Assembly (NCBI GenBank): GCA_030247885.1 | Contig: JAPDRO010000004.1 | Span: forward strand, 868,001-932,000 | Reading direction: 5' to 3' | Length of the DNA: 64,000 nt | Origin: Taxawa tesnikishii (nom. ined.) | Taxonomy: Eukaryota > Ascomycota > Dothideomycetes > Dothideales | Shown: positions 1 to 64,000 of the stretch, piece by piece | How positions within the stretch are numbered: position 1 is the first letter of the stretch | Layout: the number at the start of each line of letters is the position of its first letter | Made by a program: the position numbers and the translations under genes | The notes under the pieces: model-generated | Databases searched by the model: none | What the model saw: only the letters and a program-made list of their open reading frames with translations | What the model was told of the DNA's origin: nothing

Positions 1-121
1 TATAAATCTACCCTATATCTTGTACAGCTCCTGGGTATCTGAGTTGCTTTCTTCACGCATACGTCCATCTCTCCCTCACGACTGCACACTGACACGGCTG
101 GAATCGAGCGACTAAGCAATC

Positions 122-1980
122 ATGAAGCGGTTCACAGCAGGTCTGCTGAATCGCACCAAGAGTATGCGCCCGCTGTCACTCATGCCACCAGAAGCACAAA
201 CTGACAGTTGTACGCAGGCCAGGATGATAGCGCTCCCGGTCTAGACTCCCCAGAAGCGAGTGCCGCCAGAGGAGTGGTGAGTGGCCAGAGAAGCTTCCCA
301 GTATATACGGCCACGACTGACACCACGGGCAGCGGCTCTTCTGTGAGTCGGCCTCGGAAAGCCAATCCGTACGCCCTCTAGAATCCAATGCCGTTTGCCC
401 TACCTTTGACGTGTAATGCAGGGCGAAGAGGTGCTCCATCTCCCAGTCATTGTCGAAGCCGCCGAGTCCAGTCCTCAAGCAGCAGCATCCGCAGCTTACC
501 AAATACGAAAGTTCCTCTCTAAAGAGAACAACAACCGCTCCCACGTACAATACAACGCCATCATGCTCATACGTATCCTTACCGACAATCCCGGCCCGAC
601 CTTCACTCGCAACCTGGATCCCAAGTTCGTGGATACCGTCAGGAATTTGTTGAAGAACGGGAGGGATCCGAGCGTGCAGCAAATACTGCGCGAGACGTTG
701 GATGCGCTGGAAGCGAACAAAAGCTATGACGAGGGACTGCAGCCGCTTCTGTCCATGTGGCGGGCTACAAAGGGCAGCAAGGCCAGCATTTCTCCTAATC
801 CACGCGCCCCGCAGAACTTCCGCGTGCCAGCATTCAACCCGAACGCTCCTCCTATGCCTCCTTCGCAACGGGCGTCAAACCAGCAGTACTTCACACGATC
901 TCAGTTGCCGCCGCCTGGCGAGCTTGCATCCCGCATCGAGGAGGCAAGGAATACGGCCAAGATCTTACTACAGCTCATCCAGAGTACACCGCCGGAGGAG
1001 ATATCGAACAACGAACTGGTCAAGGAGTTCGCAGAGAGGTGCCAGGGCGCGCAAAGGAGTATGCAAGAATACATCAACTGCGACAACCCGCCGCCAGACG
1101 ACGACACGCTGCAGACGCTGATCGAGATCAACGAGCAGCTCAGTCTGGCAGCGAGTCGACACCAGCGAGCCATGCTTTCCGGGAGAAGAGTCGTGGGTGC
1201 GCAGAGTGGTGCGCAGAATGGTACGCAGAGCCCGAACCTGATCGACGTCGGTGGGAATTCGAACAATGGCTACGGATCAGTGCCCCAACCACCGCCACGG
1301 AACGAGTACCCGCAGTACCCGACCCAGCAGCAACCCTACAACGCCTTCGACTCGGCACCTCAGCAAACCTATAATGCATTCACCCAATCTCAGCGCCAAC
1401 CCGACCTCAGTAACGCAAATCCCTACAGCCACGAACAACCTACACCTCAGCAACAGACGTACAACGCTTTCACCAACACAACCCACAGCCTCTCCCCGTA
1501 TCTCCTCAGTCCTCTCATGAAGAGGACTTCGCCCCTCCACCAGGACCTCCACCCTCCATGACCGCGCGTCTTCAGTCCCGCACCTCCCCGCCACCAGCGC
1601 CCGCTCCCCGGCATCCCGAACCGGCCTCCGATCCCTTCGCGGATCCTGACCACGATGCCGTCGCGCCCCCGCCCGGCCCACCGCCGGGTAAGGAGCATAT
1701 GGCTGAGTTATCGCACCCACTGGAGCCGAGCCATTATGGATTGGATGACACCCGTGCTGGCACCCGTAGCCCGCAGAGCCCATCGCGTCCGGCACTCGGC
1801 GCGTATCATCAGGGCGCTACGCCGAGCTATGTCGGACGCCAGGCTAGCGCGGTCAATGGGCTTACGATGCATGGCGCTGTGGAGTTGGATCAGGATAGTA
1901 GGGTTGAGAGGTTGGGTGGATGGGATGAGGGTAGGAGAGGTGATGCGACTGGCGCGGTGCATGAGGTTTATAGGTATTGA
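122..1980 (+). CDS. VHS/GAT-domain trafficking adaptor (LSB5/GGA-like)
   Basis: Four exons can be read: 122-161, 218-276, 333-368 and 422 onward. The three introns keep frame and join MKRFTAGLLNRTKS through RLFCESAS to GEEVLHLPV, a classic start for fungal GAT proteins. A short helical VHS-like region (about residues 45-150) is followed by a GAT helical bundle (about residues 190-290, IEEARNTAKILLQL onward), which in this family binds Arf GTPases, ubiquitin or actin-patch partners at endosomes or the plasma membrane. The tail is Gln/Pro-rich with three YNAF repeats. Near 1482-1497 the frame must shift by one missing base to reach the conserved PPPGPPP tail that ends at 1980. A very short intron is the alternative, but it would delete a YNAF repeat. 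The family is fairly certain; the exact orthologue is not. Confidence 0.85.
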
Positions 1981-3008
1981 GTGAGATATGGGATTGGGAA
2001 AAGGGGATTTGGAGAGAGTCAGTGTGTTGTTTATTGAGAGAACGATGGTGAGGCATGAGATACCACGGAGAAATCGGGGTTGTCGATAGTTTCGGGCATA
2101 CGACACGGTGCGTCTCCTGCTTTCTTCAAGAAGCATTGCATCCTCCTGTCAGCTCTCTCTTCCTTCTCCGTATCGTGAGGAGTGGTTGTTGCGGTTGGGT
2201 GAGATGGAGAAATGTTCCTCGAAGATCTCCGAAAAAGGGCGACAGAAAACGAAGGCAACGCCGCCCTGGCAATCCACGCGCATGCAGTGCCCCAGGGTCG
2301 TCCACAACACGTGCGGTTGTTCTTCCAGACAGCTGCTCAGTACACCAACCTCCTCGTCCTGACAAAATCCGAAGCGTGAGAGTTCTGTCAGTCGTTGAGC
2401 CTTGACAGAGACAAGGAAAAAAACATGTCCTGGTCACGGCGGAGCGGAGGTTAGCTGCGCTACCCACACGACCCCTTCCGCTCCCTTCCCAAACCGTCTC
2501 TTTTCCCAAGCGCCTCTCGGAGGTCTGAACAGGCTTTCATCCTGGGCTCTGCTAAGCTCCCTTGCTCATCACAGGGCAGAAGATCGTCACGAGCGTTTGT
2601 TTGCCCTCGGGGATTTCCTGATCGGGAATGTCTTTGCTGAAAGAGGCAAGACACATCCAAGGCGCTGCTATCCTTGGAAGTGACTGTTTTAGTCCCCTGC
2701 GTGGGTTATCCGATCAGGGCTTTGCAGGCTCTATCAAGCTGGAATGGTATACCTTGACGCATAAAACTGCTCGAAGTGTTCAGGACATTGTAAGAACAAA
2801 TCTTGACGTGGGCGCCAAGCGCAGAGGTCAACAGCGTAAAACGCGATGTTTTAGAGGTCAGGAAGAGCACGATCAGGGAAGGGCATCTATACATCTGCTT
2901 CATACTCTCTCTCTCTGTTCGTCTTCACCATCGACATTTCCTTGAGAACACGTCCCACTGACCAGATCCTCCGCTCGGACGCGGACCAGATCCTCCGCTC
3001 GGATTTAA
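1981..3008. other. Intergenic, no gene seen
   Basis: Only short overlapping frames without family resemblance occur here. This is the 3' flank of the GAT adaptor and of the convergent F-box-like gene. A 20-base sequence beginning gaccagatcctcc is present twice at 2960-2979 and 2984-3003, just before the stop of the minus-strand gene. Confidence 0.6.
2960..3003. repeat. Two-copy 24-bp tandem repeat
   Basis: Two perfect 20-bp copies lie 24 bp apart, directly 3' of the F-box-like gene. It is probably a local slippage duplication. Confidence 0.8.
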
Positions 3009-3956
3009 TCAACTCACCGACGTCCAGTCAAAAACTTCCGGTTCATCCTGATGAGATCGATTTGGGTATGCCTCAGTCAGTGTTGTCCACTTCTCCCTGG
3101 CCACGTCGTCCTGGATCAGCTTTCCCAAAAAGGCGTCCGCTACCTTTCCAGATGACCAGTCATCCTCACCATTCTCTAGGTGTGTCCTCGCCTGATCCAG
3201 GATCTGAAGGACTTCGGCAGATACGTACTCGGGTTCACTTGGTCGCAGAGACCCGTCAATGGCGGGGAGGTCTGCATTCGCCTGCAGTGCGATCAAATCG
3301 GTCTTGTCCCTTGGCAGATTCTCTGTCTTGAAGACAGCTTCCTTTAGATCACCCCAAGTCCAAACATCGAGTGGAGCTGCGTAATAATCGCTATACCAGA
3401 CGTAGCGTTTGCCTTGCGCCCGCAACGCCTTGGTCGCAGACAAAGCCTTACCGCAGGTGAGGATCAGGACGCCAGCTGCAAACCAAGCGCCGGGTTCCGG
3501 ATCGACGCCACTGAAGAAAGCCTTCGCGAACACGTCGGACATGACCGCCCAGAATCTGGCGCGTTGCTCTCGAATTGCCGCATAATGCTCGTAAATTTGT
3601 AGCTTTAACTCTACGGGCAGCCGTGCAAACGGGAAAGACACCTCGTCATCAAGGCGCTCGACATCTGGAATACCGACGGGATAGAGCAGACTGTATGCTC
3701 GACCTAGCAGGCATGCGTTGACCAGACAGATTGCGAAATAATGCGGTGGCCGCCAGGGTTTGCCGATGCCGTAGAGCCTCGGCGTCACAGCCAGACCTGT
3801 CTGGTCATCAATCTCTTGCGCAAGCTTCGAAGGCAACTGCGGGTCGAGTGCTTCGCTTTTCAGGAGCTGGTCGATGGAGTGAGGGTTCGTGCGCGCCTGA
3901 ACAACCAGAGGGTAAACGGTGGGTATCTCGACAGGATCTGGCCAGCGAGGTGCCAT
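3009..3956 (-). CDS. F-box-like hypothetical protein
   Basis: This single-exon gene of 315 aa starts MAPRWPDPVE. The only recognisable element is LPVELKLQIYEHY at about residues 113-125. It matches the short F-box-like helix (LPxELxxxIYE) seen in many lineage-specific ascomycete proteins, some of which recruit SCF ubiquitin ligase through Skp1. The surrounding region is rich in Trp, Tyr and Pro without repeats or membrane segments. No catalytic motif is visible, and no function can be given beyond possible substrate binding. The open frame is uninterrupted and its composition looks coding. It is convergent with the upstream GAT gene and has no obvious partner. Confidence 0.65.
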   Translation of the reverse strand: MAPRWPDPVEIPTVYPLVVQARTNPHSIDQLLKSEALDPQLPSKLAQEIDDQTGLAVTPRLYGIGKPWRPPHYFAICLVNACLLGRAYSLLYPVGIPDVERLDDEVSFPFARLPVELKLQIYEHYAAIREQRARFWAVMSDVFAKAFFSGVDPEPGAWFAAGVLILTCGKALSATKALRAQGKRYVWYSDYYAAPLDVWTWGDLKEAVFKTENLPRDKTDLIALQANADLPAIDGSLRPSEPEYVSAEVLQILDQARTHLENGEDDWSSGKVADAFLGKLIQDDVAREKWTTLTEAYPNRSHQDEPEVFDWTSVS

Positions 3957-5434
3957 CGGGGACAGAGAAGGTACGTATACCCCCTACTGTACGTAACGCA
4001 AGAGTCACAAGCCAACTGACAATATGAGATTGAAAACGAGAAACTACAGCGGATTGGCTTGTTGTGGTACGAGCTTTGCACAAGCAAAGTGAGAAGCAGG
4101 TGTGGTCGGTACCGTCAGCTGCCAAGCCCGGCACGCTCACCTTGCCCCACAACATTACCTACGGGGTAGCCTTGAGCTAGACTGCATTCTTGCTCTTTCC
4201 TCTCGCGCCTGATCTTTAAGCCTCCTTCCTTTCAACCCGCGAAACGAGAGAGTTCTGCCCTGCTGGTATACCTGTTTCGGCCGCGTCCAGAGAAGTATCC
4301 AAGCCTCCAAGCTTTGTACAAGAGTGTGGGCTATCCTGCCCAGGGGCCGTAGTAATCTACTGACTCGGTCCATCAACTTTGGAATTGGCTGTGCTTCCAG
4401 TGGATTGAAACAATCGGAAAGGACGCGTGCCAGTGGGATACCGACCGAGGGGACTGCGTGTGCTGAATGAATCTTCTACCTGGCTTGGCACATCCAACAG
4501 TGTGTTAGGATTTCGGAATGTAAGCTCAATATTGATCCTCCGCCTGGCCGTACCCTCTTCTCTGCTTGCAAAATCTCGGATACTCGATTGTCGTCCCGTA
4601 CCCGAAACATCGAAGCAAATGGAGGGCACGGCCACCTCATCCCACAACAATATAGTAGTCACAACACGGAAGGAACGCCATCCCGTACAGTCAGCACTAT
4701 CATGACCATGCGATCAGGACCTCATCAGCATCTCGTTAGTGCGTCGTGGGTATAAAAGGGTGCACGCTGTTCCGATGGAAACCGAGCTGAGATGAATTGC
4801 TATTGGTACCTAGAGCTGCAGAATCAGATTACCCGGGAGCTATCGAACCCATCGTCATGCTCTGTGCAGAAGAAAATGACCAAGGGTATCTTTTCATATG
4901 CATAGTGCGCCGTGATGCAGTTCGCATGTTCCGACCCACTCCAACTTCGCCACAACGCCTCTGAAATCGCACAACGCTGTCATGAAGATCCATAACGCAC
5001 ACCACCACAACGCCGTCGAGGAAGCCGGGGAGGTGATAAAGACGCCCCACGGAAGAGGGACATGGTCGTGTACCGTAACAGGAGGGACGATCGTATGCTG
5101 AAGGGAGCTTTTTGTTAGTCGTACTTGTGACCTACCTCTCACGATGAGTTAAAGGATGCTTTGATCTGTTAATTAGTGGTTAGTGCTTCGATGACGGCGA
5201 GCAGTTCTGTCCAGAACATCCGATACTGTGAGTTGTAAGTCGGGCAACTGCACAAGGGAACAGAAACAGCAGCATGAAGTCATGATCATGTGCGGCGCAA
5301 AGAAAGCAAGTGTACCGTGAACCGGCAATCCTTCATGGATGTTATGTCGAGCGGTGGTTTTGGAGTCCCCAACGCCAGGTATGGGGAGCTGGGGATTGAG
5401 ACGCCGAGTCCAGCAGAGATCGATGGCGACCATA
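3957..5434. other. Intergenic, no gene seen
   Basis: This 1.5 kb lies between two minus-strand genes. Frames of up to about 100 codons on both strands show no family resemblance. A TATA-like string (tataaaag) at 4751-4758 has no convincing downstream gene. Confidence 0.55.
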
Positions 5435-8131
5435 CTATGGATCAGCCTTGACCTTCTTGGACTCCTGCTCGCTGTCGACTTCGCCCTCGTTGGCTTGTTG
5501 GGCCCACGAACGCTTTGCAGATGGCGATGCCTTTGCTTGCGTGGGTTGAGCAGATATGATGTCCTTCGGTTCCTCAACAGGATCATCGTCGTCATCGAAG
5601 TCGATCTCGTCGAAGCCATCTGCGCCGACCTTAGTTCCAGGGGTTGTGGGGCTCTTGGGAGTCTGGGGCGTTCTTGCAACACCAACAGCTGCATCTGGCA
5701 AATTGTGAGGGCCCTCGCTTGCTACGTCTTCATCTTCATGCTCTGACTTCTCGATCAACTCGTCCAGGGTCTCTTCATGCGGGAGCCCAACATGACCGCC
5801 TGAGTGTTGAGATTGTTCCTCTGCTTGCTCGTCTTGCTCTTCGTTACCTTCGGTGTCAGGCACACCTTGACCAGCGGCTGGAATCACCTCGGATTGCTCG
5901 TTCGCATTTCCCGACTCCAACTGAGCGACATCACCCTGAGGAATGGCTTGCTCCTCATAGGCGTCATCGACTTGATCGACGTTCTCGGACTCATAGAGAC
6001 CATCTTGCTCGGGGTATGTCCCTTCCTGATAATCGTATGCGTTCCCCTCGGCATAATCGCTATCCTGATAGACCTCATCCTCTTGATGCGCGTCGTCGGT
6101 GAAGTCTGGTGCCGCAACCCCGATGAAGCCGCCAACACCATCCTCGATCCCATCAATATCTTCGGGGACGTCATCCGTATCATGCTGAGATACCTCTGTG
6201 AACTTCGGCTGATCGTCTTCGAACCATGTCAGATAGTGTTCCAATGAGGAGGAGCTGTCAGATTTAAACTCACTTTCGGCCCCTGGCGCATCTCCGTCCC
6301 CGAGAGCTTCTGGAATATCGGCCGAAAGTCCAGCTGGTCCTTCAGATTCCACACTGGCGCCAATCTCTTCAACTTGGTCCAAAGGTTCGGTTGGTTGCAC
6401 GCCAACGAGCTCTTCAGCCAAGGAGGCGGCATCTCCGGCTGTTCCCTCTTCTGTGTACTGTTCTTCGTCTGTCTTGTCGTACTCACCAGTCTGGTCTTGG
6501 TCGTCAGTAAATTCTTGATGCTCTACGTCATCGTGCGCATCAGTGTTGAACGTTTCAGAGGCGACTTGAGAGTCAACGTATTCGTGGTCAGGGGCTTGCT
6601 CAGAGTCATCACCGTTGACGTTGTTTTCGTCGTGCTGCTCATAGTCCCCATTATACCGAGCCTCATAGTACTGTTCCTGTGGGGCTTCTACGTCTCCATC
6701 CTCTGCAAAGTTCCCGTCGTGGTCATAACCGGCGACATCTTGCTCCTCGTGGTAACTCTGAGAAAGCGGCAGCTGAGAGAACCCTTTGCCTTCTGAAGCC
6801 ATTTGCGTAAGCAAGCTTAATCGTGAAGTGAATCTAGTTCTTGCTTCAAGCGTGACATAAAGCGGCGGAGGTTGCTCGGTGCCATCATGCCTGTGCAGCT
6901 GCACGAACACGTCAAGGATTTCGGAGAAACTGGCGGAGAAGGCTGGGGTGGAGTCCTACGAGTACGTTAGCAAGGAATTAAGGTGAAGCACAATCGAATG
7001 ACAGGTGAAACATACCTCGTTGATTTGAAGATCAAGCTCCTCCACACCCAGAACCAGCTCTTCGTCTTCGCTGATGGTCTCGGCGAGAACAATTCGACAC
7101 GCGCCAAGAAGGTCGCCAATACTTGAATTTACCAGGTTTTCATTCTCAAGGAAGAATTGATCCTGTGAAGTAGGATCCCCGGAAGGGAAAAGAGATATGT
7201 GCATGTCTCCGTAAATCACGATAGTAGGATGCAATCCAGTCACGGTCGGGGTACTCGGGTGACTCTCACGTCGAGCAGAAGTGGAAGCATCTTGCTCTGC
7301 AATGGCCTGTGTATCGATGCTAAGCCCAGCAGGTTGCGACTTGTCAGAATCATCTTCGGTTACTGCTGCCTCGAAGCTCCGTCTTGGCTGAACAACTTGC
7401 TCTGTGACGTTAGCACCTTCCGCTTCCTGAGCGGTACTGTCAGGCTCTTCTTTGTCCGTGTCTTGGGCAGCGGATGCCGGCTGCTCAGATGCTTCTTCAA
7501 CGTCCGCTTCAGCCACTTCCGGGAGATCAGGCTCGTATGACTCAGGCACCTGAATGTCGGAGGGCGGTTGCTGAAGAGTAATACCATCATTGTGATTGAG
7601 AGGTCCATCAGCAGCGCTAGTAACAGTCACTTCCTCTGCCGTGCTGTCCGCCAACTCTTCATGTGGAACGGATGGCTGTGGCGGAAGCTGAGGCTCTGAA
7701 GGGAGTGAGCTCTCTTCCTCTGCGTTATGTGCCTCGTCCTCAGTCACGGTAATACGTGCTGCAGCGAAGTTTGACTGTGTGCCGTGTTCTTGGTTCATGC
7801 TGCTATCACCATCACCATCGTTATCACTGTAATCAATGAGGTCTTCATCTTGATCTTCTGTAGGTGCGGCAGCGTCGTCTTGCATTATGCCGTCTTCACC
7901 GTCACCCATGCCTTCTTGAACTCCTTCATCTAGCATGACGTCGTCGTTATGTGTGCCGTTGTCGGACTTTGCATCCTCAAGCATCTGATCGTCGTCCGCA
8001 AAGTGGCCCTGCTCTGAGCCGAGATCAATGTCGATGTCGCCGTCAAAGTGGCCTTGATCTGAGGAGATCTCCATGGTGTCGTCGAGGGGCGGTTGTAGGT
8101 TGAACGTAGGGTTCGACATGGCTGTGGCCAT
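5435..8131 (-). CDS. Conserved acidic fungal protein of unknown function
   Basis: Two exons, 8131-7016 and 6955-5435, are joined by a 60-nt intron (6956-7015) that links LDLQINE to DSTPAFSAS in phase. The protein is about 878 aa. A folded-looking core of about 110 residues spans the junction (HPTIVIYGDMHISLFP, then an ELVLGVEELDLQINE segment and EILDVFVQLHRHD). Long Asp/Glu/Gln-rich low-complexity tracts flank it, with a DLIDYSDND motif near residue 100 and a C-terminal basic patch (KRSWAQQANE, KKVKADP) that could be a nuclear signal. I chose ATG 8131 (MATAMSNPTF), although MSN at 8116 is possible and the frame is open further upstream. I recognise the pattern as a widespread Pezizomycotina protein without an assigned role. 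Acidity suggests chromatin or nucleolar binding, but this is inference. Confidence 0.75.
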
Positions 8132-8745
8132 CTTGGGATGGACCTCGGTAGTGGATGAGCTGAAGCTCGGAGAAGGGGAGGTTTTGGAACGATTCTCGTA
8201 TACAGTGTTACATGCAGGACTGTGTGTGTGAAAGCCTAGATGATCGACTGAACGCGTCACTTTCAAATGGGAAATGCGCGACCGTGACAAAGCGTGCTGT
8301 GTTGGCGTCCTCTGCTATCTCTTGTCGACTAATCTCGATATTGCTCTTGCCCTGCTCGGAGGTTCTTCGCGAGTGCCGGTGTTGTCGAGGTTGTCGAGGT
8401 TGTCGAGGTTGTCGCGGGTGTATGTGTTTCGGGTGTTGTGAGACAGGAATGGAATGCAACGAAGAAACGACAATGGTCACGAGTGTGGCACGAGAATGAA
8501 GCCGGCAGGCAGCCCAGGGCTGGGCTGGGCAGCGGACTTTAGTTCCTCCGATCCCCGCAATTCAACGAGCATGACGCTCGCGATGAAGTTGACATGAACT
8601 TCCATCTCTCGTTTGTAGTTCTGATATTTCGATGTTTGCAGCAGCTGTTCGCACGTGAGGCATCGGAGTGGCTTTTCATCCTCAGTTCCATACGTAACCC
8701 CTGAACTCGTCAGCCATCTCCAACAACACCACGATATCTTCCAAC
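8132..8745. promoter_or_regulatory. Divergent promoter region, acidic protein / CSN7
   Basis: This 614-bp gap separates the 5' ends of the minus-strand acidic-protein gene and the plus-strand CSN7 gene, so it must carry both promoters. It contains a 9-bp tandem repeat (8382-8417). Confidence 0.6.
8382..8417. repeat. 9-bp minisatellite (TTGTCGAGG, about 4 units)
   Basis: Three perfect units and a degenerate fourth are visible. It lies within the likely 5' leader or promoter of the acidic-protein gene. Confidence 0.85.
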
Positions 8746-9675
8746 ATGGAGCAAACGCGTGCCATCAACGCTCTAGCACCCTTCCTCGCCCTCTCCAAAT
8801 CCGCAAACTCCCCCGCGCAGCCGCCGACCTGATCTCTCAAGCTACCGCAGCGCCCAATACTTACGTCTTTGCCGAGCTCCTTCAGACGCAGCCGGTTCAG
8901 GCGCTCCGCAATGAGCCTCAGTATGCAGGCTACTACAAGCTGCTCGAGATCTTCGCCTGGGGCACGTGGGAGGACTACCAGGGTAACTCACGCTCTCCCC
9001 GGCGTCCTCTTTGCAAATTCAATGCTTGTCCATAGGGATTGTGAAGGCTGGAAGCCCAACGATCACCGCTAACCTTCCATAGTCGCAGCAACAGCAACAA
9101 ACACCACACTCCCTCCTCTAACCTCCCCACAATCTACCAAGCTGCGCCTTCTGACACTCTTGACGCTCGCCGCTCGCGGCAGCGGCGTCAATCTCAGCTA
9201 CCCTTCCCTACAAACCGCGCTCTCGCTCCCCACGTCCTTCGACCTCGAGCAACTCGTTACAGAAGCCATTTACAATAACCTACTGACAGCAACTCTGGAC
9301 CCGCATCACCAAACCGTCATCGTCTCCTCCGTCGCACCCTTGCGGGATCTCGCCCCAGGAGCCGTGGGCTCTATGATCGCTTCTCTGGACGCCTGGAGCG
9401 CGCGCTGCGGCGCTGTGGCTGAGGATCTGGAGGCGGAGATTGCCAGAGTGAAGCGAGAGGCCAAGCGGAGGGCTGAGGCACAGGCGTTAAGGGCGCAGGA
9501 ATTCGAGCAGGCGACTGAGGCGGTGGGCAAGCAGGGACAGGTGTACGGTGGCGGTGGAGGAAACAGATTGGGCGGGGACGATGACGGTGAGGCGATGGAT
9601 GTGGATGATGCTGGTGGGAGGGGTAAGAGGAAGGCGGCTCAGAAGGCGGCGGCGGGGTTCTTTAGGCAGAGGTGA
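8746..9675 (+). CDS. csn7: COP9 signalosome subunit 7 (PCI domain)
   Basis: Exon 1 runs 8746-8982 and exon 2 9083-9675; the intron 8983-9082 is in phase 1 and joins TWEDYQ to VAATATN. The start MEQTRAINALAPFLALSKSANSP, the middle NTYVFAELLQTQP and the YPSLQTALSL/LEQLVTEAIYNNLL region are typical of CSN7/CSN7a. There the PCI domain packs into the COP9 complex, which removes Nedd8 from cullins. A C-terminal coiled coil (EDLEAEIARVKREAKRRAEAQ) and a Gly/Asp-rich tail follow, as usual. At 8810-8814 the frame breaks: one extra C in this C run gives the expected NSPRAAADLIS. As printed, the ATG frame stops after about 29 codons. Length after accounting for this is about 276 aa, normal for the family. 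Confidence 0.9.
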
Positions 9676-10985
9676 AGGATCTCCTGAAAGATGCTGAAAC
9701 TGAACACGCGGCCAAGACGCGCAGGAAGGGCCAGGGAACAGCGCACTACGGCTGAGAGAAGGGCGCTTTGCCGGAGCCGATGAGCTCTTGCGGACACGAA
9801 GGAAACGAATACATGGCAGGACGTTAAGTCGCTAGCAGGCATGATGTAACGAATGGAGGTAGGCATCGATGAGGCAGCGTCGTCACTGCGTTGCCGTACA
9901 GCAGACATTGCAGGATAGCTTAGTCTTGCTCAAGAGACACGACAGAGGTCTGCACATCTGTACTGGTAAAGGCAGCTCAAAACCAGATCCCAACCCATAA
10001 CCTCCCGAGTCTCTTGAGCGGTCACTGGAGCCGGTCAAAGAGCGCAACCCTCAAATTTCCTCCTGACAAGACCCAAACGGAAAAATGGCTACAATTGTTT
10101 GTCCCAACAATCTGTGACAGCGTGGCGCACTCTTGATCTATCGGATGGACGAGCTGATTGCACAGCTGAGCTGAGATCTAAGTCACAGCGAGCAGCCACG
10201 ATGGCGCACGGCACCTCATGTATGCATGCATGCAAACCAACCTGTACCCGATTGGGTAGTAGTAGCAACCCGAAGCCTTAGAATACGGTTATAGTCGGTT
10301 CACAAGCCTTTTGTCTGGGGACACAGTCATTTGCAACCCTTGCAATCTTCGAGCGTCCGGACAGCAGGCACAGGGATTGGCATTCGAGTGTGAAGACATC
10401 GAGGTTACCAACAGCTACTACGTTCGAGACGTGCCCAGCAACGACTTCAGACCGAGGGTTGAATGTTCCACACGCACAGGCACGTCCGTAAGGACTTGGA
10501 TTACTGGCGTAGCATAGAGAGAGTGTGGTATAATAGCATCGAATAATCCTCGTTTCAATAGCGACACCATCTTTGACGCAGAAAGGCCCGATCAAGATTA
10601 TCAAGCGCATTGATACCCCAGCCGATGTCCAACTAGTTTACCGCGATTGTACGAGTACGATTCCAAATCAGCCATATCAATCAACCAGGGCATGCAATCG
10701 TGGCTTCGAACAAACAATTACTCAGCTCCTCCGAGCGGGATGATCCCGCGCCCATCGCATGGCGCGAGGTGCGTGCTTGTCCTACCCTTGTACAGTCAGC
10801 GCCAACAATCAGGTCTTCAGCCGTTGCATCCCCGTGCATTTCCAACATCATGTTTCTTTTGCTGCTCAGGTCGACCAGGCCGAACCATCAATTATACGTT
10901 GCTGACATACTGTGACAAAAGCTATGTGTCGCTTCGAGAAGCGCATACACAACCTGTACAAAAGACGTCGACCGCCTCATACGCC
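9676..10985. other. Intergenic, no gene seen
   Basis: These 1.3 kb hold the 3' flank of CSN7 and the promoter of the BTB gene. Short frames on both strands lack any family signature. Confidence 0.55.
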
Positions 10986-13416
10986 ATGGGGCCCCGGCAA
11001 ATACTGCCATCATCGTCGGCCTCTGACACTTTGGGGGCCAGGAACACAGACATCTCGGGTTCGCATAATTTGACTGTCAGCTCCAATACCACAGAACAGC
11101 AAAAGGCGACTCTGTACCCAATCTCGCTCGATCTCAGGATCTCTCGCTCTACTCACCCACCGAGTTAGCAAATTGGGACTGGGGAGAGTCCGTCCAGCTC
11201 AGCGATCACTTTTACGAGCCACAGGGTGTCTTGGTGGAAGAACTCCAAAACCAGCAAAACCCCGGCCAAGACTTTGTTATACCGCACCCTGTTTCTGCAA
11301 ACCTATCAGGAGATTGCTCGAACGAGCAGCAGCGGCAGCAGCGGCAGTCCGGGAACGGCGCATCTCAGCATCCTGTCTTTGCCACACCAGCTCAAAAACC
11401 ACTTGGCCCGAGGGCTTCGCTGAAGCGAAGGCGACTTCCGAACCCTCAGGAGCATCCGCTACAGACCTCACGCCTCTCAGTACTTCACGCTCAGCCTCCC
11501 AGCGACAGCGAGCAGAGGCCCAAGCCATGACCGGCGATACGGATAATCCGACGCAGACAGCGCCAAGACCGCCGGCAACGCGGAGCCGCTCGACGACAAG
11601 TGTGTCCGGCAGCGCGGACGCAGTAAACAGACCAAGGCAGGGCGGTGCTGCTACAGGAGGTGGTTCTAGCAGAACGCTGCCAGGAGGGCACGCCGATCCA
11701 CTTGCGAGCAGGTCGAGGCGGCGAACTTTGCCAGATGCGCCGGACACGCCATTCATCCTTCCACCGCGAAAGGTCTTCCCAATTCAAATAGGATCAGAGC
11801 TGTTCAGATTGTCCGGAGCATCGATATCGTCAGATGGTAAGTCTAGACTTGACCACGTACTGAATTGCAGTAACACGTGATATGCTGACAGTCCAGAGCA
11901 CCCTCATATTTCTCGCAGTTTTTCGAAGAGCAACTAAGGATGGGTGGCGAAGCTGACAGCGTGAGAACGCTGTACATTGATCGGGATCCGGAAACTTTCA
12001 GAGATATTGCTCTACATCTGCAGGGTACGTACCTGGTTCGATCCATGCATGTCTTTCCATGGCATACTGACATATCCAAGGCTACCACATCGAGCCCAGA
12101 GACGGCACACATTTCGTCCGACTCTTCGCAGACGTACAGTTCTACAGTTGTAAGTAACCGTCCACATACCAAACTTCCCTCACGTCCACTGACACAACCC
12201 ACAGTGCCACGGCTGACAGCCCGGCTCTTCTCTTCAACAATCTACATCCGCATCGGCAGCACCGAATTCCAAATCCCCGAGACCTCTTCAACAACCCAGG
12301 CGACAGCCCCAATTTTTCTCCCTCGGCTTTGCCGCCTTCTTCAGTACACCCAATGAAGTCTTCCCAGGCCTAAATCAGCGCACGCTTCTCCGCCCGCCCT
12401 CCATTCTTCCGCCCTCAGTGCCCGGCCGCTCGGCAAACATCTTCGCGGACCTGCTGCACGTGCTCAAGGGCTACCCGCTCGAGATCCGCAACGCAGAGCA
12501 CCGCGCTGAACTGCTGCGCGACGCGCGGTATTTCCACCTGAAGGGGCTGGAGCAGAAATTGATTGCGCATGATATCAGTTATAACCTGGCGCGAGGACGG
12601 CAGGAAATTCTTCTCCGCCTCGAGGACATCCGACAGAGCGGAATTTCGTTCACACCAGACGCCACGCCTGCATCTTCCTCGGACGCATCCTCAGCACCGA
12701 GCCCTGCAACTGCTAATCCCGCGGAACTGCTCAGCGCGACGAGCGCTACGGGCGTGGGCCCCACGGTGGGCGGATGGATCGCTTATCAACGGCCCTTCGT
12801 GGACAGCAGCGCGTACGAACTGGTGCTAGAGATCGGGTCCGAAAGCACATCTCTCGATCTCGTGTTCAACACCTCGCACACGCTGGCGCAGGGACGTGCC
12901 TCCTTCCACGGACAGACCAAGGCGCGGATCAGCAGCTTGTTCCAGGTGATAGCGAACAAGATGAACCTGCCCGTGACGCAGCCTTTGGGCCTGATGATGC
13001 TGGAGCGCGCCCAAGGGATCCCTGCCGCAGCCCAGCCACCCAGTCCGAGGAACAGTGGCATCAGTGAGGATAGGGTTCGTGTGCGGATCGGCAAGGATGC
13101 CGAGGTCGTGTTGGATGGGGTTAGATGGCCGAAACAGCAGTCTGAGGAGAGTGAGGGGGATGGGGAGGGAAACGGTCGGAAGAGAAAGAGGACGGGAGGG
13201 AACACGACCCAGGAGGAGGAAGAGGAGGAGTGGACGGTGGTTACAGGACAGTGGAGGGTTCGGATGCAGCCGGTTGCTGGGGTGGGAGGGAAGAGTGGGA
13301 TGGAGGCTGTTATGTATGCGGTCAAGTTGGAGGCTGTTAGTGGAGAGAGAGGACGGAATGCGAGGAGGGGGTTTTGGGCCAGTAGCCAGTGTGCGTGGAA
13401 GATGGGAGATGGGTAG
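10986..13416 (+). CDS. BTB/POZ-domain protein (fungal, nuclear-type)
   Basis: Introns at 11837-11898, 12025-12080 and 12150-12204 join a core reading KVFPIQIGSELFRLSGAS, then SYFSQFFEEQLR, TLYIDRDPETFRDIALHLQG and HFVRLFADVQFYSLPRL. This is a T1-type BTB fold. A second BTB-like unit follows (IYIRIGSTEFQIP, then GLNQRTLL and LLHVLKGYPLEIRN). The N-terminal part carries NWDWGESV and VEELQNQQNPGQDF, and the C-terminal part has a KRKR patch, which suggests nuclear location. Four one-base deficits are needed to follow the family sequence: CCC at 11117-11119, AA at 11428-11429, CCCC at 12275-12278 and TTTTT at 12313-12317. The N-terminal start (MGPRQILPSS) is the least certain part. BTB proteins dimerise or recruit cullin-3; the precise role here is unknown. 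Confidence 0.82.
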
Positions 13417-13950
13417 GGATAGAGAGACGGGACCGTGACGGTATAGCACAGCATGGACTTTCTAGAGACGTCGAGAGACATGTAGACGTCTCCCTTGCAG
13501 TTCGCATGCGCATGTACTCATATAGTCCACCCTCTCGGGCGCCATCCGATAAGCGAAACGTGCCCTTCGGGAAATCGTAAACAACGACGCGCCTGCGGAA
13601 GAAGCAGTATGCAGAGACGAAACCGCTGTGACCGATCACTTGCCTCACCCCGCACTTCTGGCTACAGACATCAGGCTTCCCTCCATCCTTCGACCATTTG
13701 TCAGCTCTTCAGTCATCCAGCCCCTCTCCCGTCTACTTAAGACCTCTGCCAACGCTGCCTTGCTGTGCAATTGATCTCTCTGTCCTTCATCACTTGAGCA
13801 GCTGGCCTGCAACCCGGTACGCTCCGACACCGCGGGAAACGCTAAGCGACAATCTTCCGTTCACTTGAGGTTGCAGGTATATTGTAAGAACAGAGGCAAG
13901 CTCGACCAGCGAGATAAAATCCCTTGATACCAAGAAAGTTGGCACCCGCC
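13417..13950. other. Intergenic, promoter of hydrolase gene
   Basis: This 534-bp gap separates two genes read in the same direction. No coding signature is seen. A pyrimidine-rich stretch before 13860 is compatible with a fungal promoter or leader. Confidence 0.5.
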
Positions 13951-15122
13951 ATGGCAACAGTCGAGGGCCACTGCGATCCCCGCTTCGCTCAGCTCAAAGC
14001 TCTCCTAGAAGAGCAGCTCGCCTCGGGCAACGAGCTGGGAGCCTCCATCGCCATCAACATCGACGGAAAGAACGTCGTTGACATTTGGGGGGATATTCCG
14101 ACGAAACCCAAACAAAGCCATGGACCAGAGACACCATCACCAACGTCTGGTCCTCCACAAAGACCATCGCCGCTCTCGCCGCTCTGATCCAAGTGAGCAG
14201 GGGCAAACTCGATCCCGACTCACCAGTGTCCAAGTACTGGCCCGAATTTGCCCAGAACGGCAAGGAGAACGTGCTGGTGCGCCATTTCCTGTCTCATACC
14301 TCGGGCGTCTCCGGTTGGGAACCACCCATGACGTGGGAGGAGATCTACGACCCCAAGCTTTCCGTGGAGAAGCTCGCAAAGCAGGCGCCGTGGTGGGAAC
14401 CCGGCAGCGCGTCCGGATACCACGCGGTCGACCAGGGCCATCTCATCGGCGAGTTGATCCGGCGAACGAGCGGGAAAACGATGAAGCAGTTCGTCGCCGA
14501 CGAGATCGCCTTCCCCTTGTCTGCAGACTTCCAGATCGGCGCCCTGGAGAAGGACTGGCCGCGCATCGCTCCCGTGGTCCCTCCGCCACCCGCGGCGATC
14601 GACTTCTTCTCAAAGTTGGACCCGAACAGCGTGTCCTTCAAGACGTTCGCCAGTCCGCCTTTGGACGCCACGCGGGCGCACACTCCGGAATGGCGACGTG
14701 CTGATATGGCTGCCGTCAACGGGCACGGCAACGCGAGGGCCTTTGCTCGCATCTTGTCAGCAGTCACGCTCGGCGGGACGGTCGATGGCGTTGAGCTCCT
14801 CACTCCCGAGACCATTGATCTGATCTTCAAGAAACAGAGCGATGGGACGGATCTGGTGGTGGGAATCCCCATGACGTTCGGCATAGGCTATGCCCTCACC
14901 AGCGGCAGCATGGTCCAGACTGCGCCATGGCTACCTTCGGGCAGAGTCTGCTTTTGGGGCGGTTGGGGCGGCAGTACGCAAATCATGGATTTGGATCGTA
15001 AGGTGACATTTTCCTATGTCATGAACAAGATGGGTGATGGCATTGTTGGATCGGACCGGACTGAAGCGTACGTGAGGGCTGCGTACAAAGCTCTGGGTGT
15101 GGAAGAGGGTTCCAAGCTTTGA
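13951..15122 (+). CDS. Class C beta-lactamase-family serine hydrolase (EstB-like esterase)
   Basis: The intronless gene starts MATVEGHCDP and encodes about 390 aa. It carries the family's active-site SxxK motif as SSTK (about residue 70, in NVWSSTKTIAALAAL), a Tyr motif in SGYHAVDQGHLIGELI (about residue 160) and a C-terminal GGWGGS in place of the KTG box. Such proteins include esterases, transesterases like LovD and D-aminopeptidases; no signal peptide is visible, so a cytosolic location is likely. The substrate cannot be told from sequence. At the six-G run 14087-14092 one further G is needed to pass from VVDIW to GGYSDETQTKPW. As printed the ATG frame ends early. There is no neighbouring cluster to hint at a secondary-metabolite role. 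Confidence 0.88.
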
Positions 15123-15248
15123 CTAGACAAGCGCACTTCATGTTGTGAAGAGACGATGAAGACTCGGTACGTGATGGGCAAAAAGTGCTTCATAGGTATC
15201 CCGTCTATGCTTCTTGAGTGTCATGATCATCCTCTCTCTCACTCGCTT

Positions 15249-18200
15249 TTACCAACCCTCGCCTCCACCATATCCACCGCCGTATCCGCCGCCTCCCTTT
15301 CTGTAACGCCTACGCTCGCCATACCCCTCTTCCTCGCCGAACCCGCCAGGCATCTGATCGTTTCCACTTCCATAGCCGCCATCACCACCACCATACTCCT
15401 GGCGTCTCTCGTAGCCACCACCGTACGGGCGCTCCTCTTGCTGGTGACCACCTCCTCCGTAGCCCGGTCTCTCCTGGCCGTAACCGCCACCGAATCCCTC
15501 ATTTCTTCCCTCGTAGCCGCCGCCGCCGTAGCCTTCGTTCCTCCCTTCGAAGCCTCCGTACGCCGGTCTCTGTTCCTGCTGCTCGTAGCCGCCATGATGG
15601 CGACCGTATGCCTCCTCTCGACCTCCGTACTCATGTCTGCGCTCCCCGTGTTCCTCTCTACCGCCTGGGAAACCGCCCGGCATACCATACTCCTCCCTAC
15701 GCTCATGCTCCCTGGAGTGCCTTCCTCCGTGCTCCTCCTCCCTTCGCTCCTCATCGCGACCGCCATAGTGCTCTCTCCTCTCATGCTCATGCCTGTGCTC
15801 CCCTCTGCGCTCCTCCTCCTCTTCCTCACGTCTCTTCCTCTCCTTCTTCTCCGCCTTGGCGCGACGCTTGCGTTCCTTCTTCTCCCAATCCCCGTCATCG
15901 TCCGAATCGTCATCGTCACTCTCATCATACCGACGGCCGTGGTGTCTCTCTTCACTCTGATGGAAATCACCATGGCCGCTGACGCGCTGCGTCTGCACCT
16001 CACTCTCCCACTTTCCGTCCGGTCTGTCCCAGCGGCGCTCGCTGCGCTGCTCGTATCCGCCGCCGCTGATCGGACGCGTCTCGACGGATTGCTCGAAACC
16101 GAATCCTGTGCGGCCGTGGGGACCGTCCTGTTCGAAGCGCTGGTACTCTTCTCTGCGTGCACCGTCGGGATACCGCGTTTGCTTGACCTCGGCCTGCCCA
16201 TAGCGCTCCTCTCGGCCATAACCTCCGGGTCTGTGGCCCGTTTCAGTGACGCGGCTGGTGTACGAGCCGTCGGGATTGTAGCCCTGGTTCTCGAACGTCT
16301 GAGTCTGCGCTCCGCTGTTCTGACTGAAGGCATCGCCGAGCAGTTCAGCGCCGACGCCTCCGATTAGACCGCCAACGATACCACCAAGAGCGCCGCCACC
16401 TACGGCTTCGGCGGCCAGATTGCCGACTTGCTGCGCCGCCTGTGCGCCGGGCTGGTTACCGTAATGCGGGCGCTGACCACCGGGCGAGAAAGCATCGTTA
16501 AGACCGCCCATGATGGCCGCGGCCGCAACACCACCAGGAGCACCAGAGGAACCAGCAGTGCGCTGGTTAGGCAATCCTATCGGCTTTCCGCACCCGTGGC
16601 CTGAATCGTGCACGCCTTCCTTGTGATTGCGGCCGTGCTCGACACCGTCGCGGGAGAGCCTGTCGCGGAGGTCGTCACGCTCTCGCTCGCTCCTCTCGCG
16701 CCACCATTGCTCGACGACGCCGAACATGAGCATGCGTCCGTCCCGGGCGCCGTCGTCACCGTATTGCCGCATTGCGGGGTGGTGGAACACGCCGTTGATG
16801 ATGCGATCTAGGGTGCGGTCGACGTCAATGCGTTCGTCATCCCAGCACTGGACGATTTGAGGGACGACCCATTTGAGCACCTGGCTGGCTACTTTTCCCG
16901 CGGGCTCATTGAGGATGTTGCTGAAGTGGTCCTTCGAGAGCATAGAGTGCGTGGGATCCGTCGAGTCGTCATCATGGAAGACGATCAGCTGTTCGTTTCT
17001 CGAGCTTTGAATGACCTCCGAAGATCCGGTCGCGAGCTCCGTCTTCACCTGCTTGATGATGGGAACGACGAAAGGGGCGAGAAGCGAGAAAACGAAGACA
17101 CTCAATTGCTCCGAAACCTGCTCCACGAGGTCAGGCAGAACGGGGATCTTGTCGATGGTCTCGGTGATTCCTTTCATGATCTCATCGTGGAATTCCAAGA
17201 TTGGATATATCTGCTTGGTGAGCTCATCAAGCTGGCGAGTGAACTCCTCTGGCTCCTTTGGAGAGATGTTCATATGCTGCATATGGGCCGCCGTAGCGTT
17301 CGCTTGAAGCTCGTCTGCCTTGCCGGCCTGATCGTTGTTGCCAAACAGTCCGTCTGGGAGGGAGCTCAGCAAGTTCTTCAGCAGACTGACATCCTGGCCC
17401 TGTGCCTGCTGAAAGGTGCCTTCCAGTTCTTGAATCTCTGACTGCGTAGTCTTGTCCGAAAATTCTCCCATGACAGAGTGCAAAAGTCAACACCGCCAAA
17501 GGTGCCAGTGATGATTGGATAAACAGGTCCTCGTGCACCACGGATGTGGACACGAGTGTTGCGGCCAACGTGAGGGAAAATGTTATGCTCTCCCATCTCA
17601 ATCAAGGCCAATTCAGTGTAGTTGGAGTGAGCGGAGTAATCCTCCAGGCAGTGACAGCCAGTTCCCAGAAGACGAAGAGCTTCGTAGAACTCAGCCTTGT
17701 TGCGCGTCCGGCCGTAGTCTCGACCCAATTGAATCGCACGGCCAAAGAGGTTCCGGACCAGTCCCGCAGAAGTTGTGATTCCCACATCCTCAGTCGCAAT
17801 GTAACGCTTCAATCCGGTTCTCTCATCAATCGTCAGTTCTCTCTTCTCGTCCACGGGGCCTCTCAGACGCCTATCGTATCGTCTCGCGTCCTCGTTATCG
17901 GCATAGTTGCGTGGGTTGTCAATGTGCTCTTCCGGACGATAGCATCCCAGTCTATCTCTGGTAACCTCAAACTCTCCGGTCCCGTAGCCAAAGCTCAAGA
18001 ATCCAAGGACCCAGAGAAGGATCCGGATTGCTTCGGCGGAAACGTACTTGACGGTTCCGACGTCTACAGCTTGCGAGTAATCGCGGAGCCAGTTACCGAA
18101 GTAGACGCGCTTGACGTCGAGTTTGGAGAACTTGCCGCCGTGACCGTAGGCGCGGGAAGTGAGAAGGGTAAGGAGGGTGTCCTCGATATCGCCATGGCGC

Positions 18201-18392
18201 CTGGTGCCCCGTCAGAAAGAGCACATTGGTCCGTTGAAAACGGGAGCTGGCTCACCAATTGGTGCCTTCTACACGAGCAATGGAAGCAATGTTACCGGCA
18301 CCGAACGCATGGGCTGGGCTGGCATAGCAGAGGACAAGGATGGCCGTGACAGCCAGAAGAAAAGAGGTGGAGGGGCAGATTGACGAGGGCAT
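15249..18392 (-). CDS. het-C: HET-C heterokaryon incompatibility protein
   Basis: Exon 1 (18392-18256) encodes a signal peptide (MPSSICPSTSFLLAVTAILV, cleaved near SPAHA). Intron 18201-18255 joins GTNW to RHGDIEDTLLTLL. Het-C family landmarks follow: KRVYFGNWLRDYSQAVDVG, AIRILLWVLGFLSFGYGTGEFEVT, GCHCLEDYSAHSNYTELAL, and a central helical region. The C-terminal third is a very Gly/Arg/Glu/Tyr-rich low-complexity tail (about residues 640-1029), as in Neurospora HET-C. In that species allelic differences in a short specificity region trigger cell death after hyphal fusion. The frame needs one extra base at the A run 17482-17485 (plus strand) to pass from GGVDF to LHSVMGEFS. Length is about 1029 aa. 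The plus-strand 403-codon frame opposite the tail is a shadow. Confidence 0.93.
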
Positions 18393-19093
18393 GGTTGCCC
18401 GTAAGTGTCGAGTCCACGTTGGTCGCTGATCAGTGAACTTTGGTCGTTCTATGCAACCAGGGTATCGTAGAGATAGTAGGACAGCACTCCTGGTCGAAAG
18501 AAGAGATGTAAACAGTGAAGAGCAAGCGCCATGCTGTCCTTCTCACTGCCAAGAGCCAAGCCTGTATAGAGGGGCAGTTTCGTCATGAGACGAGTGTTTC
18601 ACATTGCAGTACGATGATCAATCAGTAGGTCAAGCTCTCTTCTCCTTGGACCAAATGAAACCAGTTGAGAAGAGTTCCAAGCAGTTCGACGGAACAGCTG
18701 ATAGGATCACATGTAAACAGAGAAGTACATCATCACAACGTCTATTTATGGAAAAGTTTCAGGGTCTTGGGCACAACCAAGGGACTGTGGGGATGAGCAA
18801 AGCTAAAGCATGCCTCATGGTAACGAGAAGGCTGATGGATGGAATTCTGCAAGGATCAAAGGAAGCTGCCGGGTTCATGGCAGGCATGTCTTGCTGGAGC
18901 TAGACTTGGTCCGATCGACATCGTCAGGCAGTGTCGTTGTTCACCGGTCGAAGTGGAAGTCTAGAATGCCTATGAAATCCTGCAGCCTAACTACATATAT
19001 GAGTGACATGGAGCAAGTCCCGTCACCTTTTTCAGCAACTTGATGCTCAAGACGTTCCTAACCCCAAAGACGTTTGTCCGTTCAACCAACACC
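18393..19093. promoter_or_regulatory. Divergent promoter region, het-C / dioxygenase
   Basis: This 700-bp region lies between divergently read genes. Short frames here (for example 18604-18903) show no family resemblance. Confidence 0.5.
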
Positions 19094-19941
19094 ATGGCCG
19101 CCGCTATCCCAGAGAACTTCATTACAGGGCAGGCGCCCGGAATCACCATCGAACGCATCGACTTCGCCAAAACACCTCTCCAAGCATACACTGGCTTGTA
19201 CGCAACGATCCTCGACAACGTCCTCAGCGCAGAAGAATGCCACACATTACTCCGGATGGCCGAAGCGCAGACCTCCGGCGGGTGGGAACGAGCCATGGTC
19301 AACATCGGCAACGGCAAGCAAGCAATGTATGAGGACGTCCGAAGCTGTGGGAGAATCATCTGGGACGACATGGATGTGGTTGCAAGGCTATGGAGAAGAG
19401 TTGCGCCGCTGGTCCCGGAGATCGCCAGACTGGAGTCGCAGGCATACATTACTGGAGTCGGTCCGGCGAAGAGGAATGAAGTCTGGAAGTTGACCCGACT
19501 GAACGAGAGAATGAGGTTTTGAAATACCAAGGAGGTGAATACTTCAGACGTAAGTTGTCCAACAGGTTCAAGTAGTATGAACGTGAGCGATCTCTGATGG
19601 AACGAAGCGCACTGTGACGGCTGCTACGAGACGCCGGATAAAAACGAAAGATCCTACTTCACCCTCCATTTGTACCTCAACGATCACGGCCCACCTGACG
19701 AAGCCAGTCTCAATCTCCTTCCACCGGAAAAACGGGAAGCAGCAAGACGGTCCGAGCTCAGAGGAGGTGCAACGACGTTCCACTCGTACAACATGCAGGA
19801 GAAACTGGATGTTCTGCCTAAAACCGGACGTGTTCTGCTCTTCCAGCACCGAGGGCTCCTTCATTCCGGTGATGACGTTATACGAGGGTGAAGTACACCA
19901 TGCGAACGGATATCATGTATGCAATCGAGAAGGAGGACTGA
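19094..19941 (+). CDS. 2-oxoglutarate/Fe(II) dioxygenase (prolyl 4-hydroxylase-like)
   Basis: Two exons surround the intron 19550-19607, which brings FR together with PHCDGCYETPDKNERSYFTL. The HxD iron pair is seen as H-C-D in PHCDG, and the distal His lies in FQHRGLLHSGDDV, with an Arg in VIRG likely close to the co-substrate. The N-terminal half (TILDNVLSAEECHTLLRMAE) is the usual helix before the double-stranded beta helix of P4H-like enzymes. Two one-base deficits interrupt the frame, at the T run 19517-19520 (RMRF to LKYQGGEYF) and the GGG at 19885-19887 (VIRG to VKYTMRTDIMY). Length is then about 265 aa. ATG 19043 would add 17 residues; 19094 (MAAAIPENF) was preferred because it lies nearer the conserved part. 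The substrate is unknown; small-molecule or protein hydroxylation are both possible. Confidence 0.85.
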
Positions 19942-20847
19942 AATGTATCTTCCTGGCAAAGCACGGTTGAGCGCGCCTCGTGATAGGCACCGTTGAAGCC
20001 ACTATGTTCTTCCGTAGCGACTGAAAGAAGCGTCACAGGAACAAGCGTGCCGAAGGGTAGTCTTTCCGCTGAGGAGATAGCAGTAGAGAGCAGTGGTGAC
20101 GGAAGCGGGACCATTGAGCGTAGCCAGAACCCGTTAGTAGTATCCTTGGAGTCCCCCGAAACATCCATCAGAATGGATACTCACCTGGAAGAAAAAGAAG
20201 GCCGAAGCACCCGTCCTCAACCATGATCGGAATCGAGTAGAACCGCTCGTGCATCAAAGCACAGAAGCCGAACGCCGCGTATTGCACTCAAGTGTCGCGC
20301 GTGCCTTGCACGCACACACAATCTTCGCGCCAGCTCCCATAGAGACACGACTGCCGAGACAGCATGCTCTGAATTTTCTGATGCCGGACGCAGACGCTTT
20401 CGCGTCAGACCCTCACGGGCAGTAGCCAGAGCTTGCGACTGTGACTCTGAAGGAATCAGGGAGAAGCAAGATGGCGAAAAGTTGAAGATTACTCCGAATT
20501 TCCCATTTGCTTGTGAGGACGAGAATCATGAGGGATCTGTCTGTTTGTGAGCAAAGAAACGCAGCGTGTTGAGGACAGGTGCTTGGTAGAGGAGAGGAGG
20601 AAGGTGGGAGCTTGAGAAGTGACGCAAATAGAGCTGTGGACGCACGGACCGCGGGCTTCACGTAGAACGCCAAGCAATCGTTCGAAAGGAAGGGCGGATG
20701 ACGATCAGTACGGGATAGGAATATATTGAAGATACTATACACAAGAGCCTCAGCGGGTATCCGAACATTCTAACCGAAACTCCACAGTCCCAATGCCGCC
20801 AAATGCATATGCACGCATGAGTTCCACAACGACAACAAGCTCCTCCA
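19942..20847. other. Intergenic between convergent genes, nothing seen
   Basis: These 0.9 kb hold the 3' flanks of the dioxygenase and ACR3 genes. No coding or repeat signal is apparent. Confidence 0.55.
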
Positions 20848-22216
20848 TCAGCCGGTCCAATTCCACCTCTTCTTGAACCACTGTAGCACATATACCAGAG
20901 CAACAAGCACTGGCACCTCGATAAGCGGTCCAACAGTGCTCGCCAGCGCTTGGTTGCTGCTCGCACCGTACACACTGACGACCACCGCGATCGCGAGCTC
21001 GAAGTTGTTGCTCGCAGCTGTAAAGCTCTGCACGCAAGAAATCTTGTACCCAAACCCAAACTTCTTCATCATGAAAGCCGTAAACGTGAAGATCAGAAAG
21101 AAATAGACCACGAGCGGTGCGCAGACGCGCAGAACGGACGTGATCTGGTGCACCACGTGCGCGCCTTGAGAGCCGAACAGCACGATGATGGTGTAAAGGA
21201 GTCCAATGAGCGAGAGCGGGCCGATGTAGCGGATGAAGTAGTGCTGGTATTTGTGCTCTCCCAGAATCCTCCGGAGCGTTAGGCGAGTCACGACGGCGGC
21301 GCCCAGAGGTATGCCTAGGAAGGCTGCGACGGAGGTAGCGACGTCCTGGTACCTGACGTTGACGTCGTCCTTGTCGTGTGATACGACCTTGATATAGAAA
21401 ATCGCAAATGGTGCGAAGAGGACGATCTGGAGTATACTGTTGAACGCGACGAGAACGGCGCAGTAATCGCCGTCACCTTTGGCGAGGTCGGTCCAGATGA
21501 GTACCATGGCTATGCAGCGGGCGATGCCGACGAATATGAGACCCTCGCGCAGGTCTTCGCGGTCCGGTAGGAATGCCCATGCCAGGCCTACCATCAACAG
21601 AGGCGCTAGGATCCAGTTGAGGACAAAAGAGATGGCGATCTGGCGCCATAGTTCCTTGGTCTTCAACAGAAGGTGGAGTGTCTCGAAGCGGACTTTGCAG
21701 AGGATTGGGTACATCATGACGAGAAGACCGATCGCGATGGGCACGCTAACACCGACGAAAGTTCCTCGTTGCAGTGCTGGTCCTGTACTGGGCACGAGGT
21801 TGCCTAGGATGATGCCGATTGCCATAGCTAGGATAATCCATACGACTAGGAAACGATCAAGGATGGAAAGTCCTCTAAGCGGCGGTACGTCCTGTGATGC
21901 GTCGGGTACAGCTTGTTCTACAATGCATTAGCGCGGGTATTTTCTGGAGGTTGTCGTGCAAAGGGCGGCATCTTGAAGAACAGTGGCAACCCCATACAAC
22001 AAAAGTCCGACAGCGCGACATCCTCAATCCAGTGAGTGCAACGTCAAACGCGCGTTGTAAGAGAAAACTCGCAGACTCACCTTTGGCATTGCCAAGCGCA
22101 CTCGATGCCTTTTCCAAATCGCTGTCAGTGCGCGCGACGTATTCCTTCTCATCTAGCCGTCCGAGCCCAGCATCGGGCCTTGGATCCGCCGCCACCGAAC
22201 GTTCCACTGTATCCAT
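20848..22216 (-). CDS. acr3: Arsenite efflux permease ACR3
   Basis: Exon 1 (22216-22081, MDTVERSVAADPRPDAG) is joined by a 163-nt intron (21918-22080) to exon 2 (21917-20848), making EQAVPDASQDVPPLRGLSI continuous; the protein is about 401 aa. Ten hydrophobic segments fill the rest, starting FLVVWIILAMAIGIILGNLVP. The family's essential cysteine is present in GIARCIAMVLIW, and the conserved glutamate in AASNNFELAIAVVV. ACR3 carriers export As(III), and sometimes Sb(III), across the plasma membrane using the proton gradient. No arsenate reductase or arsenic regulator lies nearby, so this is a stand-alone copy. The frame is intact throughout. Usual induction by arsenite is known for the family but is not visible here. 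Confidence 0.95.
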
Positions 22217-23141
22217 TATGGAATATGGCTTTTGCAATATGGCTCTTGCGATATGGCTTGTAGTCTTGCATTGCGGGCAGCGACAGCAACTTGCGGTGGA
22301 TTAAATATGATTTGTTGTCTAGAGCGGTCCTCGAAACTTCGCCGTTGGCCAGTGTTTGCCCCCAATCAGAGGAGCGCTGTGACACCCGCCCGCCGCGTTC
22401 CCATTTTCTTGTTGTATGTCACTATCTGATCTTCTCTGGGGAGAGCAGCATGTCACTGCATAACGCGCCTACTGAATCCCCAGAATCGTCTAGCAACACC
22501 AATTTTTCGTACCAATGGGCAGCTCTCAGTGACTCCATCCGATCCGTGGGTGACATACCATCTACGGCTTGGCACGTATACAGCTGACCGCTCGTATTAC
22601 TGCCCATCTGCTGTAACTCGAGGAGTGTTCTCAACATTCTGTCTGTGTTCCTACGAGCCACTACAACAAGGCAGGGATAATAGACCACAGTCGTATGCAT
22701 ATGATGAACCGGATAAAGACTATGCTATGCTCGCCCTCTACGGCGAGAGGCAGCGATAAAAGAATTCTTACTCTCGTACTCCAAGCTCGTTCACGCCTGC
22801 GAATCCAGACTGTTGCCTCTGAACAGCGATCGATCAGCTATCGCTTGTGTTTTTGAGAGCGCCGAATTGGCGCTCGAGTTCTTCTCATCTAGAAGAGTGC
22901 ACCATACCCAGTGAAATGGACACGTGAAACAGGTTTCTATAGACAGGCACTTTACAGAGTTGTGCCTCGACGCATTATCATTACGCTAGAGAGAACCAGA
23001 TTTGAAAGCATCCAGCAACCAGGTATCATAACAGCTCATTGGCACTAAGGCTCCTCGTCACCGGAACTCCATGCTCACTAACCTATCCTGATCATTATAC
23101 AAGAAGATGCTACGCAGTTTGGCATCACGGTTTCCGTTGCC
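22217..23141. other. Intergenic, no gene seen
   Basis: This holds the ACR3 promoter side and the 3' flank of the RGS gene. The sequence is less GC-rich than the coding parts and no frame is convincing. Confidence 0.55.
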
Positions 23142-24626
23142 TCAAAGCCTCTTGCCGGGAACAAGAATAAAGAGGCAACACAACGCTGCGTCAATGATGA
23201 TGATCCACCACAAGCACATCATAGCACGCTTGTTTAGAAGCGTCCGGATGTAAGGTTCCTTGATGCGAGTGAAGTTCATGAGCGTGTTCTCCGAGAAGCC
23301 GGCCATTGCGAGAATGGGGTCGAGCATGTACTGGTGCGATGTAAGGAAATAGACGGCGATAGTGAACGGAAGGATGAGCTGGAAATGTGTCAGCCGATAT
23401 GCGGTGGAATGACATTCTACCTCTTAGTCATTGGCCCGTCCATCGCTCCTTCATCGTGAGTCCTTTAATCTCGTTCGCTTGTCTTTTAAATCGTGCAGAA
23501 TCAGGCCGGTCCGCTACCGAGTGACACAACTGGAGCCGCCTTCCCCGACCATAGGGTCCACGTGCCCCTCTTTCATGTCGCAGCGTCGTTCGAAGGAGGT
23601 TTGCCTGCACGCATTTTCGGGTTCGCGTTCGAGCGGGGCGGGGCGGAACAGAGTAGAGCAGGCACAAAACCGCATATAAAAGGAAAGGCTTACCCAGCAT
23701 CGAGTCGCACGGCTGTAATCCAGGAAAATCAGGACGAAAGCCGTCCACAGCGCGCCGAACAGAGAAACGAGCCCCACGATCAAGCGCAGCATCATGCTTG
23801 GCTGCACGATGTTGCCGAGTGCCTTTGCGCGCAAAAAGCCGGGGAAAGCGTCACGTTCCATCGCTTGAAAGACGTAGTCCTTTGCCGCGTCGAAGACTTC
23901 CGGGTCATCGCGTCCCTCTTGTTCAATCGCAGTTGTGATGTTCTCCAAGATACCGACCGGAAGGATGATCTCGCGCTCACTGCCCTGCAGGAGGTATGTG
24001 TAGAGGATCTTTTCGGCTGAAGCGCGAATATCGACGCGCGCAACAGTGCTGGACGGAGAACCCGACGAGACAGCACCAGGTGAATTGTCGTTGCTAGGTG
24101 TTGCCATGAATGAGGGACGAGGAGGGCGTTCGCTGCCGGGCGTGTTGTCATTGCTGCGATCGCTCGCATGGCTGCCGGACGGAGAATACTTGCTGCCGTT
24201 GTCATTGCGGAGAAAGGCGGACAAGCGTTGATCGGGAGTGATCTTGCGCTCGAAAGTGGAGGGACCGGCGGTGCTGTCGTTGCGCGTTTCACCCATGCCC
24301 TCCAGAACGGCAGACGAGCGCTTGCTATTAGACTTCTCGAGCTCGGGCGTAGGAATGAGGGCGGAGCTTCGCAGGCCGCGTACGTAGTGACGGCAGAGGG
24401 ACATGTGCTGTGAGACATCGAGCCTGGGATGGTTAGAAGTCTGTCTTGCGTGAGTGATGCAGTAGCCCTACCAGAAATCCAGGTAGTCCACGGAGCGTTG
24501 GGTGTCACGCATATAGATGTAGAAGGAGAACAGATCGACTGGAGCTTTGGTCCTGCGACTCAGCACCTCCCAGAGGTTGGGTAGGCGATTGCGCGTTTCA
24601 TCTGGCGTCACTGGACGGCTCCCCAT
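23142..24626 (-). CDS. Rax1-like RGS-domain membrane protein (RgsB/RgsC type)
   Basis: Three exons, 24626-24472, 24423-23694 and 23378-23142, give about 373 aa. The start MGSRPVTPDETRNRLPNLWE and FSFYIYMRDTQRSVDYLDFWLDVS open an RGS domain. It is split by a Ser/Asn-rich loop and closes with ASAEKILYTYLLQGSEREII and DAAKDYVFQAMERDAFPGFLRAKALG. Three membrane segments follow (MMLRLIVGLVSLFGALWTAF, LILPFTIAVYFL, and WWIIIIDAALCCLFIL). This layout is that of yeast Rax1 and Aspergillus RgsC-type proteins, linked to bud-site or polarity marking and G-protein signalling. Intron 2 is long for this window (315 nt). The frame is intact. A (CA)n tract lies about 270 bp upstream of the start. Confidence 0.92.
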
Positions 24627-24892
24627 TGCGAACGAAAGAGAAGTCGACGGGTCGGTCAGTCGGTATGGAGGTGTATGCGTGTTAGTCGGTAGCGAGGCAG
24701 TAGCGGCAATGAGATGTACAGGTATTGAATGCGAAGTAGAGTTGAAGTCGAGAAGTGTCGCTGAGTACTGCGGTGTACCAGTCTCACATAACGGATTCCT
24801 GGACGAGAGAGGTTGCGCAGTAACTAATTGGCTCGGACGGCGACAGCCAATCAGCAACCGCAATCGTGCACTGACGTCGGTCTCATCACTCA

Positions 24893-24924
<32 letters not shown>

Positions 24925-25279
24925 TCAAGAGCCTCACTCTCACTCCATCTCATCTTGCAAGCAGGAACACGTTAGACGCATTGCTTGCTGCCAACTCGGC
25001 CGGAGAGCAGAACCTGCTTTGGCCGAAAGAGGTGCTTCAGCCCTTTGTAACTCATCGTGTGTGGGTCAGGGAAGCTACTACTTGCTCACTCATCCAGTTG
25101 TATGCAGACTGCCTCGAATAAGTCCTGCTATACCACCATAACCCTGGCCTGACCAGCCTGAACTTCCTGAACCTGCAGTAGGCACACTCTTACGAGCACG
25201 CCTCGACAGCCGTCTGTATGGACTTGCGCACTCAACCGCCCATTCAGATCGATTCATATTAAATCCGTCAGCACTCAAC
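24627..25279. promoter_or_regulatory. RGS-gene promoter side with (CA)n tract
   Basis: This is the 5' region of the RGS gene. It contains the dinucleotide repeat at 24894-24923; no gene is seen. Confidence 0.5.
24894..24923. repeat. (CA)n microsatellite
   Basis: About 15 uninterrupted CA/AC units are visible. Confidence 0.95.
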
Positions 25280-26170
25280 ATGCTATGGCTTGATACCGAT
25301 AACATACTCTGTGACCTTTCGGAACCGTCTCATCACGCCATGGAAACCGAGACCGACTCGTTTTGTGTCGCTCACGTAGTTCCTGCATGGTGTCACGAAC
25401 TCGTTCCGTTGGCTGACCAACTTGCGACATCAAACTGGACACTGCAAGCTCAGTTCGACCCAATGAGCAGTACCGGCATTCAGACTGGCGTCCCCTCTGT
25501 CTCTGCGCCCGGAACAATAGCCTACACAGGAGACGAGGCTTGATCCGCCGTCCTCGCGCATCTCCTGAACGAACACCTTCCCGCCCTCGTGCGCACTTGC
25601 CCCCTCCCATACACTTCCTCCGCCACCAAAGAAGCGCGCTACGCGCTCCACCACTTCGGCGCCGCTGATGTTGGCCTCCTCTCCAGTCACGAGGGCTACT
25701 CCTTCGGCAATTCGCGCTCCGCGAATCCAACAACCTACCCTGACGGCCTTGCGGAATTCTGCTTCAAGACCCAGCGCAACTTCACGGGTCTTACGCTCAC
25801 ACGAACCCTGCTCAATTTCACAGAACTTGGTTATATCGCCCCCACGCAGGCGGTTTTTAATCGATTACTAGCCGGATGCTCTCGACGCAGAGGCCCGCAG
25901 CCCTGGCCAGGAAGCTTGCCGTCTACAGGACAGAGAAGTGGTCCGGTGCTGGGAGCCCAACGTTCTCGTATCGAGTCCGAGACTACTTGCGTATGGTGTG
26001 CTCAAGACGTATTGGTGTTCGGGACAGACTACCCGTACTCGTCAAATAACAGTACATTTCATAGGCGATTTGTGCAGGCGGCGGCGAATGCGACGTTTGT
26101 AAGTGAGGCGGAGGAGGGAGGTGTTTTCGCGTGGAATTCGAGGAGGTTGCTTGGACGCCGGCTAGCATAA
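25280..26170 (+). pseudogene. Amidohydrolase-2 family pseudogene
   Basis: One frame carries scattered pieces of a metal-dependent amidohydrolase/decarboxylase (TIM-barrel amidohydrolase_2): HVVPAWCHELVP, TSNWTLQAQ, LAHLLNEHLPAL, PLPYTSSATKEARYALHHFGA, GLLSSHEGY, NPTTYPDG, and at the end LVFGTDYPYSSNNSTFHRRF with EEGGVFAWNSRRLLG. The spacing is far too short between several of them. The segment that should follow the SHEG motif (the HPTTP part) and the N-terminal HxH metal site are absent, and TGA at 25541-25543 interrupts the frame. So it is a host gene with internal losses, not simply a base-call problem. Its neighbours are a microsatellite-bearing promoter and an inverted-repeat element. 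Confidence 0.7.
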
Positions 26171-26984
26171 GAGACGCCATGCGAGGCTGTGTTGCAATAT
26201 TTATCTTGTCGTCTACTATCCTATTCGGTTGTTGGTTGGAACCTCGGAACCCCGGAAGCCACTTACTGTACGCTTTTGCTGTAAAGACTCGGCGCCAAGG
26301 GCAGGCTTGGAGGGGTTCCGAGGTTCCACCTTACGATTGAACAGCGTAGTACAAGCAGAAGAAAATATCAGGATAGTATCATATCGGTCAGTCATGTGGT
26401 TCGACCACTCCGCTACTTCATCCACAGAGGAAGGAGTGTCTTGTATACCGTTTCGAGGAACGAAGTCTGGAAACAGTCCCGCTGAGACCGGAGGTGGTCC
26501 ATTTCAAGATTGTGAACTTGGCCATGCGGATCTAGTCCCGACCTTACAGTAGCACCGGATTCAATTCCACCGGATTCAGTTCCATGCTTTGATGGAGTCG
26601 GTTCCGGTACTGAATTCAGCTTCGTGGATGCAATCCCTTGGGCTTGGATGCAAACTTACAGAATACTTATCAAGCCACGACATTCAGTTTGCACTGTCTG
26701 GTACAGATCGTCTGCATGTGGTGCTGCGGAGATTCTCTGAGGGCATGTAATGGTTTCCGTATATAGGTTGGTGGGAAAAGCCCAAGCGGTTCCGGGCCAA
26801 GGCGGGAACGGAGGACTTGGCTTCATGGTCTTCGCTCACCTGCACTCATATACCATACAGACCTCCCAACCTTATTTACTAATGTCAAGGTGTTACTGAC
26901 GAGTCTCCTCCTCAGCGGCAATCAGTGGACATGACCGCAACGCGACGCGTCCCGACGGAACTCAAGCGATCCGTACTTTGCAGT
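26171..26984. other. Intergenic with inverted-repeat element
   Basis: No gene is seen. It holds the 92-bp foldback element (26237-26328) and a small tandem duplication (accggattcarttcc) near 26552-26583, then the promoter of the arylsulfotransferase-type gene. Confidence 0.6.
26237..26328. mobile_element. 92-bp foldback / MITE-like inverted-repeat element
   Basis: Perfect 17-bp inverted ends (26237-26253, tggaacctcggaacccc, and 26312-26328, its reverse complement) enclose about 58 bp of non-coding sequence. No clear target-site duplication flanks it. It could be a miniature inverted-repeat transposable element, a solitary foldback, or a structural hairpin. Confidence 0.5.
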
Positions 26985-28910
26985 ATGTCACTCGCAAAGT
27001 GTCTGGTCTTGTTGCTCTGGTTGCCACTCGTCATCGCGGACAACGTCGCTGATTCGAGATACGACCCCTCGGACCCGGAAGCTTGGGAGACTCGCTTCGG
27101 GTCATATCCATACCAAACCTTTAGGTCTGACAATTTCACTGCTCCCGTCGTAAGGACTCCAGTTAAGTCATCTCAATGTCACGACGACCGTTATGTCTTT
27201 CTATCTCCGCGAGGTGACAAGGTGGAGCACCCGTCTGTCATGATCCTTGATAATCAGGGCGAACTTGTCTGGCAGAATTACGTGCGCGGCCAACCGTACA
27301 ACCTTCAAGTTCAGGAGTACAAAGGCGAGAAGGTGCTCACATTTTGGGTCGGTGATGACGCCGTGGGTGGACATGGCGAAGGAGTTTATCACATTGTAAG
27401 CTGGAAGAAACGCACAGTGCCTGTCCATCGTCACCAGGTTGTTAACAAGGAGGCATAGTATGATTCAAAATACCAAGAGGTTGCAAAAGTCTCCGGTACC
27501 GACGGCGCGAGACCTGATTTGCACGAGTTCACCATAACACCCGAAGGTATACAACAACCCGATCAGGTTCCATCAGAGTCTGACAACCCTTCCAGGTACC
27601 GCCCTTATAACGATCTACCAAATCGGTGCCGTCAAACAACCTGGAATTCTCAGGTTCGCGAACACGGTCTGGATATGGGATTGTCTTGTCCAAGAGATCA
27701 ATCTCTCGACAAACTCGGTCCTCTTCGAATGGCGTGCCTCGGAACACCACACCCTCAACGAATCTTATTATCCCCTTGCCGGTGCCGGATACACGGCCGA
27801 AAATCCTTACGATTACTTCCACGTTAACAGCGTGCAGAAAGACGACCTCGGCAACTATTTGATATCCGCGCGATTTACATCTACGGTCACGTACGTGGAT
27901 GGCAAGACCGGAGAGATCCTCTGGGTGCTCGGTGGTAAGAGGAACGGTTTCCATGATCTGAGCACCGGGCCCGAAAAGGCGACGAACATGGCATACCAGC
28001 ACTACGCACGGTTCCACTCGCTGGAGACGTTTCCGAAATTTCCGGCTAAAGGGGTCGTCGTGGCGACGAGAGAGGTGTGACAAGACGGCTCCTCACGGCC
28101 TTCGACAATGTAGAAGACAAAGAGGTGGAAACGAGGCCCTCGAGAGGCGTACTCATCGAACTCACCTATCCCGCCACCGCCCCCGCCTCCGCCTCCGCAT
28201 CCACACCTTCACTTTACACGGCCCGCCTGCTGCAATCCTACACGCACCCATCCGCCTTCGTAGCCTCAAGCCAAGGAAGCCTACAAGTGATACCGCAAAA
28301 CGCCAGCGATCCGCACATCCTGATCGGGTACGGACGCGTAGGCGCTTGGGCCGAGTTCTCGGCCGACGGGAAGCTGCTCTGCGACGTGCGGTTCTCGACC
28401 GAAGCCTCCTTTGGCACCGGCCACGTACAGAGCTACTCGGTCCTCAAGGCGTTCTGGCAGGGCCGTCCCGTTCATCCGCCCGCCGTCGTCGCCTCGCCCG
28501 CCGCGGACGAGGGTGCCTGGCGCGTCTCCGTCAGCTGGAACGGCGCCACCGAGGTGCGTGGGTGGAAACTCCAGACGCGCCGCACGGAACGAGATGGCTG
28601 GGCCGACGCGGCCACGGTCGAGAAGCGCGGCTTCGAGACGGAAACGACGATCGAGGCCGTTCCGCAGCGAGGCTTCGTACGCGCCGTTGCTCTGGACGCA
28701 GAGGGCGGCGAGCTCGGCAGCGCGAGCGCAGAGCTGCGGGTCAAGGACCACGGCGCTGGCCTTCGGGGCTCGTTGCTCGCGGCCGCCGCTGCGCTCGCTC
28801 TCATCGCTCTTGTGCTGGGCAGGAGGAAAGTCAAGAGGCTTTTGTCAAGGGACAAGGGCTCGGGTCAGGCTTACGAGATGCTTCCCAACGAGCCAGGGAA
28901 ACATGTTTAA
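26985..28910 (+). CDS. Arylsulfotransferase-type (ASST) secreted/membrane protein
   Basis: Three exons (26985-27395, 27459-27546, 27596 onward), with introns 27396-27458 and 27547-27595. ATG 26985 gives a clean signal peptide (MSLAKCLVLLLWLPLVIADN); an in-frame ATG at 26931 would bury it. Family landmarks are SPRGDKVEHPSVMILDNQGE, DLHEFTITPEG, EWRASEHHTLNESYYPL, DYFHVNSVQKDDLGNYLISA and GKTGEILWVLGGKRNGF, the repeated blades of the fungal arylsulfotransferase_2 propeller. The C-terminus has a Fn3-like stretch, a membrane segment (LLAAAAALALIALVLG) and a basic tail. So it is probably a type I membrane protein with the propeller in the lumen or outside. Activity in fungi is unproven. One base is missing at the G run 28051-28054; otherwise the frame ends after REV. 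Confidence 0.85.
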
Positions 28911-29831
28911 TAGGGGCGTATGCGGACGCCTTGTTCATGCACGTAATGAGATGCAATCACACGAAAGAGTATGATGTTGTTCGCGCGTTCCGATTGAATG
29001 CATTCTATCTTAGAGATGGACAAGTACAGCAGCCTGTGCTCCACAGTGTCAGGGGGAATAGATTGTATGTACCAAGCTTCAGCGTCAACAATCATGTACT
29101 GATACGAGCATATCACATGACCTTGATCATCCCTCCATACATTTGCTTAGGAAAGACCTCTCTTATATACATTTCTAGTAGTTCCAGTCCGGGACTGAGG
29201 CCGCAGCGAAAAACGTGTCCGGAGCTGAACCCTTGACAAGGTACCACGCCACACGGACGCACTTGTGGGACACGAACATATAGTTCTGACGGTTGTGTGA
29301 TGGTAACATGATGAAATGCACATTATCGGACACGGGCATCCACACCGCTCGACAAACGACCTACCCAAATTCCTAACCATCCCATTTTCATGATCCCATA
29401 AGCTCCTGAACATGCGTGATGCTCGGTGGAACCGAATGCGGTTGTACCACCTGCGTGTGTCCGTCTCACATCAGTCTCGATGCCGAGTACGTAATTCGTG
29501 GAGCAGGAAGTTAGTTACTAACGGTCGTGCTTGGCACTGAAACCTCAGCGCTGCTCGTGAGCTGGTAGAACACTTGCGGCCACGCCCCGAGATGATCACC
29601 GTGTGCTGCTGTGGGCGACGTCATCTCCGTCAAGTGACACGCAGCAGACCCCGAAACAAATTTGCAGAAGGCATAGTGCGCCAGAGCCAGCCGGCGACGC
29701 ACCGCACGGACCTTCTACTACCGAGGACTCGGTAGCGTGGAATTGAAATGGCCGTGATCCTGAGTGGAGTTAAGTCCATGGAAGTGAGTCCAGCACCGGG
29801 ACTATCTCCGTAAAGGAATAGAACTGGGTTC
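28911..29831. other. Intergenic between convergent genes, nothing seen
   Basis: This lies between two convergent genes. No coding or repeat signal was recognised. Confidence 0.55.
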
Positions 29832-31394
29832 TCATAGTTCCAGCTTTCCACCACTGGACAGCACGTCAGACGGCGACCGCTTCTGGTCCTTATCGACGGA
29901 GATGCCACCGTTGGCCAGTTTATCAGTGGAGCTGATGTAGACCCATCCTCTAACTCCTTGGTCCTCCAGAATGGCCTTGTCGTCCTTGGTATCTTCTTCT
30001 TCACCCACTTCACGATCCTCAGTGCTGGTGTTCGCAACCTCAACATCATTCTCCCGGAGCATCTGCAACACAGCTCTCATGTTGAGCTTGAGTACGCGCT
30101 CCGGCTCCATCGCCTTGAGGAACCGGCTAGTGACCAAGGGGAACAGGATACCGAAGTCGCTCTGGCTGAAGTGCTGGCTGCCTTTGGGGTAGAAGAGGTA
30201 TGGGTTCGGATTTGGCCCGTGATAATCCCGTGGAGGGGCAGTGGCACGCTTAGCGTCGTTGAAGTTGCCGGTCCAGTTGTAGAAGCCTTGGCTGAGAATG
30301 CTCACGATGGATTTACCGCCCTGGCCTCCTGAGGTGAAGGATGGCATTGGGCGCCGCCAGAGCCAGTCCTGTCCGGGGCTGCGCAGAGGCAGACACCACA
30401 AATCAAGCAGTGCCACGGGCGTGGATGATGTTATTTGCCTAGAGATGGGAGATCCTGGTTCTGGTGCGAACAAGGGCTTGACATCCTTCGGCTTCTCCTT
30501 GGCATAGAAGACCGACTTTGAGAATTGAACCGTAGTGGCTGCACCGAAGCTGTGTCCGGCGAAAGTGATCCGGCCTGGCTCGTGCACGTCGAGGCTGTTG
30601 GCAAATCTTGCGAGCACATCTGTTCTCTCTTTCTTGTCGTAGGATGTGTTCTCATCCAGGTTTTCCAGCTTCTCGCCCTTGTCCATGCCAATCACTGCCG
30701 AGTGTGCAAGACCCAACTCCCACATTCTAATGCGCAATTGCTTGTCTCTTCCTTCGTATACTTCCGGCGATGGCGTATGAGGCATCTTGACCACATCGAT
30801 AATCTGGCTTTCAGTCTTGTCCGTAGCCCGCACATACTGAATAGGCGAGCTGCCATCCCTATGATCCATAGCAATGACCACCAATCCATGCGAAGACAAG
30901 GAACCACAGATATGCGAGTACATATTGCGACTCCCAGCTAAGCCGTGCGAGAATACCATGACCGGCCATCTCTTGTCGTGAGTAGGAGCAGTGAGGAGGG
31001 GAGCGTTGCGGTGGGCGGGAATGTTGATGTAATAGGCCAGGTGCGAAAACAACCTGTAGTTCCCGTAAGTATGTATTGGTCCTAGATCAGTTGCCCATTA
31101 CTCACGAAAAGATCTCAGAATAGCGCGAGCCTGCGCCCATAAACCTGCCAAAGGCGCTCACAGTCGCCTTTTGCGGTTGCGGTATCCAGCGGACAGGCCG
31201 GGAAGAGGCGGACTGATTCTCGCATGGGTAGAATATGCGAAAGGCGACTGTGGGGGAGCGGACTCTGGTGCAGGGCTCTGCGACTGCGATTGCAGCTGAG
31301 CGGCGGGTATCTCAACATCTACTGTGCCAACTTGATACGGCCCAGAGTAATCTGGGAAGGCCGGTATTGGACTGAGTTTTGAAAACCAAGACAT
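29832..31394 (-). CDS. PAF acetylhydrolase-type phospholipase A2
   Basis: Exon 1 (31394-31106, MSWFSKLSPIPAFPDYSGPY) joins exon 2 (31053-29832) through intron 31054-31105, giving EIFSLFSHLAYYINIPAHRN; total about 503 aa. The alpha/beta-hydrolase core shows WPVMVFSHGLAGSRNMYS, MDHRDGSSP, and the nucleophile elbow GHSFGAAT (GxSxG, about residue 290). These are hallmarks of plasma/intracellular PAF acetylhydrolase II-like enzymes that cleave short or oxidised acyl chains from phospholipids. The C-terminal part is Glu/Asp-rich. An upstream in-frame ATG at 31511 would add a hydrophobic leader (MHFPTASLFSFLFACLSLL) and possibly make it secreted; which start is used is open. One base is missing at the G run 31252-31256, between PESAP and TVAFRIFYP. 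Confidence 0.88.
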
Positions 31395-32331
31395 TGGGAG
31401 TCCTCCAGTGAGAGTATCTGTCGTTAGGCTTTCAAATGCGGCGGACAGGGAGGAGAGAAGAGACAGACACGCAAAGAGAAAGGAGAAAAGAGAGGCGGTG
31501 GGAAAATGCATCTGAAAATGCGATGTGAGAGAGCGAGGCGCAGACACGCACGCGACTTGCCAGGGTCAAAGGTCGGTTGATGACGTTTGAGTCTTGCTAG
31601 ATCTTGCACCGACTTGAAAAAAGCCGAAACCCGAGGGCTTGCTAGGCCAGAATAGGCAACTTCACATGTGATGAGAAGTCTTCTCTCGGACGCGGCTGAA
31701 CGACTGGCGAAGCTCTTGCAGCTGCTGTCAAAGCTTGTCGCGTGTTGCTGGGCATGGCCGCGATATGTTGCATGCGTCCGAAGGCTGCAGCAATGTGAAG
31801 GATCATGCGTCTATCTGCCTGAAGCGCCGCGACAAGGGCAGGCATAGCATAGCACATTGGTGGAACAGGCATGCTCATCGTGAAGCCTCCTTCGTGTCTC
31901 CCAGCTCTTCTTCGTGGTGAGCGTGTTTCAGCCTTCTCGTTGTACGAGCTTTTGGGCCGTAGCATAATGCGACTGCAGGCTCATCTTTGACGAGTGTCGC
32001 CAACCGGCGCAAGGTAAGAGGTAACAGGCATAATGCCATGTCGAACAGCCGTTCTTAGGAGGGACGTCGATGTTCAGGACATGTACAGGTCTGCTGTGAC
32101 ATGGGATGAGTTGATGGAAGAGAGGAAGAAGTAGAAGGGAAGCGCAGCAGCTCGTGCGGGGACTGAGAGCTCAATCAATGGAACTTTCAGGGTCCCTTGC
32201 CATTTCGGGAATTGCCGCGTTGGCTCAATCTCCACGATCACCATACCACAATCATCGCTGCTACACCTACTGGATATCCATGCGGGACAGAGGTTCTGGT
32301 CGACCAAGAAGAACACATCCATGCGCCCACA
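31395..32331. promoter_or_regulatory. Divergent promoter region, PAF-AH / Rab
   Basis: Nearly 1 kb separates the divergent starts. No credible extra gene was found. Confidence 0.5.
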
Positions 32332-33324
32332 ATGCCCCGCCAACGCCGCCCCTCGACGGCGTCTGCTCGGTCCACCTCGCCCTCCCACCGCGAGCAAGAA
32401 CTAGGAAGCATGTACGACTACCTAGCCAAAGTGATCCTCCTCGGGCCCTCCGGGTGTGGGAAATCCTGTTTGCTCCACCGCTTTGTGAAGAGCGAATGGC
32501 GCATCCTCAGCTCGCAGACCATCGGCGTCGAGTTCGCGTCCAAGATCGTCAAAGTCGGCACAGGCGCGCGACGGAAAAGGATAAAGCTGCAGTTGTGGGA
32601 TACGGCGGGGACGGAACGATTCAGGAGTGTGTCAAGGAGCTATTACAGAGGTGCTGCCGGCGCGATTCTGGTGTATGACATTACGGACGGGAGGAGCTTT
32701 AGCGCCTTGCCGACCTTCCTCGACGATGCACGCGCGCTGGCGAGTCCGCATTTGACGGTCCTGCTGGCAGGGAATAAGGCTGATCTTGCGGAGGACGCGG
32801 AACCTGCTTTGCTGGATGACGGTGCACCTACGCCTGGAAGTCTGGACAGCCGCGCATCGGGTTACCCTTTTGGCAGCGTGAACAGCAGGAATGGGTCTCT
32901 AGGTCTCGGATCACGACAAAGAGCGACCATTGCGCCGGAAGGCAGGGACGTTTCGCCAGAGATTGCATCACGATGGGCGTCAAGTCACAATATCCCGGTC
33001 AGCGTCGAGGTGTCTGCCCTCTCCGGGGAGAACGTTGAGGAGGTTTTCGAGAAATTAGCCAGAACAATCCTCACCAAGATAGAGATCGGGGAAATTGATC
33101 CGGACGACCCAATGAGTGGAATCCAGTACGGAGACAGTGGTGGCTGGGGTGGAACGGAAGACGGAGGCAGCATCAAGAGTGGCATGACCATGGATGACGG
33201 CAGAGGGACGAGGAGAAAGAAGGGAAGGAGAAGAGCAGGGACCAATGGCTGGGCCAATGGAATGCGCGAGTGGGAAGAAGTCTTCCGTCTCGACGGTGCG
33301 AGACGAAGAAGCGGTTGCTGTTAA
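32332..33324 (+). CDS. Rab-family GTPase (Rab4/Ypt4-like)
   Basis: This intronless gene of 330 aa has all nucleotide-binding motifs: P loop GPSGCGKSCLL (about residue 38), switch I with TIGVEF, WDTAGTERFRSV, NKAD and EVSALSG. The C-terminus ends SGCC for double geranylgeranylation. The Rab4/Rab14 group recycles endosomal membrane. Two things are unusual: an insert of about 50 residues between NKAD and the last helix-forming part (Ser/Gly-rich, PTPGSLDSRASG onward), and a long basic tail with Gly-rich and RRKKGRRRAG stretches before the CC box. MPRQRRPST at 32332 is the first in-frame ATG; MYDYLAK at 32410 would give a more typical length. The frame is intact. Confidence 0.9.
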   Translation: MPRQRRPSTASARSTSPSHREQELGSMYDYLAKVILLGPSGCGKSCLLHRFVKSEWRILSSQTIGVEFASKIVKVGTGARRKRIKLQLWDTAGTERFRSVSRSYYRGAAGAILVYDITDGRSFSALPTFLDDARALASPHLTVLLAGNKADLAEDAEPALLDDGAPTPGSLDSRASGYPFGSVNSRNGSLGLGSRQRATIAPEGRDVSPEIASRWASSHNIPVSVEVSALSGENVEEVFEKLARTILTKIEIGEIDPDDPMSGIQYGDSGGWGGTEDGGSIKSGMTMDDGRGTRRKKGRRRAGTNGWANGMREWEEVFRLDGARRRSGCC

Positions 33325-34362
33325 CACTTAATATCGAGCAGGGCGTTTGGGGCACTGGAGTCACTGCACGTTGGAAAATGTTTTCAGGCCGCTGCAACGA
33401 AATTTGGGCATCAGGGCGAATGCGGCTGGATATTTCCTCAGCTCTCGTAATGTTGATACTAATCGAACGAGTGCCCAGAATGGGCACTCTATACATCCTA
33501 CCCTGGCATTGGTGACGAGACTTCGGCATCGTGAACCACCAACACAGCAAGGTTTCCAATCCGTACACCACCCTGCATCACAAGAACCAGACGCAGCGTG
33601 AATGGTTTTGTAAATCACACTGAACGTCTGCCATCACGCTTGTGCCGGACTTATGTGCCTTTCTCCAGGTCAAGACCTGGATGCGTATCATGCGACGGCC
33701 CTTCTGCTTTGCATCTACAACCGTCCATTAAGCGCAATTGAAATTGTTAGGGCTTTACAACAAGGATGTATACAAGATTCGCGAAGCTGGCGCAGCTCAG
33801 CCTGCATAAGCACCGTGCCGCAGCGTGCGATCCTAGTTTCACAGTACGTAGCACCCGGTCTATTATCTCTCTTCTGTCCACTTCCCTGAAAAAGGAAGAG
33901 AAAAAAGGATTTTGCAGGTACATTGTTCCCAGTGGTGTAGTAAACGGATAAGTCAAGAATTTTCAATGGACCCAGCGACCATCGCAGGCCTCGTCGGCGT
34001 CATCCGTATGATGATGGATCGTTTGCCTTATCCTAGGGGCTGGCGACTTTTTCGGGGTTTCTTTGACGTCGAATCACAGCGAATCGTTTGTCTGATCCAA
34101 CATCAAGTTGCGACGATAGTGGGCGATCCCTCGCTCGTTCAGGCACCACGCATAAGCTCGAGAAGACCAGAAAGGCTAGCATCAGCTGAGCCACCACAGA
34201 TGCCGTGACGAAGCGTACACATGAGCGCCATGTCGAAAACACGGCCCTTACCCTGACTCGTCTCCAGCTGTTCACTGTCGTCTCGAAGAGATGAGAGACT
34301 CCCGGCGAAGATTGTCCTGCAAGACACCTCGAAGGGCCTGTGTCACTTTGCGTCTAATCTGA
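33325..34362. other. Intergenic; short MDPATIAG frame
   Basis: There is no solid gene. An 80-codon frame from ATG 33966 (MDPATIAGLVGVIRMMM) resembles the opening of fungal NLR-type N-terminal domains, but is too short to call. It could be part of the decayed gene that follows. Confidence 0.4.
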
Positions 34363-35122
34363 ATGGATCCAACATCCATATTACAGCTGACAAACACGTG
34401 TTTCAGTATTACCGCTCGTACCACCACAATGGTCAAGGATCTCTGCGCTCTGAAAGAAAAGTTTGGGGCTGTTGGCCGCGACATCCAATTACTGATCACA
34501 CAGACTAACGCAGTCAAACATGCTGCCCACAGACTATACTCGTGGCTTGGCGGGTGTCTTCTTACGTCTCCGAGGAAGAGATAGAGGATCTGTTTGAGTC
34601 GTTAAAGGCTTGCAAAACCCTGATCGCAAAACTGAGACAACACACCACATCGATTAAGCCCGAGGCGGACTCAATGGCGTTTCTCAACAAGATATGACAC
34701 CTGTGGAAGGAGGACTCCGTACAAGGATTTCGGGTCGCACTCGACAGCCAGGTAAATGTGATCATTCTGTGGCTTCAGGTTCTAGAGTTGGGGGTAAATT
34801 GATGTTTTGCAGATTGACATCTAATGATACTGACGGCTGTAGACCGAATCGTGTTGAGCATCAATCCTACCTGGATGCAAGTGGCGGCCACCAAATCATA
34901 GCCAAAGCTCGAGACGATGCAAGCTCCATGGTTGTGCTGGACGACGCTGCTTTTGTCAAATCTTCAGGAAACTCAACTACCACAAGGTCGGTCATATCAG
35001 TTGTGTCAGACAGGGCTTCTGAGTTTGACGAGATGTTATGTGCTTCAGAGCTGTATCGTAACGCTTTGCGGGGCTTCGTGCGCCGTCCGAAGGGGGATAC
35101 ACTGACGCGGCAAACTGGATGA
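34363..35122 (+). pseudogene. Relic of a fungal NLR/ankyrin-type N-terminal domain gene
   Basis: The pieces read MDPTSILQLTNTCFSITART, KDLCALKEKFGAVG, SEEEIEDLFESLKACKTLI, HLWKEDSVQGFRVALDS, ILWLQVLEL, and further on DDASSMVVLDDAAF with SVVSDRASEFDEM. Together they look like the helical N-terminal domain that precedes NACHT, ankyrin or G-alpha-like parts in many fungal proteins. The pieces lie in more than one frame with a few breaks, and no nucleotide-binding or repeat domain follows, so it is a fossil. It sits alone between the Rab and Ync13 genes. The family call rests on pattern memory and is moderate. Confidence 0.45.
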
Positions 35123-36323
35123 GGTCACGTAAAGGCGTTTGAGGAGCTGACGGGCAGGAAATGGGACGATGGGAATAGGAATAGTCGGTTGTTCTCCGTT
35201 GGCTTGCAAATGTTTCAGGAAGCAGACGAGGACCGTACCACAACACGACCAACGGAAACGGACTATATCTCCGTACAAGAGCCAACCGCTGTACCACTTG
35301 AGAATGAACTAAACCAATAGGAACTGACACATGTCAGGACTTTGTTGTGATATCTTCTACATGACAAGGTCATCCGATATTGACTGGTCTTCGGTTGACC
35401 CGAGAAAACGGAGGAAGGGAGAACGGACTCCGCATACTCGCATCATGAAGAAAGCATCGCAAGCGATGGGATCATAAAGGATACGCTGGAGAGGACATAC
35501 TCCCCCATAAATCGACTCCATCTGGAGAGAAGACCGCCGTCGGGGCCGTCGAGACAACCTCACTGCAACCGCAAAAAGCAGGGCCTATAAGCGGCAAGTC
35601 CACGCAGCAATTGCAAGGCATGGATTTTACAATGGAACAGATTTTATTAGCGCTGACCGCGAAGGGTGGAAGTATTGAACATGCTGCTGTGTTGCTGCTC
35701 CAGGCAAGATTCAACCACTCCGCAAAAGAAAAAAGAGAAAGAAGAGAGCACGGGTTGATAGGCCTGTGAAAGGCTATTGTGAGGCTCCGAGAGGGGGACT
35801 TGTTTATGTGAGGATGGTACTGTTCTTCGGTAGGCTTCTGGGTCTCGTTGTAGCATGTCTGCAATGCAGAAACGTGTTGAATTGTCCATATGGAGTTGTG
35901 TCGACACCTACAGGAAGAAGCAGCGTTTTACCATCATCAGAGCTTTGAAAGAGCGCATCGTTACAGTTGAGGACACCGAGTCTAAGAATCGGGAGAGTGC
36001 AACTATTAAAAGGGATGAAATGGAAACGTTGTATCATGTACCGCGAAGCATGTCTTGACTGTCTAATAGCGAATTGTATCAACACCTGCATTCGATCCCG
36101 CATAGACTCATTACATGAATATGCCAACCGACAAGAAGACATAACATTCAATCTTCTTAAGAAATCCCCATGCCCCCAGTGTGTCTCGAACCCAACACCG
36201 AGCAGCCGTGCGCTAGCCAGAATCGTATACCACTAAACGCCCGCTAAATTACTCAGTCATGAAATGCATAGCTCCCCAATGAATATCAGATATGACCAGC
36301 TCTTTCCTTTCCGCTCTAGTTAC
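35123..36323. other. Intergenic, no gene seen
   Basis: This is relatively AT-rich sequence with only short frames. It is the 3' side of the Ync13-like gene. Confidence 0.5.
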
Positions 36324-39300
36324 TCAAGGCCTCCCTCTCTGCGCACCCAGTCCGACTCCTCTCTTAGCCATCAAACTTTGTCTGACAATCATCTCCGCCG
36401 CAGCCGCAGCAGCCAACCGTTCCTTCTGACGACTGCGATCCTTCAGATACCGCTCCGCTTCAGGTCTCATACGCAGAATCCTGAGAATCATGTCGTCGCT
36501 CGGATCAGCCTGAGCCTCTTTCCTCTTCTCTTCTTTCGCTTTCTTCATCGTGCCAAGGTTCCTGGAGAGCATGATGCTCTTGCTGCGTCTAGTGCTTGGC
36601 ATGCCCATGAGGCCTGCAGCGCCGCCAAAGACAGCGCCGCCGGCGCAGAGAGCCGGTTAAGCTCCTTTTGCTGTGCGGCTTGCTGTTTGGCGGCGGTGGC
36701 GGTTGCCATTGCCTCGGAGGTGCGGATGAGGTTCTCGGTGGATTCGAAGTAGAAGAAGTTGAGGTTCTGTAGGTCGTGGTATTTGGGGGATTTGAGGATG
36801 TCGAGAGGAACGCCGTTCGCTTGACCTGTTTCTTCGTCCACGGCGTGGAAGAAGTCGAAGAGCATCTGGAAAAGACATGTTAGTGTTCGTTTGTTGTGAT
36901 GCTGATGCCATGGCTGGGTAGGATTCACCTGCAGCCACTTAAACACAACATCAAGCTCTTGCTGGGTGAGCTGCTTTTGCTGGGACAGTTTGTCGGAAAG
37001 GGGAGGAACTAGGAGTGACTCGATCGTCACCAGTACTTCCTTCCATATCCGCGTCATGACCATAACCATGGCAGAGTCAGTAAGCGTATGTTTCATGATG
37101 GCGAAGTTATCGTCAAAGTATGTGAAAAGCGGCTTGAGCGCATTCGCAATGTCTGCCTGGGTCAGAGGTTGGGTCTGGGCGATCGACAGCGGTCTGTTTC
37201 TCTGGAAGTACCCCCGTACGGATGATTGTACGGATGATATGGATAGACCGTGTGAAAGCAGATTGCGGAGAGCTCGTCTCGACAGACACTGCTGAATATA
37301 GGCGGAAAGCTATTGATGCATTAGCATAATTCTTAAAGTACAGCTCATACGATACTCACCTTGTCCGTAATCTTTCTGGTCATGTCTCGCTCCGTACGTT
37401 TGAGCGTCCGGAAAGTCTTTCCAAAATAGAACTGAATATCGTCCCTTTCACCTTCCATGCTAACTCTCAGTAGCAACCTGCCTTGAGTGTCAAGATCCAA
37501 CCAAAATTCCCGCGGCATGTAGTCGCTGAAATGTGATGGATCGAGCTTGAGTGAGGTCCGTCCGACACAATCGTGATCACCTAGAGCATCCCAATCCCAG
37601 ATCGTCGCGATGATGTTGAGTGGACCTTGGGTGCTGATGTCTACTGTCTCATCCCAGCGTGGGTTAAGATTGCCGTAGACAATTCGCGTCTTGGCCAACC
37701 GCTTTTGGTACTCGTCACCAAGTACGACGTACGGGTCGCTAAGACCGTTCATGTCGCAGGGCTTGAGATCTTCCGCTTCGATGATCTTGATAGTGAAGAC
37801 GAATTTGTTGTTCTGTCGGGATCTGTTCACAGCGGGGAGTATGTCTCTGGATGACTTCTGCGCAGGCGTCCACGTTGATCTCCCTTTCGAGCTTGTCGAG
37901 CTGTAAGGTAGCGTACTCGATATTGTTGAGCTTGACCAACGACTACCGTTGCTGTTAGCATACCGAAAATGATTGACGTTCATCTCTTACTCACCTCAGG
38001 CAAGAACTGGAATGGCTCGATTTTCTCCTTGTTTGCCCAAGTATCTTTAGCCATCTGCATCCACTTCTCCTGTCTGGTTCTTCGAACCGCTGCTTCTTGC
38101 TCTGGAGTCAAACGATCCATTTCCCTTGCAAACTTTTGCTCCAACATCTCACAATATCTTGCGATACCATTTCCAACAGACTTTGAGAGCGCAGTCATGA
38201 ATTTTGCATACTGCAAGTCATCATCCCACTCAAGCTTCACAATCTGATCTATGCTCTGGGTGAAGGACCTGAAAATATCTACTGCAGAGACACTGTGGCG
38301 CTCATCGTCTGTAGGAATGTTGCCCTCGTGCTCCGTCCGGACGGTGAAGTTGTCTTGTTTGACGGCGCCCTCGACCCAGTCAATGACTTTCGCATCGGTC
38401 ATGTAGATCCATCGCCAAACGAAGTCAGCCAAAAGATCCTCTACCTGGAAACCGAATTCTACGCCAGGGAGTGCTTGGGCATGTACTCGTCGTATCTCGA
38501 CCATCTCCTTGTAGAGATCGAACCCGTCTTGTATTGGTACCTCATCACCGCGGTTCTTGACAAGCTCCATGATTCGAGAGACAAGATCCCTTGCATCGGC
38601 GGCGTACGCCGGGAGCATCTCCGATACGAGTATCGACAGTGGATTGACGCCCATAATCTCCGGATTTTTGCGATACCGTTTCTGGATCTTCTCAGCAAGC
38701 GCGAGTACAGCCTTCCCAAGCTGAATGACATGGTAAAACTCCCAGGTCTCAGCATCGTCAGGAATGTTCTTGTGCACCAACTCATTGTAGGCGTCTCGTG
38801 CCTTCTGTCGAAGTGCGTCTTGAAGAGCGTCAGAGAATTGGTCCAGGTCCTCCGGTGTCCTGTTGAACAACGGGTCGTCGTATATGTGATTCTCCAATAT
38901 GTACATTACTGGACCAATGGAAGGTGGTTTGTTCTCGTAGCAGTGTTGCAAAAGATCAAAGAGGTCGCGCAGAAGGGTATCGTGAAGCGAGGAAAGGATG
39001 GTTTGGTTCAGAGCGTAATCTGCAATAGTCCACTTGCTCCTATCGAAAAGCGAAGCCTGTACCACCAAGCTCGCCCGGTTGCCCTTCTTTCCTTCAACAG
39101 GAGGCTCTTTAATGAACATAAAGGCAGCGTCCAAAGTATCCCGATCAATTTCTTGGTTTTGAAACTTCTCCCTAATAACGTCCATAAAAAGGACCAACCG
39201 TGAGAACTGCGGTAGCCGCCATCTCAACGCAATCTCGTTGAGAAGTTCAGTCGATTGTTTGGAGAAGAACTTCATTGGCGGCGCATCTCCGTTTGGCTCA

Positions 39301-40636
39301 GACGGTTGCAGAGTAGCGTCCAGCATGTCATAGCTGAGTACGCGCTTGAGTACGGCTCGATAGTATGCCCGCGGGTCTGGCGGAACGAACGTAAACGGGA
39401 CTTCTTCGCTGATCGATGCTCGTGGTGAGCCGTTGAGATTCAGCGCGCTCATGTCAACGGGTTGGTCGATCACATAGGACGTCTCCAAACCTGTTGTCTC
39501 CGACATTCTCCTTGCCATCTCCGAGTAACCAGACTCGGACGCCGCTGCATTTGAAGGTTTGAAAGTTGGCAGACTACCGCCCGGTGTGCTCTTGGCCAGC
39601 TCAGGGTTAGACTGAACAATGGCAAGCATCATTTGGGATAGGTCTTGGACTTCCGCCTTCTTCCAGAGTTCGTAGCCTTCCTGCAAATCAAAGTCTTCGC
39701 TACTGAGAGTCCTCCTGGAATTGAGACTAAGATGCGTCTGGTACAGTTTTAGGTCCTGCAAAGCTGCCTTCTCCGTCCACACAGATTTGTTCGCGTTTAT
39801 GTCAGCTTGAACCTGATCATAAGAAACATCGAATATGTGTGCGATTCGCATGACGAAGGGCATATCCTTCGCTTCGTAGCTCCGTGGAACTTCCACTTCG
39901 ATGGTCGTACCACCGGCGCCTCCAATCCTCTGAGCGGCATCGGCAAGGTCCTGGTCGTGCTTCAAAAGTTTGCTCTCCAAGGTCTGAAGCCTGCTGGCGA
40001 GTTCTGGACGATCCTGAGCCCACCCATTGCTCTTCATCGTGGAGCTGATAAGACGGACGAACAGCGCAACATGACGGTCGACCATGAGCTTCCAACTATC
40101 GTCATCTGGCGCCTTGCCTTTTGCAGTTCTGATGTTGCCCTGGCGTAGAAGATCAAGAGAAGGTCCTCCACTCTGCGGTCCTTCTCCATGGACTTGCGGA
40201 ATGTAGGATTCTTGAACTCATTGAGAAACGTGGCAAATGTCCGTTTCACCAGGGCATCGTTGTACTCGGGCATCCGCTCTTTCCCAAAAAGTACCCCAGT
40301 AATACGTTTGTCCAGTTCTGACACAAAGCCGTGTGGAAATCTTGTGCTCTTGGAGTCCCGGATAAGAGAGAAGTCCTTCACCAGATCGTTTATCGAGGTG
40401 GAAGATCGCGAGACGTTGGGTTTTGCCGGAGCAGGCACGTGTTGGACTCTGCGGGCGCGGGGCTGGAGCAGATACGAGAGGAAGGCGACCCGCAGGGCGT
40501 AAGAGTAGGCATCGTGGTCGGAAACAGGTGGGTTTCTGCGCGAGTAGGAGAACTCCCGGTGCAGGCGGCCGTTTTGCTGGATACTGTTTACACGGCGACT
40601 GTTGACTGAGGAGCGTGACGACACCGGCGTGGACAT
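36324..40636 (-). CDS. ync13: Ync13-like Munc13-homology (MUN) and C2 domain protein
   Basis: Introns at 37943-37994, 37310-37359 and 36866-36928 connect a protein of about 1,290 aa. The order is: a Ser-rich N-terminus (MSTPVSSRSSVNS), MUN homology with MHD1 (from DDSWKLMVDRHVALF through EWDDDLQYAKFMTALS), a C2 domain (FVFTIKIIEAEDLKPCDMNG, SDPYVVL, NPRWDE, WDWDALGDHD, the Asp ligands of calcium/phospholipid loops), then MHD2 (DDNFAIMKHTL onward) and a basic tail. Fission yeast Ync13 has this layout and helps exocytosis during septum formation. Three frame breaks are seen: T run 40119-40122 (QKGKAPDDDSW), the C/G run at 37834-37837 (needs two bases added or one removed), and near 36632-36640 before GLMGMPSTRRSKS. 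Confidence 0.9.
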
Positions 40637-41069
40637 TTCACTGGGATATCGGTTAGGTTATGAGGGTAAGTGTGCGAAATTCGCAAGCATTGCTTGACTG
40701 GGTGGCAGTGGTAGTGGCAGTGGCAGCAGAGATAGCAGTTCGGGATGCGGTCAACAGGTGTGGGTTGCGTTTGTGTCGACTTTGGAACAAGCGATCGGGG
40801 CATAAGTAGTTGTTGGACAGCAGTCGTCAGTAACGCAAAGACATTAGTTGCATGAGGAGGCAGAGACAGAGATCTTTCGTGTCGCTGCTGCCCACGCGTG
40901 CCCTGCGCACTTGTCACTTTACTGACTGACTCTGTGACCGGAAGGACCAGCCAATGACGCAGGACCTTGGTTCTTGCCAGCCAAGGGTCTCGTTTCAGTC
41001 CCACCTGGTTTCAGATTGGCCATCACATGTTAATCGATCGCTGTTTGATCCATTACAATCTCCGGGGAC

Positions 41070-41144
<75 letters not shown>

Positions 41145-41545
41145 CTCTCCAGACCATCCTATATCACTTTGCTCGACCTCGCTCGAATCTCCCAAGAAGC
41201 GCGTCACCGCTCAGCCTGTAAGGCAACTGCTTGTTCGCAGAAACATCTCCAGGTATAGAGACGCGCCATGCATTCACGTCTTTTGACCCAACGTCTTACC
41301 TTTCCTTAACCTTCTCATCACACCCATTCACCTCAACCCATCATCTCTCGTTGATCACATTTCCTGCTTTTCGTTTGACAAACAATTTCGCTTCCAGCTC
41401 GACAAACAGTTCCTTCTTCTAGCTCGAGGACTGGTTATTTGAAACTTCGCTCCCGCGTCGCTCCCTCCACGCATCGCCGGTTGCTCGACGCTTGCTCTGC
41501 AATCGCAAATCGATCTCGATACACTCCACATACAAATCCTTCGCC
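40637..41545. promoter_or_regulatory. Divergent promoter region, ync13 / bHLH, with long (AC)n
   Basis: The region separates divergent starts. It contains a dinucleotide tract of about 68 bp at 41075-41143 and a pyrimidine-rich leader before the bHLH gene. Confidence 0.6.
41075..41143. repeat. Long (CA)n microsatellite
   Basis: About 34 uninterrupted CA units, the longest simple repeat in the window. Confidence 0.97.
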
Positions 41546-41875
41546 ATGTCGATGCCACACGAGAAGCCCCGGCTCTCGGAGCAGCAGAAGAAAGAAAACC
41601 ACATTGCTTCGGAGCAGAAGCGTCGTCAAGCAATCCGCGAGGGGTTCGACCGGATAGCAGACATCGTTCCAGGAATGAAGGGGCTCGGCCGTAGCGAGGC
41701 CGTCGTGCTACAGACGACTGTGAAGTTCATGAGGGAGCAGATCGCACACAAAGAGATGCTGAGAGCAAAGGCTACCAAGGAGCTGGGTATAAGCAACAGC
41801 GACTTCGAGTCCATGTACAAAGAGGAGGCGGAGAGAGGAGCGCAGAAGCGATCCGGACTGTCCTCTGGCCAGTAA
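41546..41875 (+). CDS. INO4-like bHLH transcription factor
   Basis: This is a small intronless protein of 109 aa starting MSMPHEKPRL. The basic region shows ENHIASEQKRRQAIREGF with the His, Glu and Arg-Arg positions that read CANNTG boxes. Helix 1 is FDRIADIVPG, followed by a loop with GLGRSEAVVL and helix 2 TTVKFMREQIAHKEML. This pattern (SEQKRRQAIREGFDRI) is that of fungal Ino4. In yeast Ino4 pairs with Ino2 to switch on inositol and phospholipid genes; in filamentous fungi partner and targets differ. The protein is nearly only the DNA-binding domain, so it probably acts as an obligate dimer partner. The leader is long and C/T-rich. Confidence 0.82.
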   Translation: MSMPHEKPRLSEQQKKENHIASEQKRRQAIREGFDRIADIVPGMKGLGRSEAVVLQTTVKFMREQIAHKEMLRAKATKELGISNSDFESMYKEEAERGAQKRSGLSSGQ

Positions 41876-43901
41876 GCACCAGGAAACGATATGGTCACCA
41901 CCCCTATCAGGCGCGCGTTGAAAATCCCTCGTCACCGCCGATCAACTTTCGATACCCTTTTCCTAGCAGGACCGCCATCTTCTTTGAGCACACTTCGACG
42001 TTTACGTCTGTCAGGTGAGCGGATAACAGCAAAACTGCTGCGGCGAGCCACGAGGTACTCATAGACCAGCAGACGTCTCATCACTGTTCTTGAGGCCATC
42101 CGGGAGGGACAACTGGTGCGTAATTGAGTACCTTTAACTTTGGTAAGTGATCGAGAAGCTCTTATCTGCCTGCTCTGCCCTGCCCTGCCCTGCCCTGCCC
42201 TGCCCTGCCCGCCTGCGACGGAACAGCCCTGGGCTGCACAGTTCACAACGTTCACAGCGTCTTTACTGGACGCTCACCTTCAATCAGTCTACAGGTAGAT
42301 ACCGTCCAAGCAGCGTTCATCAGCAATCCAAGCGGCACGCAACAGATGATCCGACTTTCCAAAATATTGTCTTCCAGAGCGCAATAGATAGAAAAATAAG
42401 CATTTGGAGGGGCGTGAAGACGAGCCTGGATTCCGAAATCGTTGGAATCATGCACCTTCAGTGTTGGACGACTTCACTGCTACCAGCCCCTCCCTCTTCG
42501 CTCTTTCATGTACCAGAGCGTTGCGAGCAACTCAAATACCGTATACCAAACCCTGCATTTGCAAGTAGCAATCGCCTCTTCCCGAACAAACGCGCGAAAC
42601 GGGCACATCGTTGTTTCGGACTGATATTTATCCACCGTATTGTACGCATTTGTGCAATGAACAATAGAAGAAATGTGTACATTCAACGCTCGGTTGTGCT
42701 TGCCACTGACTGTGCGCCCTGCAACCCAACTGCATACAGCAGGCAGGATACGAGGCCTCGAGGGCACAGCAGTACGTCTGACGCCCCTGTACGGAGACAT
42801 TGGAACGGGCCTTCTGTTGCAGCAGCTCAACGGAGAGGTGCAGGGCGTTTCGTCAACGTCTGTCAGGAGACGCGTCGTAGAAGGCGTGACTTACGCGTGG
42901 TGGGCAAACAGAGTCTCGCAAACACAAAGTGCAGTTACTCGTAGCAGATTAGGCTAAGAAGAGAGTTCCACGAGGCTTTTCGTATCGTGCCGCCTTCGTT
43001 GCCCCGTCGGGAGGAACGAGCGCACAGGGAGACCACCTTGCTGGATTGCACTTGTTTCTTTCGCTTTCGGACCGTCCACTCGATGTTTTTGCAGAGAAGT
43101 CGGTTTGAGACGGAAGCACGACCGTTCTTCGCACCTTGAACCTAGTCATTAGCATGGAAGCAAATCCCGGGTCAGCGTGGCGCCCATGTCACCCAAAGCG
43201 TTTTAGCCTCCGTCCCAGCAAATGCTCTGTTCAATCAGCAGAACAGCACGAGTCAGTCTCTCCACACGGGTGGAATGCGACCCACTGATGTGATCTGCAC
43301 TGTGCGTGTCACGCTGCGTTGCGACTCCGAAGAGGCGAAACTTGGACAGTGAACCAGAGGGCTCACGCTTGCGCTGGCACTTGTTCCGCCCTCATCAATC
43401 TGCCACCAATGAGCACCTGTGTTCCGAGCAGCTAGAAGGCTGTCGGGTAGGGTTAGGCCGGTTCGGTCGCGGGAATGAAAGCCAGCGAGTGAGGGCTCTG
43501 GAGTGGGTTTGACAGGATCCACTGGTGACGAACGGGCGTTGCGCTTGCAATCGCTATCCTGCAGCCCTTCGGCCGGCGCATGTTCTGAGTGTTCTGGATC
43601 CTGCCGTTAAAGGCCGCCCGTGCCCGACCAAGCCATCGTTCGCAGACCATCGCCTTCTCACCCAGATCTCGAACACTTGCGGCGCAAAACCGCCGAGACG
43701 GAACACAGACTCGCGTGCCGCCTGCATGGAGTGCTGAACGCAGAGCAAAACGACTCAGCGCTTGCAGCTGTCTCAAAGGATGTATTACTCGCAGCCTGCC
43801 CTACCCCCGTGTGAATGACGACCGCTAGCATATCTTGATTTTTGATCCTGCTCTACCATCCCAGGACACCTCTTCAATCAGCATCGCGTCCGATCAGCGC
43901 T
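41876..43901. other. Intergenic, 2 kb without a convincing gene
   Basis: Several frames of 60-260 codons on both strands lack family signals and overlap each other. It contains the TGCCC minisatellite and then the promoter of the Ser-rich gene. Confidence 0.5.
42176..42210. repeat. Pentanucleotide repeat (TGCCC)7
   Basis: Seven perfect units, about 300 bp beyond the bHLH stop. Confidence 0.95.
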
Positions 43902-44540
43902 ATGTTTGCCAACTTCTCCTTCGCGACCGCGTCGCGTCACCCCTCTGCCCTTCCACCATCTGACGACGACGACATCTATGTCCCCCGGCGGTGCAGCATC
44001 TCCTCTCGTTCAGTGTCGCCGTTCGACACCAGAACATCACGCTTCTCCGTCAGTCACTTGACGCAACAACTCAGCGAGCAGTGCTTGCACAGCGACTCTA
44101 CCACCGGCAGGAGTCCAGATTACTCATATGAAGACACCGCCTACACGACATCATCTACGTCAAATTCCCCGCAGTTCCCACTACACATACCCACCGCTCC
44201 CAGGAGATCACGGGATGGACGCCGGAACGCTATCTCTCTTTGTGATGCTGCACACCTTCGCAGCATCGCCTCCCTCATGGAGCGTATGATCGATTTAGGC
44301 GACCAATGCGCAGTCTCACCACCCCCGAGGATCACATCTAACGAATGCCGGAGCACATCTCCCAATGATGATGAAGGCTATGACAGCCTGGAAGACGGAA
44401 GCCCAATCAGTCGTCAAAGCACAAACCAATCCATCACGTACAGGCGCTCCCGTGACACATCGCTAACGGGTGCCTGCGTCGCGAAGACAGTGCGCCAACG
44501 CAAGGCAAAGCGAAGGAGCACAGGCGAGAAGAACAACTGA
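43902..44540 (+). CDS. Unknown Ser/Arg-rich protein
   Basis: This single exon of about 212 aa starts MFANFSFATASRHPSALPPS, giving a frame with consistent coding character. It is rich in Ser, Arg, Thr and Pro, with Asp-rich SDDDDIYVPRRCSISS near the start. One likely structured helix is DAAHLRSIASLMERMIDLGDQ (about residues 127-147), with a basic C-terminus (RQRKAKRRSTGEKN). No known domain is visible. The helix and the MFANFSF start look like a conserved Dothideomycete family, but I cannot name a role. The basic tail could direct it to the nucleus. An upstream exon cannot be excluded because the frame is open before the ATG. Confidence 0.6.
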   Translation: MFANFSFATASRHPSALPPSDDDDIYVPRRCSISSRSVSPFDTRTSRFSVSHLTQQLSEQCLHSDSTTGRSPDYSYEDTAYTTSSTSNSPQFPLHIPTAPRRSRDGRRNAISLCDAAHLRSIASLMERMIDLGDQCAVSPPPRITSNECRSTSPNDDEGYDSLEDGSPISRQSTNQSITYRRSRDTSLTGACVAKTVRQRKAKRRSTGEKNN

Positions 44541-45384
44541 GCTCCATGAGCTCCACCGCTAAGATGAAGGAGGCATCAGAGGTTCTCCCCGTCCTCACCG
44601 GGATTACATGGTTCGGCGTTTTGGTGAAGCGATACAGGAGGATATACCCTTTCTTAGAGGAGATTGGTTCATCGGCTAGGAGGAAAGGGCGTTCTAGAGG
44701 CGTACACCTCTATATATATATATATATATATATATGATAGAGCGGCGCCATGCGTCCTGGAAGACAGGACGCTGGCAGCAGGGCACCACTGTCCTGCTTC
44801 GTGACGATCGTCACGATTACCGACTATGAAGAGGATGGGCGGAGATAAAAATGCCCAAATAAATTTTGATATCTACGAAACAGCAGTTCTCACGTGTCTA
44901 CGTCTTTGCCATGTGCTTGCTTGCCTTGATCGTTGCGAATGCTGAGCGCGCTTTGAGTCGAATGTTTGTGCTGTCTCGTCAGACAACAACAACAATAACA
45001 ACAACAGCAGCAGCACATGTATATCGGCAGTCTGGTCACGGCCAGGACATGAAACAAGCTGCGTCTCCGACACATCACCCTGAATCCCTGTGGATATCAG
45101 CTAAAGATAGAGTATAGTATATGGCTCATCGATCGCCAGAATAGAGTTTCATCCTCGGCATGGCAACCGTTGGGGAAGCACGTGATGTACATAGTTCAAA
45201 CAGTGCAAAACAAGGAAGGCCATCTGTTTACTGTTAGGGAGATTAGCGGGACTCTCTTATAGACACACAATTGCCCTTGGAGAAAGAGCCTAGCCATAGG
45301 AGTGGGAGCTTGATCTTATGTGCGCATGGATTGATTAAGACAAAGCACAGTTACTCGTTCACCGTTGCTTGAGTTTTGCAAAAC
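44541..45384. other. Intergenic with simple repeats
   Basis: It contains a (TA)n tract at 44709-44735 and an ACA/GCA-rich triplet tract near 44986-45015. No gene is seen. Confidence 0.6.
44709..44735. repeat. (TA)n microsatellite
   Basis: About 13 TA units directly 3' of the Ser-rich gene. Confidence 0.95.
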
Positions 45385-48300
45385 ATGTCTTCCGCCGACA
45401 AATTGGACGGTGCGGATGTTGACGCCCAGGACTTCCTGAAGAGCGTGAGCGAGATGAGAGAGAAACGCCTCGCAGAGGACAACGAACGATATCACAAGCT
45501 GGAGGAGCAAGTGCTGCAGGACAGGGAAGCCCGATTGGCCAGGCGAATGGAGCGCGAGAGGTCACTGAGCCCGGAGAAAGGAGACCTATCAACAACACCT
45601 CTCTCGCTCCGCTCCCAACGCGCTGGCACCCCACGAGCAATGACTCCCTCGTCGACATTCACGCCACATGGTGAAACACTTGCTCAAGGCGCTTCCACTC
45701 CATTGAGTAAACCCTCCTCGCCTGCGCTCGCAACAACGGCCGAGCGACCGTCCAGCCCACTGAAAGCCTCACCGAGCGCAGCAATACCCACCCGCTCAAA
45801 CACCCTCTCATGGCAACAAAGACGCCCTCAATCTGGCAGTTTACGTGGAAGGCCTCTTTCGATGGTTGCTACGGAAAATAGTGCGCGCTCCCCACAGCGA
45901 GCGACTTTCAACATGCCTGTGGAAGGGGAAGAGCCATCAAGGAAGCAGATTGCAGAGGCATTGGGTAGCAAAGACCCCTCGTGGTTCAGACAAACTGAGG
46001 ATAGAGGCTTAGGTTCGGCAGCATTCAGACGGAACAAGGAAAATACGACGGCAGAGAACTCGTCCACTAAAAGACACCTGCCAGGCCTAAGTAAGGAGTC
46101 GTCTGAGGATGCAATAGACCGAACGAGCCCACCACCAGAAAGTTCGCAGTCTATCTCTCCGTCAAGACTTGGGTCGGTGCGGGACAGCGCCGGGCTGAGC
46201 AGCAGATTCTCGACAGCAACCTCTGTGTCTGAACAGAGCAAATCAGAAGACAAGTCTCCGTTCCCCTCCTCAGACTCTCATCGGTTTGCGTCCTCGGGAT
46301 TGGAACGACCAGCGTCGATGGCTTCATTCGACGGCGAACAGTCCAGTATTGGTCGAACGATGTCTTCGGCGCAGAGCCGCATCGCAGCAGACAGACCCCC
46401 TCACCAACCAAAGGCATGGGAGGCTTTGTACAGAGTGCTATGCTTAAGCGCACCGACAGCGTGAACAAGAGATGGAGCGCTCAACCCGGAGCGAGCTTGA
46501 GTAGGCAAAACTCGACAGCGAGTGTCATGAGCGGATACGGCGGTCTCAGGGACGGGCTTCCAGGGATTGGTGCATCGCGCACGATGCCAGATTTGAATGG
46601 TCAGGCCACTCTTCGTCAGGACAACTCTACTGAGCCCAATTCGAGGCCTGGCTCGAGCCACAGCACGATTAGCAACCTCACTTTGACGCAAGAACCGAAC
46701 GTGAAGGATCGCTTTGCCCGACCTGCTCTACCACACGCCCACAGCCGTTCGAAATCAGTGGCTTCCTTGCGTGATCCGCCTCTTCTGGAGACCTCTGCAG
46801 AAGGAGAGAATCCTATCTCTCCACCCTTGAGTCCTTCCAAGCGGTTCTCTATCAGATCTCGTAGTCCTACAAAGTCAAGCTGGTTGGAAAGTGCGCTTGC
46901 CAGGCCTGACTCGCCGCAGCTCAAACCCGCCACGTCCACCCAGCCTGAATGGATGGCCAACATCAACAAGACGAAACAGCAGCGAAATAGTGCAGAGTCT
47001 ACTGGCTCGCAAGGAGCCAGTGATGCAGAGATTATGACTGCTACTGCGAAGTCTCTTTCGGCTAAGCCTGTCAAGGTGACGCCGAAGGAACCGGTGGCAT
47101 TTGGCCAGAGCGTGCTCAAGCGGTCCCCCTCGAAAGACCTTAGTAACGATCCGAAACGGTCGATCACTCCGCCAACCAAACCAAAGCCATTGATCAGTCA
47201 AACCCTGCCAAAGACGCCTGTTCTTGAACAGGGACCTGCAGACGTGGAAAAGCCTCCCCAGGTGGATGTCGAGGATAGAGGTGCGAAGTCTCCAGCTGCC
47301 GGCCTCAGTCCTTCAATATCGCACTCGGCCAAATCTTCCATCACATCGCCATCTCTATCGCTCACCTCGCCAAAACCAAAGCCGGAGACACCGCCGAAGA
47401 AAGACTTTCGCGCTAACCTCAAGCCTCGACAAATCAATGTAGAAGCTTCAAAGAGCGATGAGCCAGAGTTCAAGAACGTTTTTGGAAAGCTCAAGAAGAC
47501 GCAGACCGAGAAATACATGGCACCCGATGAGCTCAAGAACAACATCTTGCGAGGCAAGTCGGGGTTGACGGTGACTGGAGGGCCGCAGAAGACAGAGCGC
47601 AGAGACGAACTCAAGGAGAGCTTGCTGCAAAAGAAGGAAGAAATGAAGGCCAAGGCTGCAGAGGGTGGATCTGAACACCAACGAAGTCTTTCATCTGTCA
47701 AGACGGAGGCGCCAGCATTACCTGAGGCACTGCAGATCAAGAAACAGCTTGGACGATCCGATAGCCTGAAGCCTTCAAATGCCCCGGCAAATGCTCGAAG
47801 GGACGTCACTCCAGAGGCGCTTTCACTGCACCGGACCTTGAGAGGGAAGCCAAAGCTGGAGCATCCACAGACGGGAGACAGATCGCCTGTCGAGCAAGAG
47901 AAGAAGGAGCCGCCCCTCGAGAATACTAAATCGCCTTCGGAAACGGAGAAGCAGGAGCCATTGCACAAGGTTGCCACATTTCCGTTGACTCATGAGGAAG
48001 CATCGCAGCCTTTGTCTCGCGCACCGAGCGACGCATCTCTCAAGAAGGTCTCTTCAGCATCCGAGGCCGAAGGGAAATCGACGCCAGTATCCAATAAGTT
48101 CGCAGACCGTTTCAATCCCGGCCTTGCAGGTCTTCTCGCGCGCGGCCCGCCGCCACAGGCCAGTCAGTCGAACACTCCTCGTTCTGTGAGCCCTGCAGGT
48201 GCAGCAGTCGCTGGTTGTCCTGCAGCAAGCGATGAGACTGGTGAGGGTGTTACTCTTACGCACATGACCAAGAGTCGTGCAAAGGGGCCCAAGCGGCGCA

Positions 48301-50773
48301 AGCCTGGTACTAAGGAGAGCAATCCTGAACCAGGTCTTGTCAAGACCGCTACTGTGCCAACAGGTATCAAAGTAGAGAAGCGGATATCTGCTCAGCTTGT
48401 TAAGTCAAACAACTTCTCGCCCAGCTCGCCTACGACGAAGATGCCACTGCAACCCGCTCCAAAATCTGCTGCCGTCAGAGCAGTTTCACTGAGCATGTCT
48501 CCAGCGCCTGCGGAGAAGGAGAAGCCAATCACACCGACTAAGTCATCATCGCTCTCGTTGAAGGCTAGCCCCAAGCTTGCCTCAAAAGAGGAGCAGACCA
48601 GCCAACCTCCCTCCCCGGGGATGCCTGCGCCTTCGTCTGTGGCTCGCAAAGACTCCAGTCAAGTTCGCCGATTCCCTACCGAATCAGCGAAATCCGCCGC
48701 CAGCATTGATGCGGCCACCGCTACTCCTTCCACTGACTCACTAGCCGTCAAGAGTCTGAAGGCTACGGAGCCATCCGATGCGAACAAAGAGAACGCAAAC
48801 TCTTCTGTGAAGAATGTTGCCGCTCTATGGGGCAAATCGGTACCGAAACTCGAGCCTCAAAAACGGGGTTCACCTATCCCACTTCCTACAAAGAAGGACG
48901 AAGAGGCTGCAATGAAGGCTGCCGGTCTGCTGTCAACCTCTCCGATGAGGTACAAAGGCTCCCCAGTTTTAGGCCTGGGCATCTCGTCCAAGGAGCTACC
49001 AAAGCCGCCTGGGAGGGTTGCGACGCCAACGGGAAGCGCAGGCTTACCTCCTAAGCCACCAACAAAAAGCTCAAGGGTTGTGAGTGGAGCACTGCAAGAG
49101 CGATTTGGCTCCAAAGGTATGCCACATTAACCTCGTTCAGCGCATCATTTGCCGCCATCGAACTGCAAGATGTGTCTCTTTTTACTCTTCCAACATACTT
49201 ATCCGTTCCGTCTCTGATTCATTCCGCATAGTCTAAACCTCTCTCTCTGCGGTAGACCAACCGAACCGCAAAGCTAATATGCCCTGGTTCAGACCTACCT
49301 CTTCCGCCGCTTCCATGCCCCTTGACCGAGACAGGACGTCGGCTGGCTGTGATGTTTGGTGAACTGCCCATATCGAATAGTCACCTGGACATTGATACGC
49401 AAGCGGTGCTGGCTGCACGCCAAGACGATACGAGCATAACCAAGACATTGCGCAAGACGATCCAAGAGATTTCGGGAGACGGCAAGTTGACCCCGTTGCC
49501 TGCACAGGAAGAACACGTTTTGTATGAGAGTTGCATGTATATCTGCACTCACATCTTCGGCTCTGCAACCGGCGCGAGGATGACCGAAGTCTACCTCTGG
49601 GCTGGCGCTGGCGTCCCTGAATCGTCAATCGAGGATGCGCAGCTGTTCGGCAAGAGGGTAGCGAAGGAGGCCGGTGGTGGGCAGAGGTGAGTTTTCCTGT
49701 CCTAGTACATCAAAGAATTCTACTCACTCATGCTCAGAGGTTCCCCTCCCTACTCATCATCCGTCAATCCCGCGAACCGCCAGCTTTCTTCCAAGCCCTC
49801 GGCGGCATCGTCATCACTCGACGCGGATCCCGTGCAGACGCTTCCACACGGCCATACATGCTGTGCGGACGGCCTCATATGGGTCATATCGCCTTCGACG
49901 AGGTCGACCTCAGTCTCGCCTCCCTATGCTCCGGCTTCCCTACATCCTCGCCGAACCCGTCACTCTACAGGAAACCAAGCTCTTCCTATGGAAAGGCGCG
50001 GCAGCCGGGGCCGAAGCGATCGGCAGCGCCCGTCTCATCGGCATGGACCTGAACCCGACCGGCGAAATCACCGAGGTCGACGAAGGCAAAGAACCGCGCG
50101 CGTTTCATGCCGTCTTTCCCACCAACGCTCACCGCTCCCTGTCCGCCGGCAACGACAGTGATGATTTTTGGAAGACCAACGCCCGCATGGGCACCAGTCA
50201 GCGCTCCACAGCCCGCCTGTTCAGGATCGAGGCCGCGCAGCCCAAACAGAGCGGCCTGGCGTCCTTCTGGCCCACGTCGCTGCTCTCACGCCGTCCCTCG
50301 TGGAGTGGCGGGAAGTCGCCAACGCGACCCTCAAGCTCGGCATCGAGCGTGTCAAGCCCGAATGTCGACCAGGGAGCGCTGAAGACGACGGCGAGGAGAT
50401 AGCGCCGTTTACGCAGCTCGACCTCGAGCCCGAGGGCTGTTTCGTGCTGGATGCCGGCGCTGAGGTACTTGTACTACCAGGCCCCCTCCTTCCGACGCAG
50501 GCACATGCCGCGCACATGTTCACGCAGGCCTTACTCTTCGCTCACGACTACGCCATCCTGTCCGCCAGCCTGGAAGACCGTCCGGCAATACCGAAGGCGA
50601 GTGTCGCGCTCGATGGCTTTCCCGGTGGACTCAAGTTGCTGTTCCGTAGCTGGGATGAGAGGAGGGGTGTTTGGGGCCCGGGCGCGTTGATGGCGGGGAG
50701 GAAGAAGGTCGAAGGAGAGATGTGCAGGAGAGTGGGTGTTCAGGAGGCGTTGGAGGAGTGTTGTGTTAGGTGA
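45385..50773 (+). CDS. DUF4045-gelsolin repeat protein
   Basis: A very long fungal protein (about 1,720 aa) starting MSSADKLDGADVDAQDFLKS, with a coiled coil (RYHKLEEQVLQDREARLARR) and then roughly 1,150 residues of Ser/Pro/Lys-rich disordered DUF4045 sequence. The latter includes the family signature RPPSPTKGMGGFVQSAMLKR. The C-terminus has gelsolin-type repeats: ELPISNSHLDIDTQAVL, EVYLWAGAGVPESS, AFFQALGGIVITRRG, YILAEPVTLQETKLFLWKG, and FTQLDLEPEGCFVLDAGAEV. Introns are 49117-49292 and 49687-49739. Such proteins are thought to bind actin or membranes at cell tips, from family context. Three one-base deficits break the frame: C run 46396-46400, CCC 49938-49940, and a point near 50370-50380. 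Confidence 0.88.
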
Positions 50774-53283
50774 GGGATGCAAAGAAGGTGTGTTGAGGGG
50801 CGGTCTGTTGTCGAGCGAGTCGATGGTCGGTGTTGTCAGCGGCGCAAGGCAGGAGAAGGATGGCTCGACATGGTGTCTACGGGGGTGTTTGTGTGGGCGG
50901 AGGGACTCCCACGGCATTCAAGATTTCGTAGTTGTCACAAGGGAGAAGGGTTTCGTAATCGTGACTTGTACATACATACGCTTCCCTGTACACAGACTGG
51001 CGTCTTTGTCCCTTTCTGTTGATCGATTTCAACGAGTGTCGACGCAGATGCTGGATGGTCGTTGGGGTAAGTGGTAACGTTGCCCCAGCTCAGCGAGAGG
51101 GAACAACACGGTGCGAGAGACGCGCTTGAAGGCGTGAGCCGGCAAGCCACGGCTTAATGGACTCAAAATTGGGGAGACAGGCATTCTTCTTGCAGAGGGT
51201 CTGCTCAAGGACAGTTGATACGTGGACTCACTCGATTGGAACCCCTCCCAGAGCGTGACGCCGAGAGAGCTTCTTGGTCGGCTGCTCAAGCCTTCACTGG
51301 GCGGTATGACCTGCTAGGTTAGGGTATATCGGTGTTTGGCAGCGATATGCACGATGACAGGAACTGCAGGACCAGCTCGCCACTGGTCGTGTTGGCAGGT
51401 TGGGAGATGCTGGCGGCGGGGGTGCGTGCCGGGACATGTTCCTTTGTCTCCAGGCTTCTGAGAACTTGCCGAGATTCTATGGTGTAGTTGGTGTAGCGAT
51501 GATTGGCAACAGTGGGAGCAACTGACATCATGCGTACCCTCCCTGGATTTCGTGCACCAACGTAGCTGTAGAGGTCGGCTGCCAGGCACCAGATCGAGTT
51601 GATAGGGTGGAGTTTCCGGCTGCGGGGCTTTGCGTGTGATGAAACAGATGTCTTTGTCCAGTTGAGTCCGGAGGTGTACTTCTTAGTGTGGTAGCGAAAT
51701 TGTTCAGGAGGGTATGAGCTATATCAGCCCCCGTACAAGGTGTTATAAGCAGAAACCTGTCCTTGGCTCCTATCCGTTATGAGCAAGGAATGTTTAAGGA
51801 AGATACGCAGGGTGCCGGCAGGTAGTAGTCGAGAGCGCACACCTTGGCGGCCTCGTGCTACCGAGTGCAAGGGCAGAGAGCGGGCTGTCAGAAGGGATAG
51901 GTACCCATATGTGGTGCCAGTGCATGATCGCCAGAGGCTGCCGGCTCGTGACGACCTGCCGTGGTGCCGTCGATGCCATGCCGCTTCCCACTTCCATCAA
52001 CGAAGGCGTTGACATGCGGCGCCAACAGGGCCACACGATGACGGCTGACGGCCACCTAAGCGCTGCAGACCAGCAGAGAGACAAGTCATCTTCTTTGTCT
52101 GTTTCTGAGGGTTGATGTGGACAACAAAAGCCCGCCTTAGGCTCGTTTCACCAATCTCGGCGTGAGGGCTGACAGCCAAGCGATTCGATGCTTCGGCTTC
52201 GGCCCGCTGCCGGCCTACCCAGTAGGCCCGTGTGCTGCTGCGTTCGGCCATCTGTGACATGCTGCGCTTCAAGACGTCTCGTAGCCGTCGTTGCATACTG
52301 CTACCTGCAATCTTGCCTGTCGGCCAGTAGAATGGCTGTCGACTGCCGTTTGCTGGGTCTGGCTCGATGTGCGTGCGGCCGCGTTGTTTGACGAGGCACA
52401 CGCTCGGTGATGGCTGGCCATGCCGCATTCCTCGCATGTCACCGAGACACTAGCCGGCCGGCAGAGAGGCAAGCGCGCAGACACTTTGTCGACTTCTGGT
52501 GGCATAGACGTCCAACCGTGGTCACGGGGCTAGCCACCAGTTTGGGACAAAGAACATGGTGCTAATGGTGTGCTTGCGCGAATGGGCTGTGAGGGATGGA
52601 CCACTAGCAGTAGTCGGTTATATGAATGGAGGGTTTGTATGCGTGCAGAGGGAGGGATGATGGCAGTCAAGGGAGCCTCGTGAAACACACACGCGGAGAC
52701 CGGCAGAGGCCAGCAAGACCTTCCTTGGAAACGCCTTCTGCCCCTCTACGCGCGCTTTGGGTGGGTGAGTGATTGCACTTGCATTCCCCATCCAGTGGAA
52801 TAAAACCACCTGCGCTCCCGACCTGACCTCGCCCACCTCATCCTTCCCACCCTCCAGCCACGAGACCCCCGGCCGTCTTCCCTTCTCCCATTTTTCTTTC
52901 TTCCAGTCCTTCACTTGAATTCCCTTCGCGTCATTGTCCGGTACAATAGACCGTCACCTTCGCTCACGCGCATAGCATTGTCACCCGGCCTTTGGTTGTT
53001 GTCATCTGCTGTGCTGCATCACATCTGATTAAAAGAAGACCTCGCGTCGTGGTCGCACCTTCCTTCTCGAACTCTCTCCCTCGAGCCTTCCACAACAGTC
53101 GCGACCCAGCCTTGGCCCTCCCTTCTCACCGCACACACAGAGCAAGCATTTCGACCCCCTTTCCACCAACACCGCGCCATTTCTCCCACGTCTTGTGCAA
53201 AGATTTCTGCAAATATATTCACCGACATATCAGTCTGGTACTGATATCCTTCCTACACTCTTCCCCTTCGCACACATCACACA
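50774..53283. other. Intergenic, 2.5 kb without a gene
   Basis: Only scattered frames below about 150 codons are found, with no family likeness. The last 300 bp are pyrimidine-rich, as expected of the promoter and leader of a strongly expressed fungal gene (the GH55 enzyme). Confidence 0.55.
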
Positions 53284-55647
53284 ATGCTTTCCAACGCCAT
53301 GTCGCTTCTCGGAGCCTTCAGCGCTCTGAGCACCCTTCTCTTCACCGCGCAAATCACACCCGTGGCGGCGGTACCGGTGCCGCAAGCCTCTTCCTCTGGT
53401 CCGGGGAGCTCCACTTACTGGGTCGAAAACATTGCCCGGCAAGGCACAGTAGCCTTCGGAGACGCTGGCTACAAGGTCTTTCGCAACGTCAAGACAGACT
53501 ACGGCGCAAAGGGCGATGGTTCGACCGACGACACTGCGGCCATCATGAAGGCCATCACCGACGGCAACAGATGTGGCAAGGGCTGCGACAGCAGCACTGT
53601 CACGCCCGCCATTGTCTACTTCCCCGCAGGAACTTACGTTGTCTCTACACCAATCATCCAGTATTACTACACTCAGTTCATCGGCGACGCTCTGAACCCT
53701 CCCACAATCAAAGCATCCGCCGGCTTCCAGGGTATTGCCGTCATCGATTCCGATCCGTACGAGAATGACGGCTCCAATTGGTACACCAACCAGAACAACT
53801 TCTTCCGCCAAATCCGCAACTTCGTCATCGACCTGACAGCCATGCCCCAGACAGCCGGAGCCGGTATCCATTGGCAAGTGGCTCAGGCGACGTCTCTGCA
53901 GAACATCCGCTTCGAGATGATCCCGGGTGCGGCCTCCAGGCAGATCGGTATCTTCATGGACAACGGCTCCGGTGGTTTCATGTCCGACCTGACCTTCAAT
54001 GGCGGCAACTACGGCATGTTCGTTGGCAACCAGCAGTTCACCACCCGCAACCTGAGCTTCAACGACTGCAACACGGCTGTTTTCATGAACTGGAACTGGG
54101 CCTGGACCTTCAAGTCCATCTCCATCAACAACTGCCAGGTCGGCTTGGACATGGCAAACTCTCCAGCCAACCAAACCGTTGGATCCGTCATCCTGCTTGA
54201 CAGCAAGATTACCGGCACTCCCATCGGTGTCAATTCCTCTTTCAGCATGAACCCTGTCAGCGTGCCTGAGACCGGCGGTACGCTCATTCTGGACAACGTG
54301 GACTTCACTGGGTGCCAAACCGCAGTGCAGGACGAGTCGGGAACATCGATCCTCAAGGGTGGCTCCGTCGTCAAGTCTTGGGGTCAAGGCAGGGAATACA
54401 TTGGCAACGCTGGCAAGCGTGTCCAAGCCGGCCTCGCCTCCGTTCCAACCAAGCCGACAAGTCTTCTCACCTCCGGCGGCACCATCTTCGAGCGCTCCAA
54501 GCCACAGTACGAGGATTACCCATCGAACGCATTCGTCAGTGTCAAGAAGCAGTGCAACGCTGCCGGTGATGGCACAACTGATGACACACAAGCCATCCAG
54601 ACATGCATGAACAACATCAAGTCCGGCCAAATCCTCTACTTCGATCACGGCGCCTACATTGTCACCTCCACAGTCAAGGTCCCTGCAAACATCAAGATGA
54701 CCGGCGAGATCTGGCCTCTCGTCATGGCTTCCGGTGCCTTCTTCGGCGACCAGACGAACCCCAAACCTGTCTTCCAGGTCGGCACTGCCGGTCAGAGCGG
54801 TGGCGTTGAGATCAGCGACATCATCTTCGAGACCAAGGGACCAGTTCCGGGCGCTGTCATGATGGAGTGGAATTTACAATCGCAGGCCGGCGCATCGGGC
54901 CTCTGGGACACACATTTTCGCATCGGCGGCAGCGCAGGCACCGAGCTTCAAGCGGACACATGCACCAAGAACCCAACCGCCACGCACGGCGCCAACAGCA
55001 AGTGCGTCGGCGCGCACACCCTCTTCCACGCGACCAAATCCGCATCCGGCGTCTACCTTGAGAACGACTGGTTCTGGGTGGCCGACCACGAGCTTGACCA
55101 ATCCGGACACGCGCAGATCGACATCTACAATGGACGCGGCGTGCTGCTCGAGACTCAAGGGCCCGCATGGCTCTACGGCACCTCATCTGAGCACTCCGTC
55201 TTCTACAACTACCAGCTCCTCAACGCCAAGGACGTCTTCATGGGCATGATTCAATCCGAAACGCCCTACTTCCAGTCCAACCCCGCCGCACCAGCACCCT
55301 TCACCATCCAATCCGGTGACCCCAACTGGGCCGTCTGCGATTCTCAGAACCCGACCGCACCGTGCAAGAAGGCCTGGGGGCTGCGCGTCGACGCCAGCAG
55401 CGACGTGCTCGTGTACGGGGCGGGTCTGTACAGCTTCTTCGAGAACTACGAGCAGACGTGCGTCGCGGGCCAGAACTGCCAGCAGAACATGATCAGTATC
55501 CAGAACGGCAGTAGCAACGTGCATATGTATGCGCTCAGCACGAAGGCCAGCGTGAACATGGTGACACAGGACGGGGTCGGTGTTGCGCTGGACAAGGACA
55601 ACCGCAGTAACTTCTGCGCCACGTTGGCTATGTGGGCGGACAAGTAG
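53284..55647 (+). CDS. Secreted exo-beta-1,3-glucanase, GH55
   Basis: This intronless gene of 787 aa has a signal peptide (MLSNAMSLLGAFSALSTLLF, cleaved near VAAVPVP). It shows the two parallel beta-helix halves typical of GH55: first YWVENIARQGTVAF, DYGAKGDGSTDDTAAI and VYFPAGTYVVSTPI; second QCNAAGDGTTDDTQAIQTC and GQILYFDHGAYIVTSTVKVP. The catalytic-region markers GVYLENDWFWVADHELD and DIYNGRGVLLETQGPAWLYGTSSEH are present. It releases glucose (or gentiobiose at branches) from laminarin-type beta-1,3-glucan, for wall remodelling, autolysis or feeding on fungal walls. The frame is intact, and length equals the family norm. Codon use is strongly C-ending, suggesting high expression. Confidence 0.96.
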   Translation: MLSNAMSLLGAFSALSTLLFTAQITPVAAVPVPQASSSGPGSSTYWVENIARQGTVAFGDAGYKVFRNVKTDYGAKGDGSTDDTAAIMKAITDGNRCGKGCDSSTVTPAIVYFPAGTYVVSTPIIQYYYTQFIGDALNPPTIKASAGFQGIAVIDSDPYENDGSNWYTNQNNFFRQIRNFVIDLTAMPQTAGAGIHWQVAQATSLQNIRFEMIPGAASRQIGIFMDNGSGGFMSDLTFNGGNYGMFVGNQQFTTRNLSFNDCNTAVFMNWNWAWTFKSISINNCQVGLDMANSPANQTVGSVILLDSKITGTPIGVNSSFSMNPVSVPETGGTLILDNVDFTGCQTAVQDESGTSILKGGSVVKSWGQGREYIGNAGKRVQAGLASVPTKPTSLLTSGGTIFERSKPQYEDYPSNAFVSVKKQCNAAGDGTTDDTQAIQTCMNNIKSGQILYFDHGAYIVTSTVKVPANIKMTGEIWPLVMASGAFFGDQTNPKPVFQVGTAGQSGGVEISDIIFETKGPVPGAVMMEWNLQSQAGASGLWDTHFRIGGSAGTELQADTCTKNPTATHGANSKCVGAHTLFHATKSASGVYLENDWFWVADHELDQSGHAQIDIYNGRGVLLETQGPAWLYGTSSEHSVFYNYQLLNAKDVFMGMIQSETPYFQSNPAAPAPFTIQSGDPNWAVCDSQNPTAPCKKAWGLRVDASSDVLVYGAGLYSFFENYEQTCVAGQNCQQNMISIQNGSSNVHMYALSTKASVNMVTQDGVGVALDKDNRSNFCATLAMWADK

Positions 55648-56249
55648 GCGCGCGAAGAGCTCGAGGATGATGACGAAAACATGAGTGGAGGGATGGTGCC
55701 GGTACGGTTCGACTTGCACATGCTCTTACCTGGAGACCATGTGACAGTGTCGTTGTCGCTCGCCGTTGATAACGCATGCACGGCCGAGGTTTTTCCTTTG
55801 CTGTGATGGAAGGATCGGCCTGTCTCTGGTTACAGATAGCTTCTTTTCTCTCTCTGATGATTTTGCACATGGGAATATACCCCCGGGAGGCGTTTCGGGG
55901 TTAGCTAAGGTCATAGTGAATGGAAACAAATGGAATGGGATCAAGCGTCGCAAGTGGAACTCCAATGTGACTGTTTTCGGTGTCCGGATAAAGCGAGGCG
56001 TTGCTTACTTTGTGACATCGCCGCTGTTTAAGTGATCGTTACTGCTGTTGTGTTTTGTAAAAGGCAGAAGGGAAACATCAAGGGCCGCAAAGCAGGGAAA
56101 GAGAACAGTACACCTTGCCACAACCTTCTGCATCAAACCAAGCCCGAGCAAAGTCCGGCCTGTGATGTATCTTGACGACCGCGGAACCAGTGTAATCCCA
56201 GATCCCTGCATCGACTCCACCTCCGACATGCCATCTCTTCCGGTAGCGA
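55648..56249. other. Intergenic between convergent genes
   Basis: This holds 600 bp of shared 3' flank. Nothing recognisable. Confidence 0.55.
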
Positions 56250-58215
56250 CTATGACGGGTCGAATTTTCCGGTGATGGGCGGATTGGTTGGGTCGATCAT
56301 GGCGCCGGTATCTCTGATCCAGATACCGAGACTAACACTGTAACAGTGTGTCAGTAGAAGCTCAATCTCGATCCTAATCAGAACACCTGCGATGTGAGAC
56401 ATGCCTCTTTCCCAGCTTGACACCCACATCCTTGACATCGCCTGCGCTCTTAAAGTTGTAAGTCGACAGCCACCCCGCCATCCAATTGTCCTCCTCGGCG
56501 TCTTGGCCAGCATAGGGAAGATTGATGACGATATTCTTAATCATGCGCTGAGGCCCTAAACCTAGATCCTCGTCACCGACGACGTGATACCCGCCCTTCT
56601 GCATGTAATCCGGGTCCAGCTGCCCAAGGACAGCGTCCATGAGGCATTTGGCGATGCCCTGGCGCAGGTGGGTAGGGCGTACGAAGATCTCCATCTCGAT
56701 GGTGAAGCGGTACATGCCGAACATGTCGTTGTAGTCGTCGGCGTAGGCGATGCCGACGATGTGGTCAAGGGTTTGTGGTTGGAAGGTGACGCTCTTCTTG
56801 CCCGTGCGATTTGTATTGCGTTCGATAGCTACGAGGAAGGGGAGGTGCGCGCTCTTGATGTCGCGGATGCGTTGGAGCATTTGGTCGTGTAGAAGAGGTT
56901 CCATTTCGGGCACGCGGACCGAGGACAGTACGTAGTAATTGAAGATCTCGTTGATCTGTCTCGTGTCTGCGGGCATGGCGCGTCGAATGGAGAGGTTGAT
57001 GGCTGGAGAATGCAGCATTGGCGCTGGTGCGATAGGAGCAGCGTGAGGGACTTGTTCAGCCTTAGGTTGGGGCTTTGGCTTCTTAGGTGGATATTTTCTG
57101 CGGATAGCTTCTTCGACGCCCTTGTCGTTCAGACGAGCCTTGCGCTCCCTGACGGTCTCTTGGGACTCGTCAATGCCATCAATTTGTGGATGGACCAGCT
57201 GCAGGTGGAAGTTGCCTTGCGACGGATACTGATCCCACCAAGGCTTCACTCCCTTAAGGTCATCCTCGTCCAACGGATCTGGCTGGACCATAGGGTACCG
57301 CTGCCAGTAGTCTAGAGGCGCCACGTTCTCGAGAGTCTTCGGAACCCAATAGCGAGGGACAATGTCTCCGGCCATGATCTCCGTGTTCTCGCTCGTGAAT
57401 GGACAAGCCTTCTGGTTGTCATGAATGAACGGGTTGATGTCGACAACAAGGCTGACACTGCGATGTGCGGTATGTACCGCATCGAACCACTCTTCAATGT
57501 GCGACGCGCTTTGGTTGTCGCGAAACGCTGGTCTGGAATCCCAATCCACCGGCGCAGGTGCCCATCCACCGCTCCAGTCCTTGAGGTCGTAGGAATTATC
57601 GGCGTGCCGACGATGCACTTTCGCACCCTGACCGTCGTCTGCTGCAGCACTGTGTGGGCCACTGTCAGATCGCTCGTATTCTTCCCACTTCTTTGGATCT
57701 GGTTTGAGGTCCCGGTCCTTCACCCAAGGTGATGAGCGAGGTTTAGTGCTTTGAGCTTGCTTAGGGTCTCGATCTCTCATCCAAGGGGACGGATGCGGCT
57801 TGGAGCTCTGTTGGCGATCTCGTGGCTGGCGGTTGTTCGGCGCTCGTGCTGGTCTCTTGTCCTTCGGTCTGCTTTCGCGTGTACCCGGAACTGCTATGGG
57901 TGCTCCTGCGCTATAATGGCTTGTAATGTTGGCAGGGGTCGGCGTCCAAGAGTTTTCGGAACCAGTGGTAATGCCAGAAGTGTCGGCATGGTAGTTGGTT
58001 GTAGCGACAGTAGTGAATGTGGTGTCCTGAGGGGAAGCTTCTGATTCTGGGTATGGGACCAACGTCAACTGTTGCGCCTTTGCGACGACTTGCGCATGGC
58101 GTTTGTGCGGCGGAATGTACTGCTGCTTAGTCGGAATGGGGTTTGGGCCTCGCTTGTGAGGCGGAATCCAACCGGTAGGCCTTGCGGTATCAGTAGGCTG
58201 CACGACAGTGAACAT
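56250..58215 (-). CDS. GNAT-family N-acetyltransferase with disordered N-terminus
   Basis: Exon 1 (58215-56387) and exon 2 (56336-56250, or from 56337) are joined by a 49-nt intron that adds VSLGIWIRDTGAMIDPTN to the end. About 638 aa. The N-terminal third is low complexity, with the PPHKR motif twice (GWIPPHKRGPNP and YIPPHKRHAQ), then basic SPWMRDRDPK/SPWVKDRDLK repeats. The C-terminal GNAT fold runs from INLSIRRAMPADTRQINEIF to the end: VPEMEPLLHD, DHIVGIAYADDYNDMFGMYR, and the acetyl-CoA loop region EIFVRPTHLRQGIAKCLMDAVL (RxGxA-type). Known in fungi as a conserved unknown with an acetyltransferase domain. The substrate is unknown. ATG 58215 (MFTVVQPTD) was chosen; the frame is open upstream without another ATG. 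The frame is intact. Confidence 0.85.
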
Positions 58216-58591
58216 GGTGCAGTCTTCTGGCGACGCCACTGGCAGCAGCGATGGCACGTCCTGTTGCGGCCAAGTTGAGATATTTTGTGGTGATGAAACG
58301 CGAATGGAGAGGAGCGATTGTGGAAGAGGAGGAAGAAATGAAGCTTGATCTGGGAAGAACGACGGGTAAGCTCAGCGAAGGCGAGTTTCGGCAAGACTCC
58401 GCAACCGTCACCACCGCCGTCGTTTGCTCTGCAAATCTGCAAATATCAATTGGATTCTTTCCAACGCCAAATGGGAGAAGTTGTCTTGCGCACTAGTAGA
58501 TCGTCCAGATATGGCACGTGACTGGCAAAGATGCATTTCTCAGTTCTTTCTTAGACTTCTTTCACTTGCGATATATGAGACATATTCCAGG
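58216..58591. promoter_or_regulatory. Divergent promoter region, GNAT / ARL2
   Basis: Only 376 bp separate the two divergent starts, so the promoters share it. Confidence 0.65.
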
Positions 58592-59397
58592 ATGCTGTCA
58601 ATATTGAGAAAAGCTCGCTTAAAGGACAAGGAGATGAGGGTCCTGATGCTGTACGTTTAACCGCTGATTTGGTTTTCTCTGCTGATGGATTGCCGAGGGG
58701 TCTTGACAATGCAGGAAAGACGACTATCGTGAAGAGTATCCTTGGTGAGGACATCAACAGTGTCTCCCCTACGCTCGGTTTTATCATCAAAACAATCGAT
58801 TGGGATGGGTGAGTGAAGTTTAGCGAGCTGCTCCGATGCTTATACTGACGGAAGAGTCAAGTTACAAGCTCAACATATGTACGTACCCGATCTGTTTCCC
58901 ACACGAACTTCCTTGGCTCAGACGAGGCGGCCAGGGGACGTCGGAGGACAGAAAACCCTCCGCACGTACTGGAAGAATTATTTTGAGAAGACCGATACCC
59001 TCATTTGGGTTGTTGATGCCACGGACCGAGAACGCATCGATGACTGCCGACAGGAGCTTGCAGGCCTGCTCATGCAAGAGGTACGAGTCCATCATGGCCC
59101 GTCCACCTGCGAGCACTGACGTCTTCACAGCGACTGATGGGCGCCAGCCTGCTCGTCCTGAAGAACAAAAGTGATGTTCCAGGTTCCATGGATGAAGCGG
59201 AGATTCGGCAGGTTCGCGTTTGTTTTGCCCGTACAAGCAGGATAAGATCTGACAGATCAACACAGGCACTACAGCTTGATTCAATCAAGACACACAGATG
59301 GTACATCATGGCCTGCAGCGCAGTGACAGGATTGAACCTTCGAGAAGCCATGACCTGGGTCGTTCAGGAAGCAAAGGAGAGATTATTCTTGTACTAA
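58592..59397 (+). CDS. ARL2 GTPase (Cin4/Alp41 homologue)
   Basis: Six short exons are joined by introns including 58650-58697; others lie around 58809-58861, 58877-58932, 59079-59128 and 59213-59266. The assembled product of about 180 aa begins [20 protein letters not shown]. It shows [10 protein letters not shown] (P loop), [13 protein letters not shown] (switch I), [12 protein letters not shown] (switch II, split by an intron at the W), NKSDVPG and CSAVTGLNL. It is closest to ARL2, which regulates tubulin cofactor D in tubulin folding. The missing N-terminal Gly agrees with ARL2, which is not myristoylated. It is the most intron-dense gene here, and all splice phases keep frame. Confidence 0.93.
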
Positions 59398-60552
59398 GCC
59401 CTACCGTTTTCGGACTATATATCCAAATCGGGCACGATCCACCTCAGCCTTATGCAGAGATTGTCAGAATTTGATTGGATCCTGATCCTAACGTGAATTC
59501 CACCAACGTTATCTGAACGTATGTTCACACATCGCCATGCGTAGACTGGAGCGCCTTGCTCTTCTGCTTAGGTTTTCTATACTGTTTTAGACATGAAGGG
59601 ATAACTGCAACATCTCGCTCAGCCGCAAACCACGCTCCACCTGAGGGGTCATCTGAACGTACGAAAGCAAGCATGCAGCTCTCCCTACGCATCCTCAACA
59701 TGTGACAGAAACCACCATGGAAGTACACCCTCCGGAATGAGTTTAGGATATTGCAACTCCTGTCAGTCAAGAGTAGGAAGGCGCGATCCCGTCCACCGCC
59801 GTGGAATACACGTGAAATTTGGAACACGGTGAAAAAGCCATCTGAAGCAAAAGAACAGCATCAGCCTTGGATCTGGCGGTACTGTACGCGGAGCAAAGAA
59901 CGTCTCTGGCCCTGTACGTGAAGGAGGTCGGGGTTGCTACAGTGGCATTCAGTCGAAAGGTCGGCCATTCCCAACAGCAGCTGTATACACACATAGCTGC
60001 CTTGCCGGTTGACGTAGGGCCGTGTGTACGACCAATTCTGTTCATATGCTGGAGGCATCGGAATGTTGGCTAAACGCTACACTTGTTGCATGCAGACGCA
60101 TATGGTGTCAGCTGCTGGAAGCTGCTGCATTCAGTTACTGATCGGATGGGAAAGAAGGATCCAGCCACGCCAAGTACACACGTCCTGCTGCTGCCGCCAT
60201 CTGGATGCGATGAGCTGCTCTTTCTCTGCGCCGATCATGGGGTCCTCAAGAGCGATGCGTCCGCCTCTCACCAGCAAGAGAAAGAGAGGTTACGCGCGGG
60301 GCATATCGACACCGACAAGAGGTCCGTTCAATGCGAGAGGACTGTCCTGGAGGCCAACCCATTCGAAACATGCAAAGGCGGTTGCGGATGGGAAAAAGAC
60401 ACCCATCTGCGTCACTGACGCTGCAAGAACATGTTGGTCTCGCTTGCACTACTCGTCGACTCTCCTCTTCTTAAGCGAGCTGCCCACATTGCTCGCTGTC
60501 GGCAAAGTCGATTTGCCGCGGAGGATGGTCGGCAGCCCATGAAGGGTTATAT

Positions 60553-62000
60553 TACTTGAAAATCCTGCTTACGACATCCAACCCGGACTTATGGTCAAGG
60601 GGTTTGCACAGACTGCACCGCGGTGACGCGTCACAGCGACAGCTGGAGTCCGCCTTTGACCACTGTTCGAACCGGTCACCAAGACAACAGCGACTTGACG
60701 GGCCAGGCTACCTGAGACGCCCGAGTAACTGTTTCTTGACTTCCCTGGTGAATGGCGCGCCCGGAAGGGGAAGGGTTCTTTTGCTCTTTTGGTTTTCTGG
60801 GATTGAAAGTTGCTTGCTTGCATCTCACTTGTTTTGCGAGTAACTGACTACTAGAGGATGCTGCGGTCGTCCTCTGCAGGTGCGCCTCCTCCTTTCGCAA
60901 GCCGGTTGTTCCTCCTTTGCGAATGACCATTCCAACAGCATAGAGTCGACATACTTGTATTTCGCAGCTGTTGCATCTTTCAGCCCGACCAGTCAGCAGC
61001 ATGTATGTCGCTCACTCTATGTACTGACTCGTTCGCAGCTCTCCTACGAATAATCCTCACGAATGTGAGCCGGCCACTTCAGCCACTAGCCAATTCCCCT
61101 TGTGCCGCTCGGCTTCTCCGCTGTTCTTCTGCGCGCTAAGTCCTCGCCACGGGTTTCTCGGTCTGCTGCGGGATAGGGACAACAGCATATGAGCATTCAA
61201 ATAACCAGAAATGCCTGCTTACCCAAGCACAGTAGAACGTGTGGTCAAGGGGCTGGTGGCCGGCCACCACCATCCCCACGCAACCACAGTTCGAACCGCG
61301 CAACCCAAGTAAACATCTTCGCAGCTCAACCTGGGATGTTTCTTGACCCCGGGGCCCTAGGTCTCGAGGGTGTTCTTTGCGACTCTATGTTTGTGGAAGT
61401 ACTGTTGCTTGCATTTGCCTGCTTCTTGCGATTCTCTCATTGCTAACTCCATACATGGGAGTGATGTGTTGTGCAGCTGTGATCTATCCTGCCATGCATG
61501 CGTTTCGACACCCTCCGTTTTGCGTGTCCCATGTGCCTCTTGAATACAGGCGGCTCCTTCGTGGACAATCAAGTAGGTCATCAGACGCTGCTGGCTTCGT
61601 CCAATTTGGATCTTTGTTCATCTCCACTCTTTCATTCTCTTACGTGGCCCTCTGCTCGAACGCCACTCCTCGCTACGGCTCACCCCAGCGTTCCTTGGCT
61701 TTGTTGCTTCTGACTAAGTTCTCGTTTCGCACCCTCTGGCGCACAGTCAGGGCGGCAGCCCTTAACCTATTTATTTTCTAGAAATCCTGCCAATGTCAAT
61801 CAGCCTGGTCTTATGGTGAGCTCAGGCGTCGCAGCACCCCACTGCGAAGCTCGATGTGTCGCAGAATCCCACTGCGACACCCTTTCGAGCCGCGTCTGAG
61901 AAGCCGTGGTTACCAAGACAAACCCCTAGATGGGTTTTCTTGAGCCTCGAGCGCGACTAACCCCCCGAAGTTCGCTCGACACTACACCATCACCATGTCA
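60553..62000. repeat. Three diverged copies of a roughly 250-bp non-coding unit
   Basis: Colinear anchors recur: a GAAAT(G/C)CTGC start, TGGTCAAGGGG, GTTCGAACC, ACCAAGACAA-like, GTTTCTTGA(C/G) and GTTGCTTGC. They appear in the order expected in blocks 1 (60553-60846) and 2 (61204-61446), and partly in block 3 (61780-62000). The blocks share only anchors, so they are old. Identity was judged by eye. Confidence 0.4.
61828..61878. repeat. Two-copy 30-bp period repeat (GTCGCAG...CCCACTGCGA)
   Basis: Copies at 61828-61848 and 61858-61878 share GTCGCAG and CCCACTGCGA, and each can fold on itself (TCGCAG with CTGCGA). Confidence 0.75.
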
Positions 62001-62271
62001 AGAACCTCTACACACTCCTTTTCTGATGGCATGTATCACTACATGTCGGAGTATTTGAGTCCTGACTCTTGTGTGCTTTGGATGTCTAATGGAGAGATGC
62101 AGTTCTACCACAACCCAGTCCACTGCATGACCTCATCGTCCGTGGCGTCTGACCTGTCATGCATCCCGCTGTGACTGCTCAGCCTTGCGGTTCAGCCCTG
62201 TTGCTCTATGTCCCATATCACTCTCCGGCATTACTCCGCCTACGCGTCTCACACCTTGTGTCTCATCTGGT

Positions 62272-62610
62272 TCTATCTGTTGGCATCAGGCAGTAACCGA
62301 CTACAACTCTCACAGTCCGAACTTCGATACTGACCGCCTGCCCGGAATTCCTGGCGTGACGCAGGCGATGCTACCGCTGCGTCAGCAGCGGAGTGATGGT
62401 GGGACAGAAGAGAGGTACCTAGCCATCCCCTGGCCGAAGTCGTTGCTTGACGACACCATGCCGTGGGCCGTCGAAGGGCAAAGAGGGTACAGGTGGGATA
62501 TTTATATCGCACCGACTTGGACGTGGCGAGCGTCTGCGGTCTGGACAGCTTTGGTACTCAGAACCACAAGGAGAGGTACAAGAGACGCAAGCGTTTGTGT
62601 GCTGTTTTGA
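62272..62610 (+). pseudogene. HET-domain gene relic (heterokaryon incompatibility type)
   Basis: One frame reads WHQAVTDYNSHSP, FDTDRLPGIPGV, YLAIPWPKSLLDDTMPW and YIAPTWTWRAS. That spacing matches the stretch that follows a HET domain in fungal HET proteins (W..V..Y, DRLPAISGVA, YLAGLW...LLW, RAPSWSWAS). The HET domain itself is not found upstream, and the frame ends soon after. This is a decayed fragment of an allorecognition-type gene. It lies in the repeat-rich, gene-poor tract. Confidence 0.55.
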
Positions 62611-63306
62611 ATGTCGACGCGAATCCGCTAGCGATCAATGAAATGGGTTAAATGACGGCACGGACGCTGACCTTGAACGCTTCATTTGCGAAGACTGTTG
62701 TCGATGGCCACGGTGACTATGACCTTTTTCCATGTTCGCAGAGACTCTCGGACACCGCGATCATCCGATGACCAACAGCATGGAGTTCTGTTCTCTTCTC
62801 GACATTTGCACACCAACAAGATTCTCCAGCGATCTGGACTGCGGGCTCTCCGATGAACTGCGTGAGAACCCGGAGAATAGAAGGACAATCGAATTATCTT
62901 GATTTAGCTTCGAGACCGTCAGATGATACTCCAGAGGAATAGACTTTGAAGTACGAAGAGTGGGGTACATTGAGTTCTCGTTCAAAAGTACTCTTGGGCA
63001 GGAGAAGCAAAGGAGCCGGTACCTACATGCGAAGACGAAGAAGCTAGCATGGAAAGGCTTGAACGGAGAAACATTACCATCATGTAGAAAGGGCGAGCTT
63101 GAGCCTTGCCCGCCGTCTTGCAGCCCGGGCAAGTAATTCTCCAAAGTGATTAACAGAACGACCGGCAAGGAGATGGTTTTCTCAACGCAGATGCGAGATC
63201 GTAGCAAACAGACACCTGCTTGATCAGTGCTACGGTATGACCATACTGTCCATGTATGCCTAGAGTGTTCCCGAAAGGACAATGTCGAAAACCCGTTCTA
63301 TTCCTT
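62611..63306. other. Intergenic, nothing recognised
   Basis: This is the 3' side of the dehydrogenase gene. Short frames only. Confidence 0.5.
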
Positions 63307-64000
63307 TTACAACGGGACCAACCCATCCTTGCCAATGACCCTCCCTACAACATCATCCCTCTCGCCCTCCACAACACTTACATACACCTTCGCCCCGATG
63401 CTCGGATGTCCCGCACCCATCTCCTCCGCTTGATCCCTCATGTTCCCCAGATTCGTTGCCAAAAACCCAGGTGCAACACCCCACACCTTCACCCTATCTG
63501 CCTTCAGCTTATGGTTCCAATCCAGCATCAGCATGTTGAGCGCCGTTTTGCTGCAGCGGTAACCGATCGTCTCAAAGTCAACAGGTGGCTTGGGCCATCC
63601 TGCCGGCTGCGGCGGCGTCGGGAAATAGTCCTCGATTGCCACTGTCATATGGGAAAGGCCTGCTACGAAGAGCAGGCGCGGATCGATGGATTCGAGAAGG
63701 AGCGGCATGAAGGTCCAGGTCGTGAGGTGTGCGCCGGTTACGTTCGTGTCGTAGGCTTTGTTGAAGCATTCGCGGAGGGAGACGTTACCGTGTTTCCATT
63801 CGGGATCGAAGGCGGCACCAGCCTGGAACATGTCAGCAGTGATGCCATGTCAGGAACGACATCAAGGGATAGTGTACGTTGTTGATGAGGGCATCGACAT
63901 GTCCCGGACTGGCTTTCACTTGCTCAAAGGCCTTCTGGATTGAGTCGTCGCTGGTGACGTCCAGGACCAGCGGTTCAACGGAATTGCTCGAGTTTGAGAC
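63307..64000 (-). CDS. Short-chain dehydrogenase/reductase, 5' part outside window
   Basis: Exon 63878-64000 (open at the window edge) and exon 63307-63822 flank the 55-nt intron 63823-63877. Splicing creates the NNAG motif (DALINN joined to AGAAFDPEW) of classical SDRs. Downstream are TNVTGAHLTTWTFMPLLL, the catalytic Tyr and Lys in YRCSKTALNM (YxxxK), and WGVAPGFLATNLGN (PG motif after beta-6). The N-terminal TGxxxGxG cofactor site must lie beyond 64000; LVLDVTSDDSI is the conserved D at the end of beta-3, which helps choose NAD(H) or NADP(H). The substrate is unknown. The frame is intact in the visible part. Confidence 0.9.

What the first reader, a model, noticed from the sequence alone, without database searches (positions are those of the whole stretch)
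1482..50380. Frame jumps of one polarity in ten conserved genes
In the GAT, CSN7, BTB, lactamase-type, HET-C, dioxygenase, ASST, PAF-AH, Ync13 and gelsolin genes the conserved protein continues in the frame reached by adding one base. About 17 points agree and one more is ambiguous; nearly all sit at runs of 2-6 identical bases, mostly C or G. Neighbouring genes (GH55, ACR3, RGS, Rab, ARL2, GNAT, acidic protein) have none. Real pseudogenes would show both signs and in-frame stops, so homopolymer under-calling by the sequencing method is the best reading.
Basis: partly seen in the sequence, partly recalled or inferred. Interest (0 to 1): 0.72.

Follow-up and report, generated by a model that had tools for sequence, protein, structure and literature searches.

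The report
Sequencing-error frameshifts in a fungal assembly
The broken reading frames in this stretch of fungal DNA are almost certainly an artefact of a genome assembly that writes runs of one repeated base too short wherever it was sampled, and not a biological feature.

Summary
Three are confirmed from both sides by Pfam profiles that continue with no room for an intron (Het-C, the lactamase-type gene, DUF4045), all base-short.

It is not a property of this window. The same model finds 18 base-short and 8 base-extra in 200 kb from 16 contigs. Four base-short and no base-extra switches without intron room sit in an HSP70-type gene, a chaperonin, ARP4 and ARP3 elsewhere.

Runs of six or more identical bases are scarce: 344 runs of five but 32 of six in 264 kb (ratio 0.09; E. 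coli K-12 control 0.27), while a perfect (CA)34 array survives. In called coding sequence it is 100 against 2. Base-short switches fall at runs more than random losses do, and 0 of 28 has an in-frame canonical slippery heptamer.

Verdict: homopolymer under-calling in the assembly. A cap near five matches base-callers described in 2018 (PMC5889714, passages); the nanopore platform is inferred. Ordinary.

The parts
1414..1558 (+). base-short frame switch in the GAT/VHS-domain gene (overlap of the two open frames)
   Evidence: ORFs 410-1558 and 1414-1977; model call at 1522; GAT domain E 1.2e-19
8698..8829 (+). base-short frame switch in the CSN7 gene
   Evidence: model call at 8804; CSN7 profile starts at position 12 of 32 just after it; PDB CSN7B match from the second frame only; first-frame piece matched nothing
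14082..14184 (+). base-short frame switch in the Beta-lactamase-fold (esterase-like) gene
   Evidence: profile 2-34 in one frame (weak, E 0.17), 33-313 in the next, one base short, no intron room; model call at 14085
17381..17486 (-). base-short frame switch in the Het-C gene
   Evidence: profile 35-272 then 272-560, abutting in DNA; model call at 17483
28050..28077 (+). possible base-short switch in the ASST gene; an intron of about 50 bases is equally possible
   Evidence: model call at 28064; profile 54-208 and 216-300 with 71 bases between
31161..31311 (-). probable base-short switch near the N end of the PAF-AH gene
   Evidence: model call at 31171 at penalties -7 and -5 only; profile 31-59 weakly in frame 31105-31311 (E 0.017)
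36548..36656 (-). base-short frame switch in the Munc13/Ync13-like gene
   Evidence: model call at 36646; MUN domain
37742..37986 (-). ambiguous point in the same gene: intron plus base-extra, or one base-short switch
   Evidence: model call of base-extra at 37871; frames 37983-40217 and 37348-37986 differ by the base-short sign
40037..40217 (-). base-short frame switch in the Munc13/Ync13-like gene, N-terminal part
   Evidence: model call at 40144
46233..46461 (+). base-short frame switch in the DUF4045/gelsolin-type gene
   Evidence: DUF4045 profile 3-331 then 323-685 with matching DNA spacing; model call at 46305
49662..50049 (+). base-short frame switch in the gelsolin-type gene
   Evidence: model call at 49926
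50165..50399 (+). base-short frame switch in the gelsolin-type gene
   Evidence: model call at 50260; weak Gelsolin repeat after it (E 0.067)

Best explanation
The frame switches are consensus errors. The living genome has longer runs of identical bases. The sequencing and assembly wrote many runs of about six or more as five or fewer, and sometimes shortened shorter ones, wherever the genome was sampled. Each single-base loss inside an exon moves the conserved protein into the frame reached by adding one base. Shown here: one dominant sign, spread over 16 contigs, association with runs, shortage of runs of six or more, and breaks in conserved core genes. Inferred: that reads would show the longer runs, and that the platform was nanopore with an early base-caller.
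For: 1. Sign: base-short 28, base-extra 9 over 264 kb (two-sided p 0.0026, or 0.0045 after correcting for recall), with near-equal recall of both signs in simulation. 2. Homology: of 66 neighbouring profile-match pairs outside the window, 59 have an intron-size excess (smallest 49 bases; 21 same frame, 21 base-extra, 17 base-short, so introns carry no sign). Four pairs change frame with no intron room, all base-short. Three more in the window, all base-short. 3. Run spectrum: runs of five to six fall 344 to 32 over 264 kb and 100 to 2 in called coding sequence; order-2 and order-3 chains expect 85 and 87 runs of six or more against 49 (p below 2e-5); E. coli K-12 control 309 to 84 in 100 kb. 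4. Dinucleotide arrays (CA)34, (CA)15 and (TA)12 are perfect, so simple repeats as such are not lost. 5. Position: excess of run length at base-short switches 0.25 against -0.004 for random losses; 0 of 5000 resamples reach it, also 0 of 5000 for runs of four or more, and 0.0004 for runs of three or more. Of five switches viewed and placed by eye with homology as guide, four lie at a run of four or five and one at a run of two. 6. Budget: called coding sequence lacks about 28, 18 or 8 runs of six or more (order-2, -3, -4 expectation); 28 base-short switches were called in it, 19 net of base-extra. 7. Published: base-callers other than Scrappie capped homopolymers at 5 bp (PMC5889714, passages), and nanopore-only fungal assemblies break conserved genes at homopolymers (PMC7500977, passages).
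Against: Nine base-extra calls exist; some may be true over-calls or model errors. An order-4 chain, which already absorbs a shortage at five, expects 70 runs of six or more against 49 (p 0.005), a weaker contrast. Runs of seven or more over 264 kb match the chains (17 seen, 16 to 17 expected), in intergenic DNA too (16 seen, 11 to 16 expected), and one 13-base run exists, so the cap is not absolute. There is no pile-up at five. One switch (ARP4) lies at a two-base run, and only 16% of the posterior weight of base-short switches falls at runs of four or more (background 6.6%). Conserved-domain homology outside the window gives 4 breaks in 83 kb of typed matches, fewer than the ab initio rate of about 0.2 per coding kb in the sample, so some ab initio calls may be false. 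The sign test on the four outside breaks alone is weak (p 0.125). No finished fungal genome was at hand as a control. No reads were examined.
Confidence: 0.88

Rival explanations
1. Assembly error of another kind: scattered indels from a low-coverage or poorly polished long-read assembly, not mainly a homopolymer cap.
For: One break at a two-base run, nine base-extra calls, residual long runs.
Against: Sharp fall between runs of five and six and enrichment of base-short switches at runs.
Confidence: 0.08
2. Real deletions: the genes are decaying pseudogenes in this strain.
For: The switches are present in the printed sequence, and some of the ten genes may be dispensable (recalled).
Against: The same sign at a similar density outside the window. 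Breaks in genes matched to ARP3, ARP4, HSP70 and in one of nine chaperonin genes, the number expected for eight CCT subunits plus Hsp60 (essentiality and the number nine are recalled; single-copy status of ARP3 and ARP4 was not shown). Shortage of runs of six or more, in coding DNA above all.
Confidence: 0.03
3. Genome-wide programmed -1 ribosomal frameshifting lets the fungus read these genes intact.
For: The sign is the one that -1 slippage would overcome, and switches prefer runs.
Against: 0 of 28 base-short switches has an in-frame canonical slippery heptamer (pattern recalled) in its allowed interval, with 2.0 expected by background. It does not explain the fall from runs of five to six in introns (30 to 1) and intergenic DNA (214 to 29). 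I know of no such genome-wide use in a fungus (recalled, not searched).
Confidence: 0.01

Closest known systems
Homopolymer truncation by nanopore base-callers described in 2018 (PMC5889714, passages seen)
   Same: Runs capped near five bases; more deletions than expected, put down to truncated homopolymers
   Different: Here the cap is incomplete (17 runs of seven or more in 264 kb) and the platform is unknown
Nanopore-only fungal assemblies of Drechmeria coniospora (PMC7500977, passages seen)
   Same: Conserved fungal genes broken at homopolymers in the assembly
   Different: There, after polishing, errors were more often insertions or over-long runs; here base-short switches dominate about 3 to 1

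Membership tests
Homopolymer under-calling artefact | Indels mostly of the base-short sign | tested here: met
   28:9 ab initio and 7 of 7 by homology without intron room
Homopolymer under-calling artefact | Indels concentrate at runs | tested here: met
   0 of 5000 resamples of random losses reach the observed excess
Homopolymer under-calling artefact | Shortage of long runs throughout the sampled assembly, coding and not | tested here: met
   runs of five to six: 100 to 2 coding, 30 to 1 intron, 214 to 29 intergenic (264 kb of 29.37 Mb); intergenic runs of seven or more are not short
Homopolymer under-calling artefact | Accurate reads show longer runs | not testable with these tools
   no reads held
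Pseudogene cluster | Disabling changes limited to dispensable genes or one region | tested here: not met
   same sign at a similar density over 16 contigs and in conserved core gene families
Programmed -1 frameshifting | In-frame slippery heptamer X XXY YYZ at the switch | tested here: not met
   0 of 28

The most novel reading that the evidence does not exclude
A fungus whose genes truly lack runs of six or more and whose ribosomes slip by -1 at short runs throughout the genome to read many core genes.
Probability: 0.01. Interest if true: 0.9.

Novelty: not a real feature. Interest (0 to 1): 0.12.

Why it matters
Gene counts, pseudogene calls and protein models from this assembly are unreliable wherever a frame crosses a run. 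The run-length spectrum together with the sign of frame switches flags such an assembly without any reads, which is useful when scanning unlabelled genomes.

Tried and rejected
A first ab initio model without splice-site scores hid most switches behind false introns and was replaced. RNase P RNA was tried as a non-coding test of run lengths; it is too divergent to judge. Ribosomal RNA as a yardstick: the small-subunit search gave no answer, and a 5.8S search found no match in the assembly. The MFS, AMP-binding and DEAD searches scored only part of their candidates (9 of 454, 14 of 75, 37 of 132), so they favour intact genes; their rows were kept in the pair count, except 33 of the 39 DEAD rows, which I judged not to be pieces of one split domain and did not type into. 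Whether the window is enriched: the sign ratio does not differ from the sample (Fisher p 0.23), and the density is 0.30 against 0.20 base-short per coding kb (difference not tested). One search for a paper naming the assembly, on contig number, size and 'fungus', held no paper.

Full report
WHAT WAS CHECKED. Its gene content and its introns, median 62 bases with a GTAAGT-like donor and CAG/TAG acceptor (the model was seeded with that consensus), fit a filamentous fungus. The species was not identified.

AB INITIO TEST. I trained a coding model on 264 kb (the window plus 20 stretches of 10 kb from 16 contigs) and decoded both strands with introns scored by splice sites and with equal penalties for one base missing and one base extra. 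At penalty -9 the window has 10 base-short and 1 base-extra switches and the sample has 18 and 8. At every penalty tried from -5 to -14 base-short leads: 61 to 18 at -5 and 13 to 3 at -14. Of 240 artificial changes, 101 of 120 losses and 94 of 120 gains were recovered with the right sign, 2 gains were read as losses, and the median position error was 5 and 4 bases. Against equal signs, 28 to 9 has p 0.0026, or 0.0045 after the recall correction.

HOMOLOGY TEST IN THE WINDOW. Open frames were searched against Pfam piece by piece. Three genes have a profile that runs from one frame into another with no intron room: Het-C, the Beta-lactamase-fold gene (weak on its N side, E 0.17) and the DUF4045 gene. 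All three are base-short. The Beta-lactamase-fold gene is closest among solved structures to an ester hydrolase, 7y3z (E 5.1e-126), so it is better called an esterase. The breaks in DUF2420, PAF-AH (between profile 59 and 75) and DUF7904 have room for an intron of ordinary size and are read as introns. ASST is undecided. CSN7 is matched only on its second side.

HOMOLOGY TEST OUTSIDE THE WINDOW. Nine Pfam families were searched in the whole genome. From the typed rows the script formed 66 neighbouring pairs of matches. The excess of DNA over profile is bimodal: 59 pairs have 49 bases or more, as introns do, split 21 same frame, 21 base-extra and 17 base-short. Seven pairs are below 40. Four of them are frame changes without intron room, all base-short. 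Two keep the frame. One, with an excess of 38, is base-short and undecided. The four are an HSP70-type gene on C3, a chaperonin on C1, ARP4 on C11 and ARP3 on C1. ARP4 and ARP3 were identified by solved structures (ARP4 on both sides of its switch; ARP3 on the upstream side). The other actin-family loci were not identified one by one, so I do not claim that these two are single copies. Leaving out one match inside a 1896-residue frame on C31, nine chaperonin loci were found, the number expected for eight CCT subunits plus Hsp60 (recalled), so the broken one is probably the only copy of its kind (inference). That such genes are essential is established knowledge, recalled.

RUN LENGTHS. The window has 72 runs of five, 5 of six, 1 of seven and none longer. 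In all 264 kb the counts for lengths 4 to 8 are 1808, 344, 32, 13 and 2. The step from five to six is 0.093 where earlier steps are 0.19 to 0.26. In called coding sequence it is 100 to 2, in introns 30 to 1, in intergenic DNA 214 to 29. Markov chains of order 2 and 3 expect 85 and 87 runs of six or more against 49 seen (p below 2e-5); order 4, which already carries any shortage at five, expects 70 (p 0.005). E. coli K-12, at 51% G+C, has 309 runs of five and 84 of six in 100 kb. It is a bacterium, so it controls the method, not fungal composition. Perfect dinucleotide arrays of 34, 15 and 12 units stand in the same window. Against the reading: runs of seven or more are as frequent as the chains expect (17 seen, 16 to 17 expected over 264 kb), and one run of 13 exists.

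POSITION OF THE SWITCHES. Within the interval where both frames are open, the posterior of each base-short switch was compared with random losses treated alike. The excess run length is 0.25 against -0.004, and 0 of 5000 resamples reach it. Posterior weight at runs of four or more is 16% against 6.6% background. The nine base-extra calls show only a slight excess (1.92 against 1.85). Of five switches viewed and placed by eye with homology as guide (CSN7, Het-C, DUF4045, ARP3, ARP4), four lie at a run of four or five bases and one at a run of two. Called coding DNA lacks about 28, 18 or 8 runs of six or more against order-2, -3 and -4 expectation; 28 base-short switches were called there, 19 net of base-extra, which is the same order.

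RIVALS. Pseudogenes do not explain breaks in core gene families on other contigs or the missing runs. Programmed -1 frameshifting is not supported: none of 28 base-short switches holds an in-frame slippery heptamer where 2.0 were expected by background, and it would not change run lengths in introns and intergenic DNA.

WHAT IS KNOWN. Jain et al. [quoted passage not shown] The Drechmeria paper (PMC7500977, passages) and a filamentous ascomycete paper (PMC9453082, passages) describe homopolymer indels that break frames in fungal nanopore assemblies; in the first, errors after polishing were more often insertions, unlike here. That the present reads were nanopore is an inference.

VERDICT. It is a property of the assembly, not of the organism, and it is not confined to the ten genes. 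The count of about 17 is higher than the 10 to 12 I can support, and the clean neighbours carry no information at this density.

Noticed in passing
window 20213-20576 (-): Nuclear RNase P RNA gene (Rfam RF00009, 41.2 bits) between the dioxygenase and the SBF/ACR3-type gene.
   Followed up: partly
window 41076-41143: Perfect (CA)34 array, plus (CA)15 at 24894 and (TA)12 at 44711; long dinucleotide arrays stand where long homopolymers do not.
   Followed up: partly
window 14082-15119 (+): The lactamase-type gene is closest among solved structures to fenoxaprop-p-ethyl hydrolase 7y3z (E 5.1e-126), an esterase of the lactamase fold.
   Followed up: partly
L018 1946: A single run of 13 G, longer than any other run in the 264 kb examined.
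   Followed up: no
whole genome G000: No 5.8S rRNA match in the assembly (39 of 883 candidates scored); the rDNA array may be absent or withheld.
   Followed up: no
window 41423-41872 (+): Helix-loop-helix protein resembling INO4.
   Followed up: no
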